Assembly: GCA_030068145.1 (NCBI GenBank)
Contig: JAPJBO010000803.1
Span: forward strand, 1 to 64,000
Source: Diplonema papillatum
Lineage: Eukaryota; Euglenozoa; Diplonemea; Diplonemida; Diplonemidae
Length of the DNA stretch: 64,000 nt
Reading direction: 5' to 3'
This document shows positions 1-64,000 of this stretch, one piece after another. The notes below the pieces were generated by a model that did no database searches, was not told the origin of the DNA, and saw only the letters and a list, made by a program, of their open reading frames with translations. Position 1 is the stretch's first letter; every line of letters begins with the position of its first letter. Position numbers and translations under genes: made by a program.

Positions 1-1195
1 GTAGGAAATGCTTGAGGAGGCTGCCAGTTGCGAAAGATCAAAGGAGGTGAAAGCGCTGTAGCCCACACGACGCGCGTTCAACAAAAACGACCCACTTTGT
101 AGTTGTATTGTTTTTCTTCCCCTCTAGCCCCCTTCGAAATGAGCACAAGGCAGTCCCTCGAGTATCTCTTTTTTTCCAACAAGTAAAAGAATAAAAAAAC
201 AAAATTACGCATTTCTTCCAAAGCATCTGCAGAATAACACGAAACTCCTCTAGGCAAAACCCCGTTTTCACACTTCTTCTCTTCCATTTCCACCAACTAC
301 TTCACTGTAGGGCACACCTTCGCGACCGTGATTGGTCAGTCGGGATTGCCGGGGGCGGGTCCATTCATGCGAGTACGGTGGCGGCGGGGCCAGGTCCTCA
401 AAGGTTTCGACTTTCGTCCCGTTTGCGGGAGTAACAACAACGTTCACCCTTTAAGGCGGGTGTGCTTTTCAACTCCAGCTTTAGCTCCAGCATCTGAGGC
501 TGGACTGCACTGTGTAGAGAGGGCTTGCGGGGGGGAAATCCTAGTCTACTTTTCGTCAGTGCACTGTCTCTCATGCACGATTGATGCTAGCAGCAAGTCT
601 TCTTCGAAGAGGAAAGAAGGAGTCTCAGACTCTTGAACTCGAATATCGCCTGTGGGGCTGGACTCCGCCGTGCACACCTTCCGTCGCCCTCCATTTACCA
701 CCGTTTCCCTCCCTGCTTTCGCACTCATGAAGCCACGAGCGCACCTTTTTTTTGTTCGGTGAGAACAAAAAAAACGCGCAGTCTTTTTTCGCTTGGTCTT
801 ATTCTCCCAACAAAATATAGGTGAACGCCCAAACACACACCTTCTCCCTTTCCGGTTGTTTTTTTTGCGCCACTGACCCGCAGGTCAGCAAAGAAAAATT
901 CGAAGTTGAAAGTAGTAGTTGGCAGCGTACTACATGAAACTTACCAAAGCAGGTGAGTTCCGCTAGTGCGCACAAACAAAAGAAAGCGCCATGCTCATTT
1001 TTTTCCCCCGCCTTTTTCGGCTTCCCGCGCTAGGAAATTCCTGAGAGAGATCATGGCGGCGGCAGGTCGCGTGGGTATTTGCTGTGGGAGGGGCCGCTTG
1101 GACGTACGCGGAGCATGAAAATGTGGTGGCAATCTACGCGGGGAAGGTGCCTTTTGGGCCCAGTTGGATGACAATGGTAACTCCCATTGCTAATC
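1..1195. other. Gene-poor stretch made of dispersed repeat fragments
   Basis: I see no convincing gene here. Bases 215-285 match segments at 5030-5100 and 46130-46200. Bases 292-345 (CACTGTAGGGCACA...GTCGGGATTG) recur at 37460-37512. Bases 463-515, with the palindromic CCAGC..CTGAGGCTGG motif, recur near 4075, 56815 and 56970. Bases 912-1000 recur at 34347-34432. Open frames in this stretch overlap in several frames and lack recognisable domains, so I do not call them. Confidence 0.6.
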
Positions 1196-1276
1196 CATAT
1201 GAGACAATGCCAAAAAGCCCCCCCAGCCATCTTGTTAAGAACCATCCAATCCATCATCAGCCGGCTGACCCCCGCC

Positions 1277-1434
1277 TCCCCACCCCCCCCCCCCCCCGAA
1301 AAAAAGAATCCCCAAAAAAATAAAAAAAGAAAAAAATAGAACACAAACCGACGGTGACCCCCAAAACCTTTTTCAACCTTTCCAAATCCCTTCAAGCTAA
1401 ACCATTATACAACGGCCCCCCCCCCCCCCCCCCT
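1277..1434. repeat. Poly-C tracts in the left repeat mosaic
   Basis: Runs of 10 or more C (or G) occur near 1277-1297, 1420-1434, 2096-2115, 3301-3314, 3369-3382, 3604-3616 (G) and 3660-3670. They sit at the edges of repeat units rather than at random, for example on both sides of the 165-bp dispersed repeat at 1439-1600. Homopolymers of this size are prone to assembly and length error, which also breaks reading frames here. Confidence 0.75.
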
Positions 1435-1438
1435 AGGG

Positions 1439-1600
1439 ACAAACCAGACTCACACCGCAGTCCTGTCTGCAGACACTCAGGTTCCACGCTGATGATGGTC
1501 CGCCTTATGTGTCCGTGGCTTAAAGGACCGAAACACGGCGCAGACGGGACCAGTGCGGTGTTGAGCACATACCCATTCCAAGCACGTTCTTGCAATCCCC
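1439..1600 (+). repeat. Dispersed repeat of about 165 bp, copy 1
   Basis: The unit starts ACAAACCAGACTCACACCGC and ends GCACGTTCTTGCAA followed by a C run. Near-identical copies lie at 1939-2097 and 3699-3858, a partial copy at 34535-34628, and diverged copies around 56850-56932 and 57236-57352. It contains the palindrome CTGTCTGCAGACAC. No protein is evident; it may be a short non-autonomous element. The flanking C runs are part of the pattern. Confidence 0.8.
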
Positions 1601-1938
1601 CCATTCCAGTAGGGTACTTCGCGTAACGCGACTTGCTGCCCTCAGCACGCAGGATTACTTCCTCGCACTCTTTTCCTTTTGGTACTTCAACCATTGGTGC
1701 TGCACACGGCAACCCCATGTCCACTGTGCTCTGCGGAGTTTACTTCGCAGATTGCCACCGTAAAAAGAAGACAAGTCAGTGCTGCCTAGCGAGTCGCAGT
1801 CACAATCAGGGCGAGTGCCCTGAGTTTTTTAACTGATTGCTCAGACACGGTTGTAGGGGCCTTCTCCCCGTGACGGATTCGCCTGTGCTCTAGTAGCACG
1901 GGTGGTCCTGGCTGTGACGAGCTACGAACAGCCGCCTG

Positions 1939-2097
1939 ACAAACCAGACTCACACCGCAGTCCTGTCTGCAGACACTCAGGTTCCACGCTGATGATGGTC
2001 CGCCTTATGTGTCCGTGGCTTAAAGGACCGAAACACGGCGCAGACGGGACCAGTGCGGTGTTGAGCACATACCCATTCCAAGCACGTTCTTGCAACC
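1939..2097 (+). repeat. Dispersed repeat of about 165 bp, copy 2
   Basis: This copy is nearly identical to 1439-1600. The preceding 1815-1938 segment (ACTGATTGCTCA...GTGACGAGCTA) recurs before the partial copy at 34433-34530, so the full mobile unit may be about 300 bp. Confidence 0.8.
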
Positions 2098-2129
2098 CCC
2101 CCCCCCCCCCCCCCCTAGGGCTAAGTTGG

Positions 2130-3198
2130 ATGGAAACGCCGTTTCTTTTAGTTTTTTCGAAATATGGAAACGGAAACGGAAATGGAAACGGAAACGTTTC
2201 CGTTTCTTTTAAAAGAAACGCCGGAAGGGTCCTCATGCTGAGGGGTCCTATAGGATACCACTTCGCGGGTCCTTCTGTGGGTCCGTCCGGTGTCCGTTTC
2301 CGGCCAAATTTTGGCTCTCTTTTCAGAGGGCGGGATCACCTTCTTCTTTTGATCTACCAGCGGGCAATTATCTTCCTCCGTCTTCTGGCGGGCTCTCTGA
2401 CTCTTCAGGGCCCTTCCTGGGCTGTTCTTCGACTTAGCTCGGCCCCTTCTTGTGTGTCGTCGCGGTCTCGTTTGTGCAGAGCAGTCGCTCAAGCTCACCG
2501 CTTTCGGCCACCGACTACCACTTCGTCGTTCTGCTGCTTCCACTCATGTTTACTTGTCGGCGGCCGTGCCGAGTGGTTGTCCTCTTCTGCACTGTCGGTG
2601 GGGTTCTTCCTGCCGTCGCTGTTTATGCTCCGACAACACCGCCCGATGGTGCCCCTTCCGGTGACGGCCACCCGTCGTCGTATACAAGGTGGCAAGCGAT
2701 GTGTAACGCACACCTTACTGCGTGGTCGTCGCTTTTCTGGCGGGGTTCAACATTGCCCCGGCGTACATGTGCCCTTCTCACCTCCTGGTGCTGATTGCAC
2801 TCCCTCTTTGTCTTACGCCGCCGAAAAACCCGGTCTTGTAGCCTGTGGCGCGGCGGTGCTCCCGCCGTCCTGAACGATCGTATGTGTATAGCCTATTGTT
2901 GGAAGCGGATGTGCTTTCCCGATCGTCTTCAGCACGTTGGCCAACGGCCTCGCATAACGGAGCATCGTCGCCACAACAGCCATTGGTATAAAGAGCTTGG
3001 CGCAGGCCTCAATGTCATCACAAGCGGATGCGGTCGCAACTCTTATGCTTCTTTCCTTCCTCTTTTCGGAGCCTCCTTGTCCATGGTTTCCCACTGGATT
3101 GCGTGGTCCGCCATTCGGAACACATTTCCGGTTGGACCTACAGCCAGTACACTAGTGGCATACCAGCCGTTTCTTTTGAAAAGAAACGGCGTTTCCAT
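2130..3198. mobile_element. Segment of about 1.07 kb bounded by inverted repeats, with GGAAAC clusters
   Basis: The left end reads ATGGAAACGCCGTTTCTTTT (2130-2149) and the right end AAAAGAAACGGCGTTTCCAT (3179-3198), exact inverted complements. GGAAAC hexamer clusters lie next to each end (about 2163-2210 and 3212-3235). The interior has no recognisable domain and overlapping open frames only. This fits a non-autonomous inverted-repeat element, but no target duplication is clear. Confidence 0.5.
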
Positions 3199-3365
3199 AC
3201 ACCGCCAAAAAGAAGGAAACGGAAACGGAAACGGAGGAGGGGGGGGTCTGGTTTATCCGGCCATCCGGCCAAAGTGGCTGATCCTTAACAAGAGCGCTGC
3301 CCCCCCCCCCCCCCAGGGGTGGCCCTAAGCGGCCAGATTGCGGAGTCGTTGGCAGAATCTGACCT

Positions 3366-3618
3366 GACCCCCCCCCCCCCCCCTATATACAGGCTATTTT
3401 CACTGTGGAGGGGGGACGCTACCTGTCACTCTCGAAGGTGGTCACCACAGTGGGTGGTCAGAAAAAAAATTTTTTTTTGGCCCAAATACCCCAAAAACCA
3501 CACTTTGTAAATTTTTTGTGGGCCCACTTTTGCCAGGGAATTTTGACCATTTCACCTTAGAGAATTTGACCACCCAGCCTCCAAGGCAACTGCACTGTAG
3601 AAGGGGGGGGGGGGGTCC
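3366..3618. repeat. Segment of about 250 bp bounded by poly-C and poly-G
   Basis: The segment begins with a C run and CTATATACAGG and ends CACTGTAGAA followed by a G run, so the homopolymer ends form an inverted pair. The interior is AT-rich with A/T runs and no gene. A similar G-to-C bounded segment lies at 3229-3315. Confidence 0.4.
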
Positions 3619-3698
3619 CTTGCAAAGTCGTTGGGGGCCCTCAGGGTAGTGTCAGCACTGCCCCCCCCCCCTCCCCTACACACACACACACAACAACG

Positions 3699-3858
3699 AC
3701 AAACCAGACTCACACCGCAGTCCTGTCTGCAGACACTCAGGTTCCGCGCTGATGATGGTCCGCCTTATGTGTCCGTGGCTTAAAGGACCGAAAGACGGCG
3801 CAGACGGGACCAGTGCGGTGTTGAGCACATACCCATTCCAAGCACGTTCTTGCAATCC
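3699..3858 (+). repeat. Dispersed repeat of about 165 bp, copy 3
   Basis: This copy is nearly identical to 1439-1600 and is preceded by a short CA run. It ends at a C run leading into the inverted-repeat element at 3868-4065. Confidence 0.8.
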
Positions 3859-3867
3859 CCCTTCCCC

Positions 3868-4065
3868 TTTGCACTAATAAAATACTTTTCGACGTCACCC
3901 CTTACTGGCCCCGAAACCCCAGATGGGCCCACTTGTGGGCCTTCTGAAGCCCCTTTAGCTCCACTTAACCCGCCAAAAACCGTTTAGGGCCCGTTTTCGG
4001 CCGCACAGGCAGGGTTTCGGGGCCCGCATACAGTATGGGGTGACGTCAAAAATGTTTTCTTAGCA
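3868..4065. mobile_element. MITE-like element, copy 1
   Basis: The left end reads CCCCTTTGCACTAATAAAAT...GACGTCACCCC; the right end reads GGGGTGACGTC...TGTTTTCTTAGCAC, its degenerate inverted complement. The interior contains repeated GGGCC-rich words. A second copy lies at 24388-24830, where it is interrupted by another repeat. No coding capacity, so it is non-autonomous. Confidence 0.6.
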
Positions 4066-4711
4066 CGGTGAACTCCAGCCTCTGAGCTGGAGTGGATCGG
4101 GAGGTCCTAGGAGAGGGTGTGGTCACACCCGCAAAGGGCATGTGCCACACCCGCAAAGGGCATGTGCCACACCCGCAAAGGGCATGTGACACCCGAAAAG
4201 CGGGTGTGGAAACAGGGGATTTCGGTGGAAATACCTTGGTTCTCATCGGTATTCTGGACCGGCCTTGTTTCTTTTGGAATGCAACATGTTCCTTTTGAAC
4301 CTCAACCCCCTCTGGATTATGTTTGTTGATTGAATTACCTCAGAATACGACTCCCAGTGCCCTTCTCTCATGGGGTTGGGCCAGTTTCGCTTGTTACTGG
4401 GGCCATGGTTTTGTATTGGGGTTTTTTGCTGTGTCTACCTTTTCTTGATTGTTAGACTCTATGTAGTGCAACAGCAGTGAATCGGAACTTGACAGATCGT
4501 GGGGTTCCACCGTTATCCACCGTTGTGTGGACCCCCAAACTGCAGACTGTAGGGGATTTCTTGTGGCGGCGGTCTGGATTTTGCGTCAGCAGGTGGACAA
4601 CAACAAGGAGAAAAAGAACTCGAGAACAACCGGCGATAAAACAAACATAGCATAACTTTGTGGGAACTTACAAAGGAAGGAAGGACAGATCAAGTCTTCG
4701 ATCAGAGCAAG

Positions 4712-5074
4712 TTATGTCATGTGCTGGCGGATGTGCCGTGTCCAAGCACCCTTTGATCCAAGCTTTCTCAAGCACAGCTTGCATCGAAGAGGCTCATCGA
4801 AGAGAGCAGGATGCTTTTTTTGGACATGCCGACTCATTCCAGCTACCTTTACTTTTACACGACATGCAGGGCATTCAGCCATGCAGTGGCATTGAATGCG
4901 GTCGCGATGTGCTGCGTCGATATGGGCAGCCATCGAGGATTCCACAGCTTTTTTGCCACAAAAGTCGCACGGCAAATATGTTTCCGTTTCTTCATGGTTA
5001 AGAAGACAACTGAAAGCATAGACACAAAGATAGCCCAAAGCATCTGCAGAATAACACGAAAAGCCTCTAGGCAA
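4712..5074 (-). CDS. C2H2 zinc-finger ORF (about 120 aa, start uncertain)
   Basis: I see three zinc-finger-like motifs in order: CDFC...HIDAAH, CPAC...HVQKKH and CKLC...HIRQH, the last just before the stop. C2H2 fingers usually bind nucleic acid. The N-terminal 30 residues fall in a dispersed repeat also found at 215-285 and 46101-46200. That repeat contains splice-acceptor-like TTCTGCAG and CTTTCAG on this strand, so the true start may be a splice junction. The ORF lies inside the inverted repeats of the 4.1-10.96 kb element and may be an accessory DNA-binding protein of it, or the tail of an unrelated captured exon. Confidence 0.5.
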   Translation of the reverse strand: MPRGFSCYSADALGYLCVYAFSCLLNHEETETYLPCDFCGKKAVESSMAAHIDAAHRDRIQCHCMAECPACRVKVKVAGMSRHVQKKHPALFDEPLRCKLCLRKLGSKGAWTRHIRQHMT

Positions 5075-5136
5075 AAACCCGTTTTCACACTTCTTCCTCT
5101 TCCTCTTCGTCTTCTTCTTCTTCTTCGTCTTCGTCT

Positions 5137-5393
5137 TCGGAAAAGGTCGCGTTGGCAGAAACGGTGAAGATGATAATTGTCACAGGGTTGGTGAAATGAA
5201 AGCGAGAATGTGGGGTAAGCCCTGATTATTAGATTCACGGTTAAACGAAGCTAGCGCACAAGGTTTGCCTGATCTCGCACCTACTTTCCGATACCAAATA
5301 GATGCTCTATTCAAACTCGGAAAAGGTCGCGTTGGCAGAAACGGTGAAGATGATAATTGTCACAGGGTTGGTGAAATGAAAGCGAGAATGTGG
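5137..5393. repeat. 180-bp tandem duplication at the tail of the 547-aa ORF
   Basis: The 180-bp unit at 5137-5316 is followed by the first 77 bases of a second copy (5317-5393). That copy resumes at 7652 after the nested reverse-transcriptase element. The unit includes the last codons and stop of the 547-aa ORF plus its 3' flank, so it is a duplicated gene tail. Confidence 0.8.
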
Positions 5394-7631
5394 AATAAAA
5401 ATCCCTGGACGTGAAACTCAAAGAGCTGAGATCCCGCTGCCTCCGGGTCTCGCAAAGAATAGCGCTATCAGGAGCGCAAATACAAAACTTCCGAGGTAAA
5501 GATCCTCATGCAACGCAGAACGGGGTCCGGGGCGGCTGGATGCCCTGCCTGTATGGGTCCCGCGTCCAGACGTCTGCCAGTTGCTCAGCAGTCGGGACCC
5601 ATACAGTCTCGAGGACACACTGGTGTTCCTCCAAGACGTCGCGGACCTGGCACAGGATGAAGTTCCCGAGCTGGGTCTTCGACTTCCAGTTCCTCAAGCA
5701 GTTGACGGCGGGCAAGTTGTCGACGAAGATCCTGATCGTCGACAGCGGAGAGCGAGAAGCCGCGTACGCAATCGCGAACTTCGCCGCCGTCAGCTCAGCG
5801 AAGAAGATGTGCTGCGGGACATCCCTCCACGGGCCCCACATCGCCATGGAACCCACCAGCCAGGCCCATCCCTGCATGCTGGCGTCGGACCACGCCTCCA
5901 CGAGGGTGTCCCGTTGCTTCGAGTCGAAAACGACCCACCGGTTGCCCGACAGACGCCGTCTCACTCCCGCAAGGAACGGAAAAACGTCGTCGCTCACGCG
6001 GACCAGCGACTCCCAGCCCAGGGAACCGGTCAGGACTTGGTGCGCCAGGGTCCCCATCCACGCAAGCACCGGGCTCACTCTGCAGAGTGGCGTGCCCCAC
6101 ACCGTCCATGCCCAAATGGCGGTTCCGACGACCTTCCAAACGCCACGCAAAGTCATCTGCATCGAACCGACCGAGCAAAAGAGGAGGTGCGCCTTCCTCG
6201 CCCACTCCTGCTTCAGTCGGTACCTCTTCGCCGCGAGGTCAAACTCGACCCCCAAGACAACCGGCGTCGAGCTGGGCTCGAGGACGGACTTCTCGTCGTT
6301 GACCGTCATGCGCACCTGGCGGGCGCGTCGCAGGACTCGGTCGCGCACTGCGCGAAGCGCGTCCGGACAGTCACCGACGAGGGCCCAGTCGTCGTACCAG
6401 ACGACCCTGTCGTCCTTCGCAGGCTCCGTGACGACGAGTGCGGAGTCCTGCGCAATCACCGGCGAGTACGACCAGCCCATCGTCAGACGGCGCCACCGAT
6501 ACAGGGCCACGCCCCCGTCCGGCCTCTTCGTTCGAAGCCCGAAGAATGCCGACGTCGACCGTCCTACTGGGAATTGGAAAAAGTAGGACTTCAGGTCAAC
6601 TACGACTGCGTGTGACTTCGACATCATCTTCTTGATGACCTCGTCGACACGCAAGAGGCTGAACTTCGGCGGGGGCTCCATCAGCTCGTTCAGCGGGCGG
6701 CCGTCGACGATGGCGCGCGAGTGCTGCTCGCCCTTCTCGACGGCGAATGCCGGCAGGACGCACTTCAGCGGCTGCGACCGAGGAACCCGCTCCACAAACC
6801 CGACACCTTCCAGCGTCACCGCATGCCGGGCAAATGCGTCGCTCTTCCGACCCGGCAGGACAGGCACTTCCAACAACTTCCGACGGAAGGAGTGTCCGTC
6901 CGTCAGGAGGTCGAGCAGGCCGTGCAAGCGGGCCCCGGGGCCAGCTAGGCTCCGGAGGCCGCGGAGATCGATCGGCGGCACAGCCGTGACGTCGAGCGGC
7001 CTCGTCGATCTCGGGGCACCGATTCCCGGAGTGAGGCCCCTCGTCTCCGGTGGCAGGTAGCCGAGGGGAACTGCGGTCGGGGGGTCGTAGAAGTGGGGGT
7101 GGAGCCGCAGGAAAAGCTGCCTCCCCCTGAGCAGTCTCGACCTTCGCGACTTCAACCCCCTGACCTGCCGAGGCAAAAAGCCGGCGTCGGGCAAGGGTTT
7201 CTGTCGCGTTGGGAAACGACTGTCGCAGAAGGAGGGGCGAGCTGGGTGGTGCCCGGGAGCATTGGTCGGTGCGCTTCCCGGGTCTTCCTGCTTTCCGCCA
7301 TCGTCAGCAGGCGACGAGAGCAGAGCAGTCGTCATGCTCCCGCCAGGTCCTTCAAGTTCGGAGTCGGCTGGGGGGGACCAGCCCCCAGGCGACCGTTCCA
7401 AGCCGGTCCTCAGCAGCGACCGGTCCTTCCTTCCCTTCCCGCAAGAGGAGGGGCGTGCATCGTCTCCCCGGGCTCGCACGGGTTCCACATGCGCCACTCC
7501 CGCGTGGCCCCGTCCGCCGCTTCCTCAGCAGCCGCCCAGTCAGGATCCATCACCCGTCGACGGTTCAGCGCGGCCCGGCGCGTGCGGCTATCCTTGCGGA
7601 TCGGCATTATTACTTGGGGAGAATGGAAATA
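5394..7631 (-). mobile_element. Nested retroelement copy of 2,238 bp with 20-bp target duplication
   Basis: AAATGAAAGCGAGAATGTGG occurs at 5374-5393 and again at 7632-7651, precisely flanking the insert; the uninterrupted sequence exists at 5194-5213 in the neighbouring 180-bp copy. The insert carries one reverse transcriptase-RNase H ORF and little else. There are no long terminal repeats and no recombinase or integrase, so it is probably a truncated or minimal copy. Confidence 0.8.
5506..7497 (-). CDS. Reverse transcriptase-RNase H polyprotein, DIRS/VIPER-like
   Basis: The 663-aa ORF is intact. The first 225 residues are arginine/proline-rich and unassigned. RT signatures follow: AIVDGRPLN (262-270), motif A VVVDLKSYFFQFPV with Asp301, motif B MGWSYSPVIAQ (340-350) and motif C WYDDWALVG with Asp369-Asp370. 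RNase H follows, with WSDAS (Asp538), AELTAA (Glu568), FVDN (Asp593) and ADVWTRD (Asp642), so the catalytic set looks complete. The RT to RNase H order ending at the C terminus, with DAS/VDN/ADxxTR spelling, reminds me of DIRS-type elements such as VIPER. No tyrosine recombinase is present, so the family call is tentative. It lies wholly within the 20-bp duplication. Confidence 0.8.
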   Translation of the reverse strand: MAHVEPVRARGDDARPSSCGKGRKDRSLLRTGLERSPGGWSPPADSELEGPGGSMTTALLSSPADDGGKQEDPGSAPTNAPGHHPARPSFCDSRFPTRQKPLPDAGFLPRQVRGLKSRRSRLLRGRQLFLRLHPHFYDPPTAVPLGYLPPETRGLTPGIGAPRSTRPLDVTAVPPIDLRGLRSLAGPGARLHGLLDLLTDGHSFRRKLLEVPVLPGRKSDAFARHAVTLEGVGFVERVPRSQPLKCVLPAFAVEKGEQHSRAIVDGRPLNELMEPPPKFSLLRVDEVIKKMMSKSHAVVVDLKSYFFQFPVGRSTSAFFGLRTKRPDGGVALYRWRRLTMGWSYSPVIAQDSALVVTEPAKDDRVVWYDDWALVGDCPDALRAVRDRVLRRARQVRMTVNDEKSVLEPSSTPVVLGVEFDLAAKRYRLKQEWARKAHLLFCSVGSMQMTLRGVWKVVGTAIWAWTVWGTPLCRVSPVLAWMGTLAHQVLTGSLGWESLVRVSDDVFPFLAGVRRRLSGNRWVVFDSKQRDTLVEAWSDASMQGWAWLVGSMAMWGPWRDVPQHIFFAELTAAKFAIAYAASRSPLSTIRIFVDNLPAVNCLRNWKSKTQLGNFILCQVRDVLEEHQCVLETVWVPTAEQLADVWTRDPYRQGIQPPRTPFCVA

Positions 7632-7744
7632 AAATGAAAGCGAGAATGTGGGGTAAGCCCTGATTATTAGATTCACGGTTAAACGAAGCTAGCGCACAAG
7701 GTTTGCCTGATCTCGCACCTACTTTCCGATACCAAATAGATGCT

Positions 7745-9388
7745 CTATTCAAACTCTTCGTCGTCTGCTTTCTCCTCACACTCCTCTGCTGCATCGCTAT
7801 CACCCGCTTCCTCCAATTCCTTCTGAGCTCTCTGCACGAGGTTCTTGGTGAGGTTCTTGTCTGGCACAAACAGCGGCAGTTGTGGGGGGGCTGTCGGCGC
7901 CTCGCAGTTGCACACACGAATCGTTCCAGTTCCACCCGCAAACCGGAACGCCGTATACGGCCCCCCACGAAAGACGAAGTTGGTTTTCATTGCGGCAAGC
8001 TGCTCACAAAGAACGATAAGGGCTAGATTGCTACGCGCATTGCGGTGCAGGCAATCGCAAATCAAAACTGTTTGTTTTCCGCGAAAGCCTGTCTGGGACA
8101 GATCCGCAACCTTCCACGGAAGTCGGCGGGCTCTCCGTTTTTCCTCCGCGCATGCCAGATCTACCTCGCAGGTTTTTGGGCTGCTGATCATGGGCACGTC
8201 AGCTTTCCGCTCTCCGTTTTCTGCCTCCTCAGCTTCATCCGAACACTGCAATGGAAGGGCATCCATGCGATCCCACCAATGGCTGAGGCTGTGGCAATAC
8301 GCATTCGTTGTTGAGCCCTTTCGCACGCTTTCCATGAGGTGGAGGAAGATGTGCGCAGATAAACGGGCACGCAAAAAGGGGATGCGGGCGGCAGTTTCTT
8401 TTTGACCCCAGTAACGCCAGGGTACGTCCGAATACCGGAATTCGGCAAGGTCGCTTAGGCTGATGAATAGCCAGCGAAATGTTGGTGATAGCTCTCGTTG
8501 CGCCATCATGGAGACTACCTTCCTCACGTGCGCTCCGGTAGCATTCTGGCTGACATCGATGTTCAAAGTGCTGCACAGGTCTCGAAGTGCCGACGTACTC
8601 TCAGCATCCAGCTCCTTGAACAACGCCAACCCCATACCCTTTATGTCGTGCAGGGCTGGAGAAACGTAGTGTGCTGATGGTGCCACTGCGCTCAGCAGCG
8701 ATGTGTAGCCAGCTGCAGCCATTTGGGCAAGGCTGAGGTGAGGAAAGCGATGTATGTACATGCTCCATTCGCTTGTTGGAACGGTGCATACTGCGCAGCG
8801 GTGGCCTCTTCCACCACACCCGTCAAGCCTCTGCCATCGGTCAAAGTGATCTCCGGTGATCTTTTCGATCCGAACCCGAGTCACACCGTGGCCGCGAACG
8901 ATCTTTGCATTGTGAAGGCGCAAAATTGCATGGTTGAGAAACCGGTTCTCGAAATGCTTAAATTGCGCTTTCTTCCGGTCGACGACAGTTACGGACGGGA
9001 CAAAACCGCCGGTTTCTGGGTATACCAGGGACATCGACAGACGTGTGCGCGCGTTGCGCGATCTCAGCGAGTTTCTTGCTGTGTACCCGTCGGTATACAG
9101 TACGCCAACAAGCGGTACGGAAGACAATCTTGCGGATTCACGCCACCCCTCCTCTTCCAAGACCTTGAACGCACCTGCTAAGCCCCGTTGCAGTCTCTCC
9201 TTTACTCGAGAGCGCGACTCCTTCTCCACTTTTCTGCAGCGCTTCACGGACACCCCGATACTCATGCTAGTACGCCGCTTGTGCGACTTATTGACAAGGT
9301 CTAGCTTTCTCTGGGAGGTCCGTGTTGCATAACGCTCTTCGATGAGAGTTTTGCCCACTTCTAACACAGCAGCGTTTGCGGATTGCAT
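7745..9388 (-). CDS. Putative transposase, unclassified (547 aa)
   Basis: I do not recognise this protein by family. Its N-terminal 90 residues are basic. It then shows LYTDGYTARNS with Asp100, ITGDHFDRWQRLDGCGGRGH (178-196) followed by CAVC (198-201), and ALHDIKGMG (245-253). A later LICDCLHRN (442-450) precedes a Glu/Asp-rich acidic tail. The order DG...D...CxxC...LHxxKG resembles the catalytic core layout of large DDE transposases such as TNP2/CMC types, but this is inference. Position between inverted repeats and beside a second minus-strand ORF supports a transposase role. Its 3' end is duplicated in the 180-bp repeat, and the nested retroelement interrupts the duplicated flank, not the ORF. 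Confidence 0.5.
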   Translation of the reverse strand: MQSANAAVLEVGKTLIEERYATRTSQRKLDLVNKSHKRRTSMSIGVSVKRCRKVEKESRSRVKERLQRGLAGAFKVLEEEGWRESARLSSVPLVGVLYTDGYTARNSLRSRNARTRLSMSLVYPETGGFVPSVTVVDRKKAQFKHFENRFLNHAILRLHNAKIVRGHGVTRVRIEKITGDHFDRWQRLDGCGGRGHRCAVCTVPTSEWSMYIHRFPHLSLAQMAAAGYTSLLSAVAPSAHYVSPALHDIKGMGLALFKELDAESTSALRDLCSTLNIDVSQNATGAHVRKVVSMMAQRELSPTFRWLFISLSDLAEFRYSDVPWRYWGQKETAARIPFLRARLSAHIFLHLMESVRKGSTTNAYCHSLSHWWDRMDALPLQCSDEAEEAENGERKADVPMISSPKTCEVDLACAEEKRRARRLPWKVADLSQTGFRGKQTVLICDCLHRNARSNLALIVLCEQLAAMKTNFVFRGGPYTAFRFAGGTGTIRVCNCEAPTAPPQLPLFVPDKNLTKNLVQRAQKELEEAGDSDAAEECEEKADDEEFE

Positions 9389-9810
9389 GGTTTAATTATT
9401 TGTCTTCCTGTGATGAATGAGTCCTTCGATATCGTCTCCGGGCCCCTTATCCACGGACATGGTGTGACCAGATGAATATTGCGGAAGCACTTGATCAGCG
9501 CCAGACTAAAAGGAAGCTCGCAGCAGAAAACGGAAAAATAGAGGCCAGAGTGATGCTGCCGCCGTTATCTGCGGACCTCCACGGACATGATGACCTGATC
9601 AGCGCGGCAGTGAAGGGAAGCTCGCAGAAGAAAACAGAAAAAGAAAGGTCAAAGTGATGCTGCCGCCCGTGCGGGAACACCGCCGCAGGAGGCCCTCACG
9701 AGCGGAAGTTTACGGGTGACTGGTACGATGAGGCGGTGGGACGCAGAACTGGCGAACAGAAGAGTTCTCAATACGAACTGCGGCCTGGAGGATGCTGAGG
9801 ACACAGGACC
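9389..9810. other. Intergenic spacer between the two minus-strand ORFs
   Basis: There is no convincing gene. Two related stretches (about 9478-9545 and 9597-9660, both with GATCAGCGC...GGAAGCTCGCAG) form a diverged local duplication. The promoter of the 547-aa ORF would lie here. Confidence 0.5.
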
Positions 9811-10776
9811 CTACATGTCCTCAATGTCCTCTTCAATCAGCAGTGCCTGCTGTTCTTCCTCCTGGGGATCATTGTCGCCCGTCAGACCCAGCCCCATGAT
9901 CTGGCGGTACTGCTCGTCCAGGTCCACGGCCGCCACTCCCTCGCCAGCAAGTGCTGCACCCTGCGCAATGGGGACCTTCACTTGCCACAAGCCAAGGTGG
10001 AGCTGTCTGCAGAGCACTGGCTTCTGGTCGTCAGCGGGCTCGTCGAGGACGTAGGTGGTTGGGTACAGACCCGATGGCACACTGCTGCCCGCGGGGACAA
10101 CACGTACGCACTCGAGAGTGACTGTTGTGCTAGCCTGTGTAAACCGGCCTTCGACGAGGGTCACATGGAACCCTTGCTCTTTTGCACCCGGCGTCGTAAT
10201 TGGGAAGGCGATGCGTATGGGCTTCGACGGCTCGTCCGCATCCGTGTTCTGGGCCTGCGTAATGGACGACAGAACGGCCAGGAGATCCGCTCCGCGGAAC
10301 GTGGGCTTAGTGGCTTGAACCACTTTGTTGTACAGCGCGTGCTTAGCATGTGTCTGCTGTCTCCACGCCGTGATCGGCTTGCTTCTGAGCGTGACACCAA
10401 CAACCTTCACATCTTGGACGTTGCGCACTTTGCTTTCAATGCGGTATTGATCCGGAAGGGTTCTCGCCTTCGTCATTGCTGTAACCTCCCCCGCTGTGAA
10501 TTTCGGCGGCTTTATGAAGTCGGTGATGACCTGCATCAACAACGGCGACTTTTTGTGGAGTCTTACTCCTGTCACCTCGGAAACGAGCTGACGCAGGCTG
10601 CTCAACCTTATCGCTGCTCCGACCTTCTTTACGAGGTATGCCTCAATAAAGTTGGAGACAACGTCGGAGGTCGCCGTGTTGTTGGCTTCGCAGTCGCTGC
10701 CATTGTCGCTGCCCTCGATCGTGCGCCTCCGCTTGTTGTCTTCAGGTGTTCGTGGCATACTTGAGGACAGTGGCAT
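9811..10776 (-). CDS. Second ORF of the 4.1-10.96 kb element (321 aa, unknown function)
   Basis: I do not recognise the family. The start MPLSSSMPRTPEDNKRRR contains a short basic stretch that could be a nuclear localisation signal. The middle is rich in lysine and threonine without zinc-finger patterns. The C terminus is strongly acidic (EEEQQALLIEEDIEDM). It is about 420 bases upstream of the 547-aa ORF on the same strand and about 95 bases inside the right inverted repeat, so it is probably the first gene of the element. It could be an accessory DNA-binding or assembly protein. The frame is intact, which suggests a fairly young copy. Confidence 0.55.
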   Translation of the reverse strand: MPLSSSMPRTPEDNKRRRTIEGSDNGSDCEANNTATSDVVSNFIEAYLVKKVGAAIRLSSLRQLVSEVTGVRLHKKSPLLMQVITDFIKPPKFTAGEVTAMTKARTLPDQYRIESKVRNVQDVKVVGVTLRSKPITAWRQQTHAKHALYNKVVQATKPTFRGADLLAVLSSITQAQNTDADEPSKPIRIAFPITTPGAKEQGFHVTLVEGRFTQASTTVTLECVRVVPAGSSVPSGLYPTTYVLDEPADDQKPVLCRQLHLGLWQVKVPIAQGAALAGEGVAAVDLDEQYRQIMGLGLTGDNDPQEEEQQALLIEEDIEDM

Positions 10777-10967
10777 CGTTGTGTTTAAGAGTGTGTGAGT
10801 CGCTGGATGATGTTTTCTTGAGGTATCAACGAACAGGTATCTGAGAAATTGGGGGAAAAGGCAAAGTCAGTCCAGAATACTGATGAGAACACAGGTATTT
10901 ACACACGAAAATCCAACTTTCACACCCGCTTTGCGGGTGTCCACACCCGCTTGGGGGGGGGTTTGGC

Positions 10968-10984
10968 ATCGTATCATATATGTC
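10968..10984. repeat. Terminal motif TTGGCATCGTATCATAT
   Basis: This motif, preceded by a G run, matches the inverted ends of the element at 24361-24848 and, inverted, ATATGAGACAATGCCAA at 1198-1214. It abuts the right end of the 6.8-kb transposon and may be the outer end of a larger composite element. Confidence 0.4.
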
Positions 10985-11179
10985 CGAAGAATCCAACTCG
11001 ATTCTCGCATCAACTCCGTGGCCTTAAAACCGCGGGGTCGAGGTGGATACAATTGACCGAGATAAGAACCAACGCTGGCAATAGCAGCGGTGTGTGGATG
11101 AAACAGGTCAATCGAGTGACCACTCGCCGGTGCCGACGAGCTGCTTGATTTAAGTGGGGGTAAGGACGCAGTCTTTTTC

Positions 11180-11508
11180 CCTCAGGGTTTATTGGGTGAA
11201 TTCTTAGATCGTAGGAAGACGAACTTCTGCGAAAGCATTCGACAAGAATGTCTTCATTAATCAAGAACGAGAGCGTGGGGATCCAAGATGATCAGATACC
11301 GTCGTAGTCCACTGCTGTAAACGATGCCGTCTCAGGATCGAGGGAAGTCATTTTGGCTCCCACGGTACTCCCCGAACGAGAAATCAAAGATTATGGGTTC
11401 AGGGGGGGGTAGTACATTCGCAAGGCTGAAACTTGAAGGAATTGACGGAATGACACCACCAGGCGTGGAGTATGCGTCGCAAACGAATCCCCGTGTGCAT
11501 CGACACGG
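11180..11508 (+). rRNA. Degenerate 18S rRNA fragment
   Basis: Diagnostic conserved words are in order: GTGAATTCTTAGATC, GCGAAAGCATTCGACAAGAA, ATTAATCAAGAACGA, GATCAGATACCGTCGTAGT, TAAACGATGCC, CTGAAACTTGAAGGAATTGA and CACCACCAGGCGTGGAG. Several conserved positions are altered (for example GTGAATTC for GTGAAATTC), and the conserved run after GGAGCCTGCGGCTTAA is lost. It is an isolated piece of the 3' half of 18S and is not a working gene. Confidence 0.85.
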
Positions 11509-11603
11509 AACCAAGCGCCCGTGCGGGGCCTCAAGCCCATCTGACAATCGATACATAAACTCATCAGCTTACCACGCGAACGTATCAGGTTCCCACGCAA
11601 CGC

Positions 11604-11696
11604 GGCATGCCCCGTTCAACAAGGTGGTGCTGCACCGCCTGATGATGAGCCGCACCAACCTGCCGCCGATGACTCTGTCGCGCCTGGCGTTGAAAC
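11604..11696 (+). pseudogene. Fragment of the ribosomal protein L18 gene
   Basis: Bases 11604-11696 are almost identical to 12162-12251 within the L18 gene (about codons 39-68, from GCATGCCCGTTCAACAAGGT to CGCCTGGCGTTGAA). There is one extra C early in the copy, which breaks the frame. Neither start nor stop is present. It directly follows the 18S debris and lies about 350 bases upstream of the intact gene. Confidence 0.9.
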
Positions 11697-11699
11697 TTC

Positions 11700-12046
11700 G
11701 TATCGTCACAGGCGAAGATGGTCTACTTTCTAGTTGTATCCTTATCAAGCAGCCTTTTACAAGCGAATGTCTAGTTGTATCATTATTTGGCAACTTGCTT
11801 TTCGAGTCACAGGACCCAAAAACCAGCGTGTCCGATACTCAAAACCGACACTACTGCTTTAGACGTTGCCCACTTTACGCCATGCACTTTAGCACACACA
11901 CACATCCACACCCATGGGCTGTATTCCGCGCAGGGATTACCTACAACTGAGCTTTCAATACATACACAGACACACACCCAGGGACAATCGTCATCCCCCT
12001 TCACACTTTCTCTTATCCCCCCAAAAAAAAAACACACAAAGCGAAG
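11700..12046. other. 5' flank of L18 copy 1
   Basis: No gene is visible. The stretch has CACA-rich runs, then an A run and ACACAAAGCGAAG directly before the L18 ATG. The same A-run plus CACA(A)GCGAAG context precedes the glutaredoxin ATG at 58200. Confidence 0.5.
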
Positions 12047-12619
12047 ATGGGCAGAGACACCACCGCCGTGAAGAAGCACCACGCCCAGCGTTCGGAGCCG
12101 TCTTCGTCGAACCCGTACATCTACTTGCTGGTGAAGATCTACCGGTTCTTGGCCCGCCGGGCGGCATGCCCGTTCAACAAGGTGGTGCTGCACCGCCTGA
12201 TGATGAGCCGCACCAACCTGCCGCCGATGACTCTGTCGCGCCTGGCGTTGAACATGAAGGGTAAGGATGGTAAGACGTGCGTTGTCGTCGGTACCGTTAC
12301 CGACGACACGAGGCTCGCCGAGGTCCCGAAGATGAAGGTTGCGGCCCTTCGCTTCACGGAAACCGCGCGTGCCCGCATCTTGAAGGCCGGAGGCGAAGTG
12401 ATGACCCTGGACCAGCTGGCCATGACCGCGCCGAAGGGGTCGAACACTGTCCTTCTCCGTGGCAAGCGCTCTGCCCGTACCGTGTACAAGTACTTCGGAG
12501 CCCCGGGTGTCCCGGGAAGCCACGCCCGCCCGCGCATCTCTTCCAAGACGCAGACCGGCCGCAAGCACGAGCGTGGCAGAGGCAGGAGAGCCTCGAAGGC
12601 CTTCAAGGTCAAGGCATAA
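12047..12619 (+). CDS. RPL18: Cytosolic 60S ribosomal protein L18 (eL18), copy 1
   Basis: This 190-residue protein is a structural part of the large ribosomal subunit. The sequence follows the eukaryotic eL18 family along its whole length: [76 protein letters not shown] and the basic C terminus [14 protein letters not shown]. Length is about the family norm. There is no intron. The ATG chosen starts the conserved N terminus and lies after an A-rich leader. A second copy at 16003-16575 differs at about four bases by eye, one of them changing a residue (Ala here, Thr there, after RFL). Flanks of the two copies are unrelated. Confidence 0.97.
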
Positions 12620-13044
12620 ACACACGACTGCCCCCAGAGAAGAAAGAAAGAAGAGGGAAAAGGCACGTGCACACGCACCCACACAAACACTCACGCAACA
12701 TACATCGCGAAAAAAAAAGAAGAAGAGGAGAAAAAAAAAAAAAAAAAGGAGAGCGGGCGAAGAAGGAAAACAGAGGAGACGACCGCTGTTCTTGCCTGGC
12801 TTCCCTGCTCCCGCCGTCACACACCTACGTGGTCGGGAAGGGGAGGTCCCCGCTCCTTCCAATTCCGCCGCGGGCAGTATCTTCATTCTTTTTCTTTGTG
12901 TGTGCCTGTTCTTCTTTTCTTCTCTTCTCTTGCACCCTTTCTTCGGCTTGTTTTTCTTTGTCCCATGGTCAGTTCATTTTTTTTTCTCCTTTTTGAGTCG
13001 GGAATAGTTCGTTTCTAGTTTTTTGCCTTCCCTTTCTGTCCCGT
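12620..13044. other. 3' flank of L18 copy 1
   Basis: A purine-rich stretch (12640-12780, with an A run near 12730) then a pyrimidine-rich stretch (12880-13000). No gene is visible. Presumed 3' untranslated region and spacer. Confidence 0.5.
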
Positions 13045-14395
13045 CTGTTGTAGTTCGACTGCGTGCGCGTGGAACCCTGCGGAGAGAACCTGCGAAAAAG
13101 GCATCCAACAGGGATGCCTCGACCCTTGGGGGTGTGTGTTGGTGGAAAGACGGGCCCCGAGGGGGTGAGACGTGGCCAACTGACACCCAGAATCCTGGCC
13201 CACAGAAGTGGAAGGCTTAAAAAAACTTGCTCGGGGGGGGGGGCCCTGCTGATAGGCTGTGATTGTTTTGGGTTGGTTGAGGTTAGAATGCAGAATATCT
13301 GCGTAGCGATGGCCTGCATTCGTCACTGTAGGTGACTACTTCTTCGATCGTACCATGTCGTGCTTCTGGCGTCGGACCGCTGGTAGACTGTGGTAGACAG
13401 CAGGTGTTCTTTCGATGCACTTTCAGGTAATAGGGGTGAACTTGCTCACTGGGGGAGGTCTAGAATTGGACAGCCGGCATCCAGGATTCTGGCCTTGGAA
13501 CTGTCCACAAGAACGCGTCACATCGTCCAATCTGCGAAGGCATACAACAGGAATGCCTCGACCCTTGGGGGTGTGTGTTGGTGCAAAGACGGGCCCCGAG
13601 GGGTTGATTGAGACGTGGCCAACTGACACCCAGAATCCTGGCCCACAGAAGTGGAAGGCTTAAAAAAACTTGCTCGGGGGGGTGAGCCCTGCTGATAGGC
13701 TGTGATTGTTTTGGGTTGGTTGAGGTTAGAATGCAGAATATCTGCGTAGCGATGGCCTGCATTAGTCACTGTAGGTGACTACCTCTTCGATCGTACCATG
13801 TCGTGCTTCTGGCGTCGGACCGCGGGTAGACTGTGGTAGACAGCAGGTGTTCTTTCGATGCACTTTCAGGTACCAGGGGTGGACTTGCTCACTGGGAGGT
13901 CTAGAATTGGACAGCCGGCATCCAGGATTCTAGCCTTGCACCCGTCAACAAGAACGCGTCACATCGTGTATTCTGCGAAGGCATACAACAGGAGTGCCTC
14001 GACCCTTGGGGGTGTGTGTTGGTGGAAAGACTGGCCCCGACCCGGGTTAAGACGTGGCCAACTGACACCCAGAATCCTGGCCCACAGAAGTGGAAGCCTG
14101 CTGATAGCTACCGTGATCGTTTGGGTTGGTTGAGGATCGCATGCGGAATATCTGTGTAGCGATGGCCTGCATTAGTCACTAGGTGACTACTTCTTCGATC
14201 GTACCCTGTCGTGCTTTTGGCGTCGGACCGCTGGTAGACTGTGATAGCCAGCAAGGATTCTTTCGATGCACTTCCAGGTAATAGGGATGGACTGACTCAC
14301 TGGGAGGTCTAGAATCGGACAGCCGGCGTCCAGGATTCTGGCCTTGGAACTGTCCACAAGAACGCGTCACATCGTCCTGTCGGCCTGCTGAGCCC
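13045..14395 (+). repeat. Tandem repeat of about 445 bp, three to three and a half copies
   Basis: Unit starts are marked by TTCTTTCGATGCACTT near 13408, 13852 and 14258. Each holds CCTCGACCCTTGGGGGTGTG, CCAGAATCCTGGCCCACAGA and ATGCAGAATATCTGCGTAGC. The first and last copies are partial. A further partial copy is embedded at 24434-24659. No protein is evident. Confidence 0.85.
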
Positions 14396-15135
14396 GGCAA
14401 AGCAAGGGTGGCTGGCTGCGCGCATCTCGTTACGGCAGGGCACTCCCACCACAAGCGGCCTTTGTCGTGTCGGTCGCAGTCCCTCGGTCGTCTCCTTCGG
14501 TGACAAGTCCGTCTTGCTTGTCATTGACCGTTGTTCATTGCTGAGCTGACTTTGGCCATCGACCGTCTATTTCTGGTCATTGCTGATCAGTGCGAAAAAA
14601 ATGTTGTTTTGTTTGCTTGTTGATGAGCCACCTTCGTTCACAGGTTCCTGGTTGCCGGTAAACGATGCCAGGCATTGGCAATCGATCTTCGATGATTCAC
14701 TCTCAATTAAAAAGCCGATTCTCCCGTGCACCCGTCCACAAGAGCATGTCACATCGTCCGGTCGGCGTGCAGGAGCCCGGCAAAGCAAGCGTGGCTGCGC
14801 GCGTCTCGTTACGGCAGGGCATTCCCACCACAGCCGACCTTAGTCGTGTCGGTAGCAGTCCCTCGGTCGTCTCCTTCGGTGGCAAGTCCGTCTTGCTTGT
14901 CATTGACCGTTGTTCATTGCTAAGCTGATGCCGTTCGATGACGGGAAGTTTTTGGCCATCGATCGTCAACCTTCGGTCCTTCCTGACCATTTCTGGCCAT
15001 TGCTGATCAGAATGCGAATGCTGTTTTGGTTGCTTGTTGATGAGACACCTTCGTTCATAGTTGCGTGGTTGCCGGTACATGATGGCCGTCTTCTTCACAT
15101 TGGCAATCGATCGTTGATGATTCACTCTCAAACAT
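14380..15135 (+). repeat. Two-copy tandem repeat of about 370 bp
   Basis: GAGCCCGGCAAAGCAAG starts copies at about 14391 and 14772. The copies share CCTCGGTCGTCTCCTTCGGT, TTGACCGTTGTTCATTGCT, and a TTGGCAATCGATC...GATGATTCACTCTCAA ending. The junctions reuse CACAAGA.CG.GTCACATCGTC from the preceding 445-bp family. Confidence 0.8.
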
Positions 15136-16002
15136 TGATGTTTTTTTGAGTGGTGAAATCTGAATTTTGTTTTTCCAGCCACTGGGAGCCACTGGGTGGC
15201 TCCCAGTGGCTAGCCACTGGTGGCTGGTGGCTGTCCCCCACACTGCCTAAGGTTACGTGCCGCACTTTTTCTGGGCGGTTGCTCAGTATCAGAGTTTGCA
15301 GAGGAGCTCGACGACCCGTCTGGCCCGCACGCGCGTTCCGTGCCGCGAGGAATACCCCTTCACATTGGCGCCGTCTGTCGTCCGTCACACAATGTGGGGC
15401 TGACTCGAAGGGTCACGGGCGACCCCACCAGGACGCCGCAACAAAGCGGCGAGACCGGCAGCGACCACAGTGCAGAGGCAGACCACGCCTCAAGGAGAAC
15501 GCACACGAAAGAGCAGAAAGCTCCGCTCCGGAACGCGAACGGGCGAGCGCCGACCCCCGTCCGGTCAATGGCAACATCACCAGCAAGAAAGGCATCAGCG
15601 CTGGCAAAACGAAGACGAGTGACTAATGCAGGTCATCGCTACAGACATTCTGCATTCCAACCTCAACAGCCGCACGTCACCTGCAGAGCTCCCTGGCTTA
15701 GAACCCTTTCCGAAGGAGAAGCCATCTTAGCACGGCGTGCTGATTGAATCTCGGCCACAAACTGGGAATAGAAACGAATGATTCCCGCTTTGTTGCTCAG
15801 GGAGCACTTTGGCTGAGAAGCGGATTGCACACCCTGTAAAGAGAGTAATCCCGCTGCACATTAGAGTGTCCCTAACGTTTTTTTTGACATCCAAAGGTCT
15901 CAAGGCACCAAAGCTGCTCGTCCCTCGGGATTGGCGGTAGCACACAAACGAACCCCCAAAACCAGGGATAATCAAAACCAAAAAGAAAACCAGTTAGACA
16001 AA
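15136..16002. other. Spacer before L18 copy 2
   Basis: Bases 15175-15235 hold a local GCCACTGG/GTGGCTCC reiteration. No gene is recognised in the rest. The last 100 bases are A-rich and form the leader of L18 copy 2 (GTTAGACAAA before the ATG), unlike the leader of copy 1. Confidence 0.5.
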
Positions 16003-16575
16003 ATGGGCAGAGACACTACCGCCGTGAAGAAGCACCACGCCCAGCGTTCGGAGCCGTCTTCGTCGAACCCGTACATCTACTTGCTGGTGAAGATCTACCG
16101 GTTCTTGACCCGCCGGGCGGCATGCCCGTTCAACAAGGTGGTGCTGCACCGCCTGATGATGAGCCGCACCAACCTGCCGCCGATGACTCTGTCGCGCCTG
16201 GCGTTGAACATGAAGGGTAAGGATGGTAAGACGTGCGTTGTCGTCGGTACCGTTACCGACGACACGAGGCTCGCTGAGGTCCCGAAGATGAAGGTTGCGG
16301 CCCTTCGCTTCACGGAAACCGCGCGCGCCCGCATCTTGAAGGCCGGAGGCGAAGTGATGACCCTGGACCAGCTGGCCATGACCGCGCCGAAGGGGTCGAA
16401 CACTGTCCTTCTCCGTGGCAAGCGCTCTGCCCGTACCGTGTACAAGTACTTCGGAGCCCCGGGTGTCCCGGGAAGCCACGCCCGCCCGCGCATCTCTTCC
16501 AAGACGCAGACCGGCCGCAAGCACGAGCGTGGCAGAGGCAGGAGAGCCTCGAAGGCCTTCAAGGTCAAGGCATGA
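16003..16575 (+). CDS. RPL18: Cytosolic 60S ribosomal protein L18 (eL18), copy 2
   Basis: A second intact 190-residue eL18, with all conserved blocks listed for copy 1. The ATG at 16003 matches the copy 1 start; the frame stays open upstream without conservation and I do not extend it. Similarity to copy 1 begins at the ATG and stops at the stop codon (TAA in copy 1, TGA here), with unrelated 5' and 3' flanks. Such a boundary suggests recent gene conversion, or retroposition of a coding region, rather than a simple tandem duplication. Both copies could be expressed. Confidence 0.97.
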   Translation: MGRDTTAVKKHHAQRSEPSSSNPYIYLLVKIYRFLTRRAACPFNKVVLHRLMMSRTNLPPMTLSRLALNMKGKDGKTCVVVGTVTDDTRLAEVPKMKVAALRFTETARARILKAGGEVMTLDQLAMTAPKGSNTVLLRGKRSARTVYKYFGAPGVPGSHARPRISSKTQTGRKHERGRGRRASKAFKVKA

Positions 16576-18920
16576 TCCTTCCGATTCTTCCGAGAAATGG
16601 CGGGAGAAGGAGAGGAGAGGGGGGGTGCGGGGTGTGTTCAGGCCGAGACAGTCAGACGCCGAGTACCGTCGCTCCGCCACTCTGGGACCACCCCCACCCT
16701 CCCGTCTCTGCCTCTCTTTTTGGGTTTTGTGGTATTTTTTCCTTCTGGTTGTGTCTTCTTTCCTTCGTCAGCCCCGCCTTCGTCGCCGCCGCGGGCCGCA
16801 AACACATGTACATACATCAGCTGCACTTGGAAACTGGAGACTACGTTGCACGTGGCTGGCTGGCAGCAGCTTGCGTTCAGCAAGGACGGGCCCCTTTCGG
16901 TCAAGAATTCTGCATGGAAGCGCGGCATGCTCCAAGGGGCGCTGGTAGCTCTACGCTGCCCTGGGCGTGATTCATGTTTTCCCAATGAAACAACAACGCC
17001 CGAAAAAAAAATGAAGAAGAGCAGTCCAACGTTTTCCGAAGAATCCACCCCTACGGAAAAGACGTGGTGTGGAACCGTCCATCCGTCGACGGAGTGTGAC
17101 AGCCGGTGCCGCGTGTATCGTTCAGTTTACGGTTGTTTGTGTCATGCTTGCTCTTGCCAGGGCGCTGCCGCCCGGCATTGTGCAATCCGCGTGCGCAGGC
17201 GGTACTGACGAGGGGTGTCATCAGACGCTTACGCGAGCTTCGTTGCCGTACCACCGTAGCTTAGAGTCCCTCCACCCCTGGTTGGCTGGTGTGCCCCCTA
17301 CTTCGGGGTTCGTCTTCTTTTCGATTGGGTGTGCTCTCACTGCATGATGGGGAATGGTCCTTTGGCAGAGTGTAACCATGCCAATGGAACACCCCCAACG
17401 AGGCCAGCCTTCCCGTCTCGCTTGGGCGACGGCACTTGCTCACTATTCCTTCGTTGTCCTCTCCCCACTTTTCTTGCGCAGGAACGACCGGTCTATCAAA
17501 AAGAAGCAAGAGAGAGAAAAGAAAAAAAAAAAAAAAAGGAAACAGAACGAGAGACACGCCCATCACCCCTTTTCTTTCGCGTTTCCCCTTCCAGCGGAAT
17601 TGTTAGACCCAGCTGGCATGCACTGTGCCCTACGTTCACGAGACTCATATGACGGCGTTTGGGAACACGAATCACACAGGAAAGGGAGGTCAAAATGCCT
17701 AGTGCCAGGAGCAACTTGCTCTCGAAGGATGCTGAGTTGCGCCGATCCCTGTGTTTCGTTAAGGTCAAGCGCGGGCTAAGGAGAACGAGTCGGGCCACAA
17801 ATCTTGCCATCTGCGCAGTTGCGCAGCAGCCGTGCCAGACTACCAACTGACGGCAGCTTGCCTTCTGCCCAGGAGGGGGGAGTTGGGGTTTTCTTGAATT
17901 TTGATGACTTCCACATTCAAAAAAAAAAAAACAAACAAAAGAATCAAAAACGGACGAAGGAATGTACTTGGTGTCGGTCACAAACAGTCCCGGATATGGC
18001 TAGCCATAACCCATAACGAAAGCATGCACTAAATATACAACCCGTAACCATAAAGCCCTTTCTTGCTCTAGGAGAACCCATTCATGAACGGTCACACGGA
18101 GACCCTAAAACCCCGGAATTTCAAGCGAACTTTAACTCTAAACAAAGAAGAGGGGGGAAGGCTACCCCGGCACGAACATATTATTTTTCGTAAAAATAAC
18201 TGCACACCCTCGGAAGCCTCCGGGCGGGGTAGACAAAGCCTCGGTTCAGCCTCCTTCAGCCTCGGGACAACTACAAGGCTTTAGTGCGTTGCGCTCACCC
18301 GGTCCGACTCGTACAGACCCAGTTGGAGACACGAGATCTGGACCATGAGGCTATGACTGCCGCCGGGACTACGTCACGCGGGGAATGGAGGGTGGGAAAA
18401 AGAATCGGGAAGGTGCAATAGAGCGTTCCAGGATGGCAGACCGACGGCAACAGAGTTCTAGGAATAACACACGAGCTCTAACCTTGGAGCAAACCACACC
18501 CCCGGACTTCAGCAGCCGTATACGAAGTCAATGCGGAAGTGAAAACGTGCGGGAGTAGCCAATCCCGCATTGCGGGAGTGGCACTCCCGCATTGAGGGAG
18601 TGAGACCGACCGCACAAACGACCGCAAAACCACTCCCGCAATCCGGAGTGGGCAGGACTGTCGCACGAGCCATCGATAGCAACACACGAATAGCAATAGA
18701 GCGTCCAAGGATGGCAGAGAGCTCTCAGGATAGGACCACCGATAGCAAACCTTGGAGCAAACCCCCCGGACTTCAGCAGTCATATACTAAGTCAATGCGG
18801 GAGTGAAAAAGTGCGGGAGTGGCCACTCCCGCATTGAGGGAGTGAGGCCGACTGCTCAGACGACCGCAAAACCACTCCCGCAATCCGGAGTGCGAGTCCG
18901 GGGTGCAGGAATGTCGCACG
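16576..18920. other. Repeat-bearing spacer between L18 copy 2 and the 51-bp satellite
   Basis: No gene is recognised. Bases 17958-18145 are a dispersed repeat that recurs at 24288-24935, where a mobile element interrupts it. Bases 18545-18900 contain short hairpins built on CACTCCCGCATTGCGGGAGTG and a local duplication (18470-18600 versus 18760-18890). Confidence 0.5.
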
Positions 18921-21900
18921 AGCCACCGACAGCAACACCTTCCAGGAATGTCACGCGTAGCAGCAGAGCTTCACCACCGATAGCAACACCTTCCAGGAAT
19001 GTCACGCGTAGCAGCAGAGCTTCACCACCGATAGCAACACCTTCCAGGAATGTCACGCGTAGCAGCAGAGCTTCACCACCGATAGCAACACCTTCCAGGA
19101 ATGTCACGCGTAGCAGCAGAGCTTAACCACCGATAGCAACACCTTCCAGGAATGTCACGCGTAGCAGCAGAGCTTAACCACCGATAGCAACACCTTCCAG
19201 GAATGTCACGCGTAGCAGCAGAGCTTAACCACCGATAGCAACACCTTCCAGGAATGTCACGCGTAGCAGCAGAGCTTAACCACCGATAGCAACACCTTCC
19301 AGGAATGTCACGCGTAGCAGCAGAGCTTAACCACCGATAGCAACACCTTCCAGGAATGTCACGCGTAGCAGCAGAGCTTAACCACCGATAGCAACACCTT
19401 CCAGGAATGTCACGCGTAGCAGCAGAGCTTAACCACCGATAGCAACACCTTCCAGGAATGTCACGCGTAGTAGCAGAGCTTAACCACCGATAGCAACACC
19501 TTCCAGGAATGTCACGCGTAGCAGCAGAGCTTAACCACCGATAGCAACACCTTCCAGGAATGTCACGCGTAGTAGCAGAGCTTAACCACCGATAGCAACA
19601 CCTTCCAGGAATGTCACGCGTAGCAGCAGAGCTTAACCACCGATAACAACACCTTCCAGGAATGTCACGCGTAGCAGCAGAGCTTAACCACCGATAGCAA
19701 CACCTTCCAGGAATGTCACGCGTAGCAGCAGAGCTTAACCACCGATAACAACACCTTCCAGGAATGTCACGCGTAGCAGCAGAGCTTAACCACCGATAGC
19801 AACACCTTCCAGGAATGTCACGCGTAGTAGCAGAGCTTAACCACCGATAGCAACACCTTCCAGGAATGTCACGCGTAGTAGCAGAGCTTAACCACCGATA
19901 GCAACACCTTCCAGGAATGTCACGCGTAGCAGCAGAGCTTAACCACCGATAGCAACACCTTCCAGGAATGTCACGCGTAGCAGCAGAGCTTAACCACCGA
20001 TAGCAACACCTTCCAGGAATGTCACGCGTAGCAGCAGAGCTTAACCACCGATAGCAACACCTTCCAGGAATGTCACGCGTAGCAGCAGAGCTTAACCACC
20101 GATAGCAACACCTTCCAGGAATGTCACGCGTAGCAGCAGAGCTTAACCACCGATAGCAACACCTTCCAGGAATGTCACGCGTAGCAGCAGAGCTTAACCA
20201 CCGATAACAACACCTTCCAGGAATGTCACGCGTAGCAGCAGAGCTTAACCACCGATAGCAACACCTTCCAGGAATGTCACGCGTAGTAGCAGAGCTTAAC
20301 CACCGATAGCAACACCTTCCAGGAATGTCACGCGTAGCAGCAGAGCTTAACCACCGATAACAACACCTTCCAGGAATGTCACGCGTAGCAGCAGAGCTTA
20401 ACCACCGATAACAACACCTTCCAGGAATGTCACGCGTAGCAGCAGAGCTTAACCACCGATAGCAACACCTTCCAGGAATGTCACGCGTAGCAGCAGAGCT
20501 TAACCACCGATAGCAACACCTTCCAGGAATGTCACGCGTAGCAGCAGAGCTTAACCACCGATAGCAACACCTTCCAGGAATGTCACGCGTAGTAGCAGAG
20601 CTTAACCACCGATAGCAACACCTTCCAGGAATGTCACGCGTAGCAGCAGAGCTTAACCACCGATAGCAACACCTTCCAGGAATGTCACGCGTAGCAGCAG
20701 AGCTTAACCACCGATAACAACACCTTCCAGGAATGTCACGCGTAGCAGCAGAGCTTAACCACCGATAACAACACCTTCCAGGAATGTCACGCGTAGCAGC
20801 AGAGCTTAACCACCGATAACAACACCTTCCAGGAATGTCACGCGTAGCAGCAGAGCTTAACCACCGATAGCAACACCTTCCAGGAATGTCACGCGTAGTA
20901 GCAGAGCTTAACCACCGATAGCAACACCTTCCAGGAATGTCACGCGTAGCAGCAGAGCTTAACCACCGATAGCAACACCTTCCAGGAATGTCACGCGTAG
21001 CAGCAGAGCTTAACCACCGATAACAACACCTTCCAGGAATGTCACGCGTAGCAGCAGAGCTTAACCACCGATAACAACACCTTCCAGGAATGTCACGCGT
21101 AGCAGCAGAGCTTAACCACCGATAGCAACACCTTCCAGGAATGTCACGCGTAGCAGCAGAGCTTAACCACCGATAGCAACACCTTCCAGGAATGTCACGC
21201 GTAGCAGCAGAGCTTAACCACCGATAGCAACACCTTCCAGGAATGTCACGCGTAGCAGCAGAGCTTAACCACCGATAGCAACACCTTCCAGGAATGTCAC
21301 GCGTAGTAGCAGAGCTTAACCACCGATAGCAACACCTTCCAGGAATGTCACGCGTAGCAGCAGAGCTTAACCACCGATAACAACACCTTCCAGGAATGTC
21401 ACGCGTAGCAGCAGAGCTTAACCACCGATAACAACACCTTCCAGGAATGTCACGCGTAGCAGCAGAGCTTAACCACCGATAACAACACCTTCCAGGAATG
21501 TCACGCGTAGCAGCAGAGCTTAACCACCGATAACAACACCTTCCAGGAATGTCACGCGTAGCAGCAGAGCTTAACCACCGATAACAACACCTTCCAGGAA
21601 TGTCACGCGTAGCAGCAGAGCTTAACCACCGATAACAACACCTTCCAGGAATGTCACGCGTAGCAGCAGAGCTTAACCACCGATAACAACACCTTCCAGG
21701 AATGTCACGCGTAGCAGCAGAGCTTAACCACCGATAACAACACCTTCCAGGAATGTCACGCGTAGCAGCAGAGCTTAACCACCGATAACAACACCTTCCA
21801 GGAATGTCACGCGTAGCAGCAGAGCTTAACCACCGATAACAACACCTTCCAGGAATGTCACGCGTAGCAGCAGAGCTTAACCACCGATAGCAACACCTTC

Positions 21901-23015
21901 CAGGAATGTCACGCGTAGCAGCAGAGCTTAACCACCGATAACAACACCTTCCAGGAATGTCACGCGTAGCAGCAGAGCTTAACCACCGATAACAACACCT
22001 TCCAGGAATGTCACGCGTAGCAGCAGAGCTTAACCACCGATACCAACACCTTCCAGGAATGTCACGCGTAGCAGCAGAGCTTAACCACCGATAGCAACAC
22101 CTTCCAGGAATGTCACGCGTAGCAGCAGAGCTTAACCACCGATAACAACACCTTCCAGGAATGTCACGCGTAGCAGCAGAGCTTAACCACCGATAACAAC
22201 ACCTTCCAGGAATGTCACGCGTAGCAGCAGAGCTTAACCACCGATAACAACACCTTCCAGGAATGTCACGCGTAGCAGCAGAGCTTAACCACCGATAACA
22301 ACACCTTCCAGGAATGTCACGCGTAGCAGCAGAGCTTAACCACCGATAACAACACCTTCCAGGAATGTCACGCGTAGCAGCAGAGCTTAACCACCGATAA
22401 CAACACCTTCCAGGAATGTCACGCGTAGCAGCAGAGCTTAACCACCGATAACAACACCTTCCAGGAATGTCACGCGTAGCAGCAGAGCTTAACCACCGAT
22501 AACAACACCTTCCAGGAATGTCACGCGTAGCAGCAGAGCTTAACCACCGATAACAACACCTTCCAGGAATGTCACGCGTAGCAGCAGAGCTTAACCACCG
22601 ATAACAACACCTTCCAGGAATGTCACGCGTAGCAGCAGAGCTTAACCACCGATAACAACACCTTCCAGGAATGTCACGCGTAGCAGCAGAGCTTAACCAC
22701 CGATAGCAACACCTTCCAGGAATGTCACGCGTAGCAGCAGAGCTTAACCACCGATAACAACACCTTCCAGGAATGTCACGCGTAGCAGCAGAGCTTAACC
22801 ACCGATAACAACACCTTCCAGGAATGTCACGCGTAGCAGCAGAGCTTAACCACCGATAACAACACCTTCCAGGAATGTCACGCGTAGCAGCAGAGCTTAA
22901 CCACCGATAACAACACCTTCCAGGAATGTCACGCGTAGTAGCAGAGCTTAACCACCGATAACAACACCTTCCAGGAACGTCACGCGTAGCAGCAGAGCTT
23001 AACCACCGATAGCAA
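18921..23015 (+). repeat. 51-bp satellite array, about 80 copies
   Basis: The monomer runs from CGATAGCAACACCTTCCAGG through AATGTCACGCGTAGCAGCAG to AGCTTAACCAC. The array is nearly perfect head-to-tail. Diagnostic variants are CGATAGC versus CGATAAC and GTAGCAG versus GTAGTAG. The AAC variant dominates the right half, and the leftmost copies read GCTTCACCAC. Variants arranged in blocks point to expansion of multi-unit segments. No open frame persists through it because most monomers carry in-frame stops. Confidence 0.98.
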
Positions 23016-23877
23016 ACCGCTCCAGAAATGGCGCACCAACATCAACAAAGCGCTCAGGAACGACACCAAAAAAGGGGCGAGGAGGAACAGAAAAAAAACC
23101 CGCGGAAATCAACAACAAAGAACAAGCAGGCCGAAGGAAAAGTCTTTCCATTTGCTCGGAATAGAACGTAAGCCGCCAGCTGGCTGGCCGCGCATCCGGT
23201 CGATCGAGCAATGAGTTTCCTGTGGGGAAGTTCGGCGCCGGAGGTATGGAAACTAACTACCAACTAAACATCATCATCAGGCCTAATCCACGATCCCACT
23301 TGCTGTGGAAACGAAGTGATTCCACGGGGTTGTGTTGAAGAGCAGTGCGACCGTTATGGAAGGGCAGCGAGTGGTTGCATAGCGTCATGTTGACAGCAAC
23401 CAAAGGCCTATCATTCGGAGACTGAAAAAAACCGCCTCCTTACCACAAGAAACCAGTGTTCGCGCTAAGGAAAAAGCGGCTGATTTCAGCCGGAAAAGAA
23501 AAAAATCTTGAAAAACTGACCGGCTGATAATCAGCCGGTTGATGTTTGGAAGGTCTGCCAATCAGAAGGGTTTTGGGACAACACCTTGCCAGGTGCGTCA
23601 CGCTGATTCCGCTCCATGGGCGGCATAGCCAAAGCTTACACTGTTGTCAACACCCGCCTGTAACTTGTAGAACGTGGGGGGCCCAAGACTACACTCCTCG
23701 AAGGAATGGTGGTGACCCCTCCGAACAGCCTCCCTGGCCCTGGCCCACGCCTGATGCCGCAACCCCTTAACCCGGGCGGCGGCGCTTTGGCATGAGCCAG
23801 GAACCTCAAGGGGAGCAGCGCGAGAGGCATCATCCACGCTTCAAAGGCCCACACACACTCCTCGAAGGAATGTACTT
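23016..23877. other. Spacer between two tandem arrays
   Basis: No gene is recognised. Bases 23475-23545 contain two nearby copies of a GGCTGATT...CAGCCGG inverted motif. Short open frames here have no recognisable domain. Confidence 0.4.
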
Positions 23878-24253
23878 GGTGTCTAGTGTTTAGTGCGTTG
23901 CTCAGGGCAGTCGAAGGCCTGACAGGTGTCTAGTGTATAGTGCGTTGCTCAGGGTAGTCGAAGGCCTGACAGGTGTCTAGTGTATAGTGCGTTGCTCAGG
24001 GTAGTCGAAGGCCTGACAGGTGTCTAGTGTATAGTGCGTTGCTCAGGGTAGTCGAAGGCCTGACAGGTGTCTAGTGTATAGTGCGTTGCTCAGGGTAGTC
24101 GAAGGCCTGACAGGTGTCTAGTGTATAGTGCGTTGCTCAGGGTAGTCGAAGGCCTGACAGGTGTCTAGTGTATCGTGCGTTGCTCAGGGCAGTCGAAGGC
24201 CTGACAGGTGTCTAGTGTATAGTGCGTTGCTCAGGGTAGTCGAAGGCCTGACA
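23878..24253 (+). repeat. 47-bp tandem repeat, about eight copies
   Basis: The unit GTGTCTAGTGTATAGTGCGT plus TGCTCAGGGTAGTCGAAGGCCTGACAG repeats head-to-tail with few changes (GCAG for GTAG at both edges). Confidence 0.95.
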
Positions 24254-24360
24254 ATCACACTAATGCAACAATTTACAACTTGGTAGTGGTCACAAACAGT
24301 CCCGGACATGGCTAGCCATATCCCATAACGAAAGCGTGCACCAAATATTCAATCCGTAAC

Positions 24361-24848
24361 CATATGAGACGATGCCAAAGAAACCCCCCCTCCCCTTTGC
24401 ACTAATAAAATACTTTTCGACGTCACCCCTTACTGGTGTTCTTTCGATGCACTTTCAGGTAATAGGGGTGGACTTGCTCACTGGGAGGTCTAGAATTGGA
24501 CAGCCGGCATCCAGGATTCTGGCCTTGCACCCGTCAACAAGAACGCGTCACATCGTCCAATCTGCGAAGGCATACAACAGGAATGCCTCGGCCCTTGGGG
24601 GTGTGTGTTGGTGCAAAGACGGGCCCCGAGGGGTTGATTGAGACGTGGCCAACTGACAGCCCCGAAACCCCATCTGGGACCATTTGTGGGCCTTCTGAGG
24701 CCCCTTTACCTTCACGTAACCCGCCAAAAACCGTTTAGGGCCCGTTTAGGGCCGCACAGACAGTGTTTCGGTGCCGGCATACAGTATGGGATGACACGTC
24801 AAAAAATGTTTTATTAGTGCAAAGGGGGGGGGAGGCATCTTATCATAT
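24361..24848. mobile_element. Nested MITE-like element with outer and inner inverted repeats
   Basis: The outer ends are ATATGAGACGATGCC (24362-24376) and GGCATCTTATCATAT (24834-24848), inverted. Inner ends, CCCCTTTGCACTAATAAAA and TTATTAGTGCAAAGGGG, match the element at 3868-4065. The middle (24434-24659) is a piece of the 445-bp repeat of 13-14.4 kb. The uninterrupted host repeat at 17958-18145 shows the empty site (ACCATAAAGCCC), giving an insertion with an AT/TA-type duplication. Confidence 0.65.
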
Positions 24849-24980
24849 AGCCCTTTCTTGCTCTAAGAGAACCCATTCATCAACGGTCACACGGAGACCC
24901 TAAAACTCCGGAATTTCAAGCGAACTTTACCTCCAAAAAATAACTGTTGCTCCCATACACACCGCCCCACGACTCTGCAG

Positions 24981-25061
24981 CCGAAGAAGCCTGTCGCGAC
25001 GCCTCAGGAGAAGGCGCGGAACTTCCTCGTCGCCACCTACACGAAGCACCGGCCTGACAAG
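24981..25061 (+). CDS. Exon A of the repeat/PH gene
   Basis: The exon follows acceptor CTCTGCAG and precedes donor AAG/GTGTGA. It encodes 27 residues, PKKPVATPQEKARNFLVATY then TKHRPDK, the helix that opens repeat unit 1. It is GC-rich compared with the surrounding repeats. It lies 130 bases after a mobile-element insertion and 120 bases before the start of the satellite that fills intron 1. Confidence 0.65.
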
Positions 25062-28000
25062 GTGTGATCTTTTCTTTCAGTGCCGCTCTTCGTACTGCAT
25101 GCAACCCTCCCTTTCGGCATGCGTTTTTAGTGTTAACAATGCATTGTTGGTACTAAGTACGTGCGCTCGGCTAAAGGCCGGCGCGGGGCGAGACTGGAGG
25201 CAGCTGTTAAAGCTCGGAAACAGTAAAGTTCGGGCGCAGCTAAGTTCGGGCGATGCTAAGTTTGGGTGATGCAAATTTCTGGTGAACCAAAGTTCGGGCG
25301 AAGCAAAGTTCGGGCGCGCAGCTGAGTTCGGGCGAAGCACAGTTCGGGCGAAGCTAAGTTCCAGTGAACCAAAGTTCGGGCGCAGCTGAGTTCGGGCGAA
25401 GCAAAGTTCGGGCGAAGCTAAGTTCCAACGATTCAAAGTTCGGGCGCGGGCGAAGCTAAGTTCTGGTGAAGGAAAGCAAAGTTCGGGCGAAGCACAGTTC
25501 GGGCGAAGCTAAGTTCTGGTGAAGGAAAGCAAAGTTCGGGCGAAGCACAGTTCGGGCGAAGCTAAGTTCCAGTGAACCAAAGTTCGGGCGCAGCTGAGTT
25601 CGGGCGAAGCAAAGTTCGGGCGAAGCTAAGTTCCAACGATTCAAAGTTCGGGCGCGGGCGAAGCTAAGTTCTGGTGAAGGAAAGCAAAGTTCGGGCGAAG
25701 CAAAGTTCGGGCACAGCTGAGTTCGGGCGAAGCTAAGTTCCAGTGAACCAAAGTTCGGGCGCGGGCGAAGCTAAGTTCTGGTGAAGGAAAGCAAAGTTCG
25801 GGCGAAGCAAAGTTCGGGCACAGCTGAGTTCGGGCGAAGCTAAGTTCCAGTGAACCAAAGTTCGGGCGAAGCTAAGTTCCAGTGAACCAAAGTTCGGGCG
25901 AAGCTAAGTTCCAGTGAACCAAAGTTCGGGCGCAGCTGAGTTCGGGCGAAGCAAAGTTCGGGCGAAGCTAAGTTCCAACGATTCAAAGTTCGGGCGCGGG
26001 CGAAGCTAAGTTCTGGTGAAGGAAAGCAAAGTTAGGGCGAAGCAAAGTTCGGGCAAAGCAAAGTTCGGGCACAGCTGAGTTCGGGCGAAGCTAAGTTCCA
26101 GTGAACCAAAGTTCGGGCGAAGCTAAGTTCCAGTGAACCAAAGTTCGGGCGAAGCTAAGTTCCAGTGAACCAAAGTTCGGGCGCAGCTGAGTTCGGGCGA
26201 AGCAAAGTTCGGGCGAAGCTATGTTCCAACGATTCAAAGTTCGGGCGCGGGCGAAGCTAAGTTCTGGTGAAGGAAAGCAAAGTTAGGGCGAAGCAAAGTT
26301 CGGGCGAAGCAAAGTTCGGGCACAGCTGAGTTCGGGCGAAGCTAAGTTCCAGTGAACCAAAGTTCGGGCGAAGCTAAGTTCCAGTGAACCAAAGTTCGGG
26401 CGAAGCTAAGTTCCAGTGAACCAAAGTTCGGGCGAAGCTAAGTTCCAGTGAACCAAAGTTCGGGCGCAGCTGAGTTCGGGCGAAGCAAAGTTCGGGCGAA
26501 GCTATGTTCCAACGATTCAAAGTTCGGGCGCGGGCGAAGCTAAGTTCTGGTGAAGGAAAGCAAAGTTAGGGCGAAGCAAAGTTCGGGCGAAGCAAAGTTC
26601 GGGCACAGCTGAGTTCGGGCGAAGCTAAGTTCCAGTGAACCAAAGTTCGGGCGAAGCTAAGTTCCAGTGAACCAAAGTTCGGGCGCAGCTGAGTTCGGGC
26701 GAAGCACAGTTCGGGCGAAGCTAAGTTCCAGTGAACCAAAGTTCGGGCGCAGCTGAGTTCGGGCGAAGCAAAGTTCGGGCGAAGCTAAGTTCCAATGATT
26801 CAAAGTTCGGGCGCGGGCGAAGCTAAGTTCTGGTGAAGGAAAGCAAAGTTCGGGCACAGCTGAGTTCGGGCGAAGCTAAGTTCCAGTGAACCAAAGTTCG
26901 GGCGAAGCTAAGTTCCAGTGAACCAAAGTTCGGGCGAAGCTAAGTTCCAGTGAACCAAAGTTCGGGCGAAGCAAAGTTCGGGCACAGCTGAGTTCGGGCG
27001 AAGCTAAGTTCCAGTGAACCAAAGTTCGGGCGAAGCTAAGTTCCAGTGAACCAAAGTTCGGGCGCAGCTGAGTTCGGGCGAAGCACAGTTCGGGCGAAGC
27101 TAAGTTCCAGTGAACCAAAGTTCGGGCGCAGCTGAGTTCGGGCGAAGCAAAGTTCGGGCGAAGCTAAGTTCCAATGATTCAAAGTTCGGGCGCGGGCGAA
27201 GCTAAGTTCTGGTGAAGGAAAGCAAAGTTCGGGCACAGCTGAGTTCGGGCGAAGCTAAGTTCCAGTGAACCAAAGTTCGGGCGCAGCTGAGTTCGGGCGA
27301 AGCAAAGTTCGGGCGAAGCTAAGTTCCAACGATTCAAAGTTCGGGCGCGGGCGAAGCTAAGTTCTGGTGAAGGAAAGCAAAGTTCGGGCGAAGCACAGTT
27401 CGGGCGAAGCTAAGTTCCAGTGAACCAAAGTTCGGGCGAAGCTAAGTTCCAGTGAACCAAAGTTCGGGCGAAGCTAAGTTCCAGTGAACCAAAGTTCGGG
27501 CGAAGCTAAGTTCCAGTGAACCAAAGTTCGGGCGAAGCTAAGTTCCAGTGAACCAAAGTTCGGGCGAAGCAAAGTTCGGGCACAGCTGAGTTCGGGCGAA
27601 GCTAAGTTCCAGTGAACCAAAGTTCGGGCGAAGCTAAGTTCCAGTGAACCAAAGTTCGGGCGAAGCTAAGTTCCAGTGAACCAAAGTTCGGGCGAAGCAA
27701 AGTTCGGGCACAGCTGAGTTCGGGCGAAGCTAAGTTCCAGTGAACCAAAGTTCGGGCGAAGCTAAGTTCCAGTGAACCAAAGTTCGGGCGCAGCTGAGTT
27801 CGGGCGAAGCACAGTTCGGGCGAAGCTAAGTTCCAGTGAACCAAAGTTCGGGCGCAGCTGAGTTCGGGCGAAGCACAGTTCGGGCGAAGCTAAGTTCCAG
27901 TGAACCAAAGTTCGGGCGCAGCTGAGTTCGGGCGAAGCAAAGTTCGGGCGAAGCTAAGTTCCAATGATTCAAAGTTCGGGCGCGGGCGAAGCTAAGTTCT

Positions 28001-31000
28001 GGTGAAGGAAAGCAAAGTTCGGGCACAGCTGAGTTCGGGCGAAGCTAAGTTCCAGTGAACCAAAGTTCGGGCGCAGCTGAGTTCGGGCGAAGCAAAGTTC
28101 GGGCGAAGCTAAGTTCCAACGATTCAAAGTTCGGGCGCGGGCGAAGCTAAGTTCTGGTGAAGGAAAGCAAAGTTCGGGCGAAGCAAAGTTCGGGCGAAGC
28201 TAAGTTCTGGTGAAGGAAAGCAAAGTTCGGGCGAAGCACAGTTCGGGCGAAGCTAAGTTCTGGTGAAGGAAAGCAAAGTTCGGGCGAAGCACAGTTCGGG
28301 CGAAGCTAAGTTCCAGTGAACCAAAGTTCGGGCGCAGCTGAGTTCGGGCGAAGCAAAGTTCGGGCGAAGCTAAGTTCCAACGATTCAAAGTTCGGGCGCG
28401 GGCGAAGCTAAGTTCTGGTGAAGGAAAGCAAAGTTCGGGCGAAGCAAAGTTCGGGCACAGCTGAGTTCGGGCGAAGCTAAGTTCCAGTGAACCAAAGTTC
28501 GGGCGCGGGCGAAGCTAAGTTCTGGTGAAGGAAAGCAAAGTTCGGGCGAAGCAAAGTTCGGGCACAGCTGAGTTCGGGCGAAGCTAAGTTCCAGTGAACC
28601 AAAGTTCGGGCGAAGCTAAGTTCCAGTGAACCAAAGTTCGGGCGAAGCTAAGTTCCAGTGAACCAAAGTTCGGGCGCAGCTGAGTTCGGGCGAAGCAAAG
28701 TTCGGGCGAAGCTAAGTTCCAACGATTCAAAGTTCGGGCGCGGGCGAAGCTAAGTTCTGGTGAAGGAAAGCAAAGTTAGGGCGAAGCAAAGTTCGGGCAA
28801 AGCAAAGTTCGGGCACAGCTGAGTTCGGGCGAAGCTAAGTTCCAGTGAACCAAAGTTCGGGCGAAGCTAAGTTCCAGTGAACCAAAGTTCGGGCGAAGCT
28901 AAGTTCCAGTGAACCAAAGTTCGGGCGCAGCTGAGTTCGGGCGAAGCAAAGTTCGGGCGAAGCTATGTTCCAACGATTCAAAGTTCGGGCGCGGGCGAAG
29001 CTAAGTTCTGGTGAAGGAAAGCAAAGTTAGGGCGAAGCAAAGTTCGGGCGAAGCAAAGTTCGGGCACAGCTGAGTTCGGGCGAAGCTAAGTTCCAGTGAA
29101 CCAAAGTTCGGGCGAAGCTAAGTTCCAGTGAACCAAAGTTCGGGCGAAGCTAAGTTCCAGTGAACCAAAGTTCGGGCGAAGCTAAGTTCCAGTGAACCAA
29201 AGTTCGGGCGCAGCTGAGTTCGGGCGAAGCAAAGTTCGGGCGAAGCTATGTTCCAACGATTCAAAGTTCGGGCGCGGGCGAAGCTAAGTTCTGGTGAAGG
29301 AAAGCAAAGTTAGGGCGAAGCAAAGTTCGGGCGAAGCAAAGTTCGGGCACAGCTGAGTTCGGGCGAAGCTAAGTTCCAGTGAACCAAAGTTCGGGCGAAG
29401 CTAAGTTCCAGTGAACCAAAGTTCGGGCGCAGCTGAGTTCGGGCGAAGCACAGTTCGGGCGAAGCTAAGTTCCAGTGAACCAAAGTTCGGGCGCAGCTGA
29501 GTTCGGGCGAAGCACAGTTCGGGCGAAGCTAAGTTCCAGTGAACCAAAGTTCGGGCGCAGCTGAGTTCGGGCGAAGCAAAGTTCGGGCGAAGCTAAGTTC
29601 CAATGATTCAAAGTTCGGGCGCGGGCGAAGCTAAGTTCTGGTGAAGGAAAGCAAAGTTCGGGCACAGCTGAGTTCGGGCGAAGCTAAGTTCCAGTGAACC
29701 AAAGTTCGGGCGAAGCTAAGTTCCAGTGAACCAAAGTTCGGGCGAAGCTAAGTTCCAGTGAACCAAAGTTCGGGCGAAGCAAAGTTCGGGCACAGCTGAG
29801 TTCGGGCGAAGCTAAGTTCCAGTGAACCAAAGTTCGGGCGAAGCTAAGTTCCAGTGAACCAAAGTTCGGGCGCAGCTGAGTTCGGGCGAAGCACAGTTCG
29901 GGCGAAGCTAAGTTCCAGTGAACCAAAGTTCGGGCGCAGCTGAGTTCGGGCGAAGCACAGTTCGGGCGAAGCTAAGTTCCAGTGAACCAAAGTTCGGGCG
30001 CAGCTGAGTTCGGGCGAAGCAAAGTTCGGGCGAAGCTAAGTTCCAATGATTCAAAGTTCGGGCGCGGGCGAAGCTAAGTTCTGGTGAAGGAAAGCAAAGT
30101 TCGGGCACAGCTGAGTTCGGGCGAAGCTAAGTTCCAGTGAACCAAAGTTCGGGCGCAGCTGAGTTCGGGCGAAGCAAAGTTCGGGCGAAGCTAAGTTCCA
30201 ACGATTCAAAGTTCGGGCGCGGGCGAAGCTAAGTTCTGGTGAAGGAAAGCAAAGTTCGGGCGAAGCACAGTTCGGGCGAAGCTAAGTTCCAGTGAACCAA
30301 AGTTCGGGCGAAGCTAAGTTCCAGTGAACCAAAGTTCGGGCGAAGCTAAGTTCCAGTGAACCAAAGTTCGGGCGAAGCTAAGTTCCAGTGAACCAAAGTT
30401 CGGGCGAAGCTAAGTTCCAGTGAACCAAAGTTCGGGCGAAGCAAAGTTCGGGCACAGCTGAGTTCGGGCGAAGCTAAGTTCCAGTGAACCAAAGTTCGGG
30501 CGAAGCTAAGTTCCAGTGAACCAAAGTTCGGGCGAAGCTAAGTTCCAGTGAACCAAAGTTCGGGCGAAGCAAAGTTCGGGCACAGCTGAGTTCGGGCGAA
30601 GCTAAGTTCCAGTGAACCAAAGTTCGGGCGAAGCTAAGTTCCAGTGAACCAAAGTTCGGGCGCAGCTGAGTTCGGGCGAAGCACAGTTCGGGCGAAGCTA
30701 AGTTCCAGTGAACCAAAGTTCGGGCGCAGCTGAGTTCGGGCGAAGCACAGTTCGGGCGAAGCTAAGTTCCAGTGAACCAAAGTTCGGGCGCAGCTGAGTT
30801 CGGGCGAAGCAAAGTTCGGGCGAAGCTAAGTTCCAATGATTCAAAGTTCGGGCGCGGGCGAAGCTAAGTTCTGGTGAAGGAAAGCAAAGTTCGGGCACAG
30901 CTGAGTTCGGGCGAAGCTAAGTTCCAGTGAACCAAAGTTCGGGCGCAGCTGAGTTCGGGCGAAGCAAAGTTCGGGCGAAGCTAAGTTCCAACGATTCAAA

Positions 31001-34000
31001 GTTCGGGCGCGGGCGAAGCTAAGTTCTGGTGAAGGAAAGCAAAGTTCGGGCGAAGCACAGTTCGGGCGAAGCTAAGTTCTGGTGAAGGAAGCAAAGTTCG
31101 GGCGAAGCACAGTTCGGGCGAAGCTAAGTTCTGGTGAAGGAAAGCAAAGTTCGGGCGAAGCACAGTTCGGGCGAAGCTAAGTTCCAGTGAACCAAAGTTC
31201 GGGCGCAGCTGAGTTCGGGCGAAGCAAAGTTCGGGCGAAGCTAAGTTCCAACGATTCAAAGTTCGGGCGCGGGCGAAGCTAAGTTCTGGTGAAGGAAAGC
31301 AAAGTTCGGGCGAAGCAAAGTTCGGGCACAGCTGAGTTCGGGCGAAGCTAAGTTCCAGTGAACCAAAGTTCGGGCGAAGCTAAGTTCTGGTGAAGGAAAG
31401 CAAAGTTCGGGCGAAGCAAAGTTCGGGCACAGCTGAGTTCGGGCGAAGCTAAGTTCCAGTGAACCAAAGTTCGGGCGAAGCTAAGTTCCAGTGAACCAAA
31501 GTTCGGGCGAAGCTAAGTTCCAGTGAACCAAAGTTCGGGCGCAGCTGAGTTCGGGCGAAGCAAAGTTCGGGCGAAGCTAAGTTCCAACGATTCAAAGTTC
31601 GGGCGCGGGCGAAGCTAAGTTCTGGTGAAGGAAAGCAAAGTTAGGGCGAAGCAAAGTTCGGGCAAAGCAAAGTTCGGGCACAGCTGAGTTCGGGCGAAGC
31701 TAAGTTCCAGTGAACCAAAGTTCGGGCGAAGCTAAGTTCCAGTGAACCAAAGTTCGGGCGAAGCTAAGTTCCAGTGAACCAAAGTTCGGGCGCAGCTGAG
31801 TTCGGGCGAAGCAAAGTTCGGGCGAAGCTATGTTCCAACGATTCAAAGTTCGGGCGCGGGCGAAGCTAAGTTCTGGTGAAGGAAAGCAAAGTTAGGGCGA
31901 AGCAAAGTTCGGGCGAAGCAAAGTTCGGGCACAGCTGAGTTCGGGCGAAGCTAAGTTCCAGTGAACCAAAGTTCGGGCGAAGCTAAGTTCCAGTGAACCA
32001 AAGTTCGGGCGAAGCTAAGTTCCAGTGAACCAAAGTTCGGGCGAAGCTAAGTTCCAGTGAACCAAAGTTCGGGCGCAGCTGAGTTCGGGCGAAGCAAAGT
32101 TCGGGCGAAGCTATGTTCCAACGATTCAAAGTTCGGGCGCGGGCGAAGCTAAGTTCTGGTGAAGGAAAGCAAAGTTAGGGCGAAGCAAAGTTCGGGCGAA
32201 GCAAAGTTCGGGCACAGCTGAGTTCGGGCGAAGCTAAGTTCCAGTGAACCAAAGTTCGGGCGAAGCTAAGTTCCAGTGAACCAAAGTTCGGGCGAAGCTA
32301 AGTTCCAGTGAACCAAAGTTCGGGCGAAGCAAAGTTCGGGCACAGCTGAGTTCGGGCGAAGCTAAGTTCCAGTGAACCAAAGTTCGGGCGAAGCTAAGTT
32401 CCAGTGAACCAAAGTTCGGGCGAAGCTAAGTTCCAGTGAACCAAAGTTCGGGCGAAGCAAAGTTCGGGCACAGCTGAGTTCGGGCGAAGCTAAGTTCCAG
32501 TGAACCAAAGTTCGGGCGAAGCTAAGTTCCAGTGAACCAAAGTTCGGGCGAAGCAAAGTTCGGGCACAGCTGAGTTCGGGCGAAGCTAAGTTCCAGTGAA
32601 CCAAAGTTCGGGCGAAGCTAAGTTCCAGTGAACCAAAGTTCGGGCGAAGCAAAGTTCGGGCACAGCTGAGTTCGGGCGAAGCTAAGTTCCAGTGAACCAA
32701 AGTTCGGGCGAAGCTAAGTTCCAGTGAACCAAAGTTCGGGCGCAGCTGAGTTCGGGCGAAGCAAAGTTCGGGCGAAGCTATGTTCCAACGATTCAAAGTT
32801 CGGGCGCGGGCGAAGCTAAGTTCTGGTGAAGGAAAGCAAAGTTAGGGCGAAGCAAAGTTCGGGCGAAGCAAAGTTCGGGCACAGCTGAGTTCGGGCGAAG
32901 CTAAGTTCCAGTGAACCAAAGTTCGGGCGAAGCTAAGTTCCAGTGAACCAAAGTTCGGGCGAAGCTAAGTTCCAGTGAACCAAAGTTCGGGCGAAGCAAA
33001 GTTCGGGCACAGCTGAGTTCGGGCGAAGCTAAGTTCCAGTGAACCAAAGTTCGGGCGAAGCTAAGTTCCAGTGAACCAAAGTTCGGGCGAAGCTAAGTTC
33101 CAGTGAACCAAAGTTCGGGCGAAGCAAAGTTCGGGCACAGCTGAGTTCGGGCGAAGCTAAGTTCCAGTGAACCAAAGTTCGGGCGAAGCTAAGTTCCAGT
33201 GAACCAAAGTTCGGGCGAAGCAAAGTTCGGGCACAGCTGAGTTCGGGCGAAGCTAAGTTCCAGTGAACCAAAGTTCGGGCGAAGCTAAGTTCCAGTGAAC
33301 CAAAGTTCGGGCGAAGCAAAGTTCGGGCACAGCTGAGTTCGGGCGAAGCTAAGTTCCAGTGAACCAAAGTTCGGGCGAAGCTAAGTTCCAGTGAACCAAA
33401 GTTCGGGCGCGGGCGAAGCTAAGTTCTGGTGAAGCAAAGCAAAGTTAGGGCGAAGCAAAGTTCGGGTTTTGGTGATGCTGAATTCGGCGTGTGGTAGCAA
33501 GTTTAGCCTGTGTTGGCAAGTTCGGCGCCAGTACCCGGGGGGAGACTCCCCCCACTCCGTTTCCCGTGGTGACCCAAATACTGCGAGATACTGAGAAACT
33601 CCGCAAAAAACGCAAATTTCGGGCACATTAGACCCCGAAACGCAACAAACCTCGAAAACAATCGACCGGAAAAGTGTCATGGGCGGGGTCCGAACCCGGG
33701 CCTACCGGCCTGAAGGCCGACGCCGGCTCACTCTGCCACCCCTCTGCACTTTGGCAGTGGGGCAGGGGGCACACCTGGTATAGCGGTCAGGGCGCCAGAT
33801 TGATAACCTGAGGGTCGCTGGTTCGATTCCCTGGCTGGCCAACTTCTCCAGGCGTTTGGGGATGAACTCCCAGATGAAAGCTCTAGTTCACACAGTACTT
33901 GTACTGCCAGCGGAAATTGCTCCGCAGTATAGGATGGCTTCCTTACTTGATTGTAAGGTCTCCCAACCATCCCCATCAGGGGACCTCAGAGGAGTGGAGT

Positions 34001-37000
34001 TAGGTGCCCTGGTGGCCCGAACTAAAAAAAAAAGCAGTTTTTTTTTTTTCATTTTCATACGTCGGAACGTACTCTGCTCCTCCTACGTACAGGGGTTCCT
34101 TGTGCCGCCTGTTTATTCCTGTATGTACCTGGTGGTGTGTTGGTGTGTTTCGAGAGTAAGCTTCTTTCACGACGGAGACCCCCGTTTCGGCCCCTGAGCT
34201 CGTTACGCAGGGGAAAAAAAAGCTAGCTCTGCGCATCCCCAGCTCCAAAAAAACAATACACTTTTGAATGTAGAGAAAAGTGGGGTTGGCTCCAATAGAG
34301 GCTATTCACATTGCATGTTCATAGGACCTCCAGTCTCGAAAATTAGTAGTTTGGCAGCGCACTACATGAAACTTACCAAAGCAGGTGAGTTACGCTAGTG
34401 CGCACAAACAAAAGAAAGCGCCACACTAATTTTTTAACTGATTGCTCAAAACACGGGGGTACGGGCCTTCTCCCCGTGACGGATCTTGCCTGTGCTCTAG
34501 CACATGGGTGGTTCTGGCTGTGACGAGCTAGCGCCGTGTTCTGTCTGCAGACACTCAGGTTCCGCGCTGATGATGGTCCGCCTTATGTGTCCGTGGCTTA
34601 AAGGACCGAAACACAGTGCAGACGGGACACAGAAGACTGCCGACCGCAGACCCAAAACACGGGGGCTCAAATTTCGAAACAGCCTAGCAAACACGGCTGC
34701 AAAGACCACCCAGCAGACGCACTAACAAGCACCAGCTATTCCACCCAAGGAAAGAACACGAACCCGCCTTGACTGCCGACGGTAGACACAAAACACGGGT
34801 GCTTAAATTTCGAAACAGCAGAAAACACAGCTGCAAAGACCACCCAACAGACGCACTAACAAGTACCAGCTATGCCCACACGCAAGGAAAGAACACGAAC
34901 CCGCCTTGACTGCCGACCGTAGACACAAAACACGGGTGCTCAAATTTCGAAACAGCCTAGCAAACACGACTGCAAAGACCACCCAGCAGACGCACTAACA
35001 AGCACCAGCTATTCCACCCAAGGAAAGAACACGAACCCGCCTTGACTGCCGACCGTAGACACAAAACACGGGTGCTTAAATTTCGAAACAGCCGAGAAAA
35101 CACAGCTGCAAAGACCACCCAGCAGACGCACTAGCAAGCACCAGCTATTCCTCTAAATAACGCTAAAAAGCCGAAAACAGAAGCACACTCTCTCCAAAAC
35201 CCCGCAGGTCAAAGACATCGACACGATCCTCACCGTTTACAAAGGCAGGGAGGATGAGCTGATCACGTCGGTGACGGAGAAGTACCTCACGCCGCAGGCG
35301 CTGAGGGTGTCCGACATCCGACGCCAGCTCATCGAGCACTACCAGACTCACAACCCGATCAAAGTATGCTTGTCTCCTTCCTCACCCTCACCTTGACACC
35401 TCCTGCTTTTGTTTGTTTTGGCCGTATAAGGTCGCAGATCTTAAAATATTTACCATATCCGACGCCAGCTCATCGAGCACTACCAGACTCACAACCCGAT
35501 CAAAGTACGCTTGTCTCCTTCCTCGACACCTCCTGCTTTTGTTTGTTTTGGCCGTATATCCGACGCCAGCTCATCGAGCACTACCATGCTTGTCTCCTTC
35601 CTGTCCACCAAGCTACCTCGCGCGGAACCCACCTCACCTTGACACCTCCTGCTTTCGTTTGTTTTGGAAGATCGCAGATCTGAGAACATTACGGTACCCG
35701 ACGCCAGCTCATCGAGCACTACCAGACTCACAGCATCGTGCGCAATGAACCACTTCCAGCAAACTCGGAGAGAATGCGCTGGATGGGCCACACGAGCCCA
35801 GATCTTCCGTTCCACCTTGTATTGCTCACTGGAGACAAGACTACCAGCAGCGACGCGGCCTGCAACAGGCGGATCATGCGCAATGCACCACTTCCATCAA
35901 GCTCGGAGATGGGCCACGCGAGCCCAGATCTTCCGTTCCACCTTGTATTGCTCACTCGAGACAAGGCTGCCAGCAGCGACGCGGCCTGTACAGGCGCATC
36001 ATGCGCAAGCAATGCACCACTTCCAGCAAGCTCGGAGAGAATGCGCTGGATGGGCCACGCGAGCCCGGATCTTCCGTTCCACCTTGTATTGCTCACTCGA
36101 GACAAGGCTACCATCAGCGACGCGGCCTGCAACAGGCGCATCATGCGCAAGCAATGCACCACTTCCAGCAAGCTCGGAGAGAATGCGCTGGATGGGCCAC
36201 GCGAGCCCGGATCTTCCGTTCCACCTTGTATTGCTCACTCGAGACAAGGCTACCATCAGCGACGCGGCCTGCAACAGGCGCATCATGCGCAATGCACCAC
36301 TTCCAGCAAGCTCGGAGAGAATGCGCTGGATGGGCCACACGAGCCCGGATCTTCCGTTTCACCTTGTATTGCTCACTCGACACAAGACTACCAGCAGCGA
36401 CGCGGCCTGCTCTAGGCGTGGAGACAGGTGCTATCGGCGCGGTCGGTGCGGAGGCAGTTGCCGTCGGTGGTGCGGTCGATGCGGAGGGTGGTATCGGCAC
36501 GGAGGCAGGTGCTATCGGCGCGGTCGATGTGGAGGGTGCTATCGGCACGGAGGCAGGTGCGGTCGATGCAGAGGCAGGTGCTCTATGCGCGGTGACAGGT
36601 GCTATCGGCACGGAGGCAGTGCCGGGTCCGAACGTGTCTATAAGGTAGGTCGCAGCTGATGCACCTTACCTTCTGTGCTGGGGGCACCAGCGATGCCCTA
36701 AGCCATCGCCATTGTCTTTTCCGCAGACGCGTTTGCACTTTCCATCCAAGTGCAAATGGTCTTCGTTTTCTCGAAAATAAATTCTGACAAGGATTCCGGT
36801 TCCTGTGCTCCGAGTCCGGGTTGGTAAAGCTGCCAGATCACTTTTTTTCCAAGGATTGATTGAACGTGCCGCGTTCAAGCTTGCTCCGACCACTGCACCC
36901 TCTGCGGAGACTCGCTAGCCGTCGACGCTCATGACGGCAGCCCCACCCTGAAGTGCAAATCCTGCCGACGCGTCACTGCTGCTGTGTGCGCACGGATTGG

Positions 37001-40000
37001 CGCCGCTCAAGCGGCTACCTTTAGTCACTCGTTTGTTTGTAAAGATTGCTCCGTTCTTCTCCCTGACTTGTTCCCGGATTAGAACGACACATACTACTAT
37101 TGTGCAGTCTACCGTCGCAGATTGTTGCTGCATACCAAGTTCAAACTACTACGACGGAGCGGGAGCTTTCAGCAGTCAGTTGTGAGAGTGACAGGTGAGC
37201 AGCGCCACCTCCCCTAGCGAGCTCTCGGATCAAGCTGCATCTGATGCAGCTGTTGGTGTGTACGGAATTGCCTACATACACTCCAGCTGCGCGCCTTCAT
37301 TGCGAAGGTGGCTGCTGCGGCCGCCAGGGTGACAGCTGTGTCAGGTCAAGTGGCGAGATCTGGGGCCCTGTGATGGCTGAGTGCACACCTAAGCAGGGCT
37401 GCATCCTCGTGTTGTAGCCGTGTTGTGTATAAGGTTTCGTGGGGGCCTGGTCAACCACCTCATCACTGTAGGGCACAAACCTCTCGCGACCGTGATTGGA
37501 CAGTCGGGATTGCGTTGACAGCATTAAACGAGTTTGAGAGCCTTCCGGCTACCTATCTTGAAGAGGATGGGAAATCTTTTGAACTTGCGTCGTGATGAGG
37601 ATCGATGATTGCAATTATTCTCCTTGAATGAGGAATGCCTAGTAGGCGCAAGTCATCAGCTTGCACTGATTACGTCCCTGCCATTTGTACACACCGCCCG
37701 TCGTTGCTCCCGATTGGCTGTGGGATAGAGCTTGGGAGAGGGATCTTCGTTCTTGGCAACAAGTTCAGCGCTGTATGCGACAGCGTATAATGCTGGGGGC
37801 AGGTCTACACGAAGAAGAGAAAAGTAAAGCAAGACCTGCCTGCGCCTGCTGTCTCCGGCTGCTTCGGCAGTATACTACTACGTCCGCGAGCCCTATCTAG
37901 CGAATCTAGCGAAGCCCAGCGCAGCGAGTCAAGGAGACCTACTCCACAAATAACGCTAAAAGCACAAGCAAATCCGGTTTCCGAGTTCACAAACAGCTTT
38001 TGAAAGCCTGCATCCACGAACAGACGAAACGAACTGTGGCAGTGAAGGCAGAGGAGGAATGGAAAGTTCAATGTGGGCCTTGTCCAGGTGGGTAGCGTCA
38101 CCTCCCCGATGCGAGCTGATTGTCCGATGGATGCGGGCAACTGCACCTTTATACCACCGACACCCTCTGGGTGGTGCTTCCAGGTTACGCGCAATCGGGG
38201 GTTTGAAACATGATGATTAATATCAAAAGCCTGCACCCACGCGGCGTTGACTGTGGCTGGTCTTCTCTCACACTAAACTGAAACTACTATTACTTGGAAC
38301 GAGAAGCACACCCCGAAAGTGGACAGCCCGACCGAAGCGGGGTCGCGAAGACGAGCGTTCCTGAGCGGTCGTAGAGGTTGACTAATCGATAATAAAGGAA
38401 TCTTCATTTTCTTTTCACTTGCTGTAACAGTTAGTGTGGGAAAATGAAGACCTCCTTTGTTCACGCTCGCTTTCGCGGCGCGGACTTTCCGGGCCGTTCC
38501 GGCTGTTTCCGGGTCGATGACGGGGATGACGTCAGACATTCCTTTCGTTGGTCTGGCGTCGAGTTGTTCGCGGCCTGCCGCGATCGCTTCGATCTTCGCG
38601 GCTTCCCTGTCGGGGATGCGGGCTTCTTCGAGGACTCCTGCAGGGGTTGCTTCCGCCCCTCCTGGAAGGCGCGTCTTCTCGCTCGCCGGCTGGCGAGGGA
38701 GGGTCGATTGAGTGGGGATGATATTCCCGGTTGATGACGTCTTGGGCGACGGTGATGATGGTTGATGAGCGGTCAACTTCGAGTTCGGGGTTGGCGGGCT
38801 GGTGAGGTCCAGCGCCGTTCGTCGTACAGATGCCGCGTTGTTGCTTTGTTGGCCGGGCGCTTCGGCCTCCGGGACGGGGTGCGCGCCAGCTCGGCGTTGT
38901 GCTCGACGTGGAAGATCAATAAATGCGCCGGTGCGCAGGAGAACGCGTCTAACGGGACGCGTCGCCCAAATCTTGCTACGGGTTTGCAACAGCAACCATC
39001 GAAAAACAACATCAACTTTACCACTCTATTCAAAAAAAAAAAAACTCAGCGATGCTAGTCTTTGCACAGGCCTTGCATCGTCTGCGCTGTCAGCAACTTA
39101 AATGGAGCGCGTCTCTGCGCTCGCCGGCCGGCGTGCGACAGCACTGTGCACCCACAACTTTCCCACAATGTGGGCAGAATAGCCACAACATTTACCCACA
39201 AAGTATTGTGGCTATTGTGGCTAGAATCTTTTTTATTGTGGCCCCGTGGAACTGGTCCAGAAAACAGCGTTTTCTGGACACCAACACAACACAATTATAC
39301 ATACGTTTTTCGATGATGTATCGTGTTGTTCTCGTGTCCCCACCTGTGTTTGGACTATCTGGTATGTCTCTGTGTGCTTGTCAGCCTGGGGCCACCCTGA
39401 CTGGGGTACTGGCGGCATCCTCCTGGGGTGCTGTGCTTACTGTAGAAAAGTTGGTGAGGGAACTGAAGAACATTTTTTTGGGCTTTCTTGGCGAATTCAG
39501 ATCGAGAACAGAGAGGAATTAGAGTGAAGTTCGGAGCTTCACCAGAAGTAAGGGGAACAGAGCTGATACATTCGAGGTGGTAAGCACCACCCCTCACCCC
39601 TGCCAGGGCACTGGCAAGCAGCAGTCTGGCGGAGGAGAGGTACTTCACTGAGTTTATGCAAGAGATATTCATAATGAGAACAGGGGGATTTTGGATGGGT
39701 GTGATTGCCAGTAATTATGACTCAGTAAAGAGCCCGGGCAACATTGTTAGGCGGTGATACATCATTGGAAGAAGATGTCTGACTCTGGGGTGGACTGGCA
39801 TTTGTACCCTGCGGGCTGAGTGAGAACCACGGGGCAATGCAACTCTTTTGCTCTTCGGACAGCCGCATGGCAAGGCGTGTGAACATTCTTTTTTCTGTGG
39901 CTGCCTTCTTCTCAGATTCGGGTGCAAAGTGGTCGGCAGCAAGCTTCGGATAGTTAATCGCGATGATCGCCAAAGAAGATGCTTTTTGCGACTTTAAGGA

Positions 40001-43000
40001 TGCGCGGTGCTTCGTTAACTGCCGCGAGAGGACCTTGAAGTTCCGTTCTACCGCAGCCTCGGTTGTTGTGCAGTTGGCAAGTGCAATGGCAAAGGAACTC
40101 AACACGGGGAAGTCAAGGCGGCGTGTGTGGGTGCTCCAGTATTTGAGGAACGAGCCTGCGCAAGCAGGAACAACCCCGTGGTTCCAGAACGTTGTAAGTT
40201 CGGTGGTTACCTGGCTCTCGCGATCTTTGAAGGTCCCAAGGGACTTCTTCTTCCGGTCGGCATAGGGAACAACGTGCTTGAGCACTTCATCCAAAGAATT
40301 TCTGTGGTGTCGCCGGGACCAATCCCCGTGGTTTTCCTTTGGGTTCAGGGTGCTGAAAAGAGAGGTGGCAGCAGATGTGAAGTGACGCTCCTTCCTGGTC
40401 TCCCAGATTTCCGAAGCTTCCTTCGCTCGAAGGTTTCCTTTTCGCATCTTTGCAGCATGCTGGTCCAGGAAGGCGAGCACCCCAAGAAGTCCCTCCAAAG
40501 TCATTCGGTCCGATTGGACAACATCTGTGGCAATGGCAAATGGGGCACAGATGTCGATCAACTGGTTAAGGTCGGACCAGTATCGTTCCCAGTTGGTGCC
40601 GTCTCCCGACACAGTTTCGATGTGGGCACTGAGCTCTTTCTGGCGAAGCATGGCATCGTACATACTGTTCCATCTCACAGTGGTGAAGCAACGAAGTCCT
40701 TTGATCTGAGTGTTAGGAACCTGAGCTTCTGCCTGGGCTGCCTTCAGTTGTTCTGCCCCCTCCTTGTGCACGTACTTTTCGTTTTCGACAAGGAATCTTT
40801 TCTTGAACGCTGAGAAGCGGTCGATGTCGAAGATGTCCTTGAGGACAAGCTGGAGGCTGTGGGCCCCACACCGAAAGACGAGGAGCCCACGATAAGCAAG
40901 GTGCTCTCTTGTCGCATTCAGCGCATCCTCGGCAGGCATCCCGTCTGCGTCTTGCTCTGCTTCCGACTCGTCCGATTCACTTTCGTCCCCCAGCTGGTCC
41001 AGTGCGCTCTGCATCGCCGCTGCGTTGTCCGCCACAGCACCAACAACGGTGATCCCCCCTTCGGTGAGTGTATCCAGAATCTTGTCCAGGCATCCAGCGA
41101 TAGCTGCAGCAGTCATTGAACACTTCACCTCTATATCACCGTAGTGATACACTGTGTTTCCACAGGCGAGGGACACACCAAGAAATGTTCTGCGGCATTT
41201 CGTTGCCGCATCCACGAGGAGGCAGACATCTTCCCCGGCAAGTGAGGCGAAGAGCTCTGTCATGAGCTTCTCTGCAAGCAGCGCTGTCTTCTGGCTGAGT
41301 TCGCGTCTCGTCATGATGACATCTGCCTTGAGCAGAGAACGAAAGTCCGGCGACTCAATGATGTGGAACGGGAGGTGGTGCTTGGCAAACGTGAAGACAA
41401 CATGCTCATCCAGTGGCAACCCCCGCACTGTTGGCGAAACAGCAATGCGACGCTGCTTCGCGGTGCTCGCCTTCTCGTTTGCTGCTGCTTCCGCTTTTCT
41501 CTTTCTCTCTTCAGCCCTCTCCCGGATGCCTCGCTTTGCTGCCTCAATCGCCTCGTGGTTGTGGTACGTATCGTAGTGGCGTTTTGGTGTTCCCTTCTCG
41601 TTGCGCATCTTTGGCATGTGTGTGCACCCTTCCAAACGACACATGGCTAGCCCGTCTTCGAGAACCTGAAAGTAGACATGGAAGTCCCATGTCTTGCTTG
41701 ATGCACTAGTGTAACGCGGATCGTCTGGTCGTGCAAGTCCGTCTTGTGTGAGGTTCCCGAGCACTGTGCCTGCAGGAAACCCCTTTGGACCAAAGTTTGG
41801 TGCTGGATCTGCGGCAGGTGAAGGCTGGTCGGCAGGGATGTTTTCAGCAGTGATGGGTTGCTCAGCAACTTGCTGTGCCAAAGGTTCTGAAGTTGCACCA
41901 CCGCTGGCCTGTGTTGTGCCGCTGTTTGTGGCCTGGGGCGCATCAGCCTGCTGTGCACCACTGCTCGAGGGCTGAAGGAGCTTCTTCAACACCCAGCTGT
42001 TGCCACACTTCGAGCACAGGTCGAAGTCACAGGCCTTGCATCCGATACGTTGGCGCCGATTGCGGGTGCCGTTTTTGTACCCACAAACGTCGCATTCGAA
42101 GCCTCCGACATCTTTCGCCGCCCTCTTGTAGCTAACATCCAGCATCTCCATTCTTGTCTTGCAGTTAATGCAGCAGCATTGTGCGCTTGCCATTTTGCTT
42201 GGTGTTACAACCTGGTGTATGAGTGGGGTAAGGCATATCATACATAATAATCGATTATAGTCAGTGGCCCACACCTCGTTCAGGACCTGGCTCAAGCAGG
42301 ACGTGGCTCAAACACACGATACGTCATCGAAAAACGTGGGATAAACATGTCTTTGTCCTGGAAATGCTGTTTTCTGGACCATCTTCACTGCACCACAATG
42401 AAAAAGATTCTAGCCACAATAGCCACAATACTTTGTGGGTAAATGTTGTGGCTATTCTGCCCACATTGTGGGAAAGTTGTGGGTGCACAGTGCTGCGTGC
42501 GAGGACGATACTCCCCGATGACGTTGTGCTCGATGGTGTGCAGGAACGCGTCTAATGGGACGCGTCGCCCATCTCCACTAAGTTGAATCGTGCCGCGGGT
42601 TTGCAACAGCAACCATCGAAAACAAAATCAACTACATGAACTGTACCCGTGTGGTCAACAGCAAGATTAGCAGCTTTCTGGCTTCACCTTTTACTCCAAC
42701 CATACGGAGCAGGTGCACAAAGCTTCACTTCTTGTATTTTTCCAATTTTTTTTTTGTCTTTTTTGGTTCACGTTGTTAATCTTAGCGAGGCCCAATCTAT
42801 CTTCTATGTTCATAGTGTTGTAGCAGTCCATTCTGAATTTTATCAGCAGCGAAATTTGGTCTATCGCCGTCATCGCCGTCTATCGCCGTCATCGCCGCGT
42901 GCGGGTCCTTCTCCACGCATGCCCACGTTTCCGCCGTCGCGTGCTTGCGTGCCACGGTGAGGACGAGTACCGCCGTGGCCGCGCCGGGCTTCTGTCCGCC

Positions 43001-46000
43001 TTCAGTCGCCGCCTGCCGGACCTTCCCGTGATGCCGTCACTTAGACCGCCTAGGTCTCTCGCTACCTTTTGTTGGGATGAGTAGACCTTCACTCCTGGTG
43101 GACTGAGGACTTTGTACCCACCCGGCGCTACGCCTAAATCGTACTCGCTGGGGTCGGCCGAGGAAACCCAGAAAAGCCGAGCCAACCCTGTTAGTGGGCC
43201 TCTAACTTGAGGAACTCAGTTAGACACGCTTTTTCACGTTTTTTCGTCGTCTTCTTGCGTTAGTGATAGTTCACACTTTTCAAGTTTTCTCAGTCATACA
43301 CAGACGTTCATACCGGGTTGTGTGACAGTTTTCTACGATGTGCTGCATGGCTTTGCTCCATAATCGTCCCCTTTTACGGATGGGACCGCCAAGGCGTGGG
43401 CACTTGATTGACCGATAAATGGCCGAAAAAAACGAAAATGGGAAACGGTGGCGCCTCTTGAGCTCGGGAACTTGTTTGTCACCCCCGCTTCCTTTTGCAG
43501 TCTTCCGGTTTATCGGGATCGTGCTTTGCACCAATCTCAAGCAACCGATTATCGCCGTCTTCCTCTTTTTTATCTCACAGGCTAGGAAGAGCAGAGATGG
43601 CTGCGTCGATGACGTGTCCAAAGTTATCTTCTGCCCACTCTCTGTCCGCCTTACTCAAAGGGGTCGAGTCGCGATGCAGCACAACCTTGGCCCTCAGGAA
43701 CTCGTCTGTCACGTTGCGATGCCCAACTTCGTGCAGAACTTCTTTGATCGTCGCACAAACGCCCTGCGAAATCCCGTAGTTGAAATTGTGGGGCAGTTCT
43801 TTCACTTTGGGAACGTCTGTGTAAACGTCAATTTCCTTCATCCTTCCGCGTAGACCCATTTCTTTGTACGCTGCTTCATCTGTCAAGCGTGAAAGATCTT
43901 TCGTTTGTCGTTGTTCACGGCGCCTCTGCACCGCACCCGTTCGGCGCCAGCAACCGTGACCGCTGCTTGCGTAGCGTCGGCTTTTTTGGTGCCGGGTAAA
44001 ACGACCGGTATGAGGTTGGGATTCCACTTCGGGGATTGTACAGCACCCACCCAAGGGTTCTGCACGTCCCACACCTTGTTCAGGCAAGCCAGGAAGAGTG
44101 CTTCCTGAGCAGCCGTGACAGGCGCCGCCGAGGCGCGTGTTCTGTCCTCTTCCTTGAGCAAAGCAGGAACGCTTTGTATGTCGAGCTCGGGGAGTTCTTT
44201 CGCTCTCGGAGTGCGGACCCACTGCGAGAAAGTCGTCAGCGACGTGGTTTTCCCTGGCACGGCATGTGCCGGAATTTTGAAGGTGGGCACTAAATAAAGA
44301 TTGCCAAGGACACGCATAACAAGTGCCAAGCTACTCCACCACGAATCACGTCAGGCGACGTCTACAAAAATTACCTGTAAGTAAACGACACCCTGAAGGC
44401 AGCAGCGGTAGAAGCGAAGGCGAAACAAGAACAGCGGAACTACGGAAGCAGCAAATCCATTGCCACACAGCGAGTACATGGAAACAAGATCCGCATGTCG
44501 GGTACCAAAGCGAAAGATAGTAACACCGAAATAGAGCCGAAGAAGTCGAGCGGGTCGCCATGTCGGCTACAATGGCGGAGGGCCAAGATGGGACTTTGTT
44601 GTAATCGTGCGCTGGTGTCGCTGCGCGCTACGAAGCAAATGAGGTTTGCTGCCGGCATGTCTGGGGTGTCGTGCGGTCGGACAACGCGATACTGGATGGT
44701 CTTCGATGCCAGGTGAACGCCTGCGGTTCTTTGGTGGAGGCGGTCGAGCATCGACGATGACGCCGCCGAAAGCGCTGCCATCGCCGTGTTGTGTTCCCCC
44801 CGCTCCCTTGGCAGTCTCCCCCACACCTCCTAACGCCTGGTCCCCCGGAGTACTCTGCCTTCTCCATTGGACCCATGAGCGGGGCCACCCCTGATCAGGG
44901 ATCCAACTTTTCCACCCGACATGACCTACTAGTCGGGTGGGTCTGAGGTGAGTTGGGAACTCCTTGATCTTCCAGACGGTCGGTTGTCTCGCGGATTTCG
45001 GCGGCCCTGCTTCATCCTCCGATCTCTCAGCGTTGACATTCAGGGCACTGGGCAGACGTCACATTCCACTCGCCACCGCTGTGATGAAGCGAAATGAGAA
45101 CTCAAAAATGTTAACAAAATTTGACGTGTACATCAGTACTAATCACCACTTCACGATTTTGGCGAACATGCTTCTTCCTTGGGCCGGTCTTGGGTCCGGT
45201 GCAGGCTGACACCGGGTTTTTTGCTCGGTCAGACAAAGTGCTAAAGTCCTCTGACACGTACCCTACGCTGAAAATGTTTGTCGACAACGAAAAGCAAAAA
45301 AAAAAGTAAACCAAAACTACGCATTCTTTTCCGGATCCTCAAACGGACTCGTCGCGCCAAAACTTCTTTCACAATCTGCAGGTGCCCCGCGTCGACGAGA
45401 TGCTTGAGAGGTTCAAGGGGAAGGAGGAGGACCTCCTCGCGGAAGTGATGAAGAAGCACACCGACAGCAGCGAGATTCTCTCCGCCGTCGAGACGGCCCC
45501 GATGCACGACGAGCCGAACACGACCCTCCCCGTCCACTTGCAGGTATCGTCTTCCTTCCAACCACTACTTCCGGACGATCTACCACTGTAGTGGTCATGC
45601 CTCTCATCTCACCTTTAAAACACTGAGAGATTCATATTGGCCGACTACTAAGTAAGCGAACTTGCACTCTAATAACACACACTCACCGCGTACTTGTCAC
45701 ACGCGTGACAAGGACATTTGACGAGTACATGTACTTGTCATGAGTTTAATTCGCACACCAGAGCGGCGTCTACGGCCCCGACGGCAACCGCACCGAAGGA
45801 GAATCAAATGGTAGCTAACTCAAAGAAGGTTCGCGGGCGAGAGGCCCGAAGAATGGTCGAAAGTGGTCGCCGTTTGCTTCACCGGAAAGATCTGACACGC
45901 ATCTTTGAAATGCATCCTTCATCGGGCAGAATTTTTGCTCCGGGCTCTCAACGGACCATGAAGTTTGCCATGGAGCCCCCCCTTTTCCCAAATTAGCTCA

Positions 46001-49000
46001 CCCTCCACAAGCAATGTACCTATCATGACAAGTAAGGCACTTGTCATATACGAAGCGAACTTTAACTCAATAATATACGGAAAGTTCTGCGCACTTAACC
46101 ATGGTTAAGAAGACGACTGAAAGCACAGACACAAAGATAGCTCAAAGCGTTTGCAAAATAACACGAAAAGCCTCTAGGCAAAAACCCGTTTTCACATTCC
46201 TTCTGATCACATACGTTTGGCTGCGAAACGTGACAAACAGCCCCCCACGCATGCCACATTCATTGCGAATGTGTTCGTGGTGTCGGTCGCAGGAGTCTCT
46301 GTTGGCTAGCCGACGAGCGTAAAAGAGTGAAAGAGCACGTACAGTAGTGAGTAGAGAAGAGAACGAGTGTACAATAATGGAGGTAGCACAGACTACCAGA
46401 CCAGCGGAGGCCACCGCAAAACGATTTTGTCCCTTTATCCCTCAAAACCAGCACCAATGACAACGCCTCGTTGGAAGCGCTGCCTCTGAAGGACGCAGAG
46501 GTGGCCGACCACGCCGACATAGATGACGCGTTCTAGCTGCAGGCGACGCCTGGAGCTAGTAATACTTAGAAGATTCATATTAGCCACTTGTCATATTATG
46601 ATAAGTACTCTGACAAGCAATGTACTTGTCATATGAAAAGTAAGGCACTTGTCATATGATGTCATGACAAGGACAAGTAATACCCGGGAAGTTCCTTCTG
46701 ATCACATATGTTTGGCTGAAGAAAACATGACATCAATGACTTGGTACAGAAAACAATACTCCAAAGCCAGAAAAAGACAAGCCACCGCCAAAGCATTTCT
46801 TTCCCTCAAAACCAGCACCGACAACGACCCCACGCAGGACAAGCGGCTGTTCTATTCGGGGTACCTCTGGCAGCAGGTGAACGGGTGGCTGACGACGCGG
46901 CAGAAGCGCTGGTGCATGCTCATCGGGCAGCACTTCTACGTGGGGGAGGAGCCGATCGACGCCTCGTTCGAAGCGCTGCCTCTGAAGGACGCAGAGGTGG
47001 CCGACCACGCCGACATAGATGACGCGTTCTAGCTGCAGGCGACGCCTGGAGCTAGTAATACTTAGAAGATTCATATTAGCCACTTGTCATATTATGATAA
47101 GTACTCTGACAAGCAATGTACTTGTCATATGAAAAGTAAGGCACTTGTCATATGATGTCATGACAAGGACAAGTAATACCCGGGAAGTTCCTTCTGATCA
47201 CATATGTTTGGCTGAAGAAAACATGACATCAATGACTTGGTACAGAAAACAATACTCCAAAGCCAGAAAAAGACAAGCCACCGCCAAAGCATTTCTTTCC
47301 CTCAAAACCAGCACCGACAACGACCCCACGCAGGACAAGCGGCTGTTCTATTCGGGGTACCTCTGGCAGCAGGTGAACGGGTGGCTGACGACGCGGCAGA
47401 AGCGCTGGTGCATGCTCATCGGGCAGCACTTCTACGTGGGGGAGGAGCCGATCGACGCCTCGTTCGAAGCGCTGCCTCTGAAGGACGCAGAGGTGGCCGA
47501 CCACGCCGACATGGATGACGCGTTCTAGCTGCAGGCGACGCCTGGAGCTAGTAATACTTAGAAGATTCATATTAGCCACTTGTCATATTATGACAAGTAC
47601 TCTGACAAACAATGTACTTGTCATATGACAAGTAAGGCACTTGCCACATGACAAGTAAGGCACGTGTCATATGAAAAGTAAGGCACTTGTCATATGATGT
47701 CATGACAAGGGACAAGTACTACCCGGGAAGTTCCTTCTGATCACATATGTTTGGCTGAAGAAAACATGACATCAATGACTTGGTACAGAAAACAATGCTC
47801 CGAAGCTAGAAAAAGACAACGATACCAACGACCCCACGCAGGACAAGCGGCTGTTCTATTCGGGGTACCTCTGGCAGCAGGTGAACGGGTGGCTGACGAC
47901 GCGGCAGAAGCGGTGGTGCATGCTCATCGGGCAGCACTTCTACGTGGGGGAGGAGCCGATCGACGCCTCGTTCGAAGCGCTGCCTCTGAAGGACGCAGAG
48001 GTGGCCGACCACGCCGACATAGATGACGCGTTCTAGCTGCAGGCGACGCCTGGAGCTAGTAATACTTAGAAGATTCATATTAGCCACTTGTCATATTATG
48101 ATAAGTACTCTGACAAGCAATGTACTTGTCATATGAAAAGTAAGGCACTTGTCATATGATGTCATGACAAGGACAAGTAATACCCGGGAAGTTCCTTCTG
48201 ATCACATATGTTTGGCTGAAGAAAACATGACATCAATGACTTGGTACAGAAAACAATACTCCAAAGCCAGAAAAAGACAAGCCACCGCCAAAGCATTTCT
48301 TTCCCTCAAAACCAGCACCGACAACGACCCCACGCAGGACAAGCGGCTGTTCTATTCGGGGTACCTCTGGCAGCAGGTGAACGGGTGGCTGACGACGCGG
48401 CAGAAGCGCTGGTGCATGCTCATCGGGCAGCACTTCTACGTGGGGGAGGAGCCGATCGACGCCTCGTTCGAAGCGCTGCCTCTGAAGGACGCAGAGGTGG
48501 CCGACCACGCCGACATAGATGACGCGTTCTAGCTGCAGGCGACGCCTGGAGCTAGTAATACTTAGAAGATTCATATTAGCCACTTGTCATATTATGATAA
48601 GTACTCTGACAAGCAATGTACTTGTCATATGAAAAGTAAGGCACTTGTCATATGATGTCATGACAAGGACAAGTATTACCCGGGAAGTTCCTTCTGATCA
48701 CATATGTTTGGCTGAAGACATGACATCAATGACTTGGTACAGAAAACAATACTCCAAAGCCAGAAAAAGACAAGCCACCGCCAAAGCATTTCTTTCCCTC
48801 AAAACCAGCACCGACAACGACCCCACGCAGGACAAGCGGCTGTTCTATTCGGGGTACCTCTGGCAGCAGGTGAACGGGTGGCTGACGACGCGGCAGAAGC
48901 GCTGGTGCATGCTCATCGGGCAGCACTTCTACGTGGGGGAGGAGCCGATCGACGCCTCGTTCGAAGCGCTGCCTCTGAAGGACGCAGAGGTGGCCGACCA

Positions 49001-50641
49001 CGCCGACATAGATGACGCGTTCTAGCTGCAGGCGACGCCTGGAGCTAGTAATACTTAGAAGATTCATATTAGCCACTTGTCATATTATGATAAGTACTCT
49101 GACAAGCAATGTACTTGTCATATGAAAAGTAAGGCACTTGTCATATGATGTCATGACAAGGACAAGTAATACCCGGGAAGTTCCTTCTGATCACATATGT
49201 TTGGCTGAAGAAAACATGACATCAATGACTTGGTACAGAAAACAATACTCCAAAGCCAGAAAAAGACAAGCCACCGCCAAAGCATTTCTTTCCCTCAAAA
49301 CCAGCACCGACAACGACCCCACACAGGACAAGCGGCTGTTCTATTCGGGGTACCTCTGGCAGCAGGTGAACGGGTGGCTGACGACGCGGCAGAAGCGCTG
49401 GTGCATGCTCATCGGGCAGCACTTCTACGTGGGGGAGGAGCCGATCGACGCCTCGTTCGAAGCGCTGCCTCTGAAGGACGCAGAGGTGGCCGACCACGCC
49501 GACATGGATGACGCGTTCTAGCTGCAGGCGACGCCTGGAGCTAGTAATACTTAGAAGATTCATATTAGCCACTTGTCATATTATGACAAGTACTCTGACA
49601 AACAATGTACTTGTCATATGACAAGTAAGGCACTTGCCACATGACAAGTAAGGCACGTGTCATATGAAAAGTAAGGCACTTGTCATATGATGTCATGACA
49701 AGGGACAAGTACTACCCGGGAAGTTCCTTCTGATCACATATGTTTGGCTGAAGAAAACATGACATCAATGACTTGGTACAGAAAACAATGCTCCGAAGCT
49801 AGAAAAAGACAACGATACCAACGACCCCACGCAGGACAAGCGGCTGTTCTATTCGGGGTACCTCTGGCAGCAGGTGAACGGGTGGCTGACGACGCGGCAG
49901 AAGCGGTGGTGCATGCTCATCGGGCAGCACTTCTACGTGGGGGAGGAGCCGATCGACGCCTCGTTCGAAGCGCTGCCTCTGAAGGACGCAGAGGTGGCCG
50001 ACCACGCCGACATAGATGAAGCGTTCGCTTTTTGCTTGAAGCACCCGACGGCGGGGAGCCTCGTGTTTTACACCGACAACGAGGTTGACAAGTTGGTCTG
50101 GTGTGTCAAGCTGGAGGTGGCGACGCTGCAGGCGACGCCAGAGAGGGCGGCTGACGAACAGTCACGGGCGCTGTATCAGAAGGTGTTTTCTGAGTATCCG
50201 GCGAGGCTGTGCGTGCCGTACCACAAGGAGGCGGCGACCGTGGTGCCGGAAAAGCTCACGCAGCCTGTCCTGACGGGATACGTGGTGTGCTCGACAGGAG
50301 ACTCGTGGCTGGGGGAAAACTGGGCTCGGAGATACGTCACCCTGCACGACTGCTTCCTGACCCTCCGCGACGACAAAGCCTCCGCTGCTGGCGTCCGCAT
50401 CTTCCCCCTGCGCGACGGCGAGCTCGAAGAGCTACCCGCCGATGGGAACTCGTCCGACGCGACGTTCGCGTTCTACTCCGACTTCGTGCCGCAGCTGGCC
50501 ATCCGCCCGGACACGCCGGACCAGTACAAGCAGTGGTTCACCGCCTTCTCCGAAGCCTTCCAGCAGTCGAACCCGGAGCGCACGGCCGCCGAAGCGAGCG
50601 AGAAGAAGGAGCCCGAGAAGAAGCAGCAGACCTTGATCTGA
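24981..50641 (+). CDS. Multi-exon repeat/PH-domain gene with giant introns (5' end not found)
   Basis: Four exons join in phase 0: 24981-25061, 35208-35363, 45382-45543, 49835-50641. All introns are GT-AG, of 10,146, 10,018 and 4,291 bp. The joined product is at least 401 residues. First come two copies of a protist repeat: a helix (RNFLVATYTKHRPDK; RRQLIEHYQTHNPIK), then V..(I/V)D..L..(Y/F)KG(R/K)E(D/E)(E/D)L. Both copies are split by an intron after the same Lys. Two PH-like domains follow. PH domains bind phosphoinositides or proteins; the repeat's role is unknown to me. The phase match and the repeat alignment make the joins convincing, but exon skipping or missed small exons cannot be excluded. 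The first exon lies upstream of 24981 and I could not identify it. Confidence 0.7.
25190..33465 (-). repeat. Hierarchical satellite with a 16-bp building block (8.3 kb)
   Basis: The basic words are AAGTTCGGGCGAAGCT and AAGTTCCAGTGAACCA, with variants CGCAGCTG, ACAGCTG, CAACGATTC and TCTGGTGAAGGAAAGC. They assemble into units of about 380-440 bp and 790 bp. These in turn sit in super-repeats of roughly 2.75-2.87 kb; the rare word GGGCAAAGCAAAG marks three of them near 26048, 28797 and 31665. Because the word length and frames allow it, the minus strand is open for long stretches encoding NLASPELxFARTxLRPNFGS repeats. I treat these as a by-product of the repeat. Confidence 0.95.
33670..33745 (-). 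tRNA. tRNA-like sequence (degenerate), minus strand
   Basis: On the minus strand, TGGCAGAGTGAGC resembles an A box and GGGTTCGGACCCC a B box with a nearly complete T stem. CGGCCTTCAGGCCG forms an anticodon-arm hairpin, but not with a standard 7-base loop. The acceptor stem does not pair. This could be a tRNA pseudogene or the head of a tRNA-derived SINE; a CAG (Leu) anticodon is possible but unsure. Confidence 0.35.
33768..33841 (+). tRNA. tRNA-like sequence (degenerate, Ile-GAU-like)
   Basis: TAGCGGTCAGGGC resembles an A box and GGTTCGATTCC is a perfect B box 30 bases on. The loop TTGATAA would give anticodon GAU. The anticodon stem has mismatches at both ends, and neither the T stem nor the acceptor stem pairs well, so this is probably a pseudo-tRNA or SINE head. 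Confidence 0.4.
34347..34630 (+). repeat. Composite dispersed repeat copy
   Basis: Bases 34347-34432 match 912-1000, 34433-34530 match 1815-1928, and 34535-34628 match the 165-bp repeat. The same pieces, found apart at the left end of the window, are adjacent here, so they may be parts of one longer element. Confidence 0.7.
34637..35150 (+). repeat. Tandem repeat of about 134 bp, four copies
   Basis: Units start CTGCCGACCGTAGACACAAA and contain AAATTTCGAAACAGC and GACGCACTAACAAGCACCAG. The starts are near 34637, 34771, 34911 and 35046. The array ends about 55 bases before the acceptor of exon B. Confidence 0.9.
35208..35363 (+). CDS. Exon B of the repeat/PH gene
   Basis: Acceptor CCCCGCAG, donor AAA/GTATGC, 52 codons in phase 0. 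It encodes VKDIDTILTVYKGREDELIT, the second part of repeat unit 1, and then the helix of unit 2 ending in IEHYQTHNPIK. Its 3' half, with the donor, is copied several times in the following 370 bases. Confidence 0.7.
35457..35735 (+). pseudogene. Partial duplications of exon B 3' end and donor site
   Basis: CCGACGCCAGCTCATCGAGC recurs at about 35460, 35562 and 35700, the first copy also with CAACCCGATCAAAGTACGC (the exon end plus a donor-like GTACGC). Each copy follows GTTTTGG and, in two cases, a GTCGCAGATCTTA/GATCGCAGATCTG word that also occurs near 52345 and 54900. These are fragments without their own acceptor context. Confidence 0.75.
35738..36415 (+). repeat. Tandem repeat of about 140 bp, five copies
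   Basis: Units contain GAGAATGCGCTGGATGGGCC, CCCGGATCTTCCGTTCCACC and TTGTATTGCTCACTCGAGAC. They are open in several frames because unit lengths keep frame, but I see no domain in any of them. Confidence 0.9.
36418..36640 (+). repeat. GC-rich minisatellite
   Basis: Short imperfect units of GGTGCTATCGGCRCGGNGGC type repeat about 12 times. No gene is evident. Confidence 0.75.
36641..37511. other. Spacer without recognisable gene
   Basis: Bases 37455-37511 match the dispersed repeat at 290-345. The rest shows no recognisable gene; short frames on both strands have no domain I can name. Confidence 0.4.
37512..37735 (+). rRNA. Second degenerate 18S rRNA fragment
   Basis: Conserved words in order: ACAGCATTAAACGAGTTT, TGCGTCGTGATGAGGATC, TTGCAATTATT, GAATGAGGAATGCCTAGTAG, GCGCAAGTCATCAGCTTGCA, TGATTACGTCCCTGCC and TTTGTACACACCGCCCGTCG followed by TTGCTCCCGATTGG. 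It is a 3' piece of 18S lying downstream, in gene order, of the region seen at 11180. The terminal helix and the usual 3' end are not recognisable, so it is a fragment. Confidence 0.88.
38273..38995 (-). CDS. Unassigned open frame of 240 aa
   Basis: I do not recognise this protein. The middle is rich in Pro, Ser, Thr and Ala; a more balanced stretch (REAAKIEAIAAGREQLDARP) follows. The reading frame starts inside a segment (38930-39030) that is repeated at 42541-42630 beyond the hAT element, which argues that at least its N terminus is repeat-derived. It could be a fortuitous frame in GC-rich DNA. Confidence 0.2.
   Translation of the reverse strand: MLLQTRSKIWATRPVRRVLLRTGAFIDLPRRAQRRAGAHPVPEAEAPGQQSNNAASVRRTALDLTSPPTPNSKLTAHQPSSPSPKTSSTGNIIPTQSTLPRQPASEKTRLPGGAEATPAGVLEEARIPDREAAKIEAIAAGREQLDARPTKGMSDVIPVIDPETAGTARKVRAAKASVNKGGLHFPTLTVTASEKKMKIPLLSISQPLRPLRNARLRDPASVGLSTFGVCFSFQVIVVSV
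39139..42494 (-). mobile_element. Complete hAT-superfamily DNA transposon
   Basis: The ends are long inverted repeats of about 135 bp. The outer 95 bases (CAGCACTGTGCACCCACAAC at 39139, mirrored at 42475-42494) look identical, and similarity continues to the word GGTCCAGAAAACAGC. GCGTGCGA flanks both sides (39131-39138 and 42495-42502), the 8-bp target duplication expected for hAT elements; one terminal G can be assigned to either the element or the duplication. The transposase frame is intact, so this copy may be recent. Confidence 0.92.
39722..42295 (-). CDS. hAT transposase with ZZ-like and BED-like zinc fingers (857 aa; ATG at 42193 likely)
   Basis: The frame is 857 codons from the first possible start; Met35 (42191-42193, MASAQCC) is the likelier start. 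A ZZ-type zinc finger is suggested by CDVC...CKACDFDLCSKC (68-97), and a BED-like finger by CRLEGC...HYDTYHNH (219-247). The RNase H-like core follows with LLVDAATK (Asp362), AVADNAAAM (Asp423) and the C-terminal block FPVLSSFAIALANC...EAAVERNF (Glu750), the hAT dimerisation and catalytic Glu region. An acidic run (437-450) lies in the insertion domain. It cuts and pastes the element bounded by the inverted repeats. The ZZ finger is an unusual addition as far as I know. Confidence 0.92.
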   Translation of the reverse strand: MSQVLNEVWATDYNRLLCMICLTPLIHQVVTPSKMASAQCCCINCKTRMEMLDVSYKRAAKDVGGFECDVCGYKNGTRNRRQRIGCKACDFDLCSKCGNSWVLKKLLQPSSSGAQQADAPQATNSGTTQASGGATSEPLAQQVAEQPITAENIPADQPSPAADPAPNFGPKGFPAGTVLGNLTQDGLARPDDPRYTSASSKTWDFHVYFQVLEDGLAMCRLEGCTHMPKMRNEKGTPKRHYDTYHNHEAIEAAKRGIRERAEERKRKAEAAANEKASTAKQRRIAVSPTVRGLPLDEHVVFTFAKHHLPFHIIESPDFRSLLKADVIMTRRELSQKTALLAEKLMTELFASLAGEDVCLLVDAATKCRRTFLGVSLACGNTVYHYGDIEVKCSMTAAAIAGCLDKILDTLTEGGITVVGAVADNAAAMQSALDQLGDESESDESEAEQDADGMPAEDALNATREHLAYRGLLVFRCGAHSLQLVLKDIFDIDRFSAFKKRFLVENEKYVHKEGAEQLKAAQAEAQVPNTQIKGLRCFTTVRWNSMYDAMLRQKELSAHIETVSGDGTNWERYWSDLNQLIDICAPFAIATDVVQSDRMTLEGLLGVLAFLDQHAAKMRKGNLRAKEASEIWETRKERHFTSAATSLFSTLNPKENHGDWSRRHHRNSLDEVLKHVVPYADRKKKSLGTFKDRESQVTTELTTFWNHGVVPACAGSFLKYWSTHTRRLDFPVLSSFAIALANCTTTEAAVERNFKVLSRQLTKHRASLKSQKASSLAIIAINYPKLAADHFAPESEKKAATEKRMFTRLAMRLSEEQKSCIAPWFSLSPQGTNASPPQSQTSSSNDVSPPNNVARALY
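42503..43574. other. Spacer right of the hAT element
   Basis: Bases 42541-42630 repeat 38940-39030 directly. A short ATCGCCGTC minisatellite lies at 42862-42897. I recognise no gene in 42640-43570. Confidence 0.4.
43575..44329 (-). pseudogene. Frameshifted open reading frame pair of unknown family
   Basis: On the minus strand, a 148-aa frame from 44329 to 43883 (MALVMRVLGNLYLVPTFKIP...) runs out at IFHA-stop. A second frame overlaps its end and continues to 43575 with protein-like sequence (DLSRLTDEAAYKEMGL, ELPHNFNYGISQGV, EVLHEVGHRNVTDEFLRAKV). A single frame change near 43905-43935 would connect them. I do not recognise either half. It may be a broken transposon gene, or a real gene with a programmed shift or small intron. 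Confidence 0.4.
45382..45543 (+). CDS. Exon C of the repeat/PH gene
   Basis: Acceptor ATCTGCAG, donor CAG/GTATCG, 54 codons in phase 0. It encodes VPRVDEMLERFKGKEEDLLA, the second half of repeat unit 2, then a linker (ILSAVETAPMHDEPNTTLPV) leading to the PH region. It begins at the same point of the repeat as exon B, after the Lys of PIK. Confidence 0.7.
45685..46065. repeat. Palindromic ACTTGTCA/TGACAAGT cluster
   Basis: ACTTGTCACACGCGTGACAAG, GTACATGTACTTGTCATGA, TATCATGACAAGTAAGGCAC and related words occur here and in every unit of the array at 46561-49720. There the perfect 18-base palindrome ACTTGTCATATGACAAGT is seen (near 47618 and 49611). Confidence 0.8.
46561..49834 (+). pseudogene. 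Tandem array of PH-exon duplications
   Basis: Unit starts (AATACTTAGAAGATTCATAT) are at 46561, 47057, 47553, 48061, 48557, 49050 and 49546, periods 496, 496, 508, 496, 493 and 496. Each of the first six carries the acceptor CCACGCAG (CCACACAG once) and the exon D start DKRLFYSGYLWQQ through DAEVADHAD(I/M)DDAF. Each then hits TAG, because an internal deletion joins the exon to GCTGCAGGCGACGCC, a later part of exon D. Units 2-3 match units 6-7 in their variants, so a block was duplicated. The last unit runs into the intact exon D. Confidence 0.85.
49835..50641 (+). CDS. Exon D of the repeat/PH gene: two PH-like domains and stop
   Basis: Starts after acceptor CCACGCAG and encodes 268 residues before TGA. 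The first PH-like domain begins LFYSGYLWQQVNGWLTTRQK with RWCMLIGQHFYV and closes near TDNEVDKLVWCVKLEVATLQ. The second begins VLTGYVVCSTGDSWLGENWA with RRYVTLHDCFLTLRDD and closes with DTPDQYKQWFTAFSEAF, the PH C-terminal helix carrying the expected Trp. A charged Lys/Glu tail ends the protein. In the intact copy the exon reads DIDEAFAFCLKHP where array copies stop. An A-rich 3' flank follows. Confidence 0.8.
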   Translation, partial: DKRLFYSGYLWQQVNGWLTTRQKRWCMLIGQHFYVGEEPIDASFEALPLKDAEVADHADIDEAFAFCLKHPTAGSLVFYTDNEVDKLVWCVKLEVATLQATPERAADEQSRALYQKVFSEYPARLCVPYHKEAATVVPEKLTQPVLTGYVVCSTGDSWLGENWARRYVTLHDCFLTLRDDKASAAGVRIFPLRDGELEELPADGNSSDATFAFYSDFVPQLAIRPDTPDQYKQWFTAFSEAFQQSNPERTAAEASEKKEPEKKQQTLI

Positions 50642-50910
50642 AAAAAAAGACAAAAAAAAACAAAAACAAAACGAAAGACACCGATATGCGATTGTCGGAA
50701 ACTCACACACACAATCCGGTTGATGATCCCAACAGAAAACGTCGAAAGGCACCAGACTGTGCATCAACAACCCCGGTTGGCTGTCGGCAACACAAAGACG
50801 TGACGAGGAACGGATTGATGGCAGCACAAAAGGAAGGACGGCAAAAGTCGAAAGCCCCCTCTCAGACTGCACACGTCACAGCCTAGGTTGTTCGTCGGCG
50901 CAAAAAGGAC

Positions 50911-51200
50911 CCCTGCGCGACTGCTTCCTGACCCTCCGCGACAACAAAGCAGTCCGCTGCTGGCGTCCGCATCTTCCCCCTGCGCGACGGCGAGCTCGAA
51001 GAGCAACCCGCCGATGCGACGTTCGTGTTCTTCTCCGACTTCGTGCCGCAGCTGGCCATCCGCCCGGACACGCCGGACCAGTACAAGCAGTGGTTCACCG
51101 CCTTCTCCGAAGCCTTCCAGCAGTCGAACTCGGAGCGCACGGCCGCCGAAGCGAGCGAGAAGAAGGAGCCCGAGAAGAAGCAGCAGACCTTGATCTGAAA
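50911..51200 (+). pseudogene. Decayed copy of the 3' end of exon D
   Basis: This matches 50340-50642 (GACTGCTTCCTGACCCTCCG to ACCTTGATCTGAAA). It has one extra base after CAACAAAGCAG that shifts the frame and an in-frame 15-base deletion after GCCGATG. It begins mid-domain, with no start or acceptor of its own. Confidence 0.9.
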
Positions 51201-52447
51201 GAAAAAGAAGAAGAAACAAGGCTGCTCGGAAATCGGTAGCCACTTGACCCGTAGGCCCGTGGCGCTGCAGTACCGCCGACAACACGTGAAGGAGCTTAGG
51301 CTTTCCCTGGTACTTTTTCCAAAGAAAAAAAAAGGAAGTAAGAATGATTTAACAAACCAGTTTAAACCCCAGTCTAAAAAGGAAGACGAAAAGCAGGGCT
51401 GGCACTTGCTGTCAGGGAAGGGAGAGGGCGCGGGGATGAACGCCGGTGTTTCAAGCAATCGTTTTATTTTCTTCTTCTTTTCATTTGTTTTTGAGCAGTA
51501 CATTCGTACTGACGGGAACATTTTCGGAACAACGGTTGCACGTGAAAGAGAACCCGAAACCACAACGACAAAAAGTGCTAGCACAGGAAACCCTCCTCAT
51601 CATTGATGATAGCATCAAGTCTTCGAAGAAGACTTGATGCTATCATCAAATCATGCATGAGGCAGTGTTCTGCCAAGGCATTGCACTAAGATTTCTCCCC
51701 CGGAGAGGTTTTATACCCTGTGTTATCATTTTCAGTGTAAGTTCGCTACGGGTATTTTCATCACCTTCGACCATTTGATGCCGATCGTCCGTTACTTCGT
51801 TTATCAGTGCAAGCCCCAACTCCGGAAATGTTTTACACAAGCCCCAGCTTGAAAGGAAATGCTCGACAATTCTGCCTGACAAAGAACAGAAGGGATCCGC
51901 TGTCACTACGTGTTGAACGGACGTGAAGTCATGCGGGTCTACCCCCTACACGACAAATCACACAAACACAACAGGTCAAAGTCCTGAGTGAGAGAACAAC
52001 ACACGGTGGTGCAAGCGAAGAACAAGCCAGATTGTGTTTGTATCGTATTTGCTCCTCTACCTATATTTCCTCCCTTCCATTCGGAGTCGAAGCAGCTACG
52101 TCGAGTATTCCTTCTCGAAGATCTCAGAAGATGGATCTATTCCGACGAGTACGAACACCTGTGCAAGGTTACTACCCCGTTGCTAACCCGAGACAACACC
52201 GTAGCTTCACCCCCTCCCCGCTTGCCCTGTAATCCAAGCCCGTGTGCTGAGGCCTCACGAAGTTCGTGGCGGACACACGAGAGAGAGTCTTTGCACGGTC
52301 AATTCTACGTTTGTTTTGCGTCATCAGTTTTTTTTTGTCGTACAAGATCGCAGATCTTAGAAGATTAATATCGTTACAGGTTGAATAACCCCGTCGCTAT
52401 CCCGAAAACATCGTAGCTTACCCCTCGCTTGCCCACACTTGGAAAAC
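51201..52447. other. Repeat-bearing spacer
   Basis: Bases 51228-51330 recur at 59645-59745. Bases 51850-52022 recur at 55385-55570. The minus strand of 51646-51906 is open for 86 codons with protein-like composition, but I do not recognise it. A 21-bp-stem hairpin lies at 51603-51649. Bases 52335-52440 share words with 54895-55010. Confidence 0.6.
51603..51649. repeat. Perfect hairpin, 21-bp stems and 5-base loop
   Basis: TTGATGATAGCATCAAGTCTT is followed by CGAAG and then its exact complement. It could be a transcription end signal, a fold-back element remnant or a small-RNA source; nothing in the neighbourhood decides. Confidence 0.7.
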
Positions 52448-53266
52448 ATGCCAAAGACGGTGACGGAAGAATACCTGTCCAGCCTGAAGCTGGTAGAGCT
52501 GCGAGCGGTCGCCGCGGAGCTCGGCGTCGAGGTCAGGGGCCTGCGGTCCAAGGCGGAAGTCAAGGCGCGCCTCATAGAAAAGAAGGAAGGCGCCCCCCTC
52601 GAGGACAGCGACGACGAATCCACCGGAGAGGACTCTGAAGATGGCGTTGGGCAGGCACCTGAAACGGGGGCGAGCAACCCGGGCGCAGGGGCACACCTGG
52701 CACGCGGGACCGAGGCGAGCGAAGGACTGCGCGCGCCCCCCCCACTCCACCCCGAGCCCCAATGGCACACCAGGCCTCCGTTCTCGGAGGGGGAGCTGGC
52801 AGACCCAACGGAGTGGCTGCGCGACCCGTGGCGGGCGTTTGAAGAAGCGAAGCGGGTTTGGGGCCCATCGACCCTGAGGGCGGCGAGTTCCAAGCGCGAA
52901 GTGACGCGCGCCTTCGAGGTGATCCGGCAGCTGGTCCCACGGATACAGGACCCTGCTATACAGGACACCGTCGCCGGCCTCATCCGGGACGAATGTGCAC
53001 GAGTATGCACGGGTGTGCACGAGTGTGTACGAATGTGCACGAGTATGCACGGGTGTGCACGAGTGTGTACGAATGTGCACGAGTATGCACGGGTGTGCAC
53101 GAGTGTGTACGAATGTGCACGAGTATGCACGGGTGTGCACGAGTGTGTACGAATGTGCACGAGAGTGCACGAGTGTCACACACACGAATGTGCAAGAGTG
53201 TGCACGGATGCCTACATGCCTCACTCTACCCGACTCCCAGCCTCAAAGGTCAACCGGAGACCCTAA
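52448..53266 (+). CDS. SAP-like ORF running into a minisatellite (272 aa)
   Basis: From ATG at 52448 the N terminus YLSSLKLVELRAVAAELGVE...AEVKARLIEK matches the helix-extended loop-helix pattern of SAP DNA-binding domains (about residues 7-42). An acidic and proline-rich linker follows, and then a second helical stretch (EVTRAFEVIRQLVPRIQDPA). From about codon 180 the frame enters a Cys-rich minisatellite and its end is probably meaningless. It may be the 5' part of a transposable-element ORF or a host gene truncated by repeat expansion or an unrecognised intron. The GC-rich coding style resembles the retroelement ORFs in the window. Confidence 0.5.
   Translation: MPKTVTEEYLSSLKLVELRAVAAELGVEVRGLRSKAEVKARLIEKKEGAPLEDSDDESTGEDSEDGVGQAPETGASNPGAGAHLARGTEASEGLRAPPPLHPEPQWHTRPPFSEGELADPTEWLRDPWRAFEEAKRVWGPSTLRAASSKREVTRAFEVIRQLVPRIQDPAIQDTVAGLIRDECARVCTGVHECVRMCTSMHGCARVCTNVHEYARVCTSVYECARVCTGVHECVRMCTRVHECHTHECARVCTDAYMPHSTRLPASKVNRRP
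52990..53195 (+). repeat. Minisatellite built on TGCACGAGTRTG words
   Basis: About 20 imperfect 10-base units (TGCACGAGTG, TGTACGAATG, TGCACGGGTG) form a higher-order unit of about 40 bases. It keeps an open frame because the changes avoid stops, giving CARVCTGVHE-type repeats. Confidence 0.9.
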
Positions 53267-53475
53267 AACACCGACAATACACGCCGCAACAAACGCTAAT
53301 AAAATCAGTTAGGGGACTCCACAAGGTTTCACAACGGAGTGACACAACACCCGAGACGAGCTGCACCCTCTCACTTTTCTCAACCCCCCGCCATACTCAA
53401 GCCTCTACGGTCAACCGGAGACTTTAAAATACCGACCTTCTAACCCACAAATAACGCTACAATGCCTGCGTCTGT
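53250..53475 (+). repeat. Dispersed repeat GGTCAACCGGAGACCCTAAA
   Basis: Copies at about 53250, 53403 and 53760 share TCAACCGGAGAC(C/T)(C/T)TAAAA and ...CACAAATAACGCTA. Related sequence occurs at 18095, 24890, 35150 and 37945. No gene. Confidence 0.6.
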
Positions 53476-53535
53476 CACAGCTCCTGCCCGCTTGCCGCGC
53501 GCCGCACTACTCGAGTGAAGGTGAACGCTGCAAAG

Positions 53536-53675
53536 GGGGGGGGTCGAATAATAACACTGTGTTATTATTCGATTTGCCGAAAAATAAAAAAAGTTGCGGG
53601 TGGCCGAACAGTGTTTTTAGACAACCAGACGTGTGTCAAATAACTGTTATTATTCGACCCCCCCCCCCCCCCACA
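53536..53675. mobile_element. Short MITE-like element capped by poly-G and poly-C
   Basis: The ends GGGGTCGAATAATAAC (about 53537-53556) and GTTATTATTCGACCCC (53647-53663) are inverted complements, each capped outward by a run of G or C. An internal AATAATAACACTGTGTTATTATT hairpin lies at the left end. About 140 bp, non-coding. Confidence 0.65.
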
Positions 53676-54112
53676 CGAAACTAAGATTTTCCCCCCGACA
53701 GCCGTAGTTCAAGTGTATAATCATACCTGCATCCCTCATACTACCCGCCTCACAGCCTCAATGGTCAACCGGAGACCCTAAAAACACCGAACCTCTAAAC
53801 CACAATAAACGCTAATAAAATCCTCACTCCTATGCCTGCGTCTGTCACCGCTTCTGCCCGCTTGCCGCGTGCCGTATGGTTGGAGTGAAAGTGAAGCCAG
53901 AAGGCTGCTGATCATCTTGACCACATGGCTCTAAAACGCTTCGGAAAATCCAAAGAAAGTGGTCGAATGCTTCGTTTAGGCTGGAATAATGGCCGCAAAA
54001 TGCGAAAAAAACAAGGCGAAATCACATCCACAAAGGCAATTCGGACAGAAGATCCTTCAGAAACCCAAAAACGCAGCCACAAAAAAAAAAAAAACAGCCC
54101 GACTAGAAGTGG

Positions 54113-54680
54113 TGCCTGCTGACGACTTGTGCCACCGAAATGGAAGCATAGGACTTCTGCAGGACTCCTGTATGGGCCTGCTAGTCATCACCAATAATAA
54201 CCAGGGTGTCGGCTTGTCCGCTTTCTGAAGCCATCTCGAAAGATGGTGAACTGTGCCTGCTGACGACTTGTGCCACCGAAATGGAAGCATAGGACTTCTG
54301 TAGGACTCGTGTATGGGCCTGCTAAATCACCAATAATAACCAGGGTGTCGGCGTGTCCGCATTTCTGAAGCCATCTCGAAAGATGGTGAACTGTGCCTGC
54401 TGACGACTTGTGCCACCGAAATGGAAGCATAGGACTTCTGTAGGACTCGTGTATGGGCCTGCTAAATCACCAATAATAACCAGGGTGTCGGCGTGTCCGC
54501 ATTTCTGAAGCCATCTCGAAAGATGGTGAACTGTGCCTGCTGACGACTTGTGCCACCGAAATGGAAGCATAGGACTTCTGTAGGACTCGTGTATGGGCCT
54601 GCTAGTCATCACCAATAATAACCAGGGTGTCGGCTTGTCCGCTTTCTGAAGCCATCTCGAAAGATGGTGAACTGTGCCTC
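54113..54680 (+). repeat. Tandem repeat of about 141 bp, four copies
   Basis: Units start TGCCTGCTGACGACTTGTGC near 54113, 54256, 54397 and 54536, and hold GGACTTCTGTAGGACTCGTG and GAAAGATGGTGAACTGTGCC. The minus strand is open in them by chance of unit length; no domain is seen. Confidence 0.92.
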
Positions 54681-54819
54681 GGGACTGAAAGAATCTCACT
54701 GGTCCATTTCATCGCTCGTCTTTTAAATCGAAAGACGCGGCATTTGTATGGCTACCTGAAGAGAGTCATCGTGACCCCACGGCCTGACCTGAAATCACTC
54801 AGCGTTCGACTAACTCATT

Positions 54820-54865
54820 TCTCTCTCTCTCTCTTTCTCTCCGTCTCTCTCTCTCTCTCTCTTTG
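54820..54865 (+). repeat. CT microsatellite
   Basis: TCTCTCTCT runs interrupted by TTTCTC and CCGTC; followed at 54893-55015 by a segment resembling 52340-52440. Confidence 0.85.
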
Positions 54866-55298
54866 TTTGGTTGTGTTTAATTTTTTTTTAGTCGTATAAG
54901 ATCGCAGATCTTAGAAGATTAATATATCCGACGAATACCTAACACTCGTTACAAGGTTAAGTAACCCCGTCGCTATCCCGAAAACATCGTAACTTCACCC
55001 CTCGCTTGACGATTGTGACAAACACACCGAATCACTGCCTGACCTTTCTACTTTCGATTTATGCATCATCCGCAACGGTGAAGACGAAGCAGCAGACAGA
55101 GCCAGTATACGCGTATTAAGAAACATGAAATGCTGAAGGAAATGAGAAGCTCGCCACCGCAAACCGTGTGCGAAAAAAAAAAAGGGGAGATGTCATCCTC
55201 TTGCATCGGGCCGTACCGTTAACCGCAAATAGGTCTCCTAGCCTCGAAGCCGCTGGCCGACAGAACAATGTACCGTAATTGGAATATAATGTTGAACC

Positions 55299-55350
55299 GG
55301 TAAAACCTGGGACACGTCCCAAAATGAGGGTGGGTGTCCCAGGTTTTACC
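55299..55350. repeat. Inverted repeat GGTAAAACCTGGGACAC / GTGTCCCAGGTTTTACC
   Basis: Exact 17-base arms separated by 18 bases. GTGTCCCAGG(G/T)TTTACC also occurs singly at 55739 and 56640, next to the 170-bp dispersed pair. Confidence 0.8.
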
Positions 55351-55574
55351 AGGTTCGGCACTTTTTTTTTATACATAAGCGCCAGCTTGAAAGGAAATGC
55401 TCGACGATGCTGCCCGACAAAGAACAGAAGGGGTCCCAAGTGCTGTAACTACCGAACCACGTGTTGCACGGACGTGAGGTCATGTGGGTCTACCCCTACA
55501 CGACAAATCACACAAACACAACAGGTCAAAGTCCTGAGTGAGAAAACAACACACGGTGGTGTAAGCGAAGAACA

Positions 55575-56655
55575 AATTTGCGACTTTGCGTGCTTTGCAG
55601 AACATCGCGACCATGGTGCTTGCCCGAGCCTAGGGGTGCTCAATACTCAGCTCGACCCTAGATGCCGCTGTCATAGGAGGCTGCAGGACCACCACTGGTG
55701 CAGTACACACAGGAGGCTACCTGGGAGACCCCCCCGGGTGTCCCAGGGTTTACCCGGCTCGGCACGTGTGGCCCTATTTACGCTCTTTTTGGGCAAAATC
55801 CAAGATCCTATTTACGTTTTTTTGCACTTTTTCCGCCTGCTTTTTGCACCCGTTTTGGATCGTAGCCGGACTGAGGCATGTCGGACTCTTCGCGCTTTCG
55901 CTTTCGTTCTGTCGTCTGTGCTAAGGAGGTTGTACCAGCACTGCCGCTAAGATCATCACCATCATCACAATTGGAAGTTTGTCAGGCGCAAGTTCCAACA
56001 GGAACTCGAATGGTGTTGTGTCAACGCTTGCCAACATACAGCTAATACTTTCAGAGGCTCCTAGCTTGGTCACAAAACATTTCTGAATAGTTCTTCATCG
56101 AACGAAGAAATCGAGCCGCATGCTATGTCTGTTTTGCGTTCCGGACTGTGGTAACTCGTCTCTTGCACTCAGATGAATGATCATATCATATGCGGCCCTC
56201 TATGGCGGTCATCGAAGTAATGGAGTATTTATCATCCCCTTCTTCGGCTCGCGTAGCGAGCCGAAAAAAACGCCAATTCCCCCACTCGCGTAAGCCCGAA
56301 GAAACGGGTATGTGCAGACATCCAAGCCAGCTTGCTCCCCCCTCCACCAGTTCTTCGAAAGACCTGCATGGGCCTGCTTGGGTGGCCTTCGGGTGGCATC
56401 TTGGACACAAGATATGTGCTGATAACGTACGCTTTAGGGCCACACCTGCGGCTCGGCACTTTTTTTTTTTTTTGGGGTTTGCGACTTTGCGTGCTTTGCA
56501 GAACATCGCGACCATGGTTCTTGCCCGAGCCTAGGGGTGCTCAATACTCAGCTCGACCCTAGATGCCGCTGTCATAGGAGGCTGCAGGACCACCACTGGT
56601 GCAGTACACGCAGGAGGCTACCTGGGAGACCCCCCCGGGTGTCCCAGGTTTTACC
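55575..56655 (+). repeat. Pair of dispersed 170-bp repeats
   Basis: Bases 55575-55755 and 56478-56655 are nearly identical (GCGACTTTGCGTGCTTTGCA ... CCCCCGGGTGTCCCAGG). The 720 bases between them hold no gene I recognise. Confidence 0.85.
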
Positions 56656-57535
56656 CGGTCTGTCATTTACCCGTTCCAGCTTTAGTCCAGTTCAACATTA
56701 TTCCAATTACGGTAGGCAAGGGGAATCAGCAAACTGGATCCGTTTAACTTCGCGGGTGTGCATTTGTTGTAGCACACCCGCTTTTCGGGTGTGACTCGGG
56801 CACTCTCTCTTACCTCCAGCCCCTGAGGCTGGACCTCACAGTGCACACCGCTGTCCTGTCCACAGGCACTCAGGTTCAGCATCCTGGTGTGTTGAGCAGG
56901 TCACCCATTTCCAAGCACGTTCTTGCAATCCCCCACCCTCGGTGTGACTCGGGCACTCTCTCTTTAACTCCAGCCTCTGAGGCTGGACCTCAGCATTCCC
57001 AAACTGAGCGACTCGTGCTAGCAAGGAGTTAACCAACATGGCTCGTCGAGGAAATACGGGACTCTGTCACCCTCTGTGGATACCCCATTCCAGGAGACTT
57101 ACCTTCGACGCCAGTTGTGTCCCAAGCAGCTTGCGCCACATTCCGGATATCCGTAGAACACCGGTTCAGGCTTGAGGTCTGCCCTGTTCACTCGCCGTTA
57201 CTGGGAACATCGCTGTTGCTTTCTTTTCCAGCGCTGAGTGTCTGCAGACACTCAGATTCTGCACCCTGGCCTGCCTGTTGTGACACGGTGCAGACGGGGG
57301 ACCAGTGCGGTGTGTTGAGCAGGTACCCATTTCCAAGCACGTTCTTGCAATCCCCCACCCCCCACCCCCATCTTTCTATCCTCAAGAGAAAAAAATACAA
57401 GGACATTTTCTCTCGCACTTCGTTCATGTTAAACCTTTTCTTCGTTCGGTGCCTTCCCTTTGACTTCGGGATCCGAAAAGCCGTTCGATGCAGGGCAAAC
57501 AGCCGAGCCGCCAACGCATCATCGTCGTGTGGTCT
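56656..57535. other. Repeat fragments, no gene
   Basis: A CACACCCGCTTTTCGGGTGTG hairpin (56774-56793) resembles the ends of the 4.1-10.96 kb element. Two copies of CTCCAGCC.CTGAGGCTGGAC follow, and two diverged 165-bp repeat copies (56850-56932, 57236-57352) end in AATCCCCCACC. Confidence 0.6.
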
Positions 57536-57790
57536 CTCATTCCAAGTAGACGCAATCAAAAACGAAGTTCGCTATGGTCTTAGTTGTCAGAAGCTTGGCC
57601 AGTCAAAGACAACGTGTGCAAACATGGTCACTCATCCCAAGTAGGCGCAATCAACACGAAGTTCGCATGGTCTCTCATTCCAAGTAGGAGCAATCAAAAC
57701 GAAGTTTGCTATGGTCTTAGTTGTCACAAACTTGCCCAGTCAAAGACAACGTGTGCAAACATGGTCTCTCCTGGGCCAGCCAAAGACGAA
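57536..57790 (+). repeat. Imperfect tandem repeat around CATTCCAAGTAGACGCAATC
   Basis: Two full units (57538-57630 and 57677-57770) and one short unit between them share AACGAAGTTYGCTATGGTCT and AGTCAAAGACAACGTGTGCA. Non-coding. Confidence 0.75.
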
Positions 57791-58199
57791 GTGTCAGCGT
57801 CCCTTTCACCACCCGAATCCGACTGCAGCACACTATGAAACGTAACATCCGCTAGAGTGCGCACTAAAGAAAGCGCCTTCTTATTACTAAGCTGACAGCC
57901 GAGCCGCCTCATCATGTGGTCTCGGCGCCTCCATTGAACGACGATCCCACGCAGAAACTCCAGGTGCGGCGTTGACGTGCAAATCGCCAACCCTTGCTCA
58001 CTCCCCAACTCTGAACATCTCAGGAATACAAATCACAAAAAAAAAGGAACATCAATACCTGGGCCTCGAAAAAAAAAAAAAAAAACCACAAAAAATCAAA
58101 CACACACGACACTAAGCAAGAAGAGAGGGTCCATCCTCCCTTTTCGCAAGAAAGAAGAAGAGAAGAAGCGCAAAAAAAAAAAAAAAAACACAAGCGAAG
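57791..58199. other. 5' flank of the glutaredoxin gene
   Basis: The last 170 bases are A-rich with three long A runs (about 58037, 58070-58085, 58171-58188) and end CACAAGCGAAG before the ATG. That context is almost the same as before L18 copy 1. It probably contains the 5' untranslated region; no promoter motif is identified. Confidence 0.5.
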
Positions 58200-58736
58200 A
58201 TGTTGAGGGCAACAGCAAGAGCAGCCGTGGCGCGTGCGTTGGTCGCGGCGCCGGTGCAGAAGTTGAGTGTTGGTGGCAGCAGCAGCAGCAGCAGGAGCAG
58301 TATGCGGCTGCCTGCGCTCGGGGCGGTGGGGGGGCAGAGCCGCTGGTGCTCCGGGTACACAGAGGCCGACAAGAAGGAGATCATGGACGAGATGCGCAAC
58401 GACATCAAGCAGAACAAGGTGGTGCTGTTCATCAAGGGAGAGCCCGAGGCCCCCCGGTGCGGGTTCAGCGGCAGGACGGTCGACCTGCTCTCGCAGTACG
58501 GCGTCGCCTACACGGCGTACAACGTGCTCGCCCACCCCGCGGTGAGGGAGGGCATCAAGGAAATCTCCGGCTGGCCGACCATCCCGCAGCTCTTCGTCAA
58601 CGGCGAGTTCGTCGGCGGGTGCGACCTCCTCGTCGAGATGCACGGCAGCGGTGACCTCGCGGACCTCTTCAAAAACGCCGGTACGCCTTTTGTGTCAGAC
58701 GATCTCAGTCCACAGACGGTCTATAACCTGCTATAG
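58200..58736 (+). CDS. GRX5: Monothiol CGFS glutaredoxin, mitochondrial (Grx5-like)
   Basis: The 178-residue frame has an Arg/Ala/Ser-rich, acid-free N terminus of about 50 residues, typical of a mitochondrial presequence. A glutaredoxin fold follows: VVLFIKGEPEAPRCGFSGRT with the CGFS active site at 87-90, WPTIPQLFVNGEFVGGCDLL (125-144) with the TIP and GGCD glutathione-binding positions, and EMHGSGDL. CGFS glutaredoxins bind a glutathione-ligated 2Fe-2S cluster and serve iron-sulfur cluster transfer in mitochondria. Family members usually end soon after LF..AG. Here the last 17 residues (TPFVSDDLSPQTVYNLL) are unusual and run into the adjoining minisatellite. CCG/GTACGC at that point could be a splice donor, so the annotated C terminus may be wrong. 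Confidence 0.93.
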   Translation: MLRATARAAVARALVAAPVQKLSVGGSSSSSRSSMRLPALGAVGGQSRWCSGYTEADKKEIMDEMRNDIKQNKVVLFIKGEPEAPRCGFSGRTVDLLSQYGVAYTAYNVLAHPAVREGIKEISGWPTIPQLFVNGEFVGGCDLLVEMHGSGDLADLFKNAGTPFVSDDLSPQTVYNLL

Positions 58737-59178
58737 ACTGTCTATCGACAGTATCGACCGTCTGTAGACATTATTGACAGTCTACAGACATTATCGACAG
58801 TCTACAGACAGTCTACAGACAGTCTATCGACAGTCTATCGACAGTCTATCGACAGTCTATCGACAGTCTATCGACAGTCTATCGACAGTCTATCGACAGT
58901 CTATCGACAGTCTATCGACAGTCTATCGACAGTCTATCGACAGTCTATCGACAGTCTATCGACAGTCTATCGACAGTCTATCGACAGTCTATCGACAGTC
59001 TATCGACGGTCTATCGACGGTCTATCGACAGTCTATCGACAGTCTATCGACAGTCTATCGACAGTCTATCGACAGTCTATCGACAGTCTATCGACAGTCT
59101 ATCGACAGTCTATCGACAGTCTATCGACAGTCTATCGACAGTCTATCGACAGTCTACAGACAGTCTATAGACTGTCGC
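58735..59178 (+). repeat. 11-bp minisatellite ATCGACAGTCT
   Basis: More than 30 head-to-tail copies of ATCGACAGTCT, with variants (ACAGACAGTCT, ATCGACGGTCT) at both edges. It starts at the glutaredoxin stop codon, whose last codons (GTCTATAACCTGCTATAG) already resemble the repeat. One frame is fully open, without meaning. Confidence 0.97.
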
Positions 59179-59816
59179 ACACTAGTTATACGATACCTTA
59201 AAGGAGTGAACTTGCACTCTATAAGGCAACGCAAGTTTCTCCCGCTGCTTTCGGCACTTCGACAATTACTATTACGGAGACAGTCTAAAAGTACTACCGC
59301 AGATACGACACGCACACTCTCTAAAGGCAAAGCAAGTGACCCGCCCCTTGAGCCCGCTGTCTCCTGCTGCTACGGCAGTTGGACAAGTACTACTACTGTA
59401 ACACCCGTTCCACGAAAACATGTCACCCCTTTTCCGTCTGAAAAGCAGCCCGTCATGGGTCAATTTTTTTAGAAATTCGGGAAGTTAACGGTCAACCACA
59501 GCTTGCAAAGCTTGAGTCGGAGGCAGCACAGTGTCACAACCCCGTCCGCTCTGCCCTGTGGCTGACCGTCTCGACGAGCTTGTGTTCAGCGCAAGCGCCA
59601 AGCCCCAAAGTTTCCTAAGGCCACGCCTTGATGCTTTGGCTTTGGAAATCGGTAGCCATTTGACCGTAAACCCGTGGCTCTGCAGTACCGCCGAACACGT
59701 GAAGCTTGGCTCCCGTGTAGCAGGCTTTCCCTGGTACCTTCTATCAGGGCGGAGGGAAAAAAGGAAGGGGGTTCTTAAAGTTCCCAAATGCTCATAGTTA
59801 CTCCAGCTGGTAATGG
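59179..59816. other. Spacer with dispersed repeats
   Basis: Two diverged copies of GAACTTGCACTCTATAAGGC... (about 59208 and 59312) occur, and related sequence lies near 37835. Bases 59645-59745 match 51228-51330. No gene is recognised. Confidence 0.5.
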
Positions 59817-60361
<545 letters not shown>

Positions 60362-60400
60362 GACTGGGAGAAAAAGTATCACACGAACTAATCCATCAAA

Positions 60401-62260
60401 ATGTCTGCACCTCCAAGTGGTGGTCCTGGGCAACGCAACACCTCCAACGAGGCAGTGCGGCCAACGCAGACCGGGACGGAGGCCCCATGGCAGTGGGTGC
60501 CAGCGAAAAGGAGCCGGCAGGCTGCAGAGCTGCGGGGCGAAGACTGGGATGTCCCAGTCGTCAACGTGCAGGAGCTGCGGGACGGTGACGCAGCCGGAGT
60601 GGCCATCGCAAGCCGCTCGGAGGCCAAGAAGGCGATCGGCGACGGCAAGAAACACGCAGCGCGTGCGGTAGTCGTGCTGGGCGCGGTGCAGGAACTGGCG
60701 GGCCACGCAGGACAGACCTGCCCTATCGTCGTCAGGCGCGGAACACGCATCGAGACGACGACCGGCACGGTATTCCAAATGGGAGAGAAGGAAGTCGGTT
60801 CCAAGCTGACGTGGAAGCGCGTGGCAATGCCAGGCGGCGATCAAGTTCAATCATCATCTCACATCGGCAGCCGTCAAACATCAACACATTTCGGCGGCCT
60901 TCAGAGGCTGTCGATATGCGTCCCTCGCCAGCACACGACGGCAAGCGAGTGGGGGGAGGCAACAACGAACCTGAGGGCCTACCTCGGGCAGTTTGCCTCG
61001 GAGCTGGGCGTTAGCGAAGGCGACGTCCTGATCACGGGAGTGGAGACGCGAGGCAGGGCCGAGGACCCGGCGCGCTCTCTCGGCGCGCTGATGCGCGTCC
61101 CACAGGAACAGGCGAAAAAGCTGGAAGCCGCATCGGGCCACCGCGGAGTTTTCGTCGTCCCGAAACTGGACGCAGGAACCGTGGTCTGGCTGACAGCGGG
61201 CACAACGCTGGCAGAGGCGAAGGACCTGGCGAACAGTCTGCCCACGCAGGTGCAGAGACTGGCCGTCAACAGACGGGGACTCGGGCTCCGGGTGACGGCA
61301 GGAGCTGAAGAAGAGGTGCGATCCGCAGTGGGAGAGAGGTCAGCACCGAGGGTAAGTGGGAAAACGTGGGATGTGTTCGGTTTCCCGAAGCAGACGACGG
61401 CCGCCCAAGTCGAAGGGTTTCTGAGGAAGGCGGGATGGGAAGGGGTGACCATGATCAAGGTCATCCCAAAGAGAGGCAAGGCGCTCGCTGTCGTCAGGGG
61501 CCCAGATCCGCCGGCGTGGGTCTTCAGTATCACGGATTCGGATCTGCGCATCGACGTGTCCACAGCCCGACCGATTGCCGAGGCAGAGCAGAGGTGGGTA
61601 CAGACACCCGCCCAGGAGAAGAGGCAGGATCCCGCAGAGGCGGGCTCAGCTAGGGAGCGGGAAAGGTACACATGGGCCGAGTTCCTGGCGTGTTACGGGA
61701 AAAAGCGAGGGCGAGCACTCTGGCGAGAATCGACCGGACAGCCATCCGCAGAGGAGAGTCGACCAAGCGGCAGTAAAGGTGGCAAAGAACGAAAGGAAAA
61801 CGGTACCGAGAAGGGGGGCAAAGGTGGGAAAGGCGGTGGCGGCGGGAGTCCAGCAGCCTGGACGGCACACCCAGCCGCCCCCGAGCAAAACCATGACGCG
61901 ACAGAGATGGCACAGCTACGTGCGCAGCTCAGCGAGGCCCTGCAGCGGATTGAAGCGTTGTCGAGACAGCTGGAGGAAGTGCAGGCCAAGCAGGTGGGGG
62001 TACGAAAGTCGCCATCGCCGCGACGCGAGCCAAGCATGGACAACGATGAGGACAAGAAGAAGAAGAAACCCGCAGATGCCAAGCAGGAGGGCCGGAAGAC
62101 AGGCACCAAGAAAAGGGCGAGGTCCGGCACCGAGTCGGCGTCACGAGAGCGAAGTGAGACGAAACCCCCGGCAAAGATGCACAGCGCCGCCTCCACCTCG
62201 GCAAAGAAGCCGGACAGACAATCGACGCTGGTCGGTTTCATGTCGTCGGCTGCCAAGTGA
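60401..62260 (+). CDS. LINE ORF1 protein (619 aa)
   Basis: An intact frame with ATG at 60401 and TGA at 62258. I see no CCHC knuckles. The N-terminal half has long amphipathic and beta-like stretches (for example KKLEAASGHRGVFVVPKLDA, SGKTWDVFGFPKQTTAAQVE) that could be RNA-recognition-like folds. A Gly-rich basic linker follows (KGGKGGKGGGGGSP), then a coiled-coil stretch (AQLRAQLSEALQRIEALSRQ, about 505-535) and a Lys/Arg/Ser tail. The layout of basic regions plus coiled coil fits an RNA-binding ORF1 protein, and the position before an OTU/endonuclease ORF2 supports that. Confidence 0.75.
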   Translation: MSAPPSGGPGQRNTSNEAVRPTQTGTEAPWQWVPAKRSRQAAELRGEDWDVPVVNVQELRDGDAAGVAIASRSEAKKAIGDGKKHAARAVVVLGAVQELAGHAGQTCPIVVRRGTRIETTTGTVFQMGEKEVGSKLTWKRVAMPGGDQVQSSSHIGSRQTSTHFGGLQRLSICVPRQHTTASEWGEATTNLRAYLGQFASELGVSEGDVLITGVETRGRAEDPARSLGALMRVPQEQAKKLEAASGHRGVFVVPKLDAGTVVWLTAGTTLAEAKDLANSLPTQVQRLAVNRRGLGLRVTAGAEEEVRSAVGERSAPRVSGKTWDVFGFPKQTTAAQVEGFLRKAGWEGVTMIKVIPKRGKALAVVRGPDPPAWVFSITDSDLRIDVSTARPIAEAEQRWVQTPAQEKRQDPAEAGSARERERYTWAEFLACYGKKRGRALWRESTGQPSAEESRPSGSKGGKERKENGTEKGGKGGKGGGGGSPAAWTAHPAAPEQNHDATEMAQLRAQLSEALQRIEALSRQLEEVQAKQVGVRKSPSPRREPSMDNDEDKKKKKPADAKQEGRKTGTKKRARSGTESASRERSETKPPAKMHSAASTSAKKPDRQSTLVGFMSSAAK

Positions 62261-62272
62261 AGGTGGGCAGAA

Positions 62273-64000
62273 ATGGTCGGAGGCGGGGATGTGGAGAAGG
62301 AAGGTGATCTCAGATGGATCGAGCGGATGGCACGAGACATGGGTGCGAGACTAACCCGGGTCTCGGGGGACGGTAATTGCCAATTTACGGCGATTGCGGA
62401 AAGCTACGGCGGGATAAACGCACGCGCTCTGCGGGAAAGGGTGGTTCGCAACATAGAAGCGAATACAGCGAGATACTGGGACCACCTCGGAGGTGAGGAA
62501 ATGGCGCAATATTTGAGGAGGATGGGAACCAACCGCACCTTCGGGGACGAGCTGACCCTGCACGCGGCGGCGCAAGTCCTGCATTGCAACATTTGGGTAG
62601 TGAACGCAAGCCACCGTGACACAGTAAAGCGGTGGAGGTCAGACGGGGCGGGCCGAACAATAGTGGTGACATACATGCCACTGCACTACGACTGGCTCCA
62701 ACTCCCGGTACAAAGCGAATATGTATTGGAACAAGCAGAAGCCAATGCGATACCGATCGCACGGCTACTACTAGTTGCGCCCCGACAAGTTGGTGCAGCG
62801 CAACCGGACCCACCGCGACCAAGCCGGCGCCGTAAGAGCCCGACCGCCGGGCCGCAACGGCAGCAACACGAAACACAGAGCCCCGGACGAGCGGAGGAAC
62901 AGCCGAAAGGTAACAGGCCAGTGAATCCACAAGCTCGGCCGCGAGCGGTATCCGTTGACGCGCAATGTCGGCAGCAAAGGACGGCGGAAGGCGGAAATGG
63001 ACAGTTAGATGAGGTGGCAGGCTTACTGGCGGCGAAGCGTGTGCTGATAGAGGAAGACGGAAATTGCCAGTTTGCAGCGCTTGTAAGAGGAAGCAAGTTG
63101 AGTCTCGCGGCGGCGTCGTTACGACAGAAAGTAACGTGGCAGCTCCGAAGTCTGCCACCTGCAGCTCTCCCCCTCGAAGGCCAGACGCGCTCCGAATACC
63201 TATACAACATCGCGCAGAACGGCGCGCACGGGGATCACACCACGCTACAGGCAGCCGCGGAGGTACTGAAGGCAAGTATATGGGTCCTCTCAACAAGGGA
63301 CCTAACGCAACTACGGCGAGAGGGGAGGGCGGAGAACCCATCACGGGTAATCGTGCTGACCCACCGCACACAACATTATGACGCGCTCAGACTTCCCTAC
63401 CTAGCTTTGAGGTTTCTGGCTTCCTTAGCCCCCGAGACAACCCAAGCAAGTGTGGAGGAGCTGACACTCGCTGTCATGCCTCGACCAGCAGCCGGGGTGG
63501 ACAAACCGCGCAAAGCGAGCACGATTGTCCTCGCCACGGTGAATCTGGGTTCCCTGAACTCAAGGTGTCGCGCGGTGGCAGCGCTACCGGCGGACATAGT
63601 AGCCTGTCAAGAGACGCGGGTGGGCCCGGAGGGTAAAAGAACGTGTGAAATGTACCTAGGAGCATACGGCAAGCAATGCTTCTGGGGGGAAGACGTCCCG
63701 ATAGTCGTCGGCGCGAACGGGATAGGGCAGCGCGCGCCAGGCGGCACAGCCGTCATAACACGCAGCAGCATGGTAGCGTCGAAGGCGCACCCAAAGACAG
63801 CGCTGGAGACAAGATTAGCGGAAAGCACTCGGGTGGCCCACGCCGTGGTAGCAACGGGGAATGCCCGCTCGGTATTGCACGTAATTTCGGTGTACGCACA
63901 AGTAGGAAAGGAGTCAGGTGTTGTCAGGGAGCGGGAACGGTTCCTGTCTGACGTATTTGAAATGGCGGCGGGGCTCGGGCAGGTGCCGGTAGCCATCGTG
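62273..64000 (+). CDS. LINE ORF2, 5' part: tandem OTU domains and AP endonuclease (partial, runs off window)
   Basis: The frame is open for 576 codons from ATG at 62273 to the window end. OTU-like domain 1: RVSGDGNCQFTAIAESYGG (Asp33, Cys36) and MPLHYDWL (His138). OTU-like domain 2: LIEEDGNCQFAALV (Asp262, Cys265) and RTQHYDAL (His368). Both keep a Cys-His pair, as expected of active OTU cysteine proteases. An endonuclease/exonuclease/phosphatase-type domain follows: TIVLATVNLGSLNSR (Asn424), DIVACQETRV (Glu447), HVISVYAQVG. The last residues VPVAIV are where this family's GDFN motif normally begins. ORF2 is in the same frame as ORF1, 12 bases after its stop. Confidence 0.88.
   Translation, partial: MVGGGDVEKEGDLRWIERMARDMGARLTRVSGDGNCQFTAIAESYGGINARALRERVVRNIEANTARYWDHLGGEEMAQYLRRMGTNRTFGDELTLHAAAQVLHCNIWVVNASHRDTVKRWRSDGAGRTIVVTYMPLHYDWLQLPVQSEYVLEQAEANAIPIARLLLVAPRQVGAAQPDPPRPSRRRKSPTAGPQRQQHETQSPGRAEEQPKGNRPVNPQARPRAVSVDAQCRQQRTAEGGNGQLDEVAGLLAAKRVLIEEDGNCQFAALVRGSKLSLAAASLRQKVTWQLRSLPPAALPLEGQTRSEYLYNIAQNGAHGDHTTLQAAAEVLKASIWVLSTRDLTQLRREGRAENPSRVIVLTHRTQHYDALRLPYLALRFLASLAPETTQASVEELTLAVMPRPAAGVDKPRKASTIVLATVNLGSLNSRCRAVAALPADIVACQETRVGPEGKRTCEMYLGAYGKQCFWGEDVPIVVGANGIGQRAPGGTAVITRSSMVASKAHPKTALETRLAESTRVAHAVVATGNARSVLHVISVYAQVGKESGVVRERERFLSDVFEMAAGLGQVPVAIV

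Follow-up and report, generated by a model that had tools for sequence, protein, structure and literature searches.

A putative gene of Diplonema papillatum with repeat-filled introns and decoy copies of the start of its last exon

Four short GC-rich segments of a Diplonema papillatum contig, scattered over 25.7 kb of satellite and transposon DNA, raise the question of whether they are exons of a single gene and, if so, how its introns came to be filled. The window analyzed here is the whole 64,000-nucleotide stretch at positions 1 to 64,000 of contig JAPJBO010000803.1 (assembly GCA_030068145.1), in which the candidate gene occupies 24981-50641. With a probability of about 70%, we consider it a working or recently working gene of at least four exons. 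Its introns would have grown by gain of a dispersed satellite, by a young hAT insertion, and by local tandem duplications that reached into exon edges, and decoy copies of its last exon would mostly be skipped.

Four exons and their predicted protein

The proposed gene is organized as follows:

24981-25061, plus strand: exon 1, 81 nt, helix half of repeat A, ending in ...RPDK
25062-35207, plus strand: intron 1, 10,146 bp, about 86% tandem repeats
35208-35363, plus strand: exon 2, 156 nt, core half of repeat A, then the helix half of repeat B, ending in ...NPIK
35364-45381, plus strand: intron 2, 10,018 bp
45382-45543, plus strand: exon 3, 162 nt, core half of repeat B, then a linker
45544-49834, plus strand: intron 3, 4,291 bp, about 79% array
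49835-50641, plus strand: exon 4, the last exon, 807 nt, two PH stretches and a TGA stop

All four exons are preceded by AG and the first three are followed by GT. All joins are in phase 0, and the joined frame encodes 401 residues. A preliminary description of this DNA had proposed the same four exons with GT-AG edges, and all of its coordinates hold; its two introns of about 10 kb each measure 10,146 and 10,018 bp. The exons are GC-rich as it had said, with a GC content at the third codon position of 0.87-0.94, like that of two conserved genes in the window (RPL18, 0.84; glutaredoxin, 0.86). A coding-signature scan of both strands was carried out with 14 stretches (coding or exon copies) excluded by hand. 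The thresholds that all four exons meet are reached by none of 91,484 scan positions at a length of 156 nt and by none of 91,316 at 162 nt. At 81 nt, 28 of 93,584 pass, at three spots, one of which is a copied RPL18 piece; exon 1 is therefore the weakest exon on this measure. A six-frame search of the window places the core motif of the repeat in exons 2 and 3 and nowhere else.

The 5' end of the four-exon gene is incomplete. The frame of exon 1 contains no Met back to the stop at 24864, and neither a coding-like start nor an upstream exon was found when 16.6-25.0 kb were scanned. Since exon 1 lacks a start codon, it is not the first exon, and the gene extends beyond what had been described.

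The preliminary description had also proposed a protein search of the joined residues, and this search identifies exon 4 as two PH stretches. Exon 4 alone scores 43.9 bits against the PH domain (PF00169), for which the curated cut-off is 25.1 (E 1.5e-10), and its nearest PDB sequences are PH domains (E 0.1). A tandem-PH paralogue on contig C29 is 31% identical and carries an intron inside PH1. The part upstream of exon 4 contains two copies of a repeat consisting of a helix half, ..FY..(Y/H)NP.K, followed by V..(I/V)D..L..(Y/F)KG(R/K)E, hereafter the KGRE-type repeat. No Pfam member matches a 16-row alignment of this repeat below E 0.02, the joined 401 residues have no match in NCBIfam, no solved structure provides a fold for the repeat, and our literature search found no match to the motif. 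GIPC1 appeared as a distant relative with a first profile (E 0.13) and was gone with a larger one. The top structure matches of the repeat, a cytochrome trimer and a phosphodiesterase, cover just 14-18 residues and were taken as chance. Elsewhere in the genome, a single open frame of 2519 residues contains more than 20 KGRE-type repeats in a row (G000:C246:125520-129632). The protein would thus consist of two helix-plus-KGRE-type repeats and two PH domains, and judged from these domains it probably acts as an adaptor that its PH part anchors to membranes.

Do exons 1-3 and exon 4 belong together? The gaps between them are repeats of up to 10 kb and arrays are hard to assemble, so one could argue that exons 1-3 and exon 4 come from different genes or were brought together by misassembly. 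We consider this very unlikely, as all exons share strand and phase and the scan, outside the stretches excluded by hand, found nothing else coding-like at lengths of 156-162 nt. Furthermore, on contig C412 a PH frame (127159-124940) lies 56 bases downstream of a KGRE-repeat open frame (128168-127215), both being on one strand. These two are seen as separate open frames, and their domain order, which is that of our locus, backs exons 1-3 and exon 4 as parts of one protein. The units of the array in intron 3 carry different variants, which argues against a simple collapse or copy error of the assembly. The reading as one gene with repeat-filled introns, already put forward in the preliminary description, is therefore supported by the coding signature, the phase, the order of two repeats and two PH domains, and the order at C412. 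The splice-site edges, phase and coding signature suggest that the exons are spliced into one mRNA.

What fills the introns

Two tandem repeats were identified in intron 1:

25225-33460: satellite of 16-bp units (AAAGTTCGGGCGAAGC), of a family dispersed over the genome
34635-35151: 136-bp tandem repeat upstream of exon 2

The first of these bears out the 8-kb satellite that had been noted in intron 1. A 28-base word of it has 949 exact matches in the genome, compared with 0 for a reversed control, and no match in viral contigs. Two further tandem repeats lie in the window: a 51-bp satellite at 18923-23030 (80 copies at 98%), whose minus strand is open as one frame of 1322 residues, and a CA repeat of 272 units at 59817-60359.

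Intron 2 contains a transposon and several smaller features:

35457-35732, plus strand: three partial, decaying copies of the end of exon 2 including its donor region, downstream of that exon
37489-37678, plus strand: small-subunit rRNA fragment
39139-42494: complete hAT element with terminal inverted repeats and an 8-bp target duplication (GCGTGCGA), the right end being ambiguous by one base
39722-42307, minus strand: hAT transposase frame, 861 residues

A whole hAT element had been recognized in intron 2 before, and its ends and target duplication are now located. With a C-terminal hAT dimerisation domain, inverted repeats and the 8-bp duplication it is a typical hAT transposon, to be noted only for its youth and its many identical copies. 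For the transposase, 25 genome copies share the same full score, the one in intron 2 included, and 35 full-length stop-free copies were found among 56 matches (53 of 191 candidates scored). Because so many copies are identical in full score, the insertion in intron 2 is regarded as young, and the family is probably active or was so until recently. The three copies of the exon 2 edge are all decaying: the first (35457-35558) is 89% identical and its donor now reads GTACGC, the second (35558-35702) is 73% identical and has lost its donor, and the third (35698-35732) is 35 bp long. A plasmid search with the small-subunit rRNA fragment gave no match; a second such fragment lies at 11269-11398, close to an RPL18 piece described below.

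Further exon-derived features are an array in intron 3 and one partial copy behind the gene:

46463-50026, plus strand: seven-unit array with a spacing of 493-508 bp, each unit comprising the 3' end of the intron, the acceptor and the first 192 nt of exon 4
46838-47029, plus strand: decoy 1 of the exon 4 start, followed by a TAG stop
47334-47525, plus strand: decoy 2, copy of the exon 4 start
47842-48033, plus strand: decoy 3, whose upstream sequence matches that of the real acceptor over 292 bp at 99.7%
48338-48529, plus strand: decoy 4, copy of the exon 4 start
48831-49022, plus strand: decoy 5, copy of the exon 4 start
49327-49518, plus strand: decoy 6, copy of the exon 4 start
50911-51219, plus strand: incomplete copy, at 91%, of the tail of exon 4 (50340-50663)

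The copies of exon edges inside the introns are new here and had been missed in the preliminary description. Unit 7 of the array is the real start of exon 4, and a part unit of 71 bp lies at 46463-46533. About 300 bp of intron 3 before the acceptor belong to the copied unit. Over the 192 positions each of the six decoys shows 1-3 differences from exon 4, among them GAC in place of GAA at position 186 of the copy and, in five of the six, C in place of G at position 72. The AG is kept in 6/6, the copied exon part is free of stops, and an identical in-frame TAG follows directly after codon 64 in 6/6. In the whole genome exon 4 has nine matches, all on the present contig (C803), and the array is found nowhere else. 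A block of 1,571 bp (46463-48033) matches 48459-50026 at 99.6%; the array has therefore grown stepwise, and the real start of exon 4 was part of this growth. We propose that the 3' end of intron 3 and the first 192 nt of exon 4 were amplified to seven units, probably by unequal exchange or slippage, and that the last unit alone leads on to the complete exon. The remaining six would then be decoy last exons, past all of which the cell must splice to make the full protein.

The decoys precede the real exon 4 in the order of transcription and lie nearer to the donor of intron 3. In five of the six, the upstream pyrimidine stretch is better than at the real acceptor. Splicing to a decoy is predicted to yield a product of 197 residues ending inside the first PH domain (three of the six decoys were joined). 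We expect the decoys to be mostly skipped, since they have no following donor and lack the gene's real 3' end, and since short exons between long introns would be recognized as units by exon definition. The donor-like motif GT[AG]TG[CT] occurs nowhere in intron 3, decoys included. It fits six of eight compared donors and misses two of the gene's own three (GTGTGA and GTATCG), so its absence from the decoys is weak evidence for skipping.

Could the array instead have a use? The acceptors of all six decoys are intact, their in-frame stops are identical, the copied exon parts contain no stop, and the decoys lie closer to the donor than the real acceptor does; all this would suit a poison last-exon array. 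Splicing to a decoy would give a short repeat-only protein or lead to mRNA decay, and the number of units would set the share of full-length product. However, with just 1-3 differences per 192 positions, the intactness of the copies reflects youth and not selection, and the partial copies found beside other genes look broken and scattered; we thus regard this explanation as distinctly unlikely. It is more doubtful still that a fast-changing satellite copy number sets the balance between the full-length PH protein and the short repeat-only protein, and that satellites derived from exon edges recurrently tune or break genes. If the decoys are used, the gene may also be decaying. The position of the decoys before the real exon, with equal or better upstream sequence, would fit a dying gene whose array leads to a mostly truncated product on the way to a pseudogene. 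This is difficult to reconcile with an exon 4 that is open for 268 codons and keeps a sharp GC bias at the third codon position, and we consider such decay improbable. A working or recently working gene that mostly skips its decoys remains our preferred reading.

Partial copies beside genes are not confined to this locus. Among 19 paralogous loci, partial copies (at least 50 nt) of the repeat-bearing frame lie near five, namely L050, L053, L054, L055 and L057, those at L057 being partly inverted; L046, with 42 nt in inverted orientation, was left out of this count. Two Ras genes and RPL18 also have partial copies beside them, and as the two Ras loci were chosen for a second match already visible beside each, they imply no general rate. 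Most likely, exon edges are swept into local tandem duplications as a by-product of the frequency of such duplication. Seven to eight tandem Ras-like matches at a spacing of about 1.3 kb were observed at G000:C1847:26-9309. The RPL18 copies of the window are:

11602-11694: 93-bp piece of a third RPL18
12047-12616: intronless RPL18 copy, 98% identical in DNA to the next
16003-16572: intronless RPL18 copy, 98% identical in DNA to the former

An RPL18 copy at C13 is in three pieces, as if it had introns, and the intronless copies of the window may be retrocopies.

The intron position within the KGRE-type repeat

The preliminary description had placed every intron after the same Lys and took this to suggest that the repeat spread as exon units. 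The first statement is correct for introns 1 and 2 (K27/V28 and K79/V80); intron 3 follows a Gln (Q133/D134). The second is not supported genome-wide. We searched the genome with the consensus repeat (E <= 1; 150 of 184 candidates scored, the DNA at each match not being individually inspected). The Lys/Val point is crossed without a stop in 147/150 matches and with a stop in one (C391); in the remaining two (C1509, C116) the match begins no earlier than this point. Expansion by exon units would leave most copies bounded by introns at one place in one phase, and the 147 unbroken copies are contrary to this. Many matches sit in open frames of 300-2500 residues with several repeats in a row.

Such a search favours unbroken copies and missed the two repeats of the window themselves, and it was therefore rerun with the half behind the junction. 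This gave 65 matches, in which C28, C527 and C118 were new besides the two of the window. In these three the break, in phase 0, lies further on, before E-Y/F-x-G and not at the Lys. The break at C1509, AAG/GTATGT...CAAACAG/GTA, is in the same place and phase as in the repeats of the window, and that at C116 lies one base earlier. Most of the breaks have AAG or AAA in front of them and G behind; at C118 the break comes after CGG. This AAR/G-like context resembles the proto-splice pattern as reviewed in PMC3443670.

Did exons between phase-0 introns after the same Lys duplicate and shuffle as units? The shared residue and phase of introns 1 and 2, and the identical split at C1509, would suggest so, and a tree test does not reject the two repeats of the window as sisters (AU p 0.599). 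Nevertheless, repeats A and B of the window are 27% identical to each other, whereas A is 44-47% identical to intron-less copies (46% to C288). Holding the four Lys-split repeats together costs 21.8 log-likelihood units (p 0.087, which is not a rejection), three paralogues are split at another place, and nearly all genomic copies are unbroken by a stop at Lys/Val. The tree is poorly resolved, with 10 of 48 inner branches starred and repeat B of the window on a long branch. It comprises 51 repeats, with six from C246, seven rows joined across introns by hand, and rows scoring below 20 or covering fewer than 38 profile positions left out. Taken together, shuffling of exon units is unlikely, and a unit of this kind may have been duplicated once inside the present gene. 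Parallel intron gain at AAR/G, or loss of an old intron in most copies, fits the data at least as well. In our preferred reading, the Lys/Val site is one of a few AAR/G places at which a minority of repeat copies hold introns. The family matches this single genome 150 times and has introns at two positions in a few members, which makes it a good set for weighing shuffling against repeated gain at AAR/G.

Comparison with known systems

Satellite-filled large introns are known from the Drosophila Y genes kl-3 and kl-5, as described in PMC6508621. According to this account they resemble the present gene in their small exons between introns filled with satellites and transposons, and differ from it in having introns of megabases, compared with about 10 kb here. 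Since repeat-filled introns are already known, the gene itself is mostly ordinary for a repeat-rich eukaryote.

Introns can also be gained by tandem genomic duplication across a splice-site-like AGGT within an exon, as outlined in PMC3443670. A tandem duplication over splice-site-like sequence is common to that process and to ours; the difference is that here an existing intron, intron 3, would have grown by copying its own acceptor and part of the exon. Gain by duplication leaves the same exonic segment at both ends of the intron, whereas the copies in intron 3 lie at the acceptor side only. Introns 1 and 2 show no match between their exon edges and no sign of an origin from duplicated exon. 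Our literature search for arrays of decoys or exon fragments returned nothing like the exon 4 array, which is no proof of its absence from print.

Poison exons and duplicated alternative exons are reportedly treated in a paper on U2AF1. Like the decoys, such exons are exon copies with a premature stop, and they differ from the six tandem copies here, which are truncated copies of a last exon, have no donor of their own and are of putative use. The less usual feature of this locus is an intron whose terminal part is a satellite built from the start of the following exon together with its acceptor. Such an array offers a natural test of how the spliceosome chooses among seven nearly identical acceptors and of the way in which introns expand from the edges.
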